The notes beneath the pieces are model-generated. The model had not been told where the DNA came from and ran no database searches. It saw only the letters and a list, made by a program, of their open reading frames with translations. 47,472 bases of DNA, taken from IMG/VR virus record IMGVR_UViG_3300036900_000066, positions 1 to 47,472 of that record; one strand, written 5' to 3'. The translations under genes were made by a program, and so were the position numbers. Positions 1 to 47,472 of the stretch are shown here, piece by piece. The stretch comes from a virus. The first letter of the stretch is position 1. Every line of letters starts with the position of its first letter.

Positions 1-247
1 TAGAGCATCAGGGCTACCCGGCTTGTTCCCATTTAAGAATGATACCTGTTTTGTACCGATATCTGTACATCAAATCCAAAACGTTAGCGCCATCAATGAT
101 TTACGGGACTTCTGAAAGTTCTTGCATGATTACAGACAGAGTAGCACCGTCCGTAACATACAGAAATTGCAATGCACGGAATGTGCTCGCAGTGCCCCAA
201 AACGGCCTATCTGTACAAACTCTGTACACGGAATCGGAGGCCGCGTG
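1..247 (+). promoter_or_regulatory. Leader with repeated TGTACA boxes
   Basis: No convincing gene lies here. CTGTACA occurs at 63-69, 211-217 and 222-228, and a related TTGTAC lies at 51-56. The last two copies are spaced 11 bp apart, one helical turn, directly upstream of the first gene. TGTACA is itself palindromic, as expected for a dimeric regulator's half-site. A Shine-Dalgarno CGGAGG (235-240) serves the ATG at 248. I infer a regulated promoter region, but no clear -35/-10 pair could be fixed. Confidence 0.45.
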
Positions 248-670
248 ATGCGCCTCCACGCGGCGGTACTTTTCCTCCTTTCAGCCGCCGTGCCCCTTTC
301 TCCGCGCGCCGTCGCGCTGATCGACGCACGCCCCGACCACGTCGCGCGGTTTGCAGCGACACATCCCCTGGTCGAGCCGATCCAGTGGACCGTGGCGCGT
401 GAGATCGTCGCGGCCAGCTACCGAGCGGGCATACCTCCCGCCATGGGCCTGCACGTTGGATGGCGGGAGTCGAGATTCTTGCCGGATTTCGTCAGCACCA
501 CAGACGACTGGGGGCCGCTTCAAGTGAATGCGCACTGGACGCCGGAGATCGTCAGGCAGACGACGGCGGAACGCATCGCAACTGGCGTGCGGATTCTCGC
601 CGAGGATTACCGCGCATGCGGAAGCTGGGCGGGTGCGGATCGCAGGTATAGGACGGGACATTGCCAATGA
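248..670 (+). CDS. Exported lytic transglycosylase (SLT-like)
   Basis: A 140-residue protein that probably cleaves peptidoglycan. Residues 1-23 form a signal peptide: a basic start, the hydrophobic AAVLFLLSAAVPL, then an Ala-rich end. The core has the lytic transglycosylase pattern: WRESR with the likely catalytic Glu74, the GPLQV loop (89-93) and a C-terminal RYRTG (133-137), matching the family's E-S, G-x-x-Q and Y-N-x-G motifs. The ATG at 248 is chosen because CGGAGG lies 7 nt upstream and the signal peptide begins there; an in-frame extension to 122 would bury it. It overlaps the next gene by ATGA. It is far from the tail genes, so it may be a virion entry enzyme or a second lysis enzyme. 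Confidence 0.75.
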   Translation: MRLHAAVLFLLSAAVPLSPRAVALIDARPDHVARFAATHPLVEPIQWTVAREIVAASYRAGIPPAMGLHVGWRESRFLPDFVSTTDDWGPLQVNAHWTPEIVRQTTAERIATGVRILAEDYRACGSWAGADRRYRTGHCQ

Positions 671-1029
671 TGAATAAAAAGGAACAAGCCGAAGTAGCGG
701 AGTTACGTCGCCAACTGGCAATTGCCAGAGCGTTACGATTTACCGATCCGATAGAGCCCGACCTGGGTATACCGGATTCCTTCCAGCGGGTCGTGAACGG
801 ATGGGACTTTCATATTCCCGCAGTGGACGGATTGCGCGTTGAAAAGGCTTGCGCTTCAAGTATCAGCCATTCCTGGGGTAACTGGGACAAAACCACCACG
901 CAGGGACCGTGCCGTCTTTACTCAACCGAGCTACTTGCTGCGATGGCGGCGCGTTCGGTGCTGGCCATGAATTGCGCTGAAGCCTTAGCAAAAGCCGACG
1001 CAAAGATCGAGGCGTTAAGGGCGGCATGA
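667..1029 (+). CDS. Hypothetical protein, charged N-terminal helix
   Basis: A 120-residue protein that I do not recognise. The N-terminus (KKEQAEVAELRRQL) looks like an amphipathic helix and the C-terminus (SVLAMNCAEALAKADAKIEAL) is also helical, with a Trp-containing middle (GWDF, SWGNWDK). The start at 667 makes an ATGA overlap with the preceding stop, and a second ATG follows directly at 670. No signal peptide or membrane segment is seen. It probably sits in one transcript with its neighbours. Confidence 0.6.
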   Translation: MMNKKEQAEVAELRRQLAIARALRFTDPIEPDLGIPDSFQRVVNGWDFHIPAVDGLRVEKACASSISHSWGNWDKTTTQGPCRLYSTELLAAMAARSVLAMNCAEALAKADAKIEALRAA

Positions 1030-1364
1030 TCGGCAAGCCATACCTTGGCCTGCGTCGCTGCGAGGCAACCGTTCGCGTGCTTTTCGGAACGGGGTATCGC
1101 CGCTGCTCGAATCCGGCCAGAAGTCGCATTGGTGACGTTTTATTGTGCGTGAATCATTCCAAAGGAGAGGCAGTGAAAGTAACGATTGAGTTTGAACAGA
1201 GCGTATTAGACGGCATCGAAGCCGCAAAGCTGGTGTTGGCAGTGAGGCGGGCTATCGACACGAAGGCTGGCGGTTTCGGTGCCAGCGGTCCAATTGTGGA
1301 CGACGACGGAACCGTAGTAGGCAGATGGAAGGCAGAACACACGAAGAAAAGGAAGGCAGCGTAA
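1026..1364 (+). CDS. Hypothetical protein with Cys/His motif
   Basis: A 112-residue unknown joined to the previous gene by ATGA and to the next by TAATG. The N-terminal half has spaced cysteines and a histidine (RRCE, YRRCSNPA, LLCVNH), which could form a small zinc site. This resembles short 'C-x-N-x-A ... C-x-x-H' modules seen in phage and plasmid proteins. The C-terminal half is predicted helical (VLDGIEAAKLVLAVRRAI) and ends in a basic tail. The function is unknown; nucleic-acid binding is only a guess from the zinc-like motif. Confidence 0.55.
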   Translation: MIGKPYLGLRRCEATVRVLFGTGYRRCSNPARSRIGDVLLCVNHSKGEAVKVTIEFEQSVLDGIEAAKLVLAVRRAIDTKAGGFGASGPIVDDDGTVVGRWKAEHTKKRKAA

Positions 1365-1594
1365 TGGAACAAAGAACATTTGAAGAAGTTGACACCGTTG
1401 GGGCGTTGCAGAAGTTCGGCCCCATAGACGCGGCAATCGAAAACGAAATCGCCACGGAGATCGCAGCCGAAAAGCTGGCAGCCGGTGAAGTGGTCGAGGA
1501 AACCAAACTGGATGCCGTCGACGACGAAATGAAGAAGTTGTTCGACGCCGGAATGCCCAAAGCCGATAAGGACGAGGACCCGGAGGCGGTATGA
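1364..1594 (+). CDS. Hypothetical acidic protein
   Basis: A 76-residue, very acidic protein rich in Glu, Asp, Ala and Lys, probably helical. The ATG at 1364 is preferred over an in-frame ATG at 1325 because it makes a TAATG junction with the upstream stop and follows AAGGAAGG. Its stop overlaps the dnaN start by ATGA. Its position directly before the clamp gene suggests co-translation with DnaN, but there is no recognisable domain. An acidic DNA mimic or clamp partner is possible but unsupported. Confidence 0.55.
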   Translation: MEQRTFEEVDTVGALQKFGPIDAAIENEIATEIAAEKLAAGEVVEETKLDAVDDEMKKLFDAGMPKADKDEDPEAV

Positions 1595-2712
1595 CCACCC
1601 CGCACTTCACTGTAGACCGCACAGCACTTGCCCGCGAGCTCAGCCTTGCTATTGGCGCGGTCGAACGCAAGACCACCATCCCGATCCTGGGCAACGTGAA
1701 ACTGGAGGCGGTCAACGGCGACCGCCCTCCGCAACTGCGAATCCACACGACCGACCTGGAGCTCGCATTCGAGTCGATGTGCTTGGCTGAAGTGCGCGGT
1801 TCAGGCTCGATCACACTACCAGCGAAACGGCTCCTCGAATACATCGCGGCACTACCGGATGGCCCCGTTGAAATGAAGATTGGCGCGAATCAGTGGGCGT
1901 CGATCACGTCAGGCCGCGCCAAATCGCGCATTGCCGGGATGTCGTCTGAATCCTTCCCTGTTCATACCGAGGCACCACCCGCAACGCTCACGATTCCAGC
2001 GGCGGCGTTCGCTCGCCTAGTCAAGCAAACCGCTTACGCCGTATCGCAAGAGGAATCGCGGTTCACTCTGAACGGCGCACTGCTCGAAGCGACCGGAAGC
2101 GAGCTACGCATGGTCGCAACAGACGGGCATCGCCTCGCAATGGCGGAAATCCCATCGAACGCGGCCAAGTCGCGGCTGCTGGTTTCGCGAAAGGCGCTTG
2201 TCGAAGTAACGCGGCTGGCCGGCAACGCACAGGGTGGCGCGGAGGTGCAAATATCATCCGACGGCAACAACGTGTTCTTTCGCATTGACGAGCGGTCACT
2301 GACGGCGCGACACTTAACGGGCAATTTTCCCGACTACCAGCGCGTCGTCCCCAAGACGCTCACTGGTTCTGCGGTCGTCGAACGCGCGGCGCTGATCGGG
2401 ACGATTAACCGCGTCTCCGGTTTCGCTGACGAACGCTCTCGGGCTATCAAAGTCGGGTTCAAGAATGGCGAAATCTCGCTGGCTGCAAGTTCTAGTGAGA
2501 TCGGCGACAGCGAAGAATCCGTACCGGCGGAAGTGACCGGCCCCGACGTGGTCGCCGGATTCAATGCTGGGTATATTCTCGATTTCCTCAAGAGCGTTGG
2601 CGCGGATAAGGTAACGCTGCGGTTTGAAAATGCTACCACGGCGATCACACTGGAACCAAATACGGAAGGCGGCGGGACGTGCCGATGCGTCATCATGCCG
2701 ATGCGGATATGA
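1591..2712 (+). CDS. dnaN: DNA polymerase III beta subunit (sliding clamp)
   Basis: A 373-residue protein, the same size as bacterial DnaN (about 366-375), so all three clamp domains are present. Visible family signatures are IPILGNVKL (30-38), HTTDLELAF (52-60), VATDGHRLA (175-183), GNFPDYQRVVP (244-254) and the C-terminal VIMPMRI (367-373), which helps form the partner-binding cleft. The ring clamp tethers DNA polymerase to DNA. GGAGG at 1582-1586 serves the ATG at 1591. It is a host-type gene in a phage early operon, with no polymerase, loader, helicase or primase nearby. It may be an added clamp that recruits the host replisome to phage DNA. Confidence 0.95.
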   Translation: MTTPHFTVDRTALARELSLAIGAVERKTTIPILGNVKLEAVNGDRPPQLRIHTTDLELAFESMCLAEVRGSGSITLPAKRLLEYIAALPDGPVEMKIGANQWASITSGRAKSRIAGMSSESFPVHTEAPPATLTIPAAAFARLVKQTAYAVSQEESRFTLNGALLEATGSELRMVATDGHRLAMAEIPSNAAKSRLLVSRKALVEVTRLAGNAQGGAEVQISSDGNNVFFRIDERSLTARHLTGNFPDYQRVVPKTLTGSAVVERAALIGTINRVSGFADERSRAIKVGFKNGEISLAASSSEIGDSEESVPAEVTGPDVVAGFNAGYILDFLKSVGADKVTLRFENATTAITLEPNTEGGGTCRCVIMPMRI

Positions 2713-2753
2713 GATCCCCCGACGTGCGCGCTATTGCGGGAGGGTGCGCGTGA
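2709..2753 (+). CDS. Possible 14-codon coupling peptide
   Basis: A tiny frame starting in the ATGA of the dnaN stop and ending in a GTGA that holds the next gene's GTG start (2750). It encodes MRSPDVRAIAGGCA. The perfect overlap at both ends suggests it carries ribosomes from dnaN to the next gene rather than making a functional peptide. The downstream gene also has its own GGAGGG site inside this frame. It could be chance. Confidence 0.3.
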   Translation: MRSPDVRAIAGGCA

Positions 2754-3043
2754 AACACGTCTGGTTATTTTGGAGCACCGATCCGCCAAATCGGGGATAC
2801 GCTCGCGAAGGTGCAAGCTATCACACCGAATCTGGCCACTCCATCTCGGTCGTCGGTCCGTGCGATGCCGAACCTACGGGATGGAAGGTCGGTCGCTCGG
2901 GACGCCGCTATTATCCAGATTGCAAATCAGCGCAAGCTGCGGCGATCCGCAAACTCAACTCCAATCTAAAACTGACCGCGAAAGCGATCGGACGTGATCT
3001 GGAGAAACTGTTGCAGCCAGACCCAGCGGAGCAAACCAAATGA
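2750..3043 (+). CDS. Hypothetical protein
   Basis: A 97-residue unknown starting at a GTG preceded by GGAGGG. The N-terminus (KHVWLFWSTDPPNRGY) is aromatic, the centre has GWKVGRSGRRYYPDC, and the C-terminus is a long basic helix with many Lys, Asn and Leu residues. There are two cysteines only. An in-frame extension upstream to 2624 would overlap dnaN heavily and is not used. The neighbours on both sides are joined through tiny overlapping reading frames. Confidence 0.55.
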   Translation: MKHVWLFWSTDPPNRGYAREGASYHTESGHSISVVGPCDAEPTGWKVGRSGRRYYPDCKSAQAAAIRKLNSNLKLTAKAIGRDLEKLLQPDPAEQTK

Positions 3044-3075
3044 CCACTTCAACGCGGGAGGAGTTTTGTAAATGA
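3040..3075 (+). CDS. Possible 11-codon coupling peptide
   Basis: The frame ATG(3040)...TGA(3075) encodes MTTSTREEFCK. It begins in the ATGA of the upstream stop and ends in the ATGA that contains the next start (3072). The GGGAGGAG ribosome site of the next gene lies inside it. This is the second such junction in 350 bp, which argues for a translational-coupling role over chance. Confidence 0.3.
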   Translation: MTTSTREEFCK

Positions 3076-3332
3076 GCACGCGAACCACGCTTTACAACGA
3101 GCCAGATGGTGTTCACATTTACGTCTATCTTTTCGATGAGGAAGAAGCCGATTTATTCCTTGAGTATCGGTGCGGCGGGTTTCTTCTGGATCTGCCTCTA
3201 TCGAAGGCATTCAGTGGAATCATCAAAGCCGGACTGCGCGACTTAGCGACAAAAATGAACGCCTACACCCCGCAGACGGCGCAGACCGTTCCCGCCCCTG
3301 CCACGCCGGAGGCAACTAAGGAGCGCGCATGA
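3072..3332 (+). CDS. Hypothetical protein
   Basis: An 86-residue unknown. The first half is an alternating pattern (GVHIYVYLFDEEEADLFLEY) suggesting beta strands around an acidic helix, followed by a helix SKAFSGIIKAGLRDLATKM and a Pro/Thr/Ala-rich tail. The strong ribosome site GGGAGGAG (3057-3064) fixes the ATG at 3072. ATGA links it to the next gene. No function can be assigned. Confidence 0.6.
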   Translation: MSTRTTLYNEPDGVHIYVYLFDEEEADLFLEYRCGGFLLDLPLSKAFSGIIKAGLRDLATKMNAYTPQTAQTVPAPATPEATKERA

Positions 3333-3577
3333 GCAACGGAGCCACGCGCAAGTATTACATCCAGAGACGGCAGCAGCATTTCAGTGATCGCCCGTCGCGC
3401 TGGCACATCACGAATGGGTACGTCGTGACCGCTGGGGTGAGGAGAGCGTATTGCGGCTTCGACATAGCGGATTCAGAGGCCAGAGCGCAGGAGTCCAGAC
3501 CAGGCATGATTTGCAAGCGCTGCGAATTGGCGGAGCGGTCGGCAGTAGGAGCCACGGGAGGCCACGATGAAAGTTAA
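3329..3577 (+). CDS. Hypothetical protein with C-terminal zinc-like motif
   Basis: An 82-residue basic protein. YCGFD is followed by MICKRCE; the CxxC pair with the upstream Cys could form a small metal site. The N-terminus KYYIQRRQQHF and WHITNG are reminiscent of short phage proteins of unknown role. It ends in GGHDES, and the next gene ends in GGHDER, because both 3' ends contain the same ribosome-site block GGAGGCCACGATGA. Confidence 0.55.
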   Translation: MSNGATRKYYIQRRQQHFSDRPSRWHITNGYVVTAGVRRAYCGFDIADSEARAQESRPGMICKRCELAERSAVGATGGHDES

Positions 3578-3809
3578 GAGTCTGAGAAACGCACGATCCA
3601 TTGACGAACTGTGCGCCTTAAAACGCGACAACTTCGAGCTGGGCGATTACTGGATCATGTCTGATGGAGAAACAGTTAGCATCGCGCACCAGGCAAGAGG
3701 GGAAATGGCGAAGGCTATGGTTTCCGTTCCGATCCGCACGTTCAACGGACTGATCGGCTGCTACCAGAAGGACCAAAGCTCCAAGCGAGGAGGCCACGAT
3801 GAGCGATAA
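3567..3809 (+). CDS. Hypothetical protein
   Basis: An 80-residue unknown overlapping its upstream neighbour by 11 bp. Its ribosome site GGAGG lies within that neighbour's last codons. The sequence has a short N-terminal helix (RSIDELCALKRDNF), GDYWIMSDGETVSIA, and a helix GEMAKAMVSVPIRTFNGLIGCY. There are no metal-binding clusters or export signals. Function is unknown. Confidence 0.55.
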   Translation: MKVKSLRNARSIDELCALKRDNFELGDYWIMSDGETVSIAHQARGEMAKAMVSVPIRTFNGLIGCYQKDQSSKRGGHDER

Positions 3810-4329
3810 ACCCAAAGCCGACGAGCGCGCCCTGCGAGCCGATCCAGCGCGCGCATCCGAGCCTGAAATTGTGCCCCGCCCCAATCCTCACCCGCTAGAC
3901 ACACTCTACGCTGATCCGCAGTTTCAGCGCGAGTACCGCGAGGAATTGGCACGCGAACGGGCGGCGGTGATTCCAGCGCCCGCAGAATCATGCCCTCGGT
4001 GTGGTGCACTGAATAAGCAGTACGGTAAGTGTTCAGATCCGTGGCATCATCCTTGGAACTATCCAGCGCCCGCAGAGGGAGCGCCGCATCCGGCTAAGGA
4101 TGGTTGGATTGCAAAGTTGGCGAATGGACCCCAGGACTTTTACAATGCCGAGGTTCATTGGAGCACCGGCGATGTAGATCGCATGATGCTATCGAAACCG
4201 CCTGGGGCAGCGCCCGCGCCGGTACCGGTTACGCCGCTGTGTTGCACAAGGGACGCGGGCCATGATGGGCCATGCAATGGGTGGCAACGCCCAGATTGCT
4301 CTCAGCCTAGTGGATTGGAGAAGCGATGA
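3799..4329 (+). CDS. Hypothetical Pro/Ala-rich protein with Cys/His motifs
   Basis: A 176-residue protein with two Cys-containing blocks: CPRCGALNKQYGKCSDPWHH near residues 62-81 and CCTRDAGHDGPCNGW near the C-terminus. Each could bind zinc. Linkers are rich in Pro and Ala (PAPAE, PGAAPAPVPV). The second block is like a short repeat found in many phage and actinobacterial proteins (C-x-x-x-x-G-H-x-G-P-C). It starts within the duplicated GGAGGCCACGATGA block. Function is unknown. Confidence 0.6.
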   Translation: MSDKPKADERALRADPARASEPEIVPRPNPHPLDTLYADPQFQREYREELARERAAVIPAPAESCPRCGALNKQYGKCSDPWHHPWNYPAPAEGAPHPAKDGWIAKLANGPQDFYNAEVHWSTGDVDRMMLSKPPGAAPAPVPVTPLCCTRDAGHDGPCNGWQRPDCSQPSGLEKR

Positions 4330-4847
4330 GCGACACCACACGTAAGCAGAGTCTCCAAGATGGGTTAGACAGGCTGAGAACGAAGTGGCCGCAATCGCAT
4401 CTCGTAGATCACGGGAGTGGCTATACCTTGGTTACGGTCCCTTCTGTTGTGCTGCCTTCCGGCTACGATCAGACCATCTGCACTGTTCTGTTTGTTGCTA
4501 CGCCTGGATTTCCAGCCAACGTCCCGGAGAACTTCTGGACCGATATTGACATCGATCTTGCGAAACCGAGGACCACGGATGGATTGGGGCGCGAGGAACT
4601 CTGGCCGACCAAAGAGCCTCAAAAGACAAGTAGATTTTCTCCAGGGACTGGTTATTTCCACTCAGTTGACGGGAAATGGCGTTCTACCGAAAGCCGATTT
4701 ACCTTCGAGCGGCTCTGGCCGCAATGGAGAACCGCAATGATATGGGGATTGCATTTGCAGGAGTGGAATCCAAATCAATCCAGTCTATTCACTTATATGA
4801 TGTGCATAAAACAGCGTATTTACTGGACGCCGAGGTATGTGCAATGA
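4326..4847 (+). CDS. Prokaryotic E2-like protein (Prok-E2_E family)
   Basis: A 173-residue protein whose layout matches prokaryotic ubiquitin-conjugating E2-like 'family E'. It has VVLPSGYDQ (41-49), hydrophobic strands TVLFVATP, the PGFPANVPENFW stretch (60-71) typical of the E2 fold, and a C-terminal LHLQEWNPN...LFTYMMCIKQR (142-164), which corresponds to the family's His-x-x-x-Trp and 'L-x-x-Y' helix. Only Cys52 and Cys160 are present and neither sits at an obvious E2 active site. A longer insert (about 90-130) separates the halves. In other bacteria such proteins sit beside E1-like and JAB genes; none is visible here, so a stand-alone role is inferred. Confidence 0.68.
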   Translation: MSDTTRKQSLQDGLDRLRTKWPQSHLVDHGSGYTLVTVPSVVLPSGYDQTICTVLFVATPGFPANVPENFWTDIDIDLAKPRTTDGLGREELWPTKEPQKTSRFSPGTGYFHSVDGKWRSTESRFTFERLWPQWRTAMIWGLHLQEWNPNQSSLFTYMMCIKQRIYWTPRYVQ

Positions 4848-5188
4848 GCGACACCACACGCGACCCACGAGTTGATCCGAGGCCGGGTGATGTGCTGCTG
4901 CTTGGGGCCGAAACACGAACCGTAGTCAGCGTGGGTCCTCCAGGAGCCTGGATTGACTTCCAGATTACGGTTGGCGGGAATCCTAATAGCGTCGGGTCAT
5001 GCGGCGTGGTCTATGACAGGTGGCTCTCATGGGCCAAGAAAGCCGAGGTGACCCGCGATGCTGTTGACGTTTGCGACGGCGCTGGAATCGCAGGGGGATC
5101 ACGCAGGGCGATGCAAGAAGTCGAGCGAACAGAACGGGCGCTCCGCTCAGCGCTGGCGGCACTGGAGGTTAACCAACGTGGAGAATAA
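4844..5188 (+). CDS. Hypothetical protein
   Basis: A 114-residue unknown. The first 17 nt (from the ATG) are identical to those of the E2-like gene upstream, so both proteins begin MSDTTR. The N-terminal half, DPRPGDVLLLGAETRTVVSVG followed by WIDFQITVG, looks like a small beta barrel. The C-terminal half is a helix rich in Glu, Arg and Ala. The start at 4844 makes an ATGA overlap; longer in-frame starts overlap the E2-like gene. Function is unknown. Confidence 0.6.
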   Translation: MSDTTRDPRVDPRPGDVLLLGAETRTVVSVGPPGAWIDFQITVGGNPNSVGSCGVVYDRWLSWAKKAEVTRDAVDVCDGAGIAGGSRRAMQEVERTERALRSALAALEVNQRGE

Positions 5189-5510
5189 CACACCCTCGCG
5201 GCCCGAGTTGCCGACGCACGAGTTTGATCTTCAGGACTATCGGGAGATGGCAGCGGCATTCCAATCCGAACTGCAAGAAGCATGCGAGCGCATCCGCACC
5301 TTGGAGGCAGAGCGCCGGTGGCGTCCGATTGAAACAGCGCCCAAGGTGGGATATTTTCTTGTGGCTAACGCAATAGGCGAGGTGGCATCGTGCGAAGCAT
5401 CGCGTTTAGGCCGACTCGTTAGCGGCAAGTGGACCTTTGGGCAGAACGCTACTTGCTGGATGCCGCTTCCGCCACCGGACGCAGCGCGCAAAGGAGCAAC
5501 GGAAGAATGA
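5178..5510 (+). CDS. DUF551-like protein
   Basis: A 110-residue protein starting at GTG with GGAGG 8 nt upstream. After a helical N-terminus (MAAAFQSELQEACERIRTLEAE) comes a DUF551-like module: RWRPIETAPK, a short beta segment, then KWTFGQNATCWMPLPPPDA. The family is common in phage and prophage early operons and has no established function. It overlaps its upstream neighbour by 11 bp and the next gene by ATGA. Confidence 0.7.
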   Translation: MENNTPSRPELPTHEFDLQDYREMAAAFQSELQEACERIRTLEAERRWRPIETAPKVGYFLVANAIGEVASCEASRLGRLVSGKWTFGQNATCWMPLPPPDAARKGATEE

Positions 5511-5668
5511 ACGAACGATTATGTAGTGCATGCGGAGAAAGGCTATCCGACAGACCCGCCGCCAATAGTGGCGATGAACACCACTGCGGTGCTAAACAGT
5601 GGGCCGCAGAGACTAACCGCCTCCTGCGGAAAATACTGGAGTTGGCAGAACACGCCACGATCCAATGA
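5507..5668 (+). CDS. Small zinc-ribbon-like protein
   Basis: A 53-residue protein beginning MNERLCSACGERLSD. CSACG and a later HHCGAKQ give a CxxC...HxC arrangement that could bind one zinc, followed by a short helix (ETNRLLRKILELAEHA). It is joined by ATGA to both neighbours, which supports its reality despite its size. The role is unknown. Confidence 0.55.
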   Translation: MNERLCSACGERLSDRPAANSGDEHHCGAKQWAAETNRLLRKILELAEHATIQ

Positions 5669-5901
5669 GCGAAAACTGCAAAGCGTGCCCATTGCTGCAA
5701 GCCAACGCGACGGAGCGCGATCGCCTGCGGAAGTTGCTGCGGGACCTCTACGCGTGCTACGAGTCGCAAATCGAGCAGCGATATTGCATCTGTGGGAGCA
5801 ATGACGAAGGCTCGCATTCCTACGCCTGTGTAACCCAAATGCGCGTACAAGACTCAGTGCAAGCCGCCCTCGCTAGCGAGACAGGGGAGCCGAAGCCGTG
5901 A
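5665..5901 (+). CDS. Hypothetical Cys-rich small protein
   Basis: A 78-residue unknown with CKACPLL at the N-terminus, then a helix (ATERDRLRKLLRDLYACYESQI) and a second Cys group (YCICGSNDEGSHSYAC). Such paired Cys groups around a helix suggest a metal-binding fold. ATGA and GTGA overlaps link it to its neighbours. Confidence 0.55.
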   Translation: MSENCKACPLLQANATERDRLRKLLRDLYACYESQIEQRYCICGSNDEGSHSYACVTQMRVQDSVQAALASETGEPKP

Positions 5902-6383
5902 GCATTGACACCGAAATGAACCCAGCAATGGACGGATGGATACAGACGGCGTCGGGCCGTGCCATGTACCCGCTTAACCCGCGCGTCGACGACGTGTGTG
6001 TGGACGACATCGCGCACGCCTTGGCGATGCAGACGCGGTTCACCGGGCACTGTCGGCGCTTCTATTCGGTTGCCCAACATTCTGTCCACGTAAGCCATGT
6101 CTGCGACCGTCGTGATGCCCTTTGGGGATTGCTACACGATGCGAGCGAGGCATATCTGTCGGATGTTTCCCGGCCAGTGAAGCGACTGCCGGAGATGTCT
6201 GAGTATCGTTCCGCTGAGCAACGGTTACTGGCCGTGATCTGCGAGCGGTTCGGCCTGCCGGAAGCCGAGCCTCCATCGGTGAAGCGTGCCGATACCAGCG
6301 CTGCGGCACGGATTCTGGTATCGGCGCGGCGCAAGGGGCGCACGTTAATCGAGAGAGCGCGCGGGTTGTTCGATGCTGCATAG
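5898..6383 (+). CDS. HD-domain phosphohydrolase (YfbR-like)
   Basis: A 161-residue metal-dependent phosphohydrolase of the HD superfamily. The motif set is visible: FTGHCRRFYSVAQHS with His61, LLHDASEAYLSD with His80, Asp81, Glu84 and Asp89, SRPVKRLP, and RADTSAAARIL with Asp132. This is the pattern of phage and bacterial enzymes related to YfbR 5'-nucleotidases, which act on deoxynucleotides. The GTG start at 5898 overlaps the upstream stop by GTGA. The enzyme may adjust the nucleotide pool during infection; the exact substrate cannot be read from the sequence. Confidence 0.82.
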   Translation: MSIDTEMNPAMDGWIQTASGRAMYPLNPRVDDVCVDDIAHALAMQTRFTGHCRRFYSVAQHSVHVSHVCDRRDALWGLLHDASEAYLSDVSRPVKRLPEMSEYRSAEQRLLAVICERFGLPEAEPPSVKRADTSAAARILVSARRKGRTLIERARGLFDAA

Positions 6384-6615
6384 TTATGGCAAACTCACCC
6401 CATCCGAACTTGAGCGATTACTCGGCTGGTTGCCGGAAAACATTTGCGAGGCGGTGGCGTCCCTCACCGTGCGACAGCGCGAATGTATTGTTCTGATATT
6501 CGTCGATGGTCACACCGAGGAAGAAGCGGCGGCGAAGATGGGCATATCGCAGTCGCACGTCAATCGGCACAAATCTATGGCGATACAAAAACTGAAGGAA
6601 ATGTTTCACAAGTAG
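6373..6615 (+). CDS. Sigma-70 region-4-like transcription regulator
   Basis: An 80-residue protein with a helix-turn-helix of the sigma region 4 type: LTVRQRECIVLIFVDGHTEEEAAAKMGISQSHVNRHKSMAIQKLKEMF in the C-terminal half, with the usual '...RQRE...E.A..MGIS...V......A...L' spacing. It lacks sigma regions 2 and 3, so it is more likely a phage late-gene activator of the RinA/ArpU type than a full sigma factor. It overlaps the HD gene by 11 bp and sits just before the packaging genes, the usual place for such regulators. Confidence 0.72.
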   Translation: MLHSYGKLTPSELERLLGWLPENICEAVASLTVRQRECIVLIFVDGHTEEEAAAKMGISQSHVNRHKSMAIQKLKEMFHK

Positions 6616-6663
6616 GGTATAAAAAACGCCTCATCCTATCCGTACATATACAGAGGGTAATGG
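6616..6663 (+). promoter_or_regulatory. Possible promoter / intergenic gap
   Basis: A 48 bp gap in an otherwise overlapping operon. It has TATAAA at 6619-6624, and GTACAT followed by a GAGGG ribosome site before the ATG at 6664. A good -35 is not evident. GTACAT partly resembles the TGTACA boxes at the window start. Confidence 0.3.
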
Positions 6664-7287
6664 ATGAGTCCTGAATCTGCGCGCAGCAAAACCGTTACCA
6701 CGGAAAACATTTCCTTTGCCCATGCGGTCGCTATTCGGTACAGAAGCCTTCACCCTCAACTTCCGCAAGACGATTGCGTTTCTATCGCCAACCTAGCGCT
6801 GATAGAACTGTTCGATGGTTCGGTCGCCATCCCCACTAATAACGCAATCGCTGGATCGGTCGAGTGTGCGCTACGCGCTGAACTTCTAAGGCTTTCCAAG
6901 CGGCGCAAGCGCGAAGAGACGCTCCATGTTAATGATTTCGGCGTGACGATCCGCACCGCGCTGGCCTCGACGCAGAATTTCGGGGAGTCCGGTATTTCCA
7001 AGAATAGCGGCTCCCTGCGCGATTTGCGTTCAGCCCAAAGCCTTAACCCGCGCGCACATAAGCAGGACACGCACGAGCCACTAACCAAAGGCTTCGTTGC
7101 CGCGCTCGGCGAGGTTTGCGAATCCGCCGTACGACAGACGCAAGAGACGCATCCCCTACACGCTGAATACGTTGGCGCTGTTGGTGTGAGCCGCGATCTG
7201 GTATCACAATCCCTGGCCGACCGCAAGCTAAAGGCCGAACTATTCCAGCGCAACGAAGAGCGCATGGCGCGACGGCGGGCGGCTTGA
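6664..7287 (+). CDS. Hypothetical protein with sigma-region-2-like N-terminus
   Basis: A 207-residue basic protein. Residues 15-80 (FAHAVAIRYRSLHPQLPQDD, then CVSIANLALIELFDGS and a helix ending LRLSKRRKREE) resemble the helical layout of sigma-70 region 2, where a 'D-x-x-x-x-A-x-x-A-L' helix precedes basic helices. The similarity is weak. The C-terminal part has two helices and ends ERMARRRAA. If real, this gene and the preceding region-4-like gene would form a split sigma-like pair ahead of the terminase. Otherwise it is an unknown DNA-binding protein. Confidence 0.5.
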   Translation: MSPESARSKTVTTENISFAHAVAIRYRSLHPQLPQDDCVSIANLALIELFDGSVAIPTNNAIAGSVECALRAELLRLSKRRKREETLHVNDFGVTIRTALASTQNFGESGISKNSGSLRDLRSAQSLNPRAHKQDTHEPLTKGFVAALGEVCESAVRQTQETHPLHAEYVGAVGVSRDLVSQSLADRKLKAELFQRNEERMARRRAA

Positions 7288-7479
7288 ATGGCGGCACCAG
7301 CGACGGCGGTTAAACCAACGAGCGCAACTGGCGGGACATGGCCCTGGAGACGCAAGCCATCGAAGTTTGGGCTGGTTTCGATTAACGAAGCCTATATGTC
7401 TGACCTGCACAAACCGAAATTGATCCGCCCGACCGACAGCGACCGGCGACAAGCCGGCGTCCATCGTTCAGCGGCTTAG
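7288..7479 (+). CDS. Hypothetical small protein
   Basis: A 63-residue frame whose ATG directly follows the previous stop. It is basic and Pro-rich (TWPWRRKPSKFG, HKPKLIRPTDSD) with no recognised domain. It is followed by 160 bp without a gene, so it ends this operon segment. Coding is plausible from its position, but there is no ribosome site and composition gives little support. Confidence 0.4.
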   Translation: MAAPATAVKPTSATGGTWPWRRKPSKFGLVSINEAYMSDLHKPKLIRPTDSDRRQAGVHRSAA

Positions 7480-7639
7480 ACATAACACCCCAATAGAAGG
7501 GGGCCAATCGCGAAGATAGACGCGCTGTTGATACGGATGAAGCCGTGGCGCGGAACAACGTGAAATCCTTTGCGAGTAACCCCGTAAAAAGATACTTTGT
7601 TTTGTTACAACGTGATACAACTCAACGCGCGCGCGACCC
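7480..7639 (+). promoter_or_regulatory. Intergenic region before terminase
   Basis: This 160 bp gap separates the regulators from the late genes and is the natural place for a late promoter. It contains an AT-rich patch (7580-7620) with the direct repeat TACAAC-GTGA-TACAAC at 7606-7621. No consensus -35/-10 pair is evident, as expected if a phage activator is needed. No terminator hairpin was found. Confidence 0.4.
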
Positions 7640-8104
7640 GTGGATACTGAGAAGGTAAAACGACGCAAGCAGGGTTTATTCCTTGACGCATTCCGCGAAC
7701 TTGCATCGGTAAGCGCAGCCGCCCGCAGGGTTGGCATCGACCGCATTCAGCACTATCGCTGGCTGGCCGACGATTCGGAATACAGCGAAAGGTTCCACGA
7801 GGCCCAAGACGTTGCGGTTGAGGCGCTTGAGGATGAAGCCGTTAGGCGTGCCCACGAAGGCACAGAAAAGCCGGTATTCCAGGGCGGCAAGTTGGTCGGC
7901 ACGATCCGAGAGTACTCCGATACGCTTTTGGTTTTCCTGCTGAAAGCCGCGCGCCCTAAGAAGTACCGCGACAAGTTCATTGTGATACCGGCTGGGCAAC
8001 CTGATGAGAAAACGCCGACTGGCATTGTGTGGGTAGCTGGCAAAGACGAATCATCTACGGACAAACCGGCCCCTCCGACAGCCAGCGACGGTTCCATCAA
8101 TTAG
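7640..8104 (+). CDS. Terminase small subunit
   Basis: A 154-residue DNA-packaging protein that recognises phage DNA and recruits the large subunit. The N-terminal helix-turn-helix reads FLDAFRELASVSAAARRVGI, followed by YRWLADDSEYSERFHEAQDVA and the 'EDEAVRRAHEG' helix. LLVFLLKAARPKKYRDK is the common family ending before a flexible tail. The GTG at 7640 is the only reasonable start and lacks a good ribosome site. Its 3' end overlaps the large subunit reading frame by 76 nt. Confidence 0.85.
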   Translation: MDTEKVKRRKQGLFLDAFRELASVSAAARRVGIDRIQHYRWLADDSEYSERFHEAQDVAVEALEDEAVRRAHEGTEKPVFQGGKLVGTIREYSDTLLVFLLKAARPKKYRDKFIVIPAGQPDEKTPTGIVWVAGKDESSTDKPAPPTASDGSIN

Positions 8105-9366
8105 ACACTCGAATCAAGGGGTTTAGTGGCCCGGTAGGTTCCGGTAAGTCCAAGGCGCTGTGCTACGAGGCGCTGCGTATGGGCTACGCCAACCCCGGCT
8201 GTATGGGGCTAGTGGGTGCGCCGACCTACCCGATGTTGCGGGACGTGACGCGGGCGACGTTCCTCAACTTCCTGGAAGAGTCGGAAGTCCCGCATCGGTT
8301 CATTAAGTCCGAGAATAGCGTTTTCCTGGATGAGCCGAAGTCGCTGGTAATCTTCCGGTCGCTCGACGCACCGACGCGGCTCGTTGGAACCAACCTAGCG
8401 TGGTTCGGCGTTGACGAGCTCACCTACTCAAAAGAGGACGCATGGCGACGGCTTGAGGCGCGGTTACGCGACCCTAAAGCTAAACTGCGGCGCGGGTTCG
8501 CGGCCTGGACGCCCAAAGGTTTCGACTGGGTATGGCAACGGTTCGTCAGTCCCGACGCGGTTGTAGGTTACGGATTCGTTCAGGCCAAGCGAGACAATCC
8601 AGCGATTACGCCCGAGTTCTACGAGGCGCTGAAAAACTCGTACGACGAGCGATTCTACCAACAAGAGGTCGAGGGAAAGTATCTCAGCCTGTTTGCTGGT
8701 CAAGCCTACTACGCTTTTGACCGCACCAACAATGTCCACCCGGTAGCCTTCGATCCGCGTCATCCGCTGTGCTGGGCGCTCGACTTCAACATCAACCCGA
8801 TGGCGTCGGTGCTGTGTCAGATGATCGGCGGCGACGTGCGGGTGCTGAAAGAGATCGTGCTTCCGAACAGCAATACGACGGAAGCGTGTGGCGTGTTCCG
8901 TGAGCGCGTTCAGCCGTACTTAGATGCGGTTCGAGGTAATCAAATTGGCATCGTTCCTCTTCAAGTTAAAGTGTACGGCGATCCTGCTGGCAACCAGCGC
9001 CGTTCTTCTGCTGATAAAACGGACTGGCGAATCATAAAAGACGCCTTCGCGGATTGGCGGGAATTGCCGGTGGAGTATTTCGTACCGGCCAGCCATCCGA
9101 CGATCAAGGCGCGGGTCAACGCGGTAAACGCGATGCTCCGCAACGCGCACGGGCTGAGCCGGTTGATTATCGATCCGTCCTGCAGGGAACTGATCGCGGA
9201 CATGGATCAAGTGGCATGGAAAACAGACTCCGATAGTAACCCGATAACCGAGCTCGACAAGAGCAACGCCAAGCGGACACACGTTTCGGACGCGCTGGGT
9301 TATCTCATCGAAAAGGAATTTGGATTGAAGAATTACGGCGGTCCGCGTAGTTCGCTGCTGATATGA
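8029..9366 (+). CDS. Terminase large subunit
   Basis: A 445-residue ATPase-nuclease motor that packages DNA into the prohead. Walker A is GPVGSGKS (34-41), Walker B is AWFGVDE (124-130), and AAWTPKG (158-164) is the coupling motif. The RNase-H-like nuclease acids are likely Asp252 (ALDFNINP), Asp318 (YGDPAG) and Asp421 (HVSDALGY). The GTG start at 8029 lies inside the small subunit gene; the next Met falls after Walker A, so the long overlap is needed. It lacks a clear ribosome site, suggesting translational coupling. It is followed by an ATGA overlap. Confidence 0.93.
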   Translation: MGSWQRRIIYGQTGPSDSQRRFHQLDTRIKGFSGPVGSGKSKALCYEALRMGYANPGCMGLVGAPTYPMLRDVTRATFLNFLEESEVPHRFIKSENSVFLDEPKSLVIFRSLDAPTRLVGTNLAWFGVDELTYSKEDAWRRLEARLRDPKAKLRRGFAAWTPKGFDWVWQRFVSPDAVVGYGFVQAKRDNPAITPEFYEALKNSYDERFYQQEVEGKYLSLFAGQAYYAFDRTNNVHPVAFDPRHPLCWALDFNINPMASVLCQMIGGDVRVLKEIVLPNSNTTEACGVFRERVQPYLDAVRGNQIGIVPLQVKVYGDPAGNQRRSSADKTDWRIIKDAFADWRELPVEYFVPASHPTIKARVNAVNAMLRNAHGLSRLIIDPSCRELIADMDQVAWKTDSDSNPITELDKSNAKRTHVSDALGYLIEKEFGLKNYGGPRSSLLI

Positions 9367-9698
9367 ATTGGCCCGCACTTGTCGCTGCCGTAGGGCTGGC
9401 GGCGTCACTCCTTGCAAGTTGGGTAGCTCTATCGATGCGGGCTGCGGCGGCTGAACTCCGCGCCGAGCTTGCCAAGTTTCAGACCAAGCAGGCCGAGGAT
9501 AAGACCAACGATCTCCGCGACCGTGGCCGTGAGTTCGCGGAACTACGCGGCGACATTAATAGCAGGTTCGAGAAGATGCGCGCCGACATCAACGGGAGTT
9601 ACATGCGAGCGAATGAGGTGCGCGTGATCGTCCAGGGGATCGAGAACGAAATCCGCGCTATCGCCGCACGTATCACGCTGATGGAGAATCGGCCTTGA
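9363..9698 (+). CDS. Membrane-anchored coiled-coil protein
   Basis: A 111-residue protein with one N-terminal membrane helix (residues 4-27, WPALVAAVGLAASLLASWVA) and a long heptad-rich coiled coil from about 28 to the end. It resembles small membrane proteins with a cytoplasmic or periplasmic coiled coil. A spanin-like inner-membrane subunit would look similar, but its position between terminase and portal argues against lysis. It is joined by ATGA upstream and TTGA downstream. Confidence 0.6.
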   Translation: MNWPALVAAVGLAASLLASWVALSMRAAAAELRAELAKFQTKQAEDKTNDLRDRGREFAELRGDINSRFEKMRADINGSYMRANEVRVIVQGIENEIRAIAARITLMENRP

Positions 9699-11206
9699 AT
9701 TTCCCCGCATCCATCGAGGTTAAGAATCTCGATCAGCAGCACCCCGAGTACGCCGCGCTCGTGGAGGCGTGGAGCGATATCGAACTGCTGTACAAGGATG
9801 GGGCGGCGCTAAGAGCACAAGCCAGCCGGTTCCTGAAGAAGAAGCCCCGTGAATTGGCAGATGTTTACGCGGCGCGGCTGCGGCGGTTCACGTCACTGCC
9901 GATATTAGGCACGGCGCTCGGCTGGTATCAGTCGGCGATGTTTGCCAATGATCCACAGGTAAGCATCCTGCGCGATGAAACGACCGTCCAGGATGATCCG
10001 TTCTACACCGCGTTCCTGACCGACTGCGATGGTGCGGAAAAGAAGTTCGTTGATTTCGCCCGCGATGTTTTCCAGTCGATGCTGTTGTTCCGTTCGTCGT
10101 ACGTGCTGGTTGACCGCGATCCAGTCGACGCCACAGCGTACCCCAGCCTCAAGGCGCAGCAGGACGCCGGCGCCCTCGACGTTCATTTGGTCCGGTACGA
10201 TCCCAGCCAGGTTATCAACTGGGAAACCGACGACCAGGGAAATCTGGAGTGGGTCCTGATCGCGACGACGCATTGCGAGCGCGAGTTCCCCGGAATTACG
10301 CGGGTGATCGACCGATGGTATTACTTCGACCGCGAACAGTGCGCGGTGTATGAGGCAGAACGCAAGGATAGCAACCAGAAAGCCGATAACGCCACACTAG
10401 TGCAGGGTTACCCCCGCCAACATGCACTGAGTGCCGTGGGGCGCGTTCCTGTGCGCTGGATCGCACTTCCTGACGGGCTGTGGCTGGGCAATCGCTCACT
10501 CCTCCCTGCGTGCTCGCACCTCGACCTGGTGAACGCGCTCGATTGGGGCATCTTCAACGGGTGCCTGCCGACGATGTATGTCAAGGGCGAATACCGCGAT
10601 TCGGTTGAAAAATCGGAAGTAGGCTTCGTTCACCTCGAAGAAAACGGCGACATCGGCTATGTCGAACCCGCCGGTACGACTTACGAGTTGGCGATGCGCC
10701 AGATCGATACATGGCGCGAGGAGCTTTACCGCCAGGTCTATTTGCAAGCGCTGGCGCGGTCCACGAAGGCGACGGCGGCGGCACAGTCCGGCTTCTCGAA
10801 AGAGATGGACATGGCCCCCGGCAAGGACGTTCTAAACGGCCTTGGGGATTGCCTCAGAACCGGCCTAACGAACGTCCTGATGGACGTGGCCGACGCGCGA
10901 AACGAAGATAATCTCACCTTCACGGTGAAGGGCCTGGAGTTCACGGATAACGACCAGGACATCATCAATCGGTACGAGCTTTTCCTGGGTCAACGGCTGG
11001 GTGAGACGACCGAAAAAGAAGTCAAAAAGATGATGGTTCGGCTGGCACTGAAGGACGCCGACGAGGAGCTTTTGCAGAAGGCGGAAAGCGAAATCGATGC
11101 CATGCCGACCGACGATGAAGCCGCCCAGCAGCAACTTCAGGAGCGGATTTCGGCCTCGTTTGGGTCGCCTCCACCGGTCGGATTGAAGGCCGGAAGCAAG
11201 GGTTAA
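9695..11206 (+). CDS. Portal protein (DUF4055-like)
   Basis: A 503-residue protein placed directly after the terminase, as portals are. The opening (QHPEYAALVEAWSDIELLY...GAALRAQASRFLKKKP) and the following 'YAARLRRFTSLPILGTALGWYQSAMF' segment resemble DUF4055/SPP1-gp6-type portals. The later half is helical (LYRQVYLQALARSTK, then SKEMDMAPGKDVLNGLGD), which fits the stem and crown. The start is a TTG at 9695 forming TTGA with the previous stop; no better start exists. Twelve such subunits would form the DNA gateway of the head. Confidence 0.82.
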   Translation: MNFPASIEVKNLDQQHPEYAALVEAWSDIELLYKDGAALRAQASRFLKKKPRELADVYAARLRRFTSLPILGTALGWYQSAMFANDPQVSILRDETTVQDDPFYTAFLTDCDGAEKKFVDFARDVFQSMLLFRSSYVLVDRDPVDATAYPSLKAQQDAGALDVHLVRYDPSQVINWETDDQGNLEWVLIATTHCEREFPGITRVIDRWYYFDREQCAVYEAERKDSNQKADNATLVQGYPRQHALSAVGRVPVRWIALPDGLWLGNRSLLPACSHLDLVNALDWGIFNGCLPTMYVKGEYRDSVEKSEVGFVHLEENGDIGYVEPAGTTYELAMRQIDTWREELYRQVYLQALARSTKATAAAQSGFSKEMDMAPGKDVLNGLGDCLRTGLTNVLMDVADARNEDNLTFTVKGLEFTDNDQDIINRYELFLGQRLGETTEKEVKKMMVRLALKDADEELLQKAESEIDAMPTDDEAAQQQLQERISASFGSPPPVGLKAGSKG

Positions 11207-11300
11207 CCCTTGACGACACGGTGTCGTGAATAGTGTAACCGTGTCGTGCGTGTCACTACAGCACGTGACAAAAACTAACGACACTAGCGACACGCCCTCA
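11207..11300. promoter_or_regulatory. Iterated CGACAC / GTGTCG operator-like cluster
   Basis: After the portal gene the hexamer CGACAC (or its complement GTGTCG) occurs at 11214-11219, 11221-11226, 11241-11246, 11279-11284 and 11288-11293. The first two form a nearly perfect palindrome with 7 bp arms (ACGACAC-G-GTGTCGT, 11213-11227). A further inverted pair TGTCAC/GTGACA lies at 11251-11256 and 11265-11270. Such clustering in about 80 bp points to a protein-binding array, either an operator or a packaging-type site. Confidence 0.5.
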
Positions 11301-11470
11301 GAACAGAGCAGATACAGAGCAGAACAGATTCTTTTCCCCTACCCCCTTTCAATTAACCAACCTTAACCAAGGCTGGCTGGGGAGTCGGTAGGCCGTGCCC
11401 GCCGGTAGCGGGGTGAACAACCAACCGGGCCACGCCGGTAAACCGTGGGTGCGACGGAGAAAACCAAAAA
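11301..11470 (+). promoter_or_regulatory. Structured leader upstream of scaffold/coat genes
   Basis: A non-coding stretch with a direct repeat CAGAGCAGA (11304-11312 and 11315-11323), two TTAACCAA copies, and a GC-rich block with several short inverted repeats, for example CCCGC-CGGTA-GCGGG near 11398-11412 and CCACG...CGTGG near 11430-11448. The unit CGGTA occurs three times. It ends in CGGAGAAAACC before the ATG at 11471. It probably carries an RNA leader with stem-loops; no known riboswitch or ribozyme was recognised. Confidence 0.4.
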
Positions 11471-11641
11471 ATGCGAGATGCGGTTGATTTTTTACTGAGC
11501 CATGTCGAACGGCACGGCGACACCGAAGCGAGCGCGAAGGCGACACAGCACCGGCTGTTGCTGGCGCAAGAGCACGAACCCGAGGCGGACGCGACCGGTG
11601 ATCCCGGCAAGCATGAACCCGCCGAGCCGGAGGCTGAGTAG
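11471..11641 (+). CDS. Small acidic hypothetical protein
   Basis: A 56-residue protein beginning MRDAVDFLLSHVERHG and ending in an acidic, Pro-rich tail (GKHEPAEPEAE). A CGGAGAAAA ribosome site lies upstream. It stops 3 nt before the scaffold start. It has a hydrophobic N-terminal helix but no export signal. The Glu/Ala/Pro composition resembles small head-accessory proteins; the function is unknown. Confidence 0.5.
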   Translation: MRDAVDFLLSHVERHGDTEASAKATQHRLLLAQEHEPEADATGDPGKHEPAEPEAE

Positions 11642-11644
11642 CCC

Positions 11645-12346
11645 ATGCGCGACTGGCTGAATCGTGGGCCGCTGATGGACGCGGCTGGTGACGGTGGCGC
11701 TGGCGGCGGTGCTGGTGGTGAAGGCGACAAGGCTCCGCAGTTCGAGCCCGCGAAGTTCAAAACCGAGTTGATGGGCGAAGTCACGAAAATGCTCAACGGC
11801 GGACTTTCGCGGATCGAGAAGCAACTGGCTGGGCTGAAACCTCCACCGGCTGCCGGCGAAGGCGAGGGCGACAAGGGCGAGGGCGACAAGGGCGGAAAGC
11901 CGAAAGATCCCGAAGTCGCGAGGTTGCTCAAGACCGTCGAGAAATTGACTGGCGACGTGAACAGTGAGCGCACGGAGCGGATCAAGGCCCAGGAAGCTGG
12001 CCGCGAGAAAGAGCGCCTTTCGCTGATTCGCACCGAGCTCGCAAAGCATGGCCTTGCGGATCATGCCCTCGACGACGCATTCCGGTTTTTCCGTGACGAG
12101 GTGAAGTACACCGAGGGCGGCGAGATTGTCGGCGGACCCGACGAGCTACCGCTGGCGGATTTCGTGAAGAGCACAGTCGAGAAGCGAACGCACTGGCTCC
12201 CACCGGTTCCCGCCGGCGGCGCAGGCGCAACAGCTGGTAGGGGCGGCAGAGGCACCCCCGTAATCACGCTCGATCAGATTGGTCTGAACATGACGAAGGA
12301 GCAGCGAACTGCCGCATACGCTGCCATTCAGCAGGCACTTCGGTAA
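11645..12346 (+). CDS. Capsid scaffolding protein
   Basis: A 233-residue protein directly before the coat gene. The layout is typical for scaffolds: a Gly/Ala-rich N-terminus, a charged helical middle (EPAKFKTELMGEVTKML, RLLKTVEKLTGDVNSERTER) with Gly/Lys/Asp-rich linkers (GEGDKGEGDK), and a short C-terminal helix (MTKEQRTAAYAAIQQALR) that could bind coat subunits. GGAGG lies 11 nt upstream of the ATG; a second in-frame ATG at 11675 is possible. It would guide coat assembly and then leave. Confidence 0.72.
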   Translation: MRDWLNRGPLMDAAGDGGAGGGAGGEGDKAPQFEPAKFKTELMGEVTKMLNGGLSRIEKQLAGLKPPPAAGEGEGDKGEGDKGGKPKDPEVARLLKTVEKLTGDVNSERTERIKAQEAGREKERLSLIRTELAKHGLADHALDDAFRFFRDEVKYTEGGEIVGGPDELPLADFVKSTVEKRTHWLPPVPAGGAGATAGRGGRGTPVITLDQIGLNMTKEQRTAAYAAIQQALR

Positions 12347-12389
12347 AGTACGCGGCAATTAAACAAATCCCAGGAGAAAAGAAAACTGA

Positions 12390-13289
12390 ATGGCAAATGA
12401 AATTACATCCGCAAACGTAGCGCAGGCTATCGTGAAGTTGATCGCGGTCGAGGTGCTGCCCGCTGTCGTGGGTAACCTCACCATGGCGCAGTTGGTGAAC
12501 CGGTCGTTCGACGCACAGATCGCCGGTGCTGGCGACGTGGTCAATGTGCCCATCGCTCCCTCGATGACTGCCGGTAACTTGGCCGAGGGTGGATCGGTGA
12601 CCAACCAGAACCCCAACCTGGGCAATGCTCAGTTGTCTCTGGCAACTCACGGGTATGCGACGTTCACCATCCCCGACGTGACCAAGGTTCTAGCCCAGCC
12701 GGATCTGATGAAGGCGTACATGCAGCCCGCCGTGGTTGCACTGGCCGAGAAGATCGAGGGCGACCTGCTTGGGCTGTATCCGCAGTTGACCGCGAATGCT
12801 TCCGTCGGCACGGCCAACACGCCGATCACGGAAGCCGTGTTGGACTCTGCCGAGCTTGCGCTGTTCAATGCCAAAGCTCCACAGAACGATCCGCGCTACT
12901 TGCTGGTGAACGGTGCGACCCACAGCACCATCCGGCAGATCTCGCGTTTCACGGAACTGCAAACCATCGGTAGCGGTGATTCCATCGTTACCGGCGACAT
13001 CATGAAGGTGAAAAACCTGAACGTGATTCGCTCGCAGTACGTGAAGAAGGTTTCGACCACGACCAACAACATGGCGTTCACCCGCGATGCTTTTGGCCTC
13101 GTGTTCAAGCGCCTGCCACAGCCGCTTCCCGGCACCGGCGCAATCGCCGAGTACATCGAGTACGGCGGCTACGGGTTCCGCGTTGTGATGAGCTATCAAC
13201 CCGGCGTGCTCGCCCAGCAGTTCACAATCGACTGCCTCTACGGATGCGGCGTTCTCCGTAATCCGTTCGGCGTTCTGGTGCTCAGCTAA
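12390..13289 (+). CDS. Major capsid protein (P22 gp5-like)
   Basis: A 299-residue coat protein following the scaffold. The N-terminus (MANEITSANVAQAIVKLIAVEVLPAVV, then NLTMAQLVNRSFDAQIAGAGDVVNVPIA) and the later VPIAPSMTAGNL and TFTIPDVTKVLAQPDLMKAY segments match the P22 coat family (HK97 fold), where the hydrophobic N-arm and the VNVP strand are typical. KNLNVIRSQYV and the GYGFRVVMSYQPG ending fit the A-domain and P-domain. A good ribosome site (AGGAGAAAAG) precedes the ATG. It should be the most abundant virion protein. Confidence 0.88.
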   Translation: MANEITSANVAQAIVKLIAVEVLPAVVGNLTMAQLVNRSFDAQIAGAGDVVNVPIAPSMTAGNLAEGGSVTNQNPNLGNAQLSLATHGYATFTIPDVTKVLAQPDLMKAYMQPAVVALAEKIEGDLLGLYPQLTANASVGTANTPITEAVLDSAELALFNAKAPQNDPRYLLVNGATHSTIRQISRFTELQTIGSGDSIVTGDIMKVKNLNVIRSQYVKKVSTTTNNMAFTRDAFGLVFKRLPQPLPGTGAIAEYIEYGGYGFRVVMSYQPGVLAQQFTIDCLYGCGVLRNPFGVLVLS

Positions 13290-13291
13290 TT

Positions 13292-13696
13292 ATGCAGATT
13301 GGCAGCAATATCAGCATTCACGAGTATTGGGAGCGAGTGCTCGCTATCGCTGCCAAACTCCCCGAAGTTGTCACGGTGATCTCCGAGGGCGACGACCGCA
13401 CTGGCGCGAGGGCTGGTGCGGTGTGCCTGTGCGATGCAAAAACGGCGGCGCAGTTGCTGTTTTCTCGGACTCACCGGATCGCCACCGAACAGGAAATCGC
13501 AGATTATGAGAAGGCCCAATCCGAAGAGCGCGTGAGATTGGCGGACCTCGAATACAAGAAAAAGCAGAATTTCGCATTGCCGACCGAACTGACCAATCTC
13601 ATCGATATGGCGGTTAAGGGAGCAGCGCGGGCAACCAAGAAATCAGGCAAGGGAAATTCCCAGGCTGAACTAGAAACCGAACAGGAACAGGGCTAA
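13292..13696 (+). CDS. Hypothetical head-region protein
   Basis: A 134-residue unknown starting 2 nt after the coat stop. The first part is mixed alpha/beta (VLAIAAKLPEVVTVISEGDD). A long helical middle (EQEIADYEKAQSEERVRLADLEYKKK) and a basic tail (ARATKKSGKGNSQ) follow. Its place between coat and decoration-like genes suggests a head accessory role, but no family was recognised. Confidence 0.55.
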   Translation: MQIGSNISIHEYWERVLAIAAKLPEVVTVISEGDDRTGARAGAVCLCDAKTAAQLLFSRTHRIATEQEIADYEKAQSEERVRLADLEYKKKQNFALPTELTNLIDMAVKGAARATKKSGKGNSQAELETEQEQG

Positions 13697-13715
13697 GGAG
13701 GCCCGCTAAACAATT

Positions 13716-14078
13716 ATGGTAATGTCCAATATCACCACCGGCGAGCAGTCCGTTTCGGCCACTGGTGCGGTCACTGGAACCCTTGACACTTCCGCGCTCT
13801 CCGGCAAGTATGCGGTGAAAGTGCGGCTCGGGCTGACCGCCGGAGTAGCGCTGGTAGCACTCGAAGATACCGCCAGCGCCACGCCGTTCAACGACGCAAT
13901 CCAGGTTGCGGTGTTCCATATCAAGGGCGCGAGTCCCAATGAGGGCACCTTGCACAATCGGCAGGATTACGAGATTCCCGCAACGCGGTTTGGCGCGGCC
14001 AATACCAAGCTGCGTCTCAATGTGCTGTCGATCTCGGGCGGCGGAACACTCAAAGCGTTCGGCTGGCTGGAGCAGTAA
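13716..14078 (+). CDS. Putative head decoration-like protein
   Basis: A 120-residue protein composed of beta strands with many Thr, Ser, Ala and Gly residues (EQSVSATGAVTGTLDTSALS, VRLGLTAGVALVALEDTASA). This looks like small capsid-surface or virion beta-sandwich proteins. AAGGAGG (13695-13701) lies 14 nt upstream of the first ATG and 20 nt from a second in-frame ATG at 13722. Decoration is inferred only from composition and its position after the coat gene. Confidence 0.5.
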   Translation: MVMSNITTGEQSVSATGAVTGTLDTSALSGKYAVKVRLGLTAGVALVALEDTASATPFNDAIQVAVFHIKGASPNEGTLHNRQDYEIPATRFGAANTKLRLNVLSISGGGTLKAFGWLEQ

Positions 14079-14085
14079 TCAAGTC

Positions 14086-14274
14086 GTGGAGAAAAACGAG
14101 CCCGTCGCTTTCTGCAAAATCTGTACCGGCCCCATCTTCGTGGGCGAGCCGGTCGTTTCGCATGGCGATGGGCTCGCGCATAGGTTCAAGACTTGGTGCT
14201 CATACTTCCAGGATTTGATTGTCGAACGCGACAAGGCATTTCTGAAGGATCTGAAGATTTCCGGGGAGGGCTAA
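14086..14274 (+). CDS. Small zinc-finger-like protein
   Basis: A 62-residue protein starting at GTG. FCKICTGPIFVGEPVVSHG...HRFKTWCSYF provides CxxC and a later His/Cys pair with 'zinc-ribbon' spacing, followed by a helix FQDLIVERDKAFLKDL. It lies between head genes. The start choice avoids a longer overlap with the decoration-like gene. Function is unknown. Confidence 0.5.
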   Translation: MEKNEPVAFCKICTGPIFVGEPVVSHGDGLAHRFKTWCSYFQDLIVERDKAFLKDLKISGEG

Positions 14275-14278
14275 CGAC

Positions 14279-14476
14279 ATGGCGGCTACTGTAAGCGGCT
14301 CGAAAACTGTTACGCAGGCACCGGCCCCGCATCTGACGGCATCGGCGCTGACGGCGATATTGGCGATCCCGGTGGAGAATCTGACGATAGCGCAATTCAA
14401 GCAACTGATGGACGCATTCGAGCGCGTTCCGAAGGGTTCCGCACCGGAATCCGTAATTGGGACGCTGTTGGTTTAG
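14279..14476 (+). CDS. Hypothetical small protein
   Basis: A 65-residue unknown with a GGGAGGG ribosome site 9 nt upstream. The sequence TASALTAILAIPVENLTIAQFKQLMDAFERVPKG looks like two short helices, possibly a small protein-interaction module. The next gene starts immediately after its stop. No further evidence is visible. Confidence 0.5.
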   Translation: MAATVSGSKTVTQAPAPHLTASALTAILAIPVENLTIAQFKQLMDAFERVPKGSAPESVIGTLLV

Positions 14477-15412
14477 ATGAGCCTCTTCACCGACTCCGAT
14501 CACGTCACACAATCCGACATGGCGGTGGTAGACCCGGAGGTACCGGATATCGTCGCCGCCGAATCGTTCACGTCGGATGTAGTTGATTCGCTCCTCCAGC
14601 AATCCTGGGATGTGTGCGCGAATGCAATCGGCGAAGCAACGCGGCCATATTACGAGTCGTACCCTGATCCGGTAATTGCGTTCCACACCTACGGGCGGTT
14701 TAGCCCGCTGCAACTGTCGCGCATCGTTGTGACCTCGCAGTATGCGAACCGCCAGTCTCCCCTAAAGAACTGGATGGTTCGAATCGCTCTCGAGAATTTC
14801 TACATGGCGCTGGCTAACCGGCGCGAATCGGATCGCTACAACACGAAGCTCCAGAACGCGCAAGGCTACACAAAGAGCGCGTGGAAATCGGTGGTTGCCG
14901 CTGGGCTTCCGACTGTGGTGAGCCCGTTGGTTTGCCCTGGCGCGATACACGAGCTTGGCGCGGGCGTGTTCGGCGCATCCAACCTGTCTAGCGTTCCCGG
15001 TGGGACGGTCTCCGAGACGGATTACGAAGTGTCAATCTCGTGGGTTAATGGCACGATCTATCAGTCGCCGTCAATTCCAGTGAACGGCGAGAGCGGCCCA
15101 TCGGCGTCGGTGGCGATCACGGTTCCGAACCTCAATCTGCTGCTGGTCAATATCAACGGCCTACACGCTCCCGGCTCGCTCACGATCCCGCGTCCGATCA
15201 CGCAATACTACGTCAGCCAAGTTGCGACCCACTGGAATGTCTACGCCGGGGTTCCTGGCGGAATAAAGTACTTGCAGAACCCCGCGCCCATTCCGCTGTC
15301 GCAAACGTCCTACGCCTTGACTGCGGCCCCGGTGCTGTCGGGCTTCCAGTTGTGGTCCGGCCAGGTTGCGGATTCGATCCAGCGTATCCAGCGTGTAGCG
15401 GGGCGGGCGTAA
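14477..15412 (+). CDS. Hypothetical virion protein
   Basis: A 311-residue unknown in the head module. An acidic start (MSLFTDSDHVTQSDMAVVDPEVPD) is followed by helices with RPYYESYPDPVIAFHTYGRFSPLQLSRI. A beta-rich domain from about 180 to 290 (EVSISWVNGTIYQSPSIPVNGESGPSASVAITVPNL) looks like an Ig-like fold. The combination suggests a head-tail joining or decoration protein. It is joined by TAATG to the next gene. Confidence 0.55.
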   Translation: MSLFTDSDHVTQSDMAVVDPEVPDIVAAESFTSDVVDSLLQQSWDVCANAIGEATRPYYESYPDPVIAFHTYGRFSPLQLSRIVVTSQYANRQSPLKNWMVRIALENFYMALANRRESDRYNTKLQNAQGYTKSAWKSVVAAGLPTVVSPLVCPGAIHELGAGVFGASNLSSVPGGTVSETDYEVSISWVNGTIYQSPSIPVNGESGPSASVAITVPNLNLLLVNINGLHAPGSLTIPRPITQYYVSQVATHWNVYAGVPGGIKYLQNPAPIPLSQTSYALTAAPVLSGFQLWSGQVADSIQRIQRVAGRA

Positions 15413-15576
15413 TGTACATCACCGCAACCCGCGCGTTTCTTCCGCCGTTTGTTCCGATTCTTGCGGCGTCCGTTGCCGTCCCACGAATCGGGTTGCTCGT
15501 TTACCAGTGGGCTATCCCGTCGGTGAGCACTGCCGGGGCGTACCTGTCGATGCCTTGCTCTGTTTCGCTCAATTAA
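15412..15576 (+). CDS. Small hydrophobic protein
   Basis: A 54-residue hydrophobic protein (FLPPFVPILAASVAVPRIGLLVYQWAIP), possibly one membrane segment, starting in the TAATG after the previous gene. It has no recognisable family. The following GTG start at 15578 is 1 nt past its stop. It may be a real small virion or membrane protein, or a linker frame. Confidence 0.45.
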   Translation: MYITATRAFLPPFVPILAASVAVPRIGLLVYQWAIPSVSTAGAYLSMPCSVSLN

Positions 15577-15577
15577 T

Positions 15578-16381
15578 GTGGCCGACCTTCAGGACATCCA
15601 GGCACAGCACGACCGTTACATAGATTCGCTGATTGCGAATTTCCAGCGTGAACTGGACGCGATTGTAGCGGGCGCGATGGCGCGGACCCAGGCGCGATTG
15701 CGGGATACGCTGAGCGTCACGGATGGCGTGATCGACCGGACGGCGGGTAATTCGCGGGCGCTCCGAACCCTCGACCGCCTCATCCTTAAGGAATTGGATC
15801 GCGGCGGATTTCAGCAGGCACTCGACGAGCTCGTGGCGCAGTTTCCAGGCCAGTTGCCGTTCTTTCAGCAAGTGCTCGACACGCTTTCGGCGTCGATGGA
15901 TACCCCGCTGCCGCCGATTAACTTTGGCCCGCGCGACATTCAAGTTTTCGGCGCACAAGCGGCGGTTGCGCGCGACGGGATCGAGGCCGTGATGGAACAG
16001 ATCGCGGCGCGGGTCAAGAATCGCGTGATGCTGTCTGTAGGCGGCTCGAAGTTCGCGGACCTGGTTAGCACGCTGGCCGAATCCGTGCAGCGCGGACTGC
16101 CCGAAGTAGTCGGACTGGCGGAAACGGCGACATCGACGTACTACCGCGTGATTGCGGATCGCGGGTATCAAGTGATCGAGGAAGAGTCGGCGGGAGTATT
16201 GCGGTATAAGCCGTATGGCCCGCTGGATTCGCTTACGAGGCCGTTTTGCAGGCACCTACTGACGAGCGGAAAGACGTATACGCGGGAGGAAATAGATCGG
16301 ATGAATAACCATCAGATCCCAAACGTTTTTCTTAGTTTTGGCGGCTGGAGATGCAGACATAATTTCCTCTTATCCGTATGA
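15578..16381 (+). CDS. Minor head protein (SPP1 gp7/Mu gpF-like)
   Basis: A 267-residue protein starting at GTG. Its long helical body (DIQAQHDRYIDSLIANFQRELDAIV) and the C-terminal block 'GPLDSLTRPFCRHLL', 'TYTREEIDRMNNHQIPNVFLSFGGWRCRHNF' match the minor head morphogenesis family, whose conserved ending is '...GG.NCRH'. It likely sits on the portal inside the head. The stop overlaps the HNH gene by ATGA. The 3' 60 nt are more AT-rich than the rest, consistent with a nearby insertion. Confidence 0.8.
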   Translation: MADLQDIQAQHDRYIDSLIANFQRELDAIVAGAMARTQARLRDTLSVTDGVIDRTAGNSRALRTLDRLILKELDRGGFQQALDELVAQFPGQLPFFQQVLDTLSASMDTPLPPINFGPRDIQVFGAQAAVARDGIEAVMEQIAARVKNRVMLSVGGSKFADLVSTLAESVQRGLPEVVGLAETATSTYYRVIADRGYQVIEEESAGVLRYKPYGPLDSLTRPFCRHLLTSGKTYTREEIDRMNNHQIPNVFLSFGGWRCRHNFLLSV

Positions 16382-17148
16382 GGCATATCGATATAGCCGG
16401 GAAAACGTTCGGAAGTTTAACCGCCATTCGATTTGTGGGCGAGAAAACATGGGAGTTTAAGTGTTCCTGTGGCGTAGTATTCAACGCGCGTGGCGATCGG
16501 GTTCGACATGGATCAATCACTCGATGCAGGATGTGTCGCCGCGTCAACCTGACCGGCAAGAGGTTTGGAAGGTTGACGGTTGAGGCAATCGCCCCGCAGC
16601 CGGTAGATAGAGTCGCAACCAAGGCGCGCTGGCTGTGTAAGTGTGATTGTGGAAACGAGATCGTCACGCGCACGGATTACCTTCGTGCCGGTCGCACCAC
16701 GAGTTGCGGATGTTGGCTGAACGGGGCAAGGATTCCAGATAACGGATCGGCGTGGAATCAGGTATACAGCAAACTTCGTGGCATGGCGCGAAAGACCGCC
16801 ACGCGAACCGTAGCGTGGGAATTGACCCGCGAGCAAGTACTTGCGCTGGTCGTTCAGCGCTGTCACTACTGCAACAGAGAGCCGTCTCAAGTTCGGCATA
16901 GCGATAGGCACCATCAGACCGTATTGTTCAACGGCCTCGACCGACTGGATTCAGACCTCGGGTACGTTCCCGGCAACGTCGTGCCGTGCTGCAAGTATTG
17001 CAACTATGCGAAGCACACCCAGGGATATCAGCAGTTCAAGGAATGGGTTGCACGAGTGTACGCGCACTTCGTTAAGCCCCGACCGCTGGTCGATCAAGCG
17101 GCGCACGACAATCTGAATCTGTTCGATCAGTCGAGACTGATCCAGTAA
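16378..17148 (+). CDS. HNH homing endonuclease
   Basis: A 256-residue DNA nuclease. The N-terminal half holds two copies of a DNA-binding repeat, each beginning '(A/T)GK(T/R)FG(S/R)LT' and containing Cys pairs (FKCSCG, ITRCRMCRR, LCKCDCGNEI, TTSCGCW). The C-terminal half is an HNH nuclease: CHYCNREPS, NGLDRLDSD, GNVVPCCKYCNYAK, with zinc-binding Cys pairs. Homing nucleases cut intron-less or alternative alleles and spread themselves. It starts in the stop of the minor head gene (ATGA). The DNA is more AT-rich than the neighbours, a sign of transfer. Confidence 0.85.
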   Translation: MRHIDIAGKTFGSLTAIRFVGEKTWEFKCSCGVVFNARGDRVRHGSITRCRMCRRVNLTGKRFGRLTVEAIAPQPVDRVATKARWLCKCDCGNEIVTRTDYLRAGRTTSCGCWLNGARIPDNGSAWNQVYSKLRGMARKTATRTVAWELTREQVLALVVQRCHYCNREPSQVRHSDRHHQTVLFNGLDRLDSDLGYVPGNVVPCCKYCNYAKHTQGYQQFKEWVARVYAHFVKPRPLVDQAAHDNLNLFDQSRLIQ

Positions 17149-17156
17149 AACAATTT

Positions 17157-17636
17157 ATGAAAACACTGAAAAGTTGTTCTTTCTTGCTTCTGTTTCTGCT
17201 GGCGATTAGCTTTAGCTCCAGCACCGCGATGGCGTGTGGAACGCCCGTTAGCGTAGATCGCACGACTGTTTGTTACGGTGGCGGTTGGTATATGGATTTC
17301 CCGGCTGGCGTGGGTTATTCCAACGATGACGGCGACTGCACGTCAAGTTTTTACGGTACGCCCTGCGGCCAATGTCAATACGGGCTTCACGCCGATTTAT
17401 GGTCGGACTATGTTTGCGTGTATGACCAAGTCGGATATGCTTGCGATTCTCAGACTGCGGCTACGTGGTGGTATCTGTATACCTACCAGAACTACTCCGC
17501 GTTCTCGTTGTATCTGTATTTCAACTGTTACCCCACGGATTATCAAGGCAAGCTACTAATTCCTCCGTTCAAGATGGGCAAGCATGCTCCCATTGAGGCG
17601 GTGGATCGAAGTAGGGCGCTCCCGTACCGGGTTTAG
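17157..17636 (+). CDS. Secreted Cys-rich protein (accessory)
   Basis: A 159-residue protein with a clear signal peptide (MKTLKSCSFLLLFLLAISFS...TAMA) ending near residue 26. The mature part has eight cysteines, an even number that fits disulfides, and is rich in Tyr and Trp (GGGWYMDFPAGVGY, ATWWYLYTYQNY). AMAC could alternatively be a poor lipobox. It lies among head and tail genes, with AT-richer DNA, convergent to the minus-strand gene at 17638. Probably exported to the periplasm or cell surface of the infected host. No family is recognised. Confidence 0.6.
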   Translation: MKTLKSCSFLLLFLLAISFSSSTAMACGTPVSVDRTTVCYGGGWYMDFPAGVGYSNDDGDCTSSFYGTPCGQCQYGLHADLWSDYVCVYDQVGYACDSQTAATWWYLYTYQNYSAFSLYLYFNCYPTDYQGKLLIPPFKMGKHAPIEAVDRSRALPYRV

Positions 17637-17637
17637 T

Positions 17638-18012
17638 TTACTGGATCTTGTAGTATTCCACGATCCAGTGGCCGGATTTTTCTTGCATCATGACGATAAT
17701 TCCGGGTTTATCGCTACGGAAGCACCTTAGCGTTCCGTCTTGAAAGTTTCCCGGTTCGTATTTAATCTCCCGCTCGGTAATGCCGTCTCCCAAGTGGCAG
17801 TCTTTCGGGTTTTTAACGTCGAACCGCCTATAGTCAACGATGCCAGATTCGCACGTCGCGGTGAATGTTGGTCCGCGACCATCCTTTGTGAGTAAGTGCG
17901 CCGCGATCACACCATCCTTGGCGGTTTCAATGAATACCCGTTCGGGGTTGCCGGGAAGTTGACCGAACGCCGCATAGGCCGCGAATAGCAAGATTCCGAT
18001 GCCTTTATTCAT
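17638..18012 (-). CDS. Minus-strand exported protein (accessory)
   Basis: A 124-residue protein with a signal peptide MNKGIGILLFAAYAAFGQ and an AFGQ cleavage-like end. The mature part is beta-rich with three Cys (ATCESG, DCHLGD, LRCFRS) and 'EREIKYEPG'. It runs against all surrounding late genes. TATACT lies 7 nt before the ATG (18020-18025) with a possible TTGATG box at 18041-18046, spaced 15 bp, so the mRNA could be leaderless. It appears to be a separately expressed accessory ('moron') gene. Function is unknown. Confidence 0.6.
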   Translation of the reverse strand: MNKGIGILLFAAYAAFGQLPGNPERVFIETAKDGVIAAHLLTKDGRGPTFTATCESGIVDYRRFDVKNPKDCHLGDGITEREIKYEPGNFQDGTLRCFRSDKPGIIVMMQEKSGHWIVEYYKIQ

Positions 18013-18019
18013 AACGCCA

Positions 18020-18046
18020 AGTATATCAAATGGCCGTAACCATCAA
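18020..18046 (-). promoter_or_regulatory. Candidate minus-strand promoter
   Basis: On the minus strand, TTGATG (complement at 18041-18046) and TATACT (complement at 18020-18025) are 15 bp apart, ending 7 nt before the ATG of the accessory gene. The box overlaps the start of the plus-strand tail gene at 18030. Spacing is short of the ideal 17 bp. Confidence 0.35.
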
Positions 18047-18659
18047 GGGTGACGCGGCTGGCGTAATAACGCGCTGGAAGCAGGGCGTCAAGATCACTCA
18101 GGCCGACGCGACGTATGCCTTGGAACGGCAGCGCACGCGCATCTTGGAGCGCACGGCGCGGGGTGTGGATTACAGCGGGCGACCGTTCGCACCGTACTCG
18201 ACCAATGGGCCGTATTACTACTACCCCAACGGGCGCGTCGGTACGTCGAAGTTCTCCGACCGGCAGAACCGGGCGGCGGCGTCCAGGCTCAAGCGAAAGC
18301 TGGTGGCGAAGTCGGGCACGAACGCGGCTGGCGGGATTCGGCTGACCCGGAGCGGCAAGGGGATCGTATTCGATTCCTACGCGGCATTCAAGGCGTGGCT
18401 GGGCCGTAGCGTGGTCGATTTGTTCGGCCCGCGCGCCCCGCACATGCTGCAGGCTATGCTGGTCAAGGTCGGAAGCGGGATTGTGACCGAGGGCCGCATC
18501 GGGATCTACGGGCAGGAAGCGGATCGGGCATCCGGCCACCAGTACGGGGCGCGCCGGCTCCCACAGCGCAAATTTCTTGGCGCGAGCGTCGAGGATAAGG
18601 AAATCGTCAAGGCCGATATTTTGAAGCGCATCGCCGCCAGGTTGACCAAGAAAACATGA
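18030..18659 (+). CDS. Phage virion morphogenesis / tail completion protein
   Basis: A 209-residue basic protein. After helices rich in Arg (ERQRTRILERTARG) come 'VDYSGRPFAPYST' and near the C-terminus 'GIYGQEADRASGHQYGARRLPQRKFLGAS', matching the Mu gpG-like virion morphogenesis family ('...HQ.G...PQR.FLG.S'). Such proteins complete the tail or head-tail joint. No ribosome site is seen before the ATG, and its first codons overlap the minus-strand promoter. It is joined to the next gene by ATGA. Confidence 0.75.
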   Translation: MAVTIKGDAAGVITRWKQGVKITQADATYALERQRTRILERTARGVDYSGRPFAPYSTNGPYYYYPNGRVGTSKFSDRQNRAAASRLKRKLVAKSGTNAAGGIRLTRSGKGIVFDSYAAFKAWLGRSVVDLFGPRAPHMLQAMLVKVGSGIVTEGRIGIYGQEADRASGHQYGARRLPQRKFLGASVEDKEIVKADILKRIAARLTKKT

Positions 18660-18796
18660 AGCCACGAATCTATAAAGACGACGGCATGAACGACTGGTGC
18701 GTTGAAACGCAGCATCGCCGTGTGTTCTTTAGTTCGTGGAAATCTGCTATCCGCTGGGCGCTCTGGCGCTGCGACGTTAACGCCGGGGTGATTTAG
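18656..18796 (+). CDS. Small hypothetical protein (46 aa)
   Basis: A 46-residue protein with basic ends (MKPRIYKDDG) and several Trp residues (DWCVETQ, SWKSAIRWALWRC). ATGA upstream and a TAGTG junction downstream make it a true link in the operon. The composition (SWxxAIxWA) resembles short tail-region proteins of other phages that have no known function. Confidence 0.55.
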   Translation: MKPRIYKDDGMNDWCVETQHRRVFFSSWKSAIRWALWRCDVNAGVI

Positions 18797-19332
18797 TGGC
18801 GTCTGTATCGAAGCTCGTCCGCGATGCCGTTTATGCGCGGCTCACGGCGGCATGGGCCACGAATCTGGCGGGGATCGTCGCGGAGTATACCGGCGTCCCG
18901 GCCACCGACAAGACCAAGCTATCGGCTATCGCGTGGGACGGCTCGAAGAAACAAGTATTCCAAGGGCAACTGAACGTCGATTCACTGGAATCCACCAGCC
19001 CGATCACGTACCCACTGGTGATTCTGTTCACCTCGGATATCACGCACGACGGCGCGGAGAAGTTCGTTACGTTTTCCGGCTCCGTTGCGTTGACCGTCGA
19101 ATTTCACTACACCTGGCGCAAAAGCGCGGCGTTGCCAAACTTCGACGAGTTCATGGACTTGATCGAGGAAACACTGATTGCGGTTTTCCACGACCGCAAC
19201 TGGGTAGGCGCGCTCTCCGCCGGTCTGAGTTATAGCGGCCAGATGACGGCGCAACGCGGGCAGGTTCAAGAGAACGGCGAGAACTGGGTCCAGGCCGTGT
19301 CGTTCCGTCTGATATTCGGGGTGGACGTTTAA
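18796..19332 (+). CDS. Tail terminator/completion-like protein
   Basis: A 178-residue protein starting at the GTG in TAGTG. Helix-strand layout (VRDAVYARLTAAW...ITYPLVILFTSDI...FHYTW) and its position between the virion-morphogenesis gene and the tail tube match tail terminator or completion proteins that cap the tail tube. No strict sequence signature is visible, so the call rests on synteny and size. Confidence 0.55.
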   Translation: MASVSKLVRDAVYARLTAAWATNLAGIVAEYTGVPATDKTKLSAIAWDGSKKQVFQGQLNVDSLESTSPITYPLVILFTSDITHDGAEKFVTFSGSVALTVEFHYTWRKSAALPNFDEFMDLIEETLIAVFHDRNWVGALSAGLSYSGQMTAQRGQVQENGENWVQAVSFRLIFGVDV

Positions 19333-19359
19333 GGCCAAGCAAAACATAAGGAGAAACGA

Positions 19360-19719
19360 ATGGGGCAAAAATACCGCTTCGTCGGCACGTCCATGGAAAT
19401 AGGACCGCGTCGGCTCAGCAAGTTCGGCGAAGAAATTACACTGACACCCGAACAACGCAAGGATGCGGGGCCGAACGCCCCGCTGGTACATGACGCGCTG
19501 TTCAGTAAGGCCGCGTTCACTGAGCAAGAGCTTTCGATTTACGCCAATCCTGGACAGCGCATCGACGCGCCGGAGGCGTTCATGAGTAAGGTCCGTGTCG
19601 TATGGGCGCTGGTAGGCCAAGAGCCTTCGGGTAATCCGGCGCTGGCCCAGGTCGAAGCGAAGATGTCTCTCGCTGATCGTTCGGTTGTGGACGCTGCAAT
19701 TCAAGGAGTGAAACAGTAA
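19360..19719 (+). CDS. Hypothetical tail-region protein
   Basis: A 119-residue unknown with an AAGGAG ribosome site. The start is basic and contains an alternating pattern (QKYRFVGTSMEIGPRRLSKFGEEITLTPEQ), followed by a helical C-terminal half. It lies directly before the tail tube gene, often the place of a small joining protein. No family is recognised. Confidence 0.55.
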   Translation: MGQKYRFVGTSMEIGPRRLSKFGEEITLTPEQRKDAGPNAPLVHDALFSKAAFTEQELSIYANPGQRIDAPEAFMSKVRVVWALVGQEPSGNPALAQVEAKMSLADRSVVDAAIQGVKQ

Positions 19720-19720
19720 C

Positions 19721-20743
19721 ATGGCCGTTTCCCAGTCGATTCTTGAGAGAATTTACGTCCAGCCGGAAAGCACTTTCGGGCAGGCTCCGAACACGTCTGG
19801 TACGGCCACGGTCGCAGGTAGCAATTACATGCGGCATACCAAGTCCACACTGGAGCCGACACAAGCGCGTATCCCATCGACCGATAAGACCGGCTCTATT
19901 TCGGCCACGCAGGGCGCAATCGGCGCGCGCGGCGGTACGTGGTCCCTGGATTTCGAGGGGCGTCCCAGTGGTGCGGCTGGCACCCCTCCCAATTGTGACG
20001 CGGTTCTGCAAGCGGCTTTCGGGCAGGCTCCGACCGTCGTTCCGGCAACCAGCGTTACTTATGCACTGAACAGCGCCATCAAGAGCTTTACGATGTACCG
20101 CTTCCGCCAGCCGAGCACGATTCAGCAACGGGCCGGAATCGGCTGCGTCGTGAGCGACATGAGCTTTGCTTTCGCGCAGAACGCGAACTGCAAGTTGACG
20201 TTGAACGGCACAGCGTTGTGGGTCCCCGATTCGAAGAATTTCTCCAGCCTCGACACTATCGGTAAGGGCGGACTGACCACGTTTCCGGCTGAACCCGGAT
20301 CGCCGGTGTTTGCTGGAAATCCAGTAAACGGGCTGGCCGGGTCCGCCGTGATCGATGGCGGGTCGACGTTGCAGATTCGTTCCGCTGCGATCAAGTTCAC
20401 GTCGGCTATCGTGATTCCGCAGGATCGGCTGTTCGCTGGTCAATACGGGAGCTCGCCGGAACGCGACATCCTCAGTGTGACGCTCGACCTCAGTATCTTC
20501 GACGAGGATTCGGCGGCAGTCACGTCGCTGTACAACAAAGCCCTGGCCGGTACGACCATCAATATCGTGCTGACCGCTGGGAGCGTTGCTGGTTCCATGA
20601 TCGAGTTCGATCTGAACAACTGCCTTTTGCCGCAACCGGCGCACGACGACTCCGCGCGTAAGTGGGCCGCGAACCTCACCGGTATTCGCGCCTATTCGAC
20701 CACGTTGACATCGCTCGACGAGTTTACGCTGAAGTTCCTGTAA
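19721..20743 (+). CDS. Major tail tube protein
   Basis: A 340-residue protein expected to stack as rings to form the tail tube. It is rich in beta strands and begins 'MAVSQSILERIYVQPESTFGQAP', typical for tail tube proteins of this size with an extra domain. AAGGAG precedes the ATG. The chaperones and tape measure follow, as usual. A strong hairpin with a T-run follows its stop, fitting a highly expressed gene whose transcript is partly ended there. Confidence 0.78.
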   Translation: MAVSQSILERIYVQPESTFGQAPNTSGTATVAGSNYMRHTKSTLEPTQARIPSTDKTGSISATQGAIGARGGTWSLDFEGRPSGAAGTPPNCDAVLQAAFGQAPTVVPATSVTYALNSAIKSFTMYRFRQPSTIQQRAGIGCVVSDMSFAFAQNANCKLTLNGTALWVPDSKNFSSLDTIGKGGLTTFPAEPGSPVFAGNPVNGLAGSAVIDGGSTLQIRSAAIKFTSAIVIPQDRLFAGQYGSSPERDILSVTLDLSIFDEDSAAVTSLYNKALAGTTINIVLTAGSVAGSMIEFDLNNCLLPQPAHDDSARKWAANLTGIRAYSTTLTSLDEFTLKFL

Positions 20744-20771
20744 TCCACCTTCATTTCGACCTGCCTCCCTC

Positions 20772-20808
20772 GGGGCCAACAGCTAACCGGCTTGCGGCCC
20801 CATTTTTT
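20772..20808 (+). terminator. Rho-independent terminator/attenuator
   Basis: GGGGCC (20772-20777) pairs with GGCCCC (20796-20801) and the inner AGC/GCT extends the stem past a small bulge. ATTTTTT follows directly. It lies between the tail tube stop and the chaperone ATG at 20815, and probably reduces readthrough so that the tube protein is made in excess over the chaperones. Confidence 0.7.
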
Positions 20809-20814
20809 CCCGCC

Positions 20815-21363
20815 ATGAAATATACCTCCACAATTACCCACCAGTCCAAAACCGACCCCGACGTTTCTTTCACCGTTCGTCACCTCACCGAAGGCAGGCG
20901 AATCAAGATCAGTCTCTCACTGGCCGACAAGTACGATAGAATCGACGCGATCCGTACCGGCGTTTCCGAAATCGCTGAGCGCATCAAGCCGCTGCTCGCG
21001 CAAGCCAAGGCCGAAGGTTCTGACGTTCTGAACAATAACCCCGACATGGCTGAGTTGACGCGCAAGCATCGCCAGATGCAGTCGGTCGAGAACGACGAAA
21101 TCATTCCGGTGTTCGTTCGCGCCCTGCTGGTTTCCGTGGACGGATTGGAAATCGACGGCTCCCCCGCCACGGTCGACTCGATGATCGAGAACGGCCCCCC
21201 GGCGCTGTACGCGGAGATCGCCAAGGCCGTGCGTCACGAGATGGGCCTGGACGAGCAAGAAACGGGAAACTCCGAGCCGCCTTCCACTTCCAACGCACCG
21301 GTGGATGGCGCGACCCCAGTTACGAGTGCGGAGACTGCCAGCGCCGAGGCGATTCCCGTCTAA
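20815..21363 (+). CDS. Tail assembly chaperone (G-like)
   Basis: A 182-residue protein equivalent to lambda gpG: it starts with a beta segment (TSTITHQSKTDPDVSFTVRH), then helical 'IKISLSLADKYDRIDAIRTG' and a C-terminal acidic/Pro tail. It binds the tape measure before tube assembly. The ATG at 20815 follows the terminator's T-run and has no ribosome site. A GGGAAAC slippery site at 21264-21270 lets some ribosomes move into the -1 frame and make a longer product. Confidence 0.8.
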   Translation: MKYTSTITHQSKTDPDVSFTVRHLTEGRRIKISLSLADKYDRIDAIRTGVSEIAERIKPLLAQAKAEGSDVLNNNPDMAELTRKHRQMQSVENDEIIPVFVRALLVSVDGLEIDGSPATVDSMIENGPPALYAEIAKAVRHEMGLDEQETGNSEPPSTSNAPVDGATPVTSAETASAEAIPV

Positions 21364-21689
21364 GGAACTGCCGCAAGTATCACCCCGATCTGTACGACCC
21401 AAACCAACAGCGGTATGGATGGACGCCGACACACGAATGGGGTGCGGTCGCGTCGTTCAGTATCAACGAATGCCCGGTGTCGCTGATTACGCCGGAGTCT
21501 AAGCGTCTGGTACAAATCCTGGCCCGGTCGGAACGCGCGCACGAGGCCAGCGGAGCATCCCTGTACGGCCCCAACCTATCGCGCTGGCCGGTTCGGATGC
21601 TCGACGCCCAGGTAGCAATCCAGCAGGAAACAAATCGCGAATCGAATGCAAGACAGGAAGCGGAAATAGAGGCAATGAAACGTGGCTGA
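20815..21689 (+). CDS. Tail assembly chaperone frameshift product (GT-like)
   Basis: After a -1 slip at 21264-21270 the ribosome reads from 21270 to the TGA at 21689, giving about 291 residues. The added part (LRAAFHFQRTGG, then CGDCQRRGDSRLRNCRKYHPDL, then YGWTPTHEWGAVASFSINEC) has paired cysteines, followed by SRWPVRMLDAQVAIQQE, like lambda gpT extensions. There is no start codon that would express this part independently before 21477. It overlaps the tape-measure start by 8 nt. Confidence 0.8.
21264..21270 (+). other. -1 ribosomal slippery site GGGAAAC
   Basis: In the G-like frame the heptamer reads G GGA AAC, the X XXY YYZ pattern of programmed -1 frameshifts. The next frame stays open for 139 codons and encodes protein of the expected extension size, directly before the tape measure. 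The lambda G-T site is GGGAAAG. Confidence 0.8.
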
Positions 21690-24666
21690 CCAGGTAGAAC
21701 TGTTATTTCAGTTCAACACCGAAGGTGCGTCACAACTCGACGTAGTTGCCAAGATCGTAGAGCAACTTGGCCAGAAGTCCGCGCTTACCGGCGGGCAAAT
21801 CAACATCGTCGAGCAAGCCCTGAATGCTCTCGTAAAGTCGGGTTCCAGTGCACAGCAAGCCCTGCAATCAGTGGCACTGTCCGGCGCGTCCGTCGGCAAG
21901 GAAGCGGCGAGCGCGGCCAAGGCTCTGCTAGAAGAGGCGGCGGCATCCTCGGCTGTAGCGGCTGCGTCGACCAGTGCGGCGGCGGGAATCCGCTCGGTCG
22001 GTACCGCTTCCGAGGCGTCGGTGCCCAAGCTGGCAGCGGCCAGCGCCGCGCTGCGCGGGCTCGATGGCTCAATGAACCTCCGCGCTGCCGAGCGGTTCCT
22101 AAGCACGTTTCAGGGTTTGGGACCGGTACTGCAAGCGGCATTCCCACTGTTTGGGGCGGTCGCGTTCGTCGAGATATTAGAGCAAGGCGTCGATAAGGTT
22201 GGGAAGCTCTACAACGCATGGGACCCGGTCCTTAAAGCCGAAAAAGATTCGCTGAAGATCCTCCAGGATTCCACAAGGGAACTGGAAAGCATGATCTCGA
22301 AGTCGGAACGGCTGACACTTGAAACCCGTAAGCGCCAGTTCGGTACGCAATTTGAGGATCGCGAAAAGGGCGACCTCGCAAGACTGGATGCGTCGGAAGC
22401 AAATGCGCTGGTCGAGCAGATCAAACAGCAGATTGCTGATGCCCGAGCACGCGTCCTGGCTGGCACGACTCCCGCTACTGGTCCCTCTACGTTTGTCGGC
22501 AAGGGAGGCGCGGAGTTTAGTAGACCCGGACAACCGGAGTCGTTGACCTACGACGCGCGCGCAGCGCGTGAGCAGATTGTCGGCCTTGATGCCAAACTCG
22601 AAGATGCCATTTACAAGGCTAAACTAGCGACTCAGGAAGCGGCGGCGGCTGATGCCGATATTGCCAAGGATCGCACTGACAAGTCCCGCGAATCCGCCCG
22701 CAAGGTCGACGCGATCAATAAGCAGATCGAGGCCATCAAGGAACGCGCCCTAGCGCTTGCGGACAAGGCTGAACTCGGCACCGGTCCACTGGCAACCATT
22801 GAAGAGGCGCGCCGCGCGGAGAATCGTCGGTATGCCAACGAAAAAGCGGATCTAGCGGTACAGATTCGCGATAACCGGCTGGGTGGTCCCGATACCGTTC
22901 GCACTCCGCAAAGCTCGTTTGACGCACTCGGTAGGGCGCAGGACGCGGCCCATACACAAGCACTGGCCGCGCTCGACACAGAGAAGATCACAGCGCAAGC
23001 CAAGGCCGCTGCCGACTATGCCGACGCCGTTAACAAGGTTCGCGGCGAGTGGGAAAAGCTCGACCAGGAAATAGCGAAGGACAAATTCAGCGCCGCCGAA
23101 GCGAAAATCCGCGCGATGGTCAAGGCGCACGAGGATCTAGTTAAAGCCGCCGAAAAGAGCAACAAAGTAGCTGACCTGGGCGACAAGGCAGACGAGGCTG
23201 GGTTGCAGTTGCAGTTCCGCAAGGTCACGACCCTGGCGAATCTGGCCGCGCCGATTGGTTCGACCTCCGGCGCATTAGATGCGGCGGCGTCGGCCTACCA
23301 GCAGCGGTTGGCGCTCATCAAGCAAATCGACGCCATCGAGCAACGCGGTATTGATCGCGAGGCGGCACTGTCGGCGCTCAAGGGCGACGAATACAACAAG
23401 GATCTGGCCGTAGCCCAGGAGCGGCTGAAGCTCACCCAGGAAGAAGGTGAGGCGGCGGTCGATTACGCCATAAAAGTGGCTGAGATCGAGCGCAAGCGCC
23501 TGGAGGACGCGCGGACAGCAGCCGGGAAGGTGTTCGATGCTCTGGTTGCAAGCGGCCACGCCAGCTTTGCTGATTTCGTCAAAGGAATCGCGCTCACGCA
23601 AGGCCGCGCCATTTTCCAGAACGTCACAGAAGGGCTGTTTAAGAGCACCAGCGCAACGCTGGGCGGGATCATCTCTAAGGACTCACCCTTGGCGGGGTTG
23701 TTCAAGGGGACACTGCTAGAGCCTCAGGAAAAGACCGCGCTGGACGTTCACACCCAGGCGATGCTGACGCATACCAAGGCGCTACTATTGGCGTCGGGCG
23801 TCGGTGGGGCTGGAGTCACCGGGGCGCTGGCGGGGAGTTTACCGCTCAATCTCGGCGGCGGTACGGCGGCGGGACTCATTGGGCTGTTCGGGTCCGATGT
23901 GAACGGCATCACCGGCCAGGGTTCGCTGACTTCGTCGGGTGGCGTTCTGGATAAAGTGGTCGGCAAAAGCGTCACATCGACCATCGGTCAGATACTCGGT
24001 GGGGCCGCGCTGATTCCTGCCGGCGGATTGTTCGCTGGGATCAGCGGCACTTACACGAAACCGGGCGGAGGGTATGCCGCGCAACTCAGCACGGCCCAGC
24101 GCGTCGGCAATATCGCGGGTTCCGCTGGTGCGGTTGCGACCGGAGCTTACGGCGTATACCAGGGAATTGAAGAAGGCGGAGCGCGCGGAGCGACTGGGGC
24201 AATCGGATCGGCGCTCGGTGTAGCCGCACTGATCCCCGGCCCGCAACAGCCGTTCGTGATGGCGGCGGCGCTGATCGCGGGGATGGTCAAGGGGTTACTC
24301 CCCGATCCGAAGTCCGCGTTCGATAACGCTCAAAACAAAATCCTCAACAACAACAAATTCATCACACCGGACCCACTGAGCGGCCAGTTTGATGTAGCGA
24401 CCGGGGCCAATTCGACCGCCATTGCAACGCGGTGGGCACCGTCGCCGGTGGTTGCCGGTTCGGACGTTATCAACAACAACTCCAGGGGACAGACGCGGGT
24501 GATCGTGCAGAACAACACGACGGTTCACCTGAACGCGCTCGATTACGATTCCCTGGCAAGCAGGGCTGACGATCTGGCGAAGGTGATCGGTGATGCAACC
24601 CGCGCGGGCAACCCGGATATGCAAATCGGGATCAACCGCGTGGTGTTTGGACCGGGCGCGGCGTAA
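21682..24666 (+). CDS. Tape measure protein
   Basis: A 994-residue protein, the length ruler of the tail. It is mostly helical: an Ala/Ser-rich start, a first hydrophobic stretch (residues 155-180), a very long charged coiled coil (about 190-640), and a second hydrophobic/Gly-rich part (about 660-890, e.g. ASGVGGAGVTGALAGSLPL) that may insert in the host membrane. At about 0.15 nm per residue it predicts a tail near 150 nm. It starts at GTG inside the chaperone extension. No lysozyme or peptidase domain is seen in it. Confidence 0.9.
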   Translation: MADQVELLFQFNTEGASQLDVVAKIVEQLGQKSALTGGQINIVEQALNALVKSGSSAQQALQSVALSGASVGKEAASAAKALLEEAAASSAVAAASTSAAAGIRSVGTASEASVPKLAAASAALRGLDGSMNLRAAERFLSTFQGLGPVLQAAFPLFGAVAFVEILEQGVDKVGKLYNAWDPVLKAEKDSLKILQDSTRELESMISKSERLTLETRKRQFGTQFEDREKGDLARLDASEANALVEQIKQQIADARARVLAGTTPATGPSTFVGKGGAEFSRPGQPESLTYDARAAREQIVGLDAKLEDAIYKAKLATQEAAAADADIAKDRTDKSRESARKVDAINKQIEAIKERALALADKAELGTGPLATIEEARRAENRRYANEKADLAVQIRDNRLGGPDTVRTPQSSFDALGRAQDAAHTQALAALDTEKITAQAKAAADYADAVNKVRGEWEKLDQEIAKDKFSAAEAKIRAMVKAHEDLVKAAEKSNKVADLGDKADEAGLQLQFRKVTTLANLAAPIGSTSGALDAAASAYQQRLALIKQIDAIEQRGIDREAALSALKGDEYNKDLAVAQERLKLTQEEGEAAVDYAIKVAEIERKRLEDARTAAGKVFDALVASGHASFADFVKGIALTQGRAIFQNVTEGLFKSTSATLGGIISKDSPLAGLFKGTLLEPQEKTALDVHTQAMLTHTKALLLASGVGGAGVTGALAGSLPLNLGGGTAAGLIGLFGSDVNGITGQGSLTSSGGVLDKVVGKSVTSTIGQILGGAALIPAGGLFAGISGTYTKPGGGYAAQLSTAQRVGNIAGSAGAVATGAYGVYQGIEEGGARGATGAIGSALGVAALIPGPQQPFVMAAALIAGMVKGLLPDPKSAFDNAQNKILNNNKFITPDPLSGQFDVATGANSTAIATRWAPSPVVAGSDVINNNSRGQTRVIVQNNTTVHLNALDYDSLASRADDLAKVIGDATRAGNPDMQIGINRVVFGPGAA

Positions 24667-25412
24667 TGGCCGGTTCCTTCCCAACGCTCAGCGGCGGTAC
24701 GACCGTGATGTACCCGCTGCGGATGAAGGTATCGTGCCTGACACGCATCCAGCGAGGCGCGAATGCGGCGGAACAACGCTATGCGGTGGCTGCTCCCTTC
24801 GCCACGTTCGACGCGACGTATACCAACCTATCGGCGGCGGATCAAGCGACCGTCCAGGGGTTCCACGATTCACAGAAGGGCGCGTTCGACTCGACGTGGT
24901 CTCTGACGTTCGACGGCAAGACGTTCACGGGGATGCGGTTCCTTCAGGACGAACTGAAGTGGACGGAAACCATCCCTAACCGCTGGACCACGGGGCTTCA
25001 ATTCGCGGGATTCTATCCGGCGATTGTTTCTCCACCGGACAGTTTCCCCGCCCTGCCAAGTGGCGCGGTGACGCAGCTTCCGTGGTCGAAGCGGCGGACG
25101 TATGAAACCAACTTCACCGACATGGAGGTTGGCATACGGCACGCGACCGCAGTGCGCGGCGGCGGGCTGACGAACTTCCCGACCGGGCCGGAGTTGCGCT
25201 GGGACATCCAGCTTCACGCGATCCGGCCAGCGGACGCGGAGAATCACATTAAGTTTTTCATCTCTCAGCATGGCCGGTTTGGGTCGTTCAGCTTCACGGA
25301 CCCCGACACGCTGGTAACCTCCACTGGTTGCCGGTACGACTCGGACGATCTGACCGTCGGCTACGACGGATACAACCGCTGCTCGATTTCCTTAACCATC
25401 GTCAAAACGTGA
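24666..25412 (+). CDS. Distal tail / minor tail protein with internal duplication (DUF2460-like)
   Basis: A 248-residue protein following the tape measure by TAATG. Two similar halves are visible: residues about 15-110 (...FHDSQKGAFDSTWSLTFDGK...) and 150-248 (RWDIQLHAIRPADAEN, HGRFGSFSFTDPDTLV, GYNRCSISLTIV). Both have the 'helix, G-x-F-x-S-F-x-F' pattern followed by strands. This resembles lambda M-like or DUF2460 tail tip proteins that sit at the tube's end. A duplicated version is less common. Confidence 0.65.
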   Translation: MAGSFPTLSGGTTVMYPLRMKVSCLTRIQRGANAAEQRYAVAAPFATFDATYTNLSAADQATVQGFHDSQKGAFDSTWSLTFDGKTFTGMRFLQDELKWTETIPNRWTTGLQFAGFYPAIVSPPDSFPALPSGAVTQLPWSKRRTYETNFTDMEVGIRHATAVRGGGLTNFPTGPELRWDIQLHAIRPADAENHIKFFISQHGRFGSFSFTDPDTLVTSTGCRYDSDDLTVGYDGYNRCSISLTIVKT

Positions 25413-25651
25413 TGAAACTCCTGGCCCTACTCGCGCTCATGGCGGGCGCGGCGAACCCACAGCAACCTGTGGACCCATTCGCCTTGCCGAACGCAATGGC
25501 GGCGGCGTACAGCGAGTGGGGCGCACTCTACGCGCGGCGCTGGTCAACCGTGGGACCGCACGCGATCAGCGCCCAGGAAATGCGAGCCTTCGACCGCTAT
25601 CTCGACAGCGTGAACGCCCTGAAAAAGTTTGTAAAGCCTCAATACCAATAG
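25412..25651 (+). CDS. Small exported protein
   Basis: A 79-residue protein beginning MKLLALLALMAGAANPQ, a compact signal peptide with A-x-A type cleavage. The rest is a mixed-charge helix with few Cys. It starts in TGATG of the previous stop and lies directly before the hub gene, an unusual place for an exported protein. Function is unknown; it could be an entry or periplasmic factor. Confidence 0.55.
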   Translation: MKLLALLALMAGAANPQQPVDPFALPNAMAAAYSEWGALYARRWSTVGPHAISAQEMRAFDRYLDSVNALKKFVKPQYQ

Positions 25652-28600
25652 ATGCCAGTCGGATCGATATACACAGCGAAGGACGCCGCTTCGACCGTGA
25701 TGCCGTTGCTTTTGGCAACGATCACGTTCAGCGATGGAACCGTGCTGCGTCTCTCCACTCACGATCTGACCGGTGGGGCAACCTACGGCGGCAATTCCTA
25801 CCTGCCATACATCGTCAACAAGGAAATCGCGGCGACACAGGCGCTCGGGGAGCAAGGTATCGACTTCCCCGCCTCGGTCAACCTCCGGCTGGCCGATTCC
25901 AATTACACACTCTGGTCGAACTACGAAGTAAACCACGGCTTCAAGGGTTCAAGGCTTGAGCTCGTCGCCGTCATGTACGACGTGGTAGCGAACGCCTATT
26001 CTAGCGACTCGCGTACCATCTTTCGCGGAACCTGCAAGGAACCTGGCGGGAAGCTGCCACAGCACGACGGCAAAATATTGACGGTCGGATTCGCCTCCAG
26101 GTTCAACATGACGGACCTTCCGTTGCCCGCGCTGAAGGTCCAAACCAGCTGCCCATGGATATTCCCGGAGACATTGACGGAACGGCAGGACGGGGCCGAC
26201 AATTCCAACTCGCTGTTTTATCAGTGCGGGTATTCGCCAGACGCCACGGGAGCGAACGCGCGCGGGAACCTCGTCGGCGGGGTTGTGGCTACTACCTGCC
26301 CGCTTACGGCTGACGCTTGCAAGGCGCGCGGGATGTTCGAGAAGGACTCGGCCAGCCGCGTGACCGGTCGATTTGGTGGAATCCAATGGAACCCACCAGG
26401 GCAGACACAGCACGTCCGCAACTACATCAGCGGCAAATTCTCCGACGTTGTGGCGTCCTCGAATCAGGCCAGATACGGCGATTACATCCCCATGCTCTAC
26501 GGGCGCGCATGGACGGAGCCGCTCGTTATCAACACTCTGCCTGACGGTAATTTCCTGACGATCACGGCGGTCGTCTGTTTCGGCCAAGTCGATGCGATTT
26601 TCGACGTGGTTGTGAACGATTACCACATCCCGCACACGTACAACGATACCGAATCCCCGATCAGCACTGGCCCCGGCGTGTCGAACAGCACCGACGCTGC
26701 CAAGAGCGGCTGGTGGATCTGCCTGAACAAAGGCGACCGCGACGGAGCACCCGGTACAGCCGGGTCCGGCGAAGATCCTTACGGGTCGTATTGCACGCTG
26801 AGAATTACCGTACCGCTGAAGGTTGCGGCGGCGGGGTCCATCCCGACCGTGCGCGTGTACGCCGAGAAAGGTTCGAGCTACCCGGCGGATCAGATTAAAG
26901 ACATCCTCCAGAACTGGGCGGGATGGGACGCGGCGGAACTGAATGGCTCGTCCTTCACCGCTGCGACCTCGGTAGACGCGGCGGTCATTCCTTACGAGTA
27001 CCAGCCGGGAGCGGCCTCGACGCGCCACCGGTTCACGTCCTCGCTTTACCTGAAGCAGTCGCAAACAGTGGCCGACGTATTGCGCGGCCTGCGGATCTGC
27101 CGACGCGGAATCCTCGGGCCGGATGGTACGGGCCTGCTGCGGCTTGGGACCAAGCAAACCCTGGCCGATCAGCAACCGGCCCCGATCATTGGCTCGAATT
27201 ACTTGACGGCCATCGCGTCCAAGCACGCCGACGGAACAGCGGCCAGTGGGTACGTCGCGTATCGGTTTGACGAGTCGAACATTATCGGGTTCCCGAAGGT
27301 CACACTCCTGACCAATGGAAACACCTATTCCGTACAGTTTCAGAACGCCGATAACAGCCATTCTGTTGACTCACTCCAGGTCATAGACTCCGACGATATT
27401 CGGAGATCGGGTCAGAACATCCCCGGCACATTCGCTGTACAGGGCGCGGATAATTTCGATCTGCTGCATCACCTGGTTGCGGCGGACATGGCGGAACACT
27501 TTCGCGGCAACTGGCGCGATGATACCGGCGGGTCTATCGAAGTGGATGTTATCGCCTCGATTCGCGCGGTCCATCTCAGTGTCGGCGATATCGTCCTGTT
27601 GAATTGGGCATTGCTGGGCATCAATAACCAGTTATTCCGCGTGACCAGCATCGCCCCGACCACGGACTTTGAAACGGCCACGGTAGGGCTGACGTGGCAC
27701 AACGACGACTGGTACGTGGATACCTTCGGGCAAGAGGGACAGGCCGCATTCACGAAGCGCTTTCGGGATAAGCTACTGCGTCCGTCGTTCCCGTGGCTAC
27801 CCTATGGAGAGCAGCCGGTCGTTGGAGATTCGATATTCAACCGCACCGATTGGAGCTTTGGAATTTCTCTGAGCTACACGCTGGCGGCGGACGGAAGCGC
27901 GATCCCGCAAATCACGATCAGCGGGCGCAAGATCGTCAACACGACCAGCGAATCTTTGGCCCCACCGATAGTACCAGTCCAGGGGACGACGGCCAACGCC
28001 GGCGGCACCATCGCGGGCGGCGGTTCGGTGTATGTCAAACTCGTGGCCGTCAACGCGGCGGGGGAATTATCGTCCCTGTCGAACCTCACGACCATCGGCG
28101 TTCCTGCTGGCACGAACACCAACACGGTAACCATTCCCGACTTGCTGTGGGACGCCGATACAGCAACCTATCTGGTTTTCGCGGGCGTCAATCCGAACGC
28201 GCTTTCTTACCAAATTGGCGGCTCCGGTATGCCGTCCTCGATCACGCTGACGGATCTGTCGGTGGCACTGTGGGGGCCACCGGACGGCGAGTTCGATAAG
28301 TACCGCATCCGCATCAAACTCATGGCACATGCCGGGGTGTGGGGCTGGCCGATTTCGGCGCTCACATCCACGTCGGTAGAGGTTGCCTCGCGTCCTTCGC
28401 CTGGGTTCACCACCAACCAGTATGCGGGTTATGACCTGACGTGGTTCGGGCAAGCCGACAGCACCGGAAACCTGCCGATAGCTAATTTCAGAATCGCATC
28501 GAACGATGACAAGACGATAACTTTCGCCGGTGGCGCTCCCGATCCAGTGGCGCTCGGGATGCAACCCGGAGACGTAGTTGTGATCCGATCCATACCGACG

Positions 28601-29266
28601 TTCGGAACGGACGCATTCGGCGATTACATCGAAGATGCGAATTGGATAAGCTGCTTTTCGCCTGCCGGTATTCCAGTGGACGATGAGATCGGACTGATAG
28701 TCCGCTTCATCGCGGGAACCGGACGCGGTCAATCCGTGGTTATCACGAAAAACACCGGCACGCGGATCTATGCCGAGTTTGGCTTCGTGCCGGATTCGAC
28801 CTCGCGCTACATTATCGAAGCTCCCACCGGTCAAACCATCGACACGGAATCGATCAACAATTCGGATCCGAATGGAGACTTCTCGTTCGAGGTCCCGGCG
28901 CTCAATTACTCGAAGATGGCGACCATCATTCAGGTTTTCACGCTGGATGGAGGCGGGAATGAATCCGTCGAGGCGCAGTCGCCGGTTCGCGACTTCTATC
29001 TATTCGGACTGGGCTTGAAGTCCAAAGTCGTAACAGCGGACTATACGGTTCAGCCGGAAGATCAGGTTATCCAAGCCGATTCGAGCGCTGGGCCGTTCGT
29101 CATCACCCTTCTGCCGGTGGCGCGCTATACGCACCCCATATACATCAAGAAAATCAGCACGGACAGTAATACTGTCACTGTGGCGCCCGCCGTAGACATC
29201 GACGGCGCGGCGAGCGTGGTTCTGGTTTTAGAGAACGACGCAACCGGGATTGCTCCAGGAGTATAG
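25652..29266 (+). CDS. Tail hub / baseplate protein (J-like fusion)
   Basis: A 1204-residue protein. Residues 1-160 form a beta-rich start (YTAKDAASTVMPLLLATITFSDG). Residues 165-270 carry a Cys-containing Phage_BR0599/DUF2163-like segment (TSCPWIF, FYQCGYSPDA, TTCPLTADACKARGMF, RFGGIQWNPP). The middle (about 270-700) is the J-type hub, with Ig/FN3-like strands later. The C-terminal 80 residues (VVTADYTVQPEDQVI...) form a beta module also found in the fiber gene at 33463. It likely contacts the tube, fibers and host surface. No signal peptide is seen. Confidence 0.75.
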   Translation: MPVGSIYTAKDAASTVMPLLLATITFSDGTVLRLSTHDLTGGATYGGNSYLPYIVNKEIAATQALGEQGIDFPASVNLRLADSNYTLWSNYEVNHGFKGSRLELVAVMYDVVANAYSSDSRTIFRGTCKEPGGKLPQHDGKILTVGFASRFNMTDLPLPALKVQTSCPWIFPETLTERQDGADNSNSLFYQCGYSPDATGANARGNLVGGVVATTCPLTADACKARGMFEKDSASRVTGRFGGIQWNPPGQTQHVRNYISGKFSDVVASSNQARYGDYIPMLYGRAWTEPLVINTLPDGNFLTITAVVCFGQVDAIFDVVVNDYHIPHTYNDTESPISTGPGVSNSTDAAKSGWWICLNKGDRDGAPGTAGSGEDPYGSYCTLRITVPLKVAAAGSIPTVRVYAEKGSSYPADQIKDILQNWAGWDAAELNGSSFTAATSVDAAVIPYEYQPGAASTRHRFTSSLYLKQSQTVADVLRGLRICRRGILGPDGTGLLRLGTKQTLADQQPAPIIGSNYLTAIASKHADGTAASGYVAYRFDESNIIGFPKVTLLTNGNTYSVQFQNADNSHSVDSLQVIDSDDIRRSGQNIPGTFAVQGADNFDLLHHLVAADMAEHFRGNWRDDTGGSIEVDVIASIRAVHLSVGDIVLLNWALLGINNQLFRVTSIAPTTDFETATVGLTWHNDDWYVDTFGQEGQAAFTKRFRDKLLRPSFPWLPYGEQPVVGDSIFNRTDWSFGISLSYTLAADGSAIPQITISGRKIVNTTSESLAPPIVPVQGTTANAGGTIAGGGSVYVKLVAVNAAGELSSLSNLTTIGVPAGTNTNTVTIPDLLWDADTATYLVFAGVNPNALSYQIGGSGMPSSITLTDLSVALWGPPDGEFDKYRIRIKLMAHAGVWGWPISALTSTSVEVASRPSPGFTTNQYAGYDLTWFGQADSTGNLPIANFRIASNDDKTITFAGGAPDPVALGMQPGDVVVIRSIPTFGTDAFGDYIEDANWISCFSPAGIPVDDEIGLIVRFIAGTGRGQSVVITKNTGTRIYAEFGFVPDSTSRYIIEAPTGQTIDTESINNSDPNGDFSFEVPALNYSKMATIIQVFTLDGGGNESVEAQSPVRDFYLFGLGLKSKVVTADYTVQPEDQVIQADSSAGPFVITLLPVARYTHPIYIKKISTDSNTVTVAPAVDIDGAASVVLVLENDATGIAPGV

Positions 29267-31234
29267 ATGCCAGCGCGCGAGTGGATTCAACTTTACGGCA
29301 GCGGCACCCCGGTAACGGTTCCCGGCGGCGGAGGTGGCGGCGGGGTCACCCCCGGCAACCCGACGATCCTGGCTGTTTCAGTGATCGATGTAACGCGAGC
29401 CTCGGACGGCAGGCCACAGAAGCGGGTCACGGTTCAGTACACCCCGCCGGGACCGCTCGGATCGTTTACCGGCGTAAACGTATACCTGGACCATCCCGAT
29501 TCCAGTGGAACGCTGGCGATTGCAGACGGCACCCAAGCGGCTGATGGAACCGTTGCGGCCAGTGGAAACTTCACCCCGCAGTCTATCGGCAACTTTCCAT
29601 TCGATCCTGCCAACCCCAGTGTCGTGTTCGAGGCCGATGCACCAGCGGGGTACGAATACTGGCGCGTTTATCTCACCCCGACATCCAATAGCATCCAGGT
29701 TCCGGTGGTTCAGTTCGGCATGGCGGGTGCCTCGCCGAGCTACCAGTTTCTAGTTGCCCCGCCCGCCACGATCAGCACCGGGCGCGAGTTTGCCCCGCTT
29801 GTTTCCGGCGCGGCGCTTTCATCTATCCCGACAGGCTGGGGAGCCAATCCGCACATCGCATCAGCGGATTCCGGCGATCAGTATTTCGAGTTTCGCGTCA
29901 CATGGACCTGGCCGACGTTCGATCAGAACTTTCAGACGTTGGGCGGAGTAAACATCGTCCTCGATGACGGCGTTTCGCGTAAGGTCATCGGTCAAGTGTG
30001 GGTGCCGGATACTGTGCAGCCGGGGGTTGTGTCGGTCGAGGCTGATGCGCTGTTCGCTTCCACCCACATAACCGTTCAGCCGGGGACCAAAGCGTACAGC
30101 GTTTGGATCGTCTCATTTAACAAGCAGGGGCAGGTAAATAGAATCGACACAGTAACGCCGGTCGTGGCGTTCAACATCACGAGAAACACCGGCACGGCGG
30201 GGCAGGAATACACGTCGCTGGTGAGCTCCGACGGCGTCCACGCGCTTGTCACCGTGGCTCCGGTTGCGGGCGCGGACGGAACGTCGCTGTTGAGAATTAC
30301 CGGGTATTTCGCGGCCCCCTCCGATCCGTCTTTCGGAGGCGCTGAGATTGTCGCGCTCAAGCCGGACGGGAACTACTACAGCATCATATCCGGCAGGCTG
30401 ACGCCGCTTCAGAACGACATCAGCCAGCCCCCGAGTGTCGAGTCGTGGACGTTCTACCTGCGATCCATCGACATCAACGGCAGGCGCAATACCATCGTGG
30501 GCGGTACCACCCCGTCTATCGTACTCAGCGTGGGGAACGCGGGCGGGGTGCTCAATCTTGCCCGCGCTGCCGGTTCGTCATTCTCCAGCGAGTTCCAGAT
30601 TTCCGGTGGCGTGTTCAAGGTTCTGAACCTGTCGGCGGCGACGGTGACCACGGGGATTCTGCAAGTCGGCGGCGGCGGTGGCAAGGTTTCACAGTTCAAG
30701 ATATTCGACACGCTTGGGTCGATCATCGGATTCATCGGCGACGATACTGGCGGGACCGGGTATGTCGGTGCGTGGTTCAAGCAGGCCCGCATCGGTGGAA
30801 CATCTCCCAGCACGGCACCACTTCAGGCGGACACGAGCGGGAACGTTTCGATTGTAAACGCCACGATCACCAGCACGTCGGGCACATCCACGGCGACGAT
30901 TAACGCCGCTGCTGTTGACGTTCAGGATTCCTCACTACACCTTGAAGCCAAGATTCTCACAGGGGCGTTCCTTGCACAGAGTATCTCTGGTTTTTACAAC
31001 GGGCAAATGGCCCTCAATTTATGGTCGTTGCTTTTCACCGATTCGGGGTCTGCTGCGGTGGAGATAGGCACAACCAGCGGCAGTACTCCGTATTTCGTTA
31101 AAATGCGCGGGATTAAAGTCCTGGGTGAGCGGCAAACAGGTCCCGGAACCCCCAGTTTCGCGTCTTTATCCGATGCCCAAACGTGGTGCTCGAATCTAAA
31201 TACTGCTCTCCGAAATCACGGGATGATTACCTAG
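29267..31234 (+). CDS. Tail tip / fiber-connecting protein
   Basis: A 655-residue beta-rich protein with a Gly run near its start (PGGGGGGGVTPGNP). FN3-like segments follow (residues 60-400), then a Thr/Ser/Gly-rich C-terminal region (STSGTSTATINAAAVDV) typical of fiber shafts, ending in a helix SDAQTWCSNLNTALRNHG. It starts right after the hub stop. Its stop overlaps a minus-strand stop in the palindrome CTAG (31231-31234). Confidence 0.65.
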   Translation: MPAREWIQLYGSGTPVTVPGGGGGGGVTPGNPTILAVSVIDVTRASDGRPQKRVTVQYTPPGPLGSFTGVNVYLDHPDSSGTLAIADGTQAADGTVAASGNFTPQSIGNFPFDPANPSVVFEADAPAGYEYWRVYLTPTSNSIQVPVVQFGMAGASPSYQFLVAPPATISTGREFAPLVSGAALSSIPTGWGANPHIASADSGDQYFEFRVTWTWPTFDQNFQTLGGVNIVLDDGVSRKVIGQVWVPDTVQPGVVSVEADALFASTHITVQPGTKAYSVWIVSFNKQGQVNRIDTVTPVVAFNITRNTGTAGQEYTSLVSSDGVHALVTVAPVAGADGTSLLRITGYFAAPSDPSFGGAEIVALKPDGNYYSIISGRLTPLQNDISQPPSVESWTFYLRSIDINGRRNTIVGGTTPSIVLSVGNAGGVLNLARAAGSSFSSEFQISGGVFKVLNLSAATVTTGILQVGGGGGKVSQFKIFDTLGSIIGFIGDDTGGTGYVGAWFKQARIGGTSPSTAPLQADTSGNVSIVNATITSTSGTSTATINAAAVDVQDSSLHLEAKILTGAFLAQSISGFYNGQMALNLWSLLFTDSGSAAVEIGTTSGSTPYFVKMRGIKVLGERQTGPGTPSFASLSDAQTWCSNLNTALRNHGMIT

Positions 31235-31602
31235 GGGATGACGGGTGAAGCAACGATGAGATCTGTAGAAGCCACGCCGACGGCGCTGATGACGATATCC
31301 GACATATCCCCGGAAGGGAAGATGGCAATAAAGTCTCCCGCTTCGTCGCGCGCCATCGTGAAATGCGGCTGTGCCTGACGCGACCCAAACATTACGCTTT
31401 TGTATGTAACCAGGATGAAAACGCCAGCGACCTCAGCCGTGGATGGGTGGGCGGTGACTTTAATTCGCGGCGAAAAACACCCGGATGAAAACTGATCCAA
31501 AAAGCTAACTCCATTGCAGTTTGGGGCAATCTGCTCGTATTTCACGGTTGCCTGAGCGAACGCGGCGCTCGCGGTTAAAAGGATCGCGAATAAGGTTTTC
31601 AT
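31231..31602 (-). CDS. Minus-strand exported protein (accessory)
   Basis: A 123-residue protein with signal peptide MKTLFAILLTASAAFAQ. The mature part has two Cys (PNCNGVS, GCFSPR), beta-like repeats (IKVTAHPSTAEVAGVFILVTYKS), and ends DLIVASPVIP. AAGAAAGAG before the ATG acts as a ribosome site. It overlaps the 43-residue basic gene by ATGA, so they form one minus-strand operon between two tail genes. Same strand, size and export signal as the gene at 17638 without visible sequence identity. Confidence 0.6.
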   Translation of the reverse strand: MKTLFAILLTASAAFAQATVKYEQIAPNCNGVSFLDQFSSGCFSPRIKVTAHPSTAEVAGVFILVTYKSVMFGSRQAQPHFTMARDEAGDFIAIFPSGDMSDIVISAVGVASTDLIVASPVIP

Positions 31603-31730
31603 TTGGTTTTCTCTTTCTTGTCCCACCGCGCTTTTGCGGCGGCGCGGGCTATTTCGCTGCGTCTCTTCGGCGTCAGCTTCTTGGATCGGGCGACGGCCAT
31701 TGCAACAGCAGCCGCGTTCTTTTTCTTCAC
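31599..31730 (-). CDS. Small basic 'LTPxRRSEIARxAAxARW' protein
   Basis: A 43-residue protein read on the minus strand from a GTG at 31730: basic start (MKKKNAAAVAMAVARS), then KKLTPKRRSEIARAAAKARW and a Lys-rich tail. This is a small family seen in many bacteria, proposed to be DNA-binding, whose function is not established. ATGA links it to the exported gene. TATCGT and TTGCGC boxes lie upstream (31737-31765). Confidence 0.65.
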   Translation of the reverse strand: MKKKNAAAVAMAVARSKKLTPKRRSEIARAAAKARWDKKEKTK

Positions 31731-31736
31731 GCGCTA

Positions 31737-31765
31737 ACGATACCACGAACGGGATGCTAGCGCAA
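31737..31765 (-). promoter_or_regulatory. Candidate minus-strand promoter
   Basis: TTGCGC (complement at 31760-31765) and TATCGT (complement at 31737-31742) are 17 bp apart, each matching four of six consensus bases. Only 6 nt separate the -10 box from the GTG start, so the transcript would be leaderless. The opposite strand's gene starts at 31783. Confidence 0.35.
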
Positions 31766-31782
31766 GCATCATTCTGGACCCT

Positions 31783-32052
31783 ATGAAAATACCCATCTCG
31801 AAGTACCAGTACAATCTGCTGACGAAACGCAACGCAGCGGCGGAAGCGGCGGCGACGGCGGCACGGACGGCTGATCTTGTGGCGCATCAGGCGGCTGACA
31901 ACGCCAACCAGCAACGCGAGGCGCTTACCGACGTGGTTTCGTGCATCTCAGCGGAAGCTGGTCAGCCCCCAGCGGATTATGCCGGGGTCAAGTTCGGAGT
32001 GAATGACGATGGGTCGCACTTCCTGGAACTGATGGAACAGCCCAAGGCTTAA
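31783..32052 (+). CDS. Hypothetical coiled/helical small protein
   Basis: An 89-residue unknown: basic start (MKIPISKYQYNLLTKRN), a long Ala-rich helix (AAAEAAATAARTADLVAHQAADNANQQRE), then VVSCISAEAG. It diverges from the minus-strand operon. The start lacks a clear ribosome site. It may be a fiber or tail helper. Confidence 0.5.
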   Translation: MKIPISKYQYNLLTKRNAAAEAAATAARTADLVAHQAADNANQQREALTDVVSCISAEAGQPPADYAGVKFGVNDDGSHFLELMEQPKA

Positions 32053-32054
32053 AC

Positions 32055-32771
32055 ATGCCATTATTCGGCACATACAAAACCACGAACCCGAGCTACTTCC
32101 CGCTGGTGTCATCCAAGCCAGCGTGGAAGCTGGATTTCAGCGGCAACGTGTGGGATGCAATTATGGACATCCTCACGGCGAACCTCGGCAGCAGCATGGC
32201 GTGGACGGCCCCGACGCTGCTGAACGGATGGACCAACTTCGGATCGGGGAACGCTACCGCAGCGTACATGATCGACGCGATGGGGTTTGTTCATGTGCGC
32301 GGGGTCATAACCGGCGGAACGCCCACAGACGGAACGACACTCTTTACTCTCCCGGCTGGGTTCCGACCGCCAGCCAATGTGTCATGCAACGCGATTAACG
32401 CAGGCAATCATTCTTCTATAAGAATCGACATCGGGTCCACCGGCGACGTGAAGCTCTACGGCATGGGCGGTGCGGGAATACCGGACATGAATTTCAGCTT
32501 CTCCGTGGCTACCACGTTGGCCCCGATGAACGGTGGGTTGACGCCGCAGTTGGGGACCACCACAACACTGACCCCAGGAGCGAGCCCCTACACCTACACC
32601 GACAGCGGAACCGGAATCGAGCGCCTGTATATCTCTGGCGGCTCCGTGACGAATATAACCCAAAACGGCGGGACACTGACGAGCGCATTTCCGCTCATGG
32701 TCGTGCTGTTCCCTGGCGAATCGATCACGGTCACGTACGACGAAGTCCCAACGATGGTGGTTGTGAGATGA
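32055..32771 (+). CDS. Tail fiber-like protein, shared C-terminal domain
   Basis: A 238-residue beta-rich protein without a signal peptide. Residues 60-150 (GFVHVRGVITGG, TLFTLPAGFRPPA, STGDVKLYG) resemble phage receptor-binding tips. Residues about 170-238 (TTTTLTPGASPYTYT...RLYISGGSVTNITQNGG...LFPGESITVTYDE) form a domain that is repeated at the end of the next gene. AAGG precedes the ATG, and ATGA joins the next gene. Confidence 0.65.
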   Translation: MPLFGTYKTTNPSYFPLVSSKPAWKLDFSGNVWDAIMDILTANLGSSMAWTAPTLLNGWTNFGSGNATAAYMIDAMGFVHVRGVITGGTPTDGTTLFTLPAGFRPPANVSCNAINAGNHSSIRIDIGSTGDVKLYGMGGAGIPDMNFSFSVATTLAPMNGGLTPQLGTTTTLTPGASPYTYTDSGTGIERLYISGGSVTNITQNGGTLTSAFPLMVVLFPGESITVTYDEVPTMVVVR

Positions 32772-33463
32772 GATGGCTGGCGGCGCTGCTTATGCTTTCG
32801 GCGGTCGCTCTGGCGCAACCGGAAGCGTCAATACGAACCGTAATAGCGGACCCAGGCGGGAATTGTGTCGCCCACGCCTCGCAGCAATTCAACGAACGCA
32901 ACGGAAAACAGTGGGCCTGTGTTGATGCAAATGGCGACGGGTACGGGACGTGGACATGGATCAACCAGGGCATCGGTGGAACCGGCAGCATCGCCACGAC
33001 TGGCCTTGTCCTAAAAGGCGACGGCCTGGGCGCGGGCATACCGGCGACCCCCGGCACGGATTACGTTATTCCGAGCGGCACCACTGCCAAGGCCACAGTG
33101 CTTGCAGCGGACCCCGCCAACTGCGTTACCGGATTGCCGCGCGGCATCGACGCCAGCGGAGTGGCGCAGAATTGCGCGCCGGTGAACGTGGCGACGGAGA
33201 TTACCGGAATAGTTCCGCCAGCAAACGGCGGCATGTTTGTTCCAACGGGAACGACTACGACGATAACCCCCGGCCCAAGTCCCTACACCTACACGGCGGG
33301 CGGCGGGATTGAGCGCCTGCATATTTCTGGAGGATCGGTGACCGACATAAAGCAGAACGGGGTCACGCTGACGACGACCTTACCATTCATGGAACTTCTG
33401 TTCCCCGGAGAATCCGTAACTGTGACCTACGATGAAACCCCCAACATGGCGGTGGTGAAATAA
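32768..33463 (+). CDS. Fiber-like protein with signal peptide
   Basis: A 231-residue protein beginning [17 protein letters not shown], a typical signal peptide. Two Cys near residue 33-50 and one pair later (NCVTG, NCAPVN). The C-terminal ~70 residues are a paralogue of the previous gene's end: [45 protein letters not shown] fiber-type domain behind a Sec signal is odd for a virion protein. It is joined to both neighbours by ATGA/TAATG. Confidence 0.6.
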
Positions 33464-36400
33464 TGAAAAACCTTCTACTGACACTCGTTCTGGCGTTCGG
33501 CGCGTCCGCGCAAATCTTCCCCAATCGCGGGGAACCCATCAACGCGCAAACCGGCACCACGTATACATTCGTGCGGGCCGACAATCAAAAGCTCGTCACG
33601 TTTACTAATGTTTCCGCAATAGCTGCGACGCTTCCTCAGGCCGGGGTGAACTTCTTCTCTGGCTGGTACGTGGACGTGCAGAATCGCGGCGCCGGTACGG
33701 TCACGATCACCCCGACCACGTCAACAGTCGACGGCGGGACGACGCTCGTATTGACATCCGGCCAGGGCGCGCGCATCGCCAGCAACGGCACGAACTACTT
33801 CACTCAGCGCGGCATGGGATCTGGTGGAGGCGGCGGGGCCACGATCCCGAGTGTGACCAATATCATCAAAGGAAATGGCTCCGGCAACGGCGCAGATACC
33901 AAGGTATCTATCACGTCTCCGGCAACGGCTGGAACCCTCGCGTTCCCGACGGATAATGCGACGATCACCTTTCAGGGAACGGACACATATGTCGGGCGGG
34001 CCACGACTGATACCCTCACCAACAAAACCCTAAACTCGCCCACGCTCGTTACGCCAGCACTGGGAACCCCGGCAAGCGGGGTACTCACGAACGCGACGGG
34101 GCTTCCCCCGTCGGGCGTGACCTCGGCCCAAGGAAACGGAACGAAGTTCCAACTCAGCACCGGCACGACCACGACAAACGACTGCGTTAAGTTCGACGTA
34201 AACGGAAACACGGTCGACGCGGGCGCGGCCTGCGGTTCTGGCGGAGGCTCGAACTTCACCGGCTCGACGGCAGTAACATCCGCCTTCAGCGCCACGCCCA
34301 CATTCTCGCTGGCCGATGTGAGCGTGAAAAGCCCGACGCGGTTTGAACCTGGCGCACTCACGGCGAATGTAACCTCTGTCACATTCACCAATAAGAGCGC
34401 CGGTGCGAAGTTCTCTATCGTATGGCTCCAGGATGCGACCGGCGGGCGCACCATCGCTTACGGTGCGTCGGCCTCAAATGCATGCGCGATTTCTGCGACG
34501 GCCAGCAAGACCACTGTGCAACAGTTCGAGGTGGCTGCTGACGGAACCACGGTCGTAGGAACAGGCTGTTCCAGCAATGATGCCGCCGATACCCCCGTGA
34601 CCGGCCCAGCTTCCTCGACGACGAACGATTGTCCAAAGTTCGCGGACACGACCGGTAAGGTGCTGTCCGATGCGGGCGTGTGCCTACTGAGCGGCGGAGC
34701 ACTTGGTACCCCGTCCAGTGGTAACGCTTCCAACCTGACGAATCTGCCGATCACGCTGACCACGACCGGCACGAGTGGGGCGTCTACCTACACGCAATCC
34801 ACCAACACGCTGAACATCCCGCAGTATAGCGGTGGAGGCGGATCGAGCGCCGGTACCGTCGTGCCCAAAACGGCGAACTATACGCTGCTTTCGACCGACA
34901 GCGGGAACATCCTCACATTCAATGGGGCATCGCTCACCGCAACCTTACCGGCTACGCTTCCGACGATGCCTTGGATTGTGGGTATCAAGAATATGAACGC
35001 CTCGGACCTGACCGTGGCGCGGAACACGAACACGATCAACGGCGGCACGTCGAACATCACTCTGCATCAGTATCAGGAAACGTCCTGCGAATCGGACACC
35101 GTGACGGCGACCGAGTACAAATGCACCACCCCGAGCAGTGGTAGTTCGACGATCACATTGACCCAGGCGGCGAACGGGCAGACTTACTCCATCCCGTCCT
35201 CGGTGGCGCTGCCTGGGAGTCCAACCACCACGACGCAGACGGCTGGCGATAACAGCACTAAGGTCGCGACCACGGCCTACGTGGACCGGGTTGGCATCGC
35301 TTCACTGACGACCACCGGCACGAGCGGCCCAGCTACACTCTTCAGCGGGACGCTGAACATCCCGCAATATTCTGGCGGTGCCGGAACAGTGGTAAACAAG
35401 ACCGCGAATTACACTCTGGTATCCGGTGACTCGGGCAACGTGATCCAATTCAACGGCGCGTCCCTGACTGCTACTCTCCCAGCCGCACCGCCGACAATGC
35501 CGTGGATGGCCAGCATCTGCAATATCAACGCTTCCGCCCTGACAATCGCCCGCAACACTAACACGATTAACGGAGTAGCGGCTAACACGGTGCTTAATCA
35601 GTACCAGTGCTCCACGGTTGTATCGGACACCGTCACTGGCGCGAATTACGTGGCATCACTGCCTGGATTCTCCAACCCAATGACCACGGCTGGAGACATC
35701 ATCTATGGCGGTACTGCGGGGGCACCCACGCGGCTTGCGATTGGAGGAGCGACCACGCTCCTGCATGGAGGCGCAACGGCTCCGGCTTATTCTTCGCTTG
35801 CTCTCGGCGACACACCATTGACGACACGCGGTGATATCTTATTCGCTGGGACCGGCCCCGCTCTTTCTCGACTACCAATCGGAGCCGCTAACACGGTACT
35901 CCATGGAAGCGCCACGGACCCGGCCTACAGTGCCCTGGTCGGTGCGGATTTCGGATCTTCGATCGCAGCCAGAACCGCGCTTGGAAACAACACGGCATCG
36001 GCAGCGGCCCCAGGGTTTGGAACTACTGTTGACGTTCTGGCCTATCAGACCGCCGAGATCCCTGCTTACGTGTTCGTCACTTCAAACTTCACTACCAGCG
36101 GTTCTGGTACGGCACTGGAAGCCATCACCGGGCTTACTTGGACGATGCCAGCAAGCACGGCGCTGAACATCCCCTTCCATTGCGCTCTTGTTTATCACCA
36201 AAACTCGGCGGTTGTGGCGGTAGCATTCGGCTTTCAGAACGCGACTACCGGGGCAACCAACCTGATCGCTTCCGGGGAAATCCATACGTCGACCACGGCA
36301 CTGACTGCGGGGAACGTCGCCAATACCACAGCTACGACGGCGACGGCGGTAGTAAGCGCGACTCCATCGGTCATAACGACAAACTGGAACGCAACGCTGG

Positions 36401-36516
36401 ACGGGATGATAGAACAGCCGTCAGGCACGGCCAGTGTATTTACGATTCGCGTGAGCACGGCCACGGCTGCGGATACCGTCACGGTGCTTCGTGGATCGTA
36501 TTGCAGAATCGGATAA
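33463..36516 (+). CDS. Large repetitive fiber protein with signal peptide
   Basis: A 1017-residue protein starting [18 protein letters not shown] fiber-cap-like beta module occurs at residues 30-110, again at about 465-545 and about 645-730 (TANYTL..., SGN..., [21 protein letters not shown]), next to shared [10 protein letters not shown] motifs. Two copies of 'RGDI.F.GT...RL.IG.A.T.LHG.AT.PAYS' follow (740-826). The C-terminal end resembles a host-binding tip. The export signal is unexpected for a fiber. Confidence 0.65.
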
Positions 36517-36520
36517 TCAC

Positions 36521-37681
36521 ATGCGAAATAAACTTTGTTTGCTCGTCCTGACGCTTGCCGCCATCGTCCCGATCAGGGCGCAGATATCGACACTGATGCT
36601 TGCCGGGAAAGCCGGTAGCAGCAGCGGAACCGGTTGCACCCATGGGGCGACGTACTCGAACTGCATCACGTTCACCATCGACCATACGAAGGTTCCGAAC
36701 ACCGATCAGACGAATTTCCCGGTCCTTATCAGCCAAACCGTAACAGAATGGAAAACGGCTGCGAACGGCGGGCACGTTCAGAACACCGTCACGCAGTCTG
36801 GTGGAACAGCGCTAACAATTCCCGCTGATCTGATTTTCACGAGCGATAGTAGTTGTGCAACACCCGTCGCTGGCTGGCAGTTCAACGCCTACACCGCGAC
36901 CACTGGGGCGTCGGCTGTTTGGGTGAATGTGGCGAGCGTCTCACACACCACGGATACGTCGTTCTATGCTTGCTACAACGCAGCGAGCGTGACCACACAG
37001 CAGAACACCGTATCCGCAACTTGGGACACCAATTACAAGGGCGTATATCACTTGGAAGATAACGCGGCCAATACGACGGTCGCGGATTCAACCAGCAACG
37101 CTACGACCCTGACCAACAATGTCAATACGAGCACCGTTACCGGTGCGGCTGAGATCGTGAATGGTCTAACTTACGATGGAGCAGCCGGTAAATCCTACAC
37201 CGCTAGCGCGAACGTCCAGCAATCCGTTTTCACCATCGACGGGTGGGTGAATCTAACAAGCACTCCGGGTAGCCCGCGCGGTATTTGGGGATCAGACACA
37301 TCAGGAGCGATCGAGTTCCGCGTGAACGATTCGCCCCACAATTTAACGCTGCTCAAGCAAGGCGTGGCGGCGATTGGAACATCGAGCGGAACAATTTCAC
37401 TGGCTACCTGGACGCATGTGGCCGCGACCTACGACGGTTCAGGCAATTACGCCTTTTACATTAACGGGGCACCGTCTGGGACCGGTACAAACTTGCAGAC
37501 GTTCAGCTTTACGGGCAGCAATAACGGCGTGGGAGGAAGCACGGGAGGCCCAGAGCTATGGTTTGGAACGGTTGATGAGATAAGGTTTTCCGGTACCGCG
37601 CGCTCCGCGGATTGGATCGCCACCGAATACAACAATCAGAACAGCCCCGGGACCTTCTTATCGCGCAGCACGGAACACTAG
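36521..37681 (+). CDS. Exported LamG-like (DUF2341 + concanavalin fold) protein
   Basis: A 386-residue protein with signal peptide MRNKLCLLVLTLAAIVPIRAQ. Residues 50-190 match a DUF2341-like module (FPVLISQTVTEWKTAAN, LIFTSDSSC, WDTNYKGVYHLED). Residues 220-386 are a LamG/concanavalin-like sheet (FTIDGWVNLTSTPG, TWTHVAATYDGSGNYAFYING, LWFGTVDEIRFSGTARSADW). Such domains bind sugars or surface polymers. The start at 36521 is chosen at the signal peptide rather than the in-frame 36491. Confidence 0.7.
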   Translation: MRNKLCLLVLTLAAIVPIRAQISTLMLAGKAGSSSGTGCTHGATYSNCITFTIDHTKVPNTDQTNFPVLISQTVTEWKTAANGGHVQNTVTQSGGTALTIPADLIFTSDSSCATPVAGWQFNAYTATTGASAVWVNVASVSHTTDTSFYACYNAASVTTQQNTVSATWDTNYKGVYHLEDNAANTTVADSTSNATTLTNNVNTSTVTGAAEIVNGLTYDGAAGKSYTASANVQQSVFTIDGWVNLTSTPGSPRGIWGSDTSGAIEFRVNDSPHNLTLLKQGVAAIGTSSGTISLATWTHVAATYDGSGNYAFYINGAPSGTGTNLQTFSFTGSNNGVGGSTGGPELWFGTVDEIRFSGTARSADWIATEYNNQNSPGTFLSRSTEH

Positions 37682-37706
37682 CCCCCTGGAGTAAAAACAG
37701 CCCCAA

Positions 37707-40583
37707 ATGCAAATATCGCGAATAGTGCCACAAAAAACAAAACAAATACTGCGGCCTCAAGGCGTTTCGTTTTCATCGTTCAGTCTCCCGTGGCTGCTAT
37801 TATATCTCGCTTTATCGGCGCAAGCGGCCAATATCTACGTCGCCAGTTCCACGAGTTCTCCATCTGGTAGCGATTCAAACGCGGGAACCATCGGCGCGCC
37901 GTGGCTCACTCTCGGCCACGCGGTTGCCAATGTCGCGACCGGAGACGTAATCAATATCGTGGCGGATGGGAACAAGGTTACCTGCGATGCCACGCTCCCC
38001 GCGAACGTCACCAACATCACGGTTCAATCAACGAAGCTCGCAATGCTTCAGCCGGTAGGATTTCGCGTCAATCCTGCGGTCGATTCGGCCAACTTCGGCA
38101 AGTGCCAATTCGCAGCTGGCGGCATCGTCGCCCAAGGCGAAACGCACGGCCTTAACTCGACCCCCGTGTATCAAGGAATGTCGCTCAGCGGCAGCACATT
38201 TACCCTGGGGGGGAACTGGGCCCCGAACGGTTATACGGTTGCCAACGGAACGCAAATCGAGTTTGAATTAGACGCGGAACTCTCCACGCCGATCATGCCC
38301 ACCGGGACAGCCGTACCTTCTCCGTTGGTTCAGGGGCAGCATTACTACGTGGTCAACTGCAGCGTCAGTCCCGCCTGCGGGCAAAGCGGGTCCACCTTGC
38401 AGGTATCCGCAACGTCGGGCGGATCGCCGATCACCATTACGGCCTGCGATGCCAATTGCACCACCTACACCGTCATTGGTCTGCCTCTGCAAGCTGACGC
38501 CACGGCGGACACGATCACTTCGCCGGATGCGCTGGGCGCGGTCTATGCCAACGGAACCCCGATTACATTTGGCTCCGGCGGGATGCTGCTCGCCAACAAT
38601 CTGCCAGCGCCCCTGGCGCAAGACACAATTTATTACGTCTGCAATCTGAGCGGGCGATCTTTCAAGGTCGGTACCGTTTCCAATTGCTCGACGACGGTAA
38701 ACCTCACGGACGTTGGCACCGGGATGCAGAGCGTGTCCAATCAGAACGTGCCCCACGGATGGAAGTTCAGCGGAATCGAGTTCGCGCCAACCAGCGGCAA
38801 TTTCATGTTCAACGAGATCGTCCTGGGAGGTGGCCGGGAGACCAGCCCCTTATCCATGCCCGACCATTTTGAGTTTGACCGGATATGGATGCACGATTTT
38901 TCGGAGACTCAAAACGGGCCGCTCCGTGGGATTGCGGAAAACTCCACGAATTTCAACATCCACGACAGTTACATTGCGGGGATAAAGGTGGTCGGCAACG
39001 GAGACACGCAGGCTATCGGGGGATGGTCAAGCTACGGGCCCACCACGATCACAAACAACTTCCTGGAATCAGCCGGCGAGAATTTGCTGTACGGGGGAGT
39101 GATCCCAACCTATTACCCCCTGACGAACCAGAACAAGACGATGACAGGGAACTACTTCTACAAGCCGTTTATCTGGAAGCAGGCAAGTGGAACAGTCACC
39201 CCAAGTGGGGCGTGTCTGTTCGACGCTACAACCAGCCCAGACCCTGACCACCGAGGCGGGGAATGGTACTTGGATACGATGACGAGCCAGCAGTATGTTT
39301 GCGTCAACGGCACATGGACCACAACGGGTTCGTCTCCTCCCGGTTATGGCGTGAAGAACATTTTTGAATCCAAGAATGGCCGGAACTGGACCGTCACTGG
39401 AAATGTATTCGAGGGAGCCTGGACGGACGCCCAGCAGGGGGAAGCCCTTGGTTTCGGGCAGCACCTCGATAGCGGGCCGGGATTCGCCAACGATCACATC
39501 ACCGTAACCAACAACAAAATCACGAAGGTCTACCGTTTCCTGGAGGGTGGTTCACTATGCTCCGGTACGAGCACCGGGACCGTGCAGTGCGTGAACGGGA
39601 TCACGAATCATCACACGATCACCAACAATCTGGCGGTCCTGGGAGGCCCAGCCTACTGCGGAGTTTCGTTCAACAGCGCCACATGCGGATACAATATGTG
39701 GGCTGTTCTTTGGTCGGGACACGCGACATTACAGGATACCTGGGACCACAACACGATTGTCCAGCCGGATGGAATCAGCGCTTCGCCTTACACCCCCAAC
39801 GCCTATTTGTACGACCTGACCTTGGTTCCAAGCCCGCTGAACGACCAAAGTATTTACACGAACAGCATTAACTCTTACGACTTCCCATTTGCGATAACTG
39901 GTTTTTCAACCGGCTGGACCAACAGCACGTGGAACCGGATGGCGATGATTGGCGCGACCGGGACGTACACCGGCAGCGCTGGCACCGGCAACACGATGAC
40001 GAATACATCGCTCCCCGCAAACACGGCGGCGGTGGGGTTCGTCAACACATCCACCGGAGACTACCACCTGGCATCGACGAGCCCCTACAGCGCCGCGAAT
40101 GGCTCCGCTACGCTGCTCTCGAGCGACGGCACGGACCTGGGCGCGGATATCGACCTCATCAACTGGAAAACCTCGGGCGCGATCCTCGGCACGCCGACAT
40201 GGGATGTTCAGGAAGGGCTGACCATCACGCCATCCTTGACCGGAGCGACGATCACTTATACCCGGCCCGGTACGACTGCCTGCTCGCTGACGATCTACAA
40301 CGCACCGGCGCGGATCTCAGCCAACGAGAATGCGGACACCAACACCAGCGGGAACAAGTTAGACACCCGCACCGGCAATACCGTCATAGGGGCGAATGTC
40401 ACGTTCAACGTGGGCACCGTTTCAGCACTGACGCCGGGAACGCAGTACTGGTATTCGTTGTCGTGTGTATCCACCGGATCAGGAACCTGGCTGATCGCTG
40501 GGGACAGTTTCACGACGGCCAGCGGAACGAACACGCCCAGGCATTTCGGTGCGACTCGTCGATCTGGAGCATCCCGCAATTAG
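37707..40583 (+). CDS. Beta-helix tail spike-like protein with signal-like N-terminus
   Basis: A 958-residue protein. The N-terminus (MQISRIVPQKTKQIL...) has a hydrophobic stretch LPWLLLYLALSAQA followed by NIYVASSTSSPSGSDSNAGT, the entry motif of many right-handed beta-helix, DUF1565-like proteins. The middle (350-800) has repeats 'N..F..., NNLAVL, HNTI' typical of parallel beta-helix coils and pectate-lyase-like folds. Residues about 840-930 are FN3-like (YWYSLSCVSTG). The last ~25 residues look like read-through into the opposite gene. It may act as a polysaccharide-binding spike. Confidence 0.65.
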   Translation: MQISRIVPQKTKQILRPQGVSFSSFSLPWLLLYLALSAQAANIYVASSTSSPSGSDSNAGTIGAPWLTLGHAVANVATGDVINIVADGNKVTCDATLPANVTNITVQSTKLAMLQPVGFRVNPAVDSANFGKCQFAAGGIVAQGETHGLNSTPVYQGMSLSGSTFTLGGNWAPNGYTVANGTQIEFELDAELSTPIMPTGTAVPSPLVQGQHYYVVNCSVSPACGQSGSTLQVSATSGGSPITITACDANCTTYTVIGLPLQADATADTITSPDALGAVYANGTPITFGSGGMLLANNLPAPLAQDTIYYVCNLSGRSFKVGTVSNCSTTVNLTDVGTGMQSVSNQNVPHGWKFSGIEFAPTSGNFMFNEIVLGGGRETSPLSMPDHFEFDRIWMHDFSETQNGPLRGIAENSTNFNIHDSYIAGIKVVGNGDTQAIGGWSSYGPTTITNNFLESAGENLLYGGVIPTYYPLTNQNKTMTGNYFYKPFIWKQASGTVTPSGACLFDATTSPDPDHRGGEWYLDTMTSQQYVCVNGTWTTTGSSPPGYGVKNIFESKNGRNWTVTGNVFEGAWTDAQQGEALGFGQHLDSGPGFANDHITVTNNKITKVYRFLEGGSLCSGTSTGTVQCVNGITNHHTITNNLAVLGGPAYCGVSFNSATCGYNMWAVLWSGHATLQDTWDHNTIVQPDGISASPYTPNAYLYDLTLVPSPLNDQSIYTNSINSYDFPFAITGFSTGWTNSTWNRMAMIGATGTYTGSAGTGNTMTNTSLPANTAAVGFVNTSTGDYHLASTSPYSAANGSATLLSSDGTDLGADIDLINWKTSGAILGTPTWDVQEGLTITPSLTGATITYTRPGTTACSLTIYNAPARISANENADTNTSGNKLDTRTGNTVIGANVTFNVGTVSALTPGTQYWYSLSCVSTGSGTWLIAGDSFTTASGTNTPRHFGATRRSGASRN

Positions 40584-41165
40584 ATCGCGCCCTTTGGTAG
40601 CGGAAACGAAGAACGTCTCCCCGGCTGGCCCCGTGGATCTACGGAAGGTGATATTCGCGAAGCCCGCGCGATTGAGCGCGATACGCATTCCGCGCTCAGT
40701 CTGAAACGATTCTGTTCGGTGAAAACATTTCTTGGTTCTCCCGGTCAGATGGAACCATAGGCCGTTGGCAATGACGTACAGCCTGAACAGAACCGGCAGC
40801 GGGCGGGGGAATGCGTTGCGCGCAAGCTCGGCAAGTGTGAATCCTGGCAGGTGGAGGCTCGCTGAAAATGTTCCCTCGGGAGAGAGCGTTCGATGAATTT
40901 CAGCAAGTGTTTCCTGGATATTCATGTACGGCATGGCTACGGCTGATATAACGCGGTCGAAACTCCCGCCGTAAAATGGCAGGGCTTCTCCACGGCCTTG
41001 AAAGTATCCTCGACAGGGGAATCGTTCCCGCGCTTGCGCGAGGCTTTCGCGGTCAATATCTAACCCGGCGATAACGTCTGACTGGCTGACACCCCAAGGG
41101 GTCAGATCGCGTCCGGTGCCACAACCCAAATCGAGAACGGTCACAAGTAGAGATTTTACCACCAT
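40479..41165 (-). CDS. Class I SAM-dependent methyltransferase
   Basis: A 228-residue protein on the minus strand. The motif I DLGCGTG (12-18), GLDID (34-38), a GEALPFYGGSFDRVISAVAMPYM stretch and 'EIHRTLSPEGTFSASL' fit a UbiE-like class I fold. AAGGA lies 6 nt before the ATG. Motif I starts very near the N-terminus, so the first helix is short or lost. The family ending around 'ETFFVSATKG' is passed by about 30 residues overlapping the spike's 3' end. Substrate unknown. Confidence 0.75.
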   Translation of the reverse strand: MVVKSLLVTVLDLGCGTGRDLTPWGVSQSDVIAGLDIDRESLAQARERFPCRGYFQGRGEALPFYGGSFDRVISAVAMPYMNIQETLAEIHRTLSPEGTFSASLHLPGFTLAELARNAFPRPLPVLFRLYVIANGLWFHLTGRTKKCFHRTESFQTERGMRIALNRAGFANITFRRSTGPAGETFFVSATKGRDLIAGCSRSTSRTEMPGRVRSAGRRETVPSDQPGS

Positions 41166-41173
41166 GCCATTCC

Positions 41174-41196
41174 TTGACAGCATTCTGAGCCTGTTT
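41174..41196 (+). promoter_or_regulatory. Possible promoter element (-35 TTGACA)
   Basis: A perfect TTGACA (41174-41179) lies in the 79 bp between two diverging genes, but the sequence 17 bp downstream (CTAGGC) is a poor -10. It could serve the plus-strand gene at 41245 with an activator's help. Confidence 0.25.
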
Positions 41197-41244
41197 CTAG
41201 GCTCGGCCAAACAATCGATTCAACCAACAGAGGAGAAAACCACA

Positions 41245-41814
41245 ATGGGAAATTACGTTTCTGATCCAGCACGGCAGGCCGCATTCGACGCGGCGTATTG
41301 GGCCGCGCAATCGCCCGAGGTCAACGCCGCGCGTCAACTCGATCCGGTAGCCCGCAACAGCGCGATGATGGACCTCGCCAAGTCCGGGAAGGCGCTCATC
41401 GACAAGAGCATCATGATCTGGGGATGGGACCCATACATGGATTATTTGGACAGGTGTGCTCAAGGCTTTGCCTGGGTGCCGAACGTGTTGCAGGACTCTC
41501 CGCCGGTGCCCGCCTTCACTCAAAACAACCCGGCGCCCGTCGGTTCCTTCCTGGTCCACGACGCCAACAGCTACGACTTGGCCGCGTGGTTCCCGCCGTT
41601 CGCTCCTCCGCCTCCGCCTCCTCCTCCGGCTCCGGTTACCTTCGTCGATCTCAGCCGCACGTGGCCCGATCAGGGGCCGAACGCATTCTACTCGACCGTG
41701 GCCGGTCAATCCGTGCCCACCGGCAAGGAGATCCAGGAGGACGGAAAGAACTGGGTGAAGATCTTCGTCGACTTCCCGTTCGGCATGGGCTTCCACGGGT
41801 TCAAGCAGGTATGA
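41245..41814 (+). CDS. Hypothetical protein with polyproline linker
   Basis: A 189-residue protein with a helical first half (YVSDPARQAAFDAAYWAAQSPEVN, KSIMIWGWDPYMDY), a run of eight prolines at about residue 123-131, and a C-terminal domain (VTFVDLSRTWPDQGPNAF...VDFPFGMGFHG). GAGGAGA at 41230-41236 fixes the ATG at 41245, though an in-frame ATG at 41164 could add a short hydrophobic start. The polyproline linker separates two domains. Function is unknown. Confidence 0.6.
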   Translation: MGNYVSDPARQAAFDAAYWAAQSPEVNAARQLDPVARNSAMMDLAKSGKALIDKSIMIWGWDPYMDYLDRCAQGFAWVPNVLQDSPPVPAFTQNNPAPVGSFLVHDANSYDLAAWFPPFAPPPPPPPPAPVTFVDLSRTWPDQGPNAFYSTVAGQSVPTGKEIQEDGKNWVKIFVDFPFGMGFHGFKQV

Positions 41815-42287
41815 AGATCCTCGCCCTACTCGCCGCACTGATGGCCCTTCCGCTGGCAGCGCAAACCCCCGCGCCACCCGCCGAACCCTCGCAGCTTTAC
41901 GGCATCGGCGCGGGCATCCAGGGACTCGGGCCGTCGCAGATCCGAGGCGGGTACTTCATCGGCCAGCACGTCGGGGCTGGGAAGTACCTCATCGAGTCGA
42001 CTGACCTGGTGAGAATGCCAGGTGGAACCGTTGGGACTTCGGCGCACGCCGGACTCTATGACCGCTTGGCAACTCTCGGACCGCTGACGCTCGGCATCAT
42101 CGGCGATGCCGGCGTAGCGGAGGTACAGACGGGCTCCGCAAGCGGCTCGGTGTCTGGCTGGGGCGTGGCGTCGATCAAGCTGTGGAATTGGCCGCTTACA
42201 CTCACGCCCACGGCTCGGATTATGACAATCGCCGGACAGGGCCAGGTGGCACAGATCCGCGTGTATCTGACGGTGAACATCAAGTAA
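41811..42287 (+). CDS. Exported outer-membrane-like small protein
   Basis: A 158-residue protein with signal peptide MKILALLAALMALPLAAQ. The mature part alternates polar and hydrophobic residues (GAGIQGLGPSQIRGGYFIG, GLYDRLATLGPLTLGIIGDAG, SGWGVASIKLWNWPLTLTPTAR) and ends VAQIRVYLTVNIK, which resembles an amphipathic beta-barrel or periplasmic beta protein. ATGA joins it to the polyproline gene. It could change the host outer surface or exclude other phages; this is inference. Confidence 0.6.
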   Translation: MKILALLAALMALPLAAQTPAPPAEPSQLYGIGAGIQGLGPSQIRGGYFIGQHVGAGKYLIESTDLVRMPGGTVGTSAHAGLYDRLATLGPLTLGIIGDAGVAEVQTGSASGSVSGWGVASIKLWNWPLTLTPTARIMTIAGQGQVAQIRVYLTVNIK

Positions 42288-42734
42288 GTGCCGAGCATCG
42301 CAGATAACATCTTTCGCAACCTCCGCGAGCTCGGGATCGATGGCGTTGTTGTATACCAGGCGCAACCGGATCGCCTGTTCGTTTGGGACATGCTCGGCCA
42401 GCTTGAGGCGCATTGCAAGGCGCACAAGGAACACTGGATGGCGGATCATTTGGATCCGCTTCATGGCGGCTCGGCCCGCGCCAACTACCGCGAGAAGGCC
42501 ACGCCCTCGATGCAATGCGTGAAGCACGCCATCTCGCAAATTAATCACCCGAATCTGCCACGACCGGAGATTTGGGAAGTGGATTTCGATGAGGTGTGCC
42601 CGCGCACTCCCATAACCATCATTGAACACCTCGATACCTGCATCATCCATGCGATCCGAGGAAGCAAGACCGATCAGAACGAGATTTCCAAAGGTTTAGA
42701 TAAACGATATCCGAAGGAGCAAATCAACACATGA
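42288..42734 (+). CDS. Hypothetical protein
   Basis: A 148-residue protein from a GTG directly after the previous stop. Mixed alpha/beta; HCKAHKEHWMADHLDPLHGG and later HLDTCIIHAIRG have several His but no recognised metal motif. The helix ISQINHPNLPRPEIWEVDF is notable. Starting at a later Met would lose the N-terminal helix. Function is unknown. Confidence 0.5.
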   Translation: MPSIADNIFRNLRELGIDGVVVYQAQPDRLFVWDMLGQLEAHCKAHKEHWMADHLDPLHGGSARANYREKATPSMQCVKHAISQINHPNLPRPEIWEVDFDEVCPRTPITIIEHLDTCIIHAIRGSKTDQNEISKGLDKRYPKEQINT

Positions 42735-42985
42735 ATTTTCTACAACTGGTTGGCCAGATGTTCGGCCAGCTTCCGGCAAGCAATTCGCCCGAGTTTAAAT
42801 TAAACTCGCTCGATTGGGCCAAGATCGCGCGCGAGCTCGTCATGATCCTGATTCCGATGATCCCGCCACTGCTCGGCTATCGTTACGAGTTCAACGGAAA
42901 AGATTTCACGCCCGAGGTTGTGATCGGCCTGCGATTGCTCTTGCAATGGGCGAAGCAGTGGGCTGGCGGACAGCCCAAGGCGTAA
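42731..42985 (+). CDS. Small membrane-like protein
   Basis: An 84-residue protein with one hydrophobic stretch (LVMILIPMIPPLLGY, 36-50) and a second moderately hydrophobic part (VVIGLRLLLQWAKQW, 63-77). A membrane accessory or holin-like role would fit its size but not its sequence. It is joined by ATGA upstream and lies before the metallophosphoesterase. Function is unknown. Confidence 0.5.
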   Translation: MNFLQLVGQMFGQLPASNSPEFKLNSLDWAKIARELVMILIPMIPPLLGYRYEFNGKDFTPEVVIGLRLLLQWAKQWAGGQPKA

Positions 42986-42988
42986 CGA

Positions 42989-43756
42989 ATGCGAAAACAG
43001 CCAGTGGCGAAGGGTGCGCCCGCCGTTACGCGGCGCTTCCAGCGAGTCGTGGCGGTTGGCTGCACGCATGGCGACCTTGCGGATACGAAGCGCCTGAATG
43101 AAGTAATGGCATTCGTGCGGCGCTTCGATCCGCACTATCGTTTCGAGCTTGGCGACCTGATTGATACGGCGGCGTTTCGTTCTGGGTCAAAGGGGACCAA
43201 GGACGAGGCACATCCGATTGAGCCGGACAAGATCGCGGGCGTCGAGTGGATCAAACGCTACAAGCCGACGCATCTGTCGTGGGGCAACCACTGCTGGCGG
43301 CTCGTCGAGTGGCGCACACACTACAACGCCGTGCTCGCTTACGCCGCTGGCGTGGTTTGGAACGCGCTCGAAGATGCCACGCGCGATGTCGGGGCGCTGA
43401 CGGTTCCGTATCACATCAAGCAGGGATGGTTTTACCTGGGTGGCTACGCCTGGGGCCACGGTTATATGTACAACGAATCCGCCGTGCGCGATCACGCGGA
43501 GATGACCGGCAGTCCAGTGGTGATGGCGCATTTACATCGAGCGTTACAGGAGCGCGGGCGCACTCTCACCGAGAAGCCAAGTTTCTGTGTCGGCACACTG
43601 ATGGACGTTGACAAGGCGCATTACGCAGAACGTCGCCGCGCAACTACACGGTGGGGCGCTGGGGTCGTGTTCGGTGAAATCTGCAAGGAGGATTCATACC
43701 TATGGATCGCAACCGGACAGACCGGAGAACCGATCCACTTCCCGCCGGGTCTTTAG
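42989..43756 (+). CDS. Calcineurin-like metallophosphoesterase
   Basis: A 255-residue phosphoesterase. Motifs are visible: GCTHGD (24-29), ELGDLID (53-59), WGNHCWR (98-104), WGHGY (155-159) and MAHLHR (179-184). The family normally has D-x-H at the first position; here it is Cys25-Thr-His27, so one metal ligand is missing or replaced. GNHE is GNHC. The altered site may still bind one metal or may be inactive. Substrate unknown; phage versions often act on nucleic acids or nucleotides. Confidence 0.78.
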   Translation: MRKQPVAKGAPAVTRRFQRVVAVGCTHGDLADTKRLNEVMAFVRRFDPHYRFELGDLIDTAAFRSGSKGTKDEAHPIEPDKIAGVEWIKRYKPTHLSWGNHCWRLVEWRTHYNAVLAYAAGVVWNALEDATRDVGALTVPYHIKQGWFYLGGYAWGHGYMYNESAVRDHAEMTGSPVVMAHLHRALQERGRTLTEKPSFCVGTLMDVDKAHYAERRRATTRWGAGVVFGEICKEDSYLWIATGQTGEPIHFPPGL

Positions 43757-44001
43757 ACCCAGTAGCGGCGCTGGCAATCCTCCGCGCGGAGATCGAGAGC
43801 GCGGAAGAGAAGCCGGTCGACGGATTCCGCACGACGCAGGGATGGGCCGACGCCTGGGATGTTTCAAGGGAACATGCCACGCGGCTGCTAAATCGTGGGT
43901 TGGATAGCGGAATAACAGAGCAACGCTATTTCAGAGTTAAGCGCGGCCTGATCGTTCGCAAGGTGCGATATTTCAGAGTCAACGCCAAGGTTGCGGCGTA
44001 A
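43702..44001 (+). CDS. Winged-helix-like DNA-binding protein
   Basis: A 99-residue protein starting inside the phosphoesterase gene. AAGGAGG (43685-43691) at 10 nt is a strong ribosome site that decides the start. Residues 40-75 form a helix-turn-helix (TTQGWADAWDVSREHATRLLNRGLDSG), followed by a beta wing with the repeat RYFRV (twice). Probably a transcription regulator or repressor. The 55-bp overlap with its upstream neighbour is large for this genome. Confidence 0.6.
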   Translation: MDRNRTDRRTDPLPAGSLDPVAALAILRAEIESAEEKPVDGFRTTQGWADAWDVSREHATRLLNRGLDSGITEQRYFRVKRGLIVRKVRYFRVNAKVAA

Positions 44002-44003
44002 GG

Positions 44004-44387
44004 ATGCCACGTCTTATCGTTCAGCCGGAAGGCTCGGAGTTGTGCGGACAGTGCTGCGTGGCGATGGCTGCGGGTATCAGCCTTGACCGCTCTACGTACA
44101 TTCTCGGCACGGAAGGGACGACCACGCGCGATCTAGTAGTAGCCCTCCGCGCGCTACGGGTCCCCTGTGCTGATCGATCCAAGCGCATCTCTCGCAGTAA
44201 ACCAAGATGGCCCGCCCGCGCCGTCCTCACCATTCACCGGCCAGCAGAGGCGGGAGTGCGGCGGCACAAGTGGCACTGGATGCTGGCGTGGGACGGTCAC
44301 ATTCTCGACCCCGGCAATGCGTGGCCGGAGCGATACACAAACTGGCGTATCACAAGTTATCTCGAAATTTATAAGGAGCAGCGATAG
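44004..44387 (+). CDS. C39-like cysteine peptidase
   Basis: A 127-residue papain-like protein. 'LCGQCCVAM' (13-21) supplies the likely catalytic Cys14; ILGTEGTTTRDLVVALRALRV is the family's following helix; WHWMLAWDGHILDPGNAW (90-107) holds the likely His91 and Asp102. C39-like peptidases cleave after Gly-Gly leaders or act in surface-protein processing. It has no ABC transporter or signal peptide. It lies just before the nucleotide hydrolase and endolysin. Substrate is unknown. Confidence 0.65.
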   Translation: MPRLIVQPEGSELCGQCCVAMAAGISLDRSTYILGTEGTTTRDLVVALRALRVPCADRSKRISRSKPRWPARAVLTIHRPAEAGVRRHKWHWMLAWDGHILDPGNAWPERYTNWRITSYLEIYKEQR

Positions 44388-44746
44388 TGACGAAGGACAG
44401 TAGCGGCCCGCAGAACGTACTGCGAAAACTCCCCAACATGGCTGGCCCGCGCAAGACGATCCCGATTTTCACCGGCGTACTTGATTACTTCCCGCTGGCG
44501 ATGGCTGAGATCGCTAAGGTCAGCAAGGCCGGGAACGACCAGCATAATCCGGGGAAGCCGATGCACTGGAATCGCGGAACGTCCTCGGACCACGCGGATT
44601 GCGTTGTGCGTCATCTGATCGAGCGCGGGCTGATGGACTCCGACGGAATGCGCCATTCGGCCAAGGCCGCATGGCGGGCGCTCGCGTTGCTTCAGGAAGA
44701 GATCGAAACGGCGGCGGGATTCGTCCCGAAGGATGGCAAGCTGTGA
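44387..44746 (+). CDS. DUF5664-like dATP/dGTP diphosphohydrolase-like protein
   Basis: A 119-residue protein starting at GTG. IPIFTGVLDYFPLAMAEIAKVSKAGNDQHNPG, HWNRGTSSDHADCVVRHLIERG and ALALLQEEIE match a phage family related to DUF5664, of which some members are MazZ-type (d)ATP/(d)GTP diphosphohydrolases. The conserved core is helices with 'E-x-x-x-V', 'N-x-x-H-x-x', 'HAD..-RH' and 'H-x-x-x-AWRALA'. Possible role: nucleotide-pool editing, in the same direction as the HD enzyme upstream. Confidence 0.65.
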   Translation: MTKDSSGPQNVLRKLPNMAGPRKTIPIFTGVLDYFPLAMAEIAKVSKAGNDQHNPGKPMHWNRGTSSDHADCVVRHLIERGLMDSDGMRHSAKAAWRALALLQEEIETAAGFVPKDGKL

Positions 44747-45294
44747 CCCACGAATTACGTCAGGCCGTCAATGCGGCGGTCGCGTGCGAGGCGCATACCG
44801 GCGTTCCGGCTGAACTGCTGGTCGCGCAGTGGGCACTTGAATCGGGATGGGGCAAGCACGCTCCTGGTAACAACTGTTTCGGCATCAAAGCGTATCCCGG
44901 ATGCTATGGGTGGCAACTACTTCAGACGCGCGAGTGGTTCACCGATGCCGAGTTGACCAAGTTCCTAGCTGGCGACAGCGCGCGCACCGCCGTTTTGGTG
45001 GGAGCCGCAAACAGTTCGCGGGCAGAATACTCCGTGCGGGATTGGTTTGCCACGTTCCCGAGCCTTGCGGCCTGTTTCGACCGGCGCGCCCAGTTATTCC
45101 TGGTTGGACGATACAAGCCGTTCGCTGAACAATTTCTGAAGGACGGGAACGTGGAAGCGCTGGTACGCGGGATCGCCCCGATCTACGCCACGGCCCCGGA
45201 CTATGCGGAGAATATCTTGGCGATTCTCCGCAACCAGAACGTACAGTTTGCACTTAACGCCGCGCGACCGCCGGAACATCCCGAGACGGCGTAA
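44743..45294 (+). CDS. Endolysin: glucosaminidase (GH73/FlgJ-like)
   Basis: A 183-residue cell-wall hydrolase. VAQWALESGWGKHAPGNNCFGIKA (28-50) is the glucosaminidase signature, with Glu33 as likely acid, then 'EYSVRDWFATFPSLAACFDRRAQLF' (the 'S-x-x-D' region) and a C-terminal helix. No signal peptide, so release through a holin is expected. It starts at a GTG overlapping the nucleotide-hydrolase stop (GTGA). It is convergent with the minus-strand two-helix protein, a holin candidate. Confidence 0.85.
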   Translation: MTHELRQAVNAAVACEAHTGVPAELLVAQWALESGWGKHAPGNNCFGIKAYPGCYGWQLLQTREWFTDAELTKFLAGDSARTAVLVGAANSSRAEYSVRDWFATFPSLAACFDRRAQLFLVGRYKPFAEQFLKDGNVEALVRGIAPIYATAPDYAENILAILRNQNVQFALNAARPPEHPETA

Positions 45295-45453
45295 CTATTC
45301 TTCCTTGCCGTCGATCCGCACGACCCGCCCAGGCTCCGGGGGCTTGATCAGCTCGATGCTGGCCGTCAGCCGGAACGTATCGTCGCCGATCTTCAGCATG
45401 ATTCCGTCCTCAGAATCCGGCGGCGGCATCTGGATCACTTTAGGCTTTTTCAC
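45295..45453 (-). CDS. Small hypothetical protein (minus strand)
   Basis: A 52-residue protein from a GTG (MKKPKVIQMPPPDSEDG), then LKIGDDTFRLTASIELIKPPEPGR. It is joined to the two-helix protein by GTGA, so both are translated together. It ends 1 nt from the endolysin stop on the other strand. The short basic/Pro-rich start and beta end give no function. Confidence 0.5.
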   Translation of the reverse strand: MKKPKVIQMPPPDSEDGIMLKIGDDTFRLTASIELIKPPEPGRVVRIDGKEE

Positions 45454-45650
45454 TTCGCGTCCTGCTGGTGAATGATCGAACCGAGAGCCGCCAGGATCAA
45501 CCCCAGCGCGGCTACGGCAAGCCACAGCACGTTCACCCCGCCATCTCCGTTAGATAGGTAGCCCAGGACGCAAACCACGCCCAGCGCCATCATAACGCCG
45601 CCCACAGTCCAAAGCAATACGGCCATCGGCGACTGTGCTTTTTGGCTCAT
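45450..45650 (-). CDS. Two-helix membrane protein, holin candidate
   Basis: A 66-residue protein with two membrane helices (residues 11-33, VLLWTVGGVMMALGVVCVLGYL; and 39-59, VNVLWLAVAALGLILAALGSII) and a short charged tail (HQQDAK). The near-perfect ribosome site AAAGGAGGTG (complement 45656-45665) sits 5 nt before the ATG. Size and topology fit a class II holin beside the endolysin, but it is on the opposite strand, which is uncommon. Confidence 0.6.
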   Translation of the reverse strand: MSQKAQSPMAVLLWTVGGVMMALGVVCVLGYLSNGDGGVNVLWLAVAALGLILAALGSIIHQQDAK

Positions 45651-45741
45651 CACCTCACCTCCTTTGCAGTACGAAATCTCTAGAACTAACGTCCAGATGC
45701 GATTTACATTTATCGCCAGTATGTTCGAGTATGGCCGCGTT

Positions 45742-45957
45742 CTAGGATCTCCCAGACAGTTTCCGTTTAGGCGATTCCTGTGTCTTGGGATCTACTGGAT
45801 CTCCCCATTTTGCTCCGTATGTTTCCAGCCACATTTGCAGCGCGGCTGACATCGCTTCCTGTTGACTCATTTCTGGCTCGCAATAAAGAACCCACCTTAG
45901 TCGTCTTAGTAAGGTCGCGTCCGGACGAAACTTTATTTCTCGTCTTTCGTTAGACAT
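45742..45957 (-). CDS. Ribbon-helix-helix-like DNA-binding protein (minus strand)
   Basis: A 71-residue protein: MSNERREIKFRPDATLLRRLRW (beta strand then helix), then VLYCEPEMSQQEAMSAALQMWLETYG, resembling the ribbon-helix-helix fold of small repressors. A basic Pro-rich tail follows. Its start at 45957 faces the second ribbon-helix-helix gene (46047) across a regulated promoter. Longer in-frame starts are possible. Likely a repressor acting on the shared region. Confidence 0.55.
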   Translation of the reverse strand: MSNERREIKFRPDATLLRRLRWVLYCEPEMSQQEAMSAALQMWLETYGAKWGDPVDPKTQESPKRKLSGRS

Positions 45958-45995
45958 AGGCGCAATCACACAAACTCCCTCCGCACTTTCTGCCC

Positions 45996-46046
45996 TTGGG
46001 TATTGACACCCATGGGACATTGGGGCATAATCTTTGTGTACCCAAT
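45996..46046 (+). promoter_or_regulatory. Divergent promoter with inverted-repeat operators
   Basis: TTGACA (46003-46008) and CATAAT (46026-46031) are exactly 17 bp apart, a near-consensus promoter firing to the right, with transcription expected near 46038, only about 9 nt before the ATG at 46047. TTGGGTA (45996-46002) and TACCCAA (46039-46045) form an inverted pair framing it. CCCATGGG (46009-46016) is a palindrome inside the spacer, and ATTGGG (46019-46024) / CCCAAT (46041-46046) form another pair. The layout fits repression by a ribbon-helix-helix dimer. Confidence 0.65.
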
Positions 46047-46241
46047 ATGAGCACAGTATCACAGGAAGATACAAAGTCGCACGTAGTGGAATCGTTGACA
46101 ACGACTATCACTGTGTCTAAGGAACTGTGGAAGCGAGTGAAAATCGCAGCCGCAGAACACGAAACGTCGGCCCAGCAGATATGCTCCGACGGGCTGGAAC
46201 TGGCGCTAAGGGTTCTCGCCGAGAAAGGCAAGAATGCCTGA
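46047..46241 (+). CDS. Ribbon-helix-helix-like regulator
   Basis: A 64-residue protein. TTTITVSKELWKRVKIAAAEHETSAQQICSDGLELALR forms the strand-helix-helix pattern of the ribbon-helix-helix family. The ATG at 46047 follows the promoter by a short leader with no ribosome site, so it may be translated as a nearly leaderless message. It likely binds the flanking inverted repeats and controls its own promoter and the opposite gene. It overlaps the next gene by 8 bp. Confidence 0.68.
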   Translation: MSTVSQEDTKSHVVESLTTTITVSKELWKRVKIAAAEHETSAQQICSDGLELALRVLAEKGKNA

Positions 46242-46590
46242 GGTTACTCGCAATTTCAAAGATCTCGTGGGTGGCGCGTCGACGGTCAGCGCCACCCCAT
46301 CGCGCCCGCCCGCCTCCTCCGAGTCGCGTAGCGGCAAGACCAATTTACGGGTTATGCCGTCGCGTGGCAACCCAAATCCAGAACCACTCCCGCCAAGCCC
46401 TAGCATTGCCAAGAGATTCCACGGCAACCAGCACACCCGGCACCACGGGATTGCTCTCTTCTTCGGCCTAGACAAGAGCTTGCGAGAGGCATCGAACGTA
46501 AGCGGTCATCCGGCATCGGATCTTGAGCGCCACATCCGACGCATCGGGTATTGGGAATGGCGGCGCAAATCCATGGGGGTAGCGGCGTGA
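46234..46590 (+). CDS. Hypothetical basic protein
   Basis: A 118-residue unknown with a Ser/Pro-rich first half (STVSATPSRPPASSESRSGKT, then NPEPLPPSPSIAK) and a second half with His and Arg (RFHGNQHTRHHG, LERHIRRIGYWEWRR). GAAAGG is the ribosome site. The composition suggests a nucleic-acid-binding or disordered protein. It is co-transcribed with the ribbon-helix-helix gene. Confidence 0.5.
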   Translation: MPEVTRNFKDLVGGASTVSATPSRPPASSESRSGKTNLRVMPSRGNPNPEPLPPSPSIAKRFHGNQHTRHHGIALFFGLDKSLREASNVSGHPASDLERHIRRIGYWEWRRKSMGVAA

Positions 46591-46766
46591 TCGGTGAATT
46601 GGTTCTCACTATCGCATTGGTCGTTTTCCTGAACATGATGCTTTGCCTGGACGTTCTCGACGCACGCGAACACAGACGCCGGCAGCGGTTGAATCGCATC
46701 GCCGATCAGGACGGAGACTGGATGCGCGAGGCGATCAAGAACGCGGCCCGCAAGGTGGCGAAATGA
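46587..46766 (+). CDS. Small membrane protein
   Basis: A 59-residue protein from GTG with one membrane helix (residues 4-22, ELVLTIALVVFLNMMLCLDV) and a basic, charged C-terminus (REHRRRQRLNRIADQDGD). It is joined to its neighbours by GTGA and ATGA. A role at the inner membrane is likely, but no family is recognised. Confidence 0.5.
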   Translation: MIGELVLTIALVVFLNMMLCLDVLDAREHRRRQRLNRIADQDGDWMREAIKNAARKVAK

Positions 46767-47113
46767 TCGACGCCGCAGAAAAGGAACGGCAAGAGGCAGA
46801 ATATCGCGCGTGGACCGCTTACTACGGCTCCCAGTACTACGGTGGCTGGGCGCAAGATCCCCGCGATGGCCGGTACAAGCCTCAAGCCGTGATCGATGCG
46901 GCTAACGCGCAACCGGTGCTGTCCTACTTCCTCAACGACCGCGAGGTGTCCGTTACGGACTTGATGCGCGACTGCCCCGCCAACGAACAACTTCAGGCGG
47001 CGATATCACTGATCCAGCCAGGGCAGACGGCATTCATCCTTGGATGCGGCGATGATCCAGTTTACGAACTACGCGCGGAAGCAGCGCCGATGGCGCGAAG
47101 GAGAGCAGCTTGA
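46763..47113 (+). CDS. Hypothetical acidic/aromatic protein
   Basis: A 116-residue unknown. N-terminal helix (AEKERQEAEYRAWTAYYGSQYYGGW) with Tyr/Trp, then mixed alpha/beta including PVLSYFLNDREVSVTDLM and GQTAFILGCGDDPVYEL. ATGA upstream; TTGA downstream. No recognisable function. Confidence 0.5.
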   Translation: MIDAAEKERQEAEYRAWTAYYGSQYYGGWAQDPRDGRYKPQAVIDAANAQPVLSYFLNDREVSVTDLMRDCPANEQLQAAISLIQPGQTAFILGCGDDPVYELRAEAAPMARRRAA

Positions 47114-47472
47114 AAGCGAAAACGAAGGTCGCGCCGAAAAAGCGCAAAGCGGTTACAGTTGCAGAAGAAACCGTTCTCGTGCTCCGCACTTGCAACGCCG
47201 ACCTATCGAGCTATGGCGGGTTTGTGTGGCCGGCATCTGGCCCCGTCAAGGCTCCCGACTGGTCACCACGCAAGGTATGCGGGCTTGGACTTCACGGATT
47301 GCTATGGGGCGAGGGAGATGGATCGCTCTTGAATTTCGACCCCGATGCCAAGGGGCTGGTCGTGCGCGTCGTTAAGGACTCCGTCGTCGACCTCGACGGC
47401 AAGGTCAAGTTCCCCGCTGGTGTCGTAGTGTTTTGCGGGGATCTGAAATCTGCCGCCGATTATATTGGCGAG
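47110..47472 (+). CDS. DUF7666-like protein (5' part, runs to window edge)
   Basis: From a TTG at 47110 the frame stays open for 121 residues to the end of the window. Basic start, then VLVLRTCNADLSSYGGFVWP, PRKVCGLGLHGLLWGEGDGS and KVKFPAGVVVFCGD, the pattern of the DUF7666 family of phage and host proteins with unknown function. The full length is not visible. If the window is a closed circle, the next codon is TAG at position 1 and the gene would end with Glu. Confidence 0.65.
   Translation, partial: MKAKTKVAPKKRKAVTVAEETVLVLRTCNADLSSYGGFVWPASGPVKAPDWSPRKVCGLGLHGLLWGEGDGSLLNFDPDAKGLVVRVVKDSVVDLDGKVKFPAGVVVFCGDLKSAADYIGE

What the first reader, a model, noticed from the sequence alone, without database searches (positions are those of the whole stretch)
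17157..42287. Cluster of Sec signal peptides in tail, fiber and accessory genes
Signal peptides begin the proteins at 17157 (+), 18012 (-), 25412 (+), 31602 (-), 32768 (+), 33463 (+), 36521 (+) and 41811 (+), and a related hydrophobic start begins the spike at 37707 (the transglycosylase at 248 also has one). Several end in ...LAQ, ...FAQ or ...SAQ. Three of these proteins look like fibers or spikes by repeat and beta structure, so export to the host envelope rather than, or before, virion assembly is an unusual possibility. Alternatively, host genes were captured together with their signals.
Basis: partly seen in the sequence, partly recalled or inferred. Interest (0 to 1): 0.85.

Follow-up and report, generated by a model that had tools for sequence, protein, structure and literature searches.

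The report
Phage fibres built for export
This soil phage and many uncultivated relatives put working export signals on a run of fibre- and spike-like proteins, which are evidently folded with disulfide bonds outside the bacterial cytoplasm; tailed phages are normally thought to build their fibres inside it, so where these proteins go is an open and testable question.

Summary
Nine of the ten starts score as Sec signal peptides (25412 is too short for my rule); 2 of 50 other window genes score, weakly. Lambda, T1, D3112 and P26218 give 1-3 each, none on a fibre. The new result is independent evidence that the signals work. (1) Fibres found through an internal motif carry signal peptides in 14/15 cases, against 4/83 for fibres with other modules. 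(2) 46 exported proteins from 13 phages have even cysteine counts (40/45, p=4e-8) paired in sequence (median spacing 17 vs 55, p=2e-19); non-exported structural proteins do not. (3) In one lectin-like family (window 36521) a cysteine pair is present in all four exported forms and absent from all four non-exported forms, across at least two switches. (4) One exported fibre is a signal peptide placed directly before a domain that starts at Met in cultured phages. The host is probably an acidobacterium. Export with oxidative folding is near certain (about 0.93). Destination is inferred: addition to virions at lysis (0.45) or free action on the envelope and EPS (0.33). Host capture fits the spike 37707, not the fibre 33463. 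No precedent was found in the papers searched.

The parts
32768..33463 (+). exported 231-aa protein; [20 protein letters not shown]; 4 Cys; C-terminal domain shared with SP-less neighbour 32055
   Evidence: ATGA overlap with 32055-32771
33463..36516 (+). exported 1017-aa modular fibre; [20 protein letters not shown]; 12 Cys; [20 protein letters not shown] and [19 protein letters not shown] modules
   Evidence: TAATG overlap
36521..37681 (+). exported 386-aa LamG (PF13385) lectin-like protein; SP MRNKLCLLVLTLAAIVPIRA|QI; Cys pair 112/151 found only in exported homologues
37707..40583 (+). exported 958-aa beta-helix spike-like protein; leader ends LALSAQA|AN; 16 Cys; 63-65% identical exported homologue in another phage (L176)
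41811..42287 (+). exported 158-aa protein, SP MKILALLAALMALPLAA|QT, no Cys; possible small outer-membrane barrel (inference)
   Evidence: ATGA overlap
25412..25651 (+). 79-aa protein with short leader MKLLALLALMAGA|AN; weakest candidate
   Evidence: TGATG overlap
17157..17636 (+). exported 159-aa Cys-rich protein; SP ...SSSTAMA|CG; 8 Cys in the mature part
17638..18012 (-). exported 124-aa protein on the opposite strand; SP ...AAYAAFG|QL; 3 Cys
31231..31602 (-). exported 123-aa protein on the opposite strand; SP ...ASAAFA|QA; 2 Cys
242..670 (+). transglycosylase-like protein (PF01464, below cut-off) with SP ...SPRAVA|LI; an exported peptidoglycan enzyme is ordinary for a phage
32055..32771 (+). 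SP-less minor-tail-type protein (PHROG 3285 and others) next to its exported partner 32768; 1 Cys
25652..29266 (+). SP-less tail hub, conserved in relative G008 and in an Acidobacteriota prophage remnant
29267..31234 (+). SP-less 655-aa tail/fibre-type protein (1 Cys), likely a cytoplasmically assembled tail part
   Evidence: inference

Best explanation
The phage encodes an exported fibre/spike cassette. Several genes in and just after its tail module make fibre-, lectin- and beta-helix-type proteins with genuine Sec type I signal peptides. They are made with the virion proteins, cross the inner membrane through host Sec, lose the signal peptide and form disulfides in the oxidising periplasm (supported by sequence evidence here). 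They then act outside the cytoplasm on surface or EPS glycans (inferred). The committed but unproven last step is that the fibre-type members meet the finished, partly fibreless particles at lysis and complete them from outside, while enzyme-like members such as 37707 act free.
For: Export: nine scored signal peptides, 2/50 background. Fibre genes fetched by an internal motif, not by their start, have SPs 14/15 vs 4/83 for other fibre modules (p=1e-12); Cys 2.2 vs 0.14 per 100 aa. 46 exported proteins: 40/45 with even Cys, sequential pairing 17 vs 55 residues (p=1.6e-19); SP-less structural proteins 18/60 even, no pairing; counting only proteins with at least 2 Cys, 40/44 vs 18/44, p=5e-7. LamG family: Cys pair in 4/4 exported and 0/4 non-exported forms, over at least two switches. 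Late expression: stop/start overlaps with upstream structural genes; SP genes interleaved with structural genes in G001, G003, G007. Virion completion: L084 places an SP directly before the N-terminal domain of SP-less tail proteins of P26218 and PAE2, and has Collar domains; in that P22-like podophage (G009) every fibre/spike-like gene I could recognise carries an SP, and the exported fibre follows the ejection-type proteins. P22 heads can be completed with soluble tailspike in vitro (own knowledge).
Against: No proteomics exists; nothing shows the proteins on particles. The window phage keeps SP-less hub and fibre candidates (25652, 29267, 32055). The exported proteins of one phage share no common attachment domain. 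Some cassette members in relatives look like plain secreted proteins (PF04185 phosphoesterase). Within single genomes the Cys enrichment is modest and not significant in all (1.8 vs 1.0 per 100 aa pooled); the parity and spacing signal is the strong one.
Confidence: 0.45

Rival explanations
1. The proteins are exported but never join the virion: in the periplasm or on the surface they bind or cut envelope and EPS glycans, masking receptors (superinfection exclusion, no re-adsorption of progeny to debris) or loosening EPS so progeny spread.
For: LamG, beta-helix, F5/8, collagen, kelch and phosphoesterase domains in cassettes; 37707 homologues in hosts are exported and two lie beside polysaccharide genes (my reading of neighbours); the exported 32768 shares a C-terminal domain with the SP-less tail-type protein 32055, as a decoy would; the window phage keeps SP-less tail proteins.
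Against: G009 would then lack a recognisable fibre; a probable attachment domain is kept in L084.
Confidence: 0.33
2. Host genes captured with their signals, carried as cargo that benefits the infected host or the phage indirectly (morons / auxiliary genes).
For: 37707 has chromosomal exported beta-helix homologues in 43/297 Acidobacteriota genomes; two small genes sit on the opposite strand between structural genes (17638-18012, 31231-31602).
Against: 33463 has no host homologue except one fibre-module protein in a phage-like neighbourhood; its modules occur in SP-less phage fibres; most plus-strand genes overlap structural genes and no own promoters were found above chance; cassettes recur in unrelated phages.
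Confidence: 0.12
3. The hydrophobic starts are not secretion signals but uncleaved N-terminal anchors or tail-binding helices, and the proteins stay cytoplasmic until lysis.
For: No experiment shows cleavage; 37707 and 25412 have unusual leaders.
Against: Paired cysteines and the Cys/SP covariation have no reason to exist in that case; A-X-A sites with +1 Gln as in 8 of 15 scored leaders from a host contig (the scorer favours Q slightly); SP-less homologues begin at the mature start.
Confidence: 0.05
4. Chance or miscalled starts.
For: 25412 and 18012(-) are weak.
Against: 2/50 background, 1-3 per control phage, conservation in relatives.
Confidence: 0.02

Closest known systems
Lambda Lom, Bor and similar exported phage outer-membrane proteins (morons)
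   Same: Sec-exported; lom lies between tail tip J and the side-fibre genes, the same genomic spot
   Different: Single small barrels or lipoproteins; here runs of 3-9 large fibre/lectin/spike-type, disulfide-paired proteins, many overlapping structural genes
Ordinary Caudoviricetes tail fibres (TLTNKTL / [13 protein letters not shown] / Collar-domain fibres; P22 gp9-type spikes)
   Same: Same modules, same place after hub or ejection genes; L084 has the same N-terminal domain as P26218 and PAE2 fibres
   Different: Ordinary ones lack signal peptides (79/83) and are nearly free of Cys (0.14 per 100 aa)
Exported right-handed beta-helix proteins of Acidobacteriota
   Same: 28-46% identity to 37707 residues 350-830, several with leaders or membrane anchors
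   Different: Chromosomal, 500-600 aa, few Cys; phage version is 958 aa with 16-24 Cys
Soil-virus auxiliary carbohydrate enzymes
   Same: Secreted-type carbohydrate-active proteins in soil phages (own knowledge)
   Different: Those are reported as single cargo genes; here a positional cassette built largely of fibre modules

Membership tests
Sec type I (SPase I) exported proteins | charged n-region, uncharged h-region, A-X-A site | tested here: met
   9 of 10 starts; 25412 below the length rule
Sec type I (SPase I) exported proteins | mature part folded in an oxidising compartment (paired Cys) | tested here: met
   40/45 even, spacing 17 vs 55, control negative
Sec type I (SPase I) exported proteins | leader actually cleaved | not testable with these tools
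   needs N-terminal mass spectrometry
Lipoproteins (SPase II) | lipobox with +1 Cys | tested here: not met
   by reading the starts: +1 is Gln in most; 17157 has A-M-A|C, not a lipobox
Phage tail fibres / spikes | fibre modules or beta-helix/lectin domains | tested here: met
   33463, 36521, 37707, 32768
Phage tail fibres / spikes | location after tail hub or ejection genes | tested here: met
   window, G008, G009, G004, G007
Phage tail fibres / spikes | present in the virion | not testable with these tools
   no proteomics
Lambda Lom-type moron | SP plus small outer-membrane barrel | tested here: inconclusive
   only 41811 could fit; no Pfam hit, distant match to an SP protein in L227
Lambda Lom-type moron | independent transcription unit | tested here: not met
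   stop/start overlaps for 25412, 32768, 33463, 41811; promoter-like sites not above chance

The most novel reading that the evidence does not exclude
Some tailed phages of soil bacteria, including a P22-like podophage and this siphophage group, route part or all of their receptor-binding fibres and spikes through Sec, fold them with disulfides in the periplasm, and complete their virions from outside at lysis.
Probability: 0.4. Interest if true: 0.92.

Novelty: new variant of a known kind. Interest (0 to 1): 0.78.

Why it matters
Tailed-phage assembly is taught as wholly cytoplasmic. An exported, disulfide-stapled fibre set would mean either a second, extracytoplasmic assembly step or a set of secreted receptor-like decoys and glycan tools. 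It also gives a simple sequence test (signal peptide plus even, sequentially paired cysteines) for finding such proteins, and warns that some 'auxiliary' secreted genes in soil viromes may be fibres.

Tried and rejected
AlphaFold2 of 37707 (two sequences, mean pLDDT 28) and 36521 (single sequence, 35) gave no usable model, so no fold search was run. Relatives of hub 25652 and of 41811 in IMG/VR: none. Phages collection (tblastn): 33463 one short hit; 37707, 36521, 32768 none. Eight of ten paper searches, on fibre + signal peptide, Sec-dependent virion proteins, soil-virus AMG, Acidobacteria prophage and superinfection exclusion: no precedent. Promoter/terminator scans: not above chance. A whole-protein Cys-density test within genomes was only modest, so parity and spacing are used instead. 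A 'DANGN..DAG' motif test for Cys-free versions gave only one SP-less example: uninformative. Overall chance explanation rejected.
Full report
WHAT IS THERE. The window is a linear IMG/VR phage record with a siphophage-type structural module: TerL 8029, portal 9695, MCP 12390, neck 18030, tape measure 21682 (by size and place), hub 25652 (by place and relatives), fibre-type 29267 and 32055. Nine score as Sec signal peptides, with 2 of 50 other genes scoring weakly. The tenth, 25412, has a very short leader. Known phages scored the same way give 1-3, none on a fibre: lambda (Lom, Rz, Bor), T1, D3112, P26218. A published SignalP survey of five rumen phages reports 0-2 per genome (PMC5723332).

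THE SIGNALS ARE REAL: FIRST TEST. Relatives of 33463 were fetched through an internal motif, so the start of the gene played no part in the choice. ORFs with the motif [35 protein letters not shown] have SPs in 14 of 15 cases (the fifteenth, L084, falls just below threshold and also looks like an SP); fibres with other modules in 4 of 83; other ORFs of the same loci 6.9%. Cysteines are 2.2 per 100 aa in the first group and 0.14 in the SP-less fibres.

SECOND TEST: DISULFIDES. In 46 exported proteins from 13 phages the mature part has an even number of Cys in 40 of 45 (p=4e-8), and cysteines pair in sequence: C1-C2, C3-C4 median spacing 17, against 55 for C2-C3, C4-C5 (p=1.6e-19). SP-less structural-module ORFs of five of these phages show neither (18/60 even; spacing 39 vs 22.5). 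Restricting both to at least two Cys gives 40/44 vs 18/44, p=5e-7, and the result barely depends on where the leader is cut. Paired cysteines are expected of proteins folded in the periplasm and not of cytoplasmic ones (established knowledge). Whole-protein Cys density inside single genomes differs less.

THIRD TEST: ONE FAMILY, TWO STATES. Homologues of the LamG protein 36521 occur with an SP (window, L223, L226, L230) and without (L224, L225, L227, L228). The columns of window C112 and C151 are Cys in all four exported forms and in none of the others (4/4 vs 0/4, two-sided p=0.029). The tree joins L230 (SP) with L228 (no SP) at 96/95, so the state switched at least twice. L224 and L227 belong to phages with other SP genes, so the Cys pair follows the protein, not the phage.

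FOURTH: A GRAFT. In L084 an SP stands directly before the domain LLPNALQQYFDSNGNPVTSGTVDFYIPSTSTRKTTW..NTNPVILDAAG. In Rhodoferax phage P26218 and Pseudomonas phage PAE2 the same domain begins at the start Met of SP-less tail proteins. The L084 protein also has Tail Collar domains. Its contig (G009) has P22-type head closure, adaptor and coat families; every fibre/spike-like gene I could recognise there carries an SP, and the exported fibre follows the ejection-type proteins. The contig is incomplete, so a missing SP-less fibre cannot be excluded.

THE CASSETTE IS A RECURRENT, VARIABLE UNIT. L176 has a run of eight or so genes with leader-like starts, ending in a 63-65% identical homologue of 37707, in a phage with no other similarity to the window within that 18.8-kb locus. 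L226 has the window's order, fibre - LamG - beta-helix, all with SPs. G008, a true relative (TerL 48%, MCP 57%, hub 31%), has different SP genes (1789 aa with 35 Cys, 1029 aa with 17) after its own tail genes. In G003 SP genes lie between the portal-sized gene and the scaffold/capsid-type genes, and in G007 they are interspersed with the low-Cys ejection-type proteins. In the window, 25412, 32768, 33463 and 41811 overlap the preceding stop codon, suggesting translational coupling with late genes. The two minus-strand genes are exceptions.

HOST AND ORIGIN. One Acidobacteriota genome carries an MCP 59% and a hub 30% identical, and the only genome-contig hit to the exported-fibre motif is an Acidobacteria MAG with a 2590-aa SP fibre; I infer an acidobacterial host. 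37707 residues 350-830 match chromosomal beta-helix proteins in 43 of 297 Acidobacteriota genomes, two next to what read as polysaccharide genes: plausibly host-derived. 33463 matches 1 of 297 and is made of phage fibre modules. So there are two origins, not one. Some relatives have lower G+C (L223 0.41, L084 contig 0.44), so other hosts are likely too.

HOW IT PROBABLY WORKS. Supported by sequence: a Sec leader and oxidative folding. Inferred: late expression, release at lysis, action on surface or EPS glycans. For the fibre-type members I favour completion of virions from outside (0.45), because of the graft in L084, the lack of a recognisable SP-less fibre in G009, and the fact that the same LamG protein exists in SP and SP-less forms. 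The main rival is free action on the envelope or EPS, for instance as receptor decoys: 32768 shares its C-terminal domain with its SP-less tail-type neighbour 32055, and the window phage keeps SP-less tail proteins. The two can hold together.

KNOWN OR NEW. Exported phage proteins such as Lom, Bor and spanins are known, and lom sits in the same place in lambda. I found no report of signal peptides on runs of fibres in the held literature; subscription papers and preprints are not in that library. I file it as a new variant of a known kind; if the fibres are added from outside it would be a new assembly route.

Noticed in passing
window 1591-2712: Phage-encoded DNA polymerase III beta clamp (PF00712/PF02767/PF02768), unusual for a 47-kb siphophage and useful for host phylogeny.
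   Followed up: partly
window 40479-41210 (-): Class I methyltransferase ORF (PF08241) on the opposite strand, overlapping the 3' end of spike 37707 by about 100 bases; the last residues of the spike differ from L176, which suggests an insertion or recombination junction.
   Followed up: no
window 16378-17148: 256-aa ORF with HNH-like and Cys-rich motifs by eye (no Pfam hit) between head and neck genes; looks like a homing endonuclease; G008 has similar Cys-rich ORFs in its module.
   Followed up: no
window 6373-6615: 80-aa stand-alone sigma-70 region 4 protein (PF04545), possible late-gene regulator.
   Followed up: no
Acidobacteriota genome G300 contig C12:108200-121260: Remnant with MCP, tail and hub genes related to the window but no terminase seen beside them; a degraded prophage or a gene-transfer-agent-like unit.
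   Followed up: partly
L176:2844-3107, L002:14791-15090, G007:40558-40884, G008:54040-54375: Small (about 80-110 aa) leader-bearing proteins recur in these cassettes; candidate spanins, as is window 25412.
   Followed up: no
L006 cassette (13085-14992 by my reading): One cassette member of the 46 scanned matches PF04185 phosphoesterase (the tool does not say which, the L006 protein fits by sequence), i.e. a secreted enzyme rather than a fibre.
   Followed up: no
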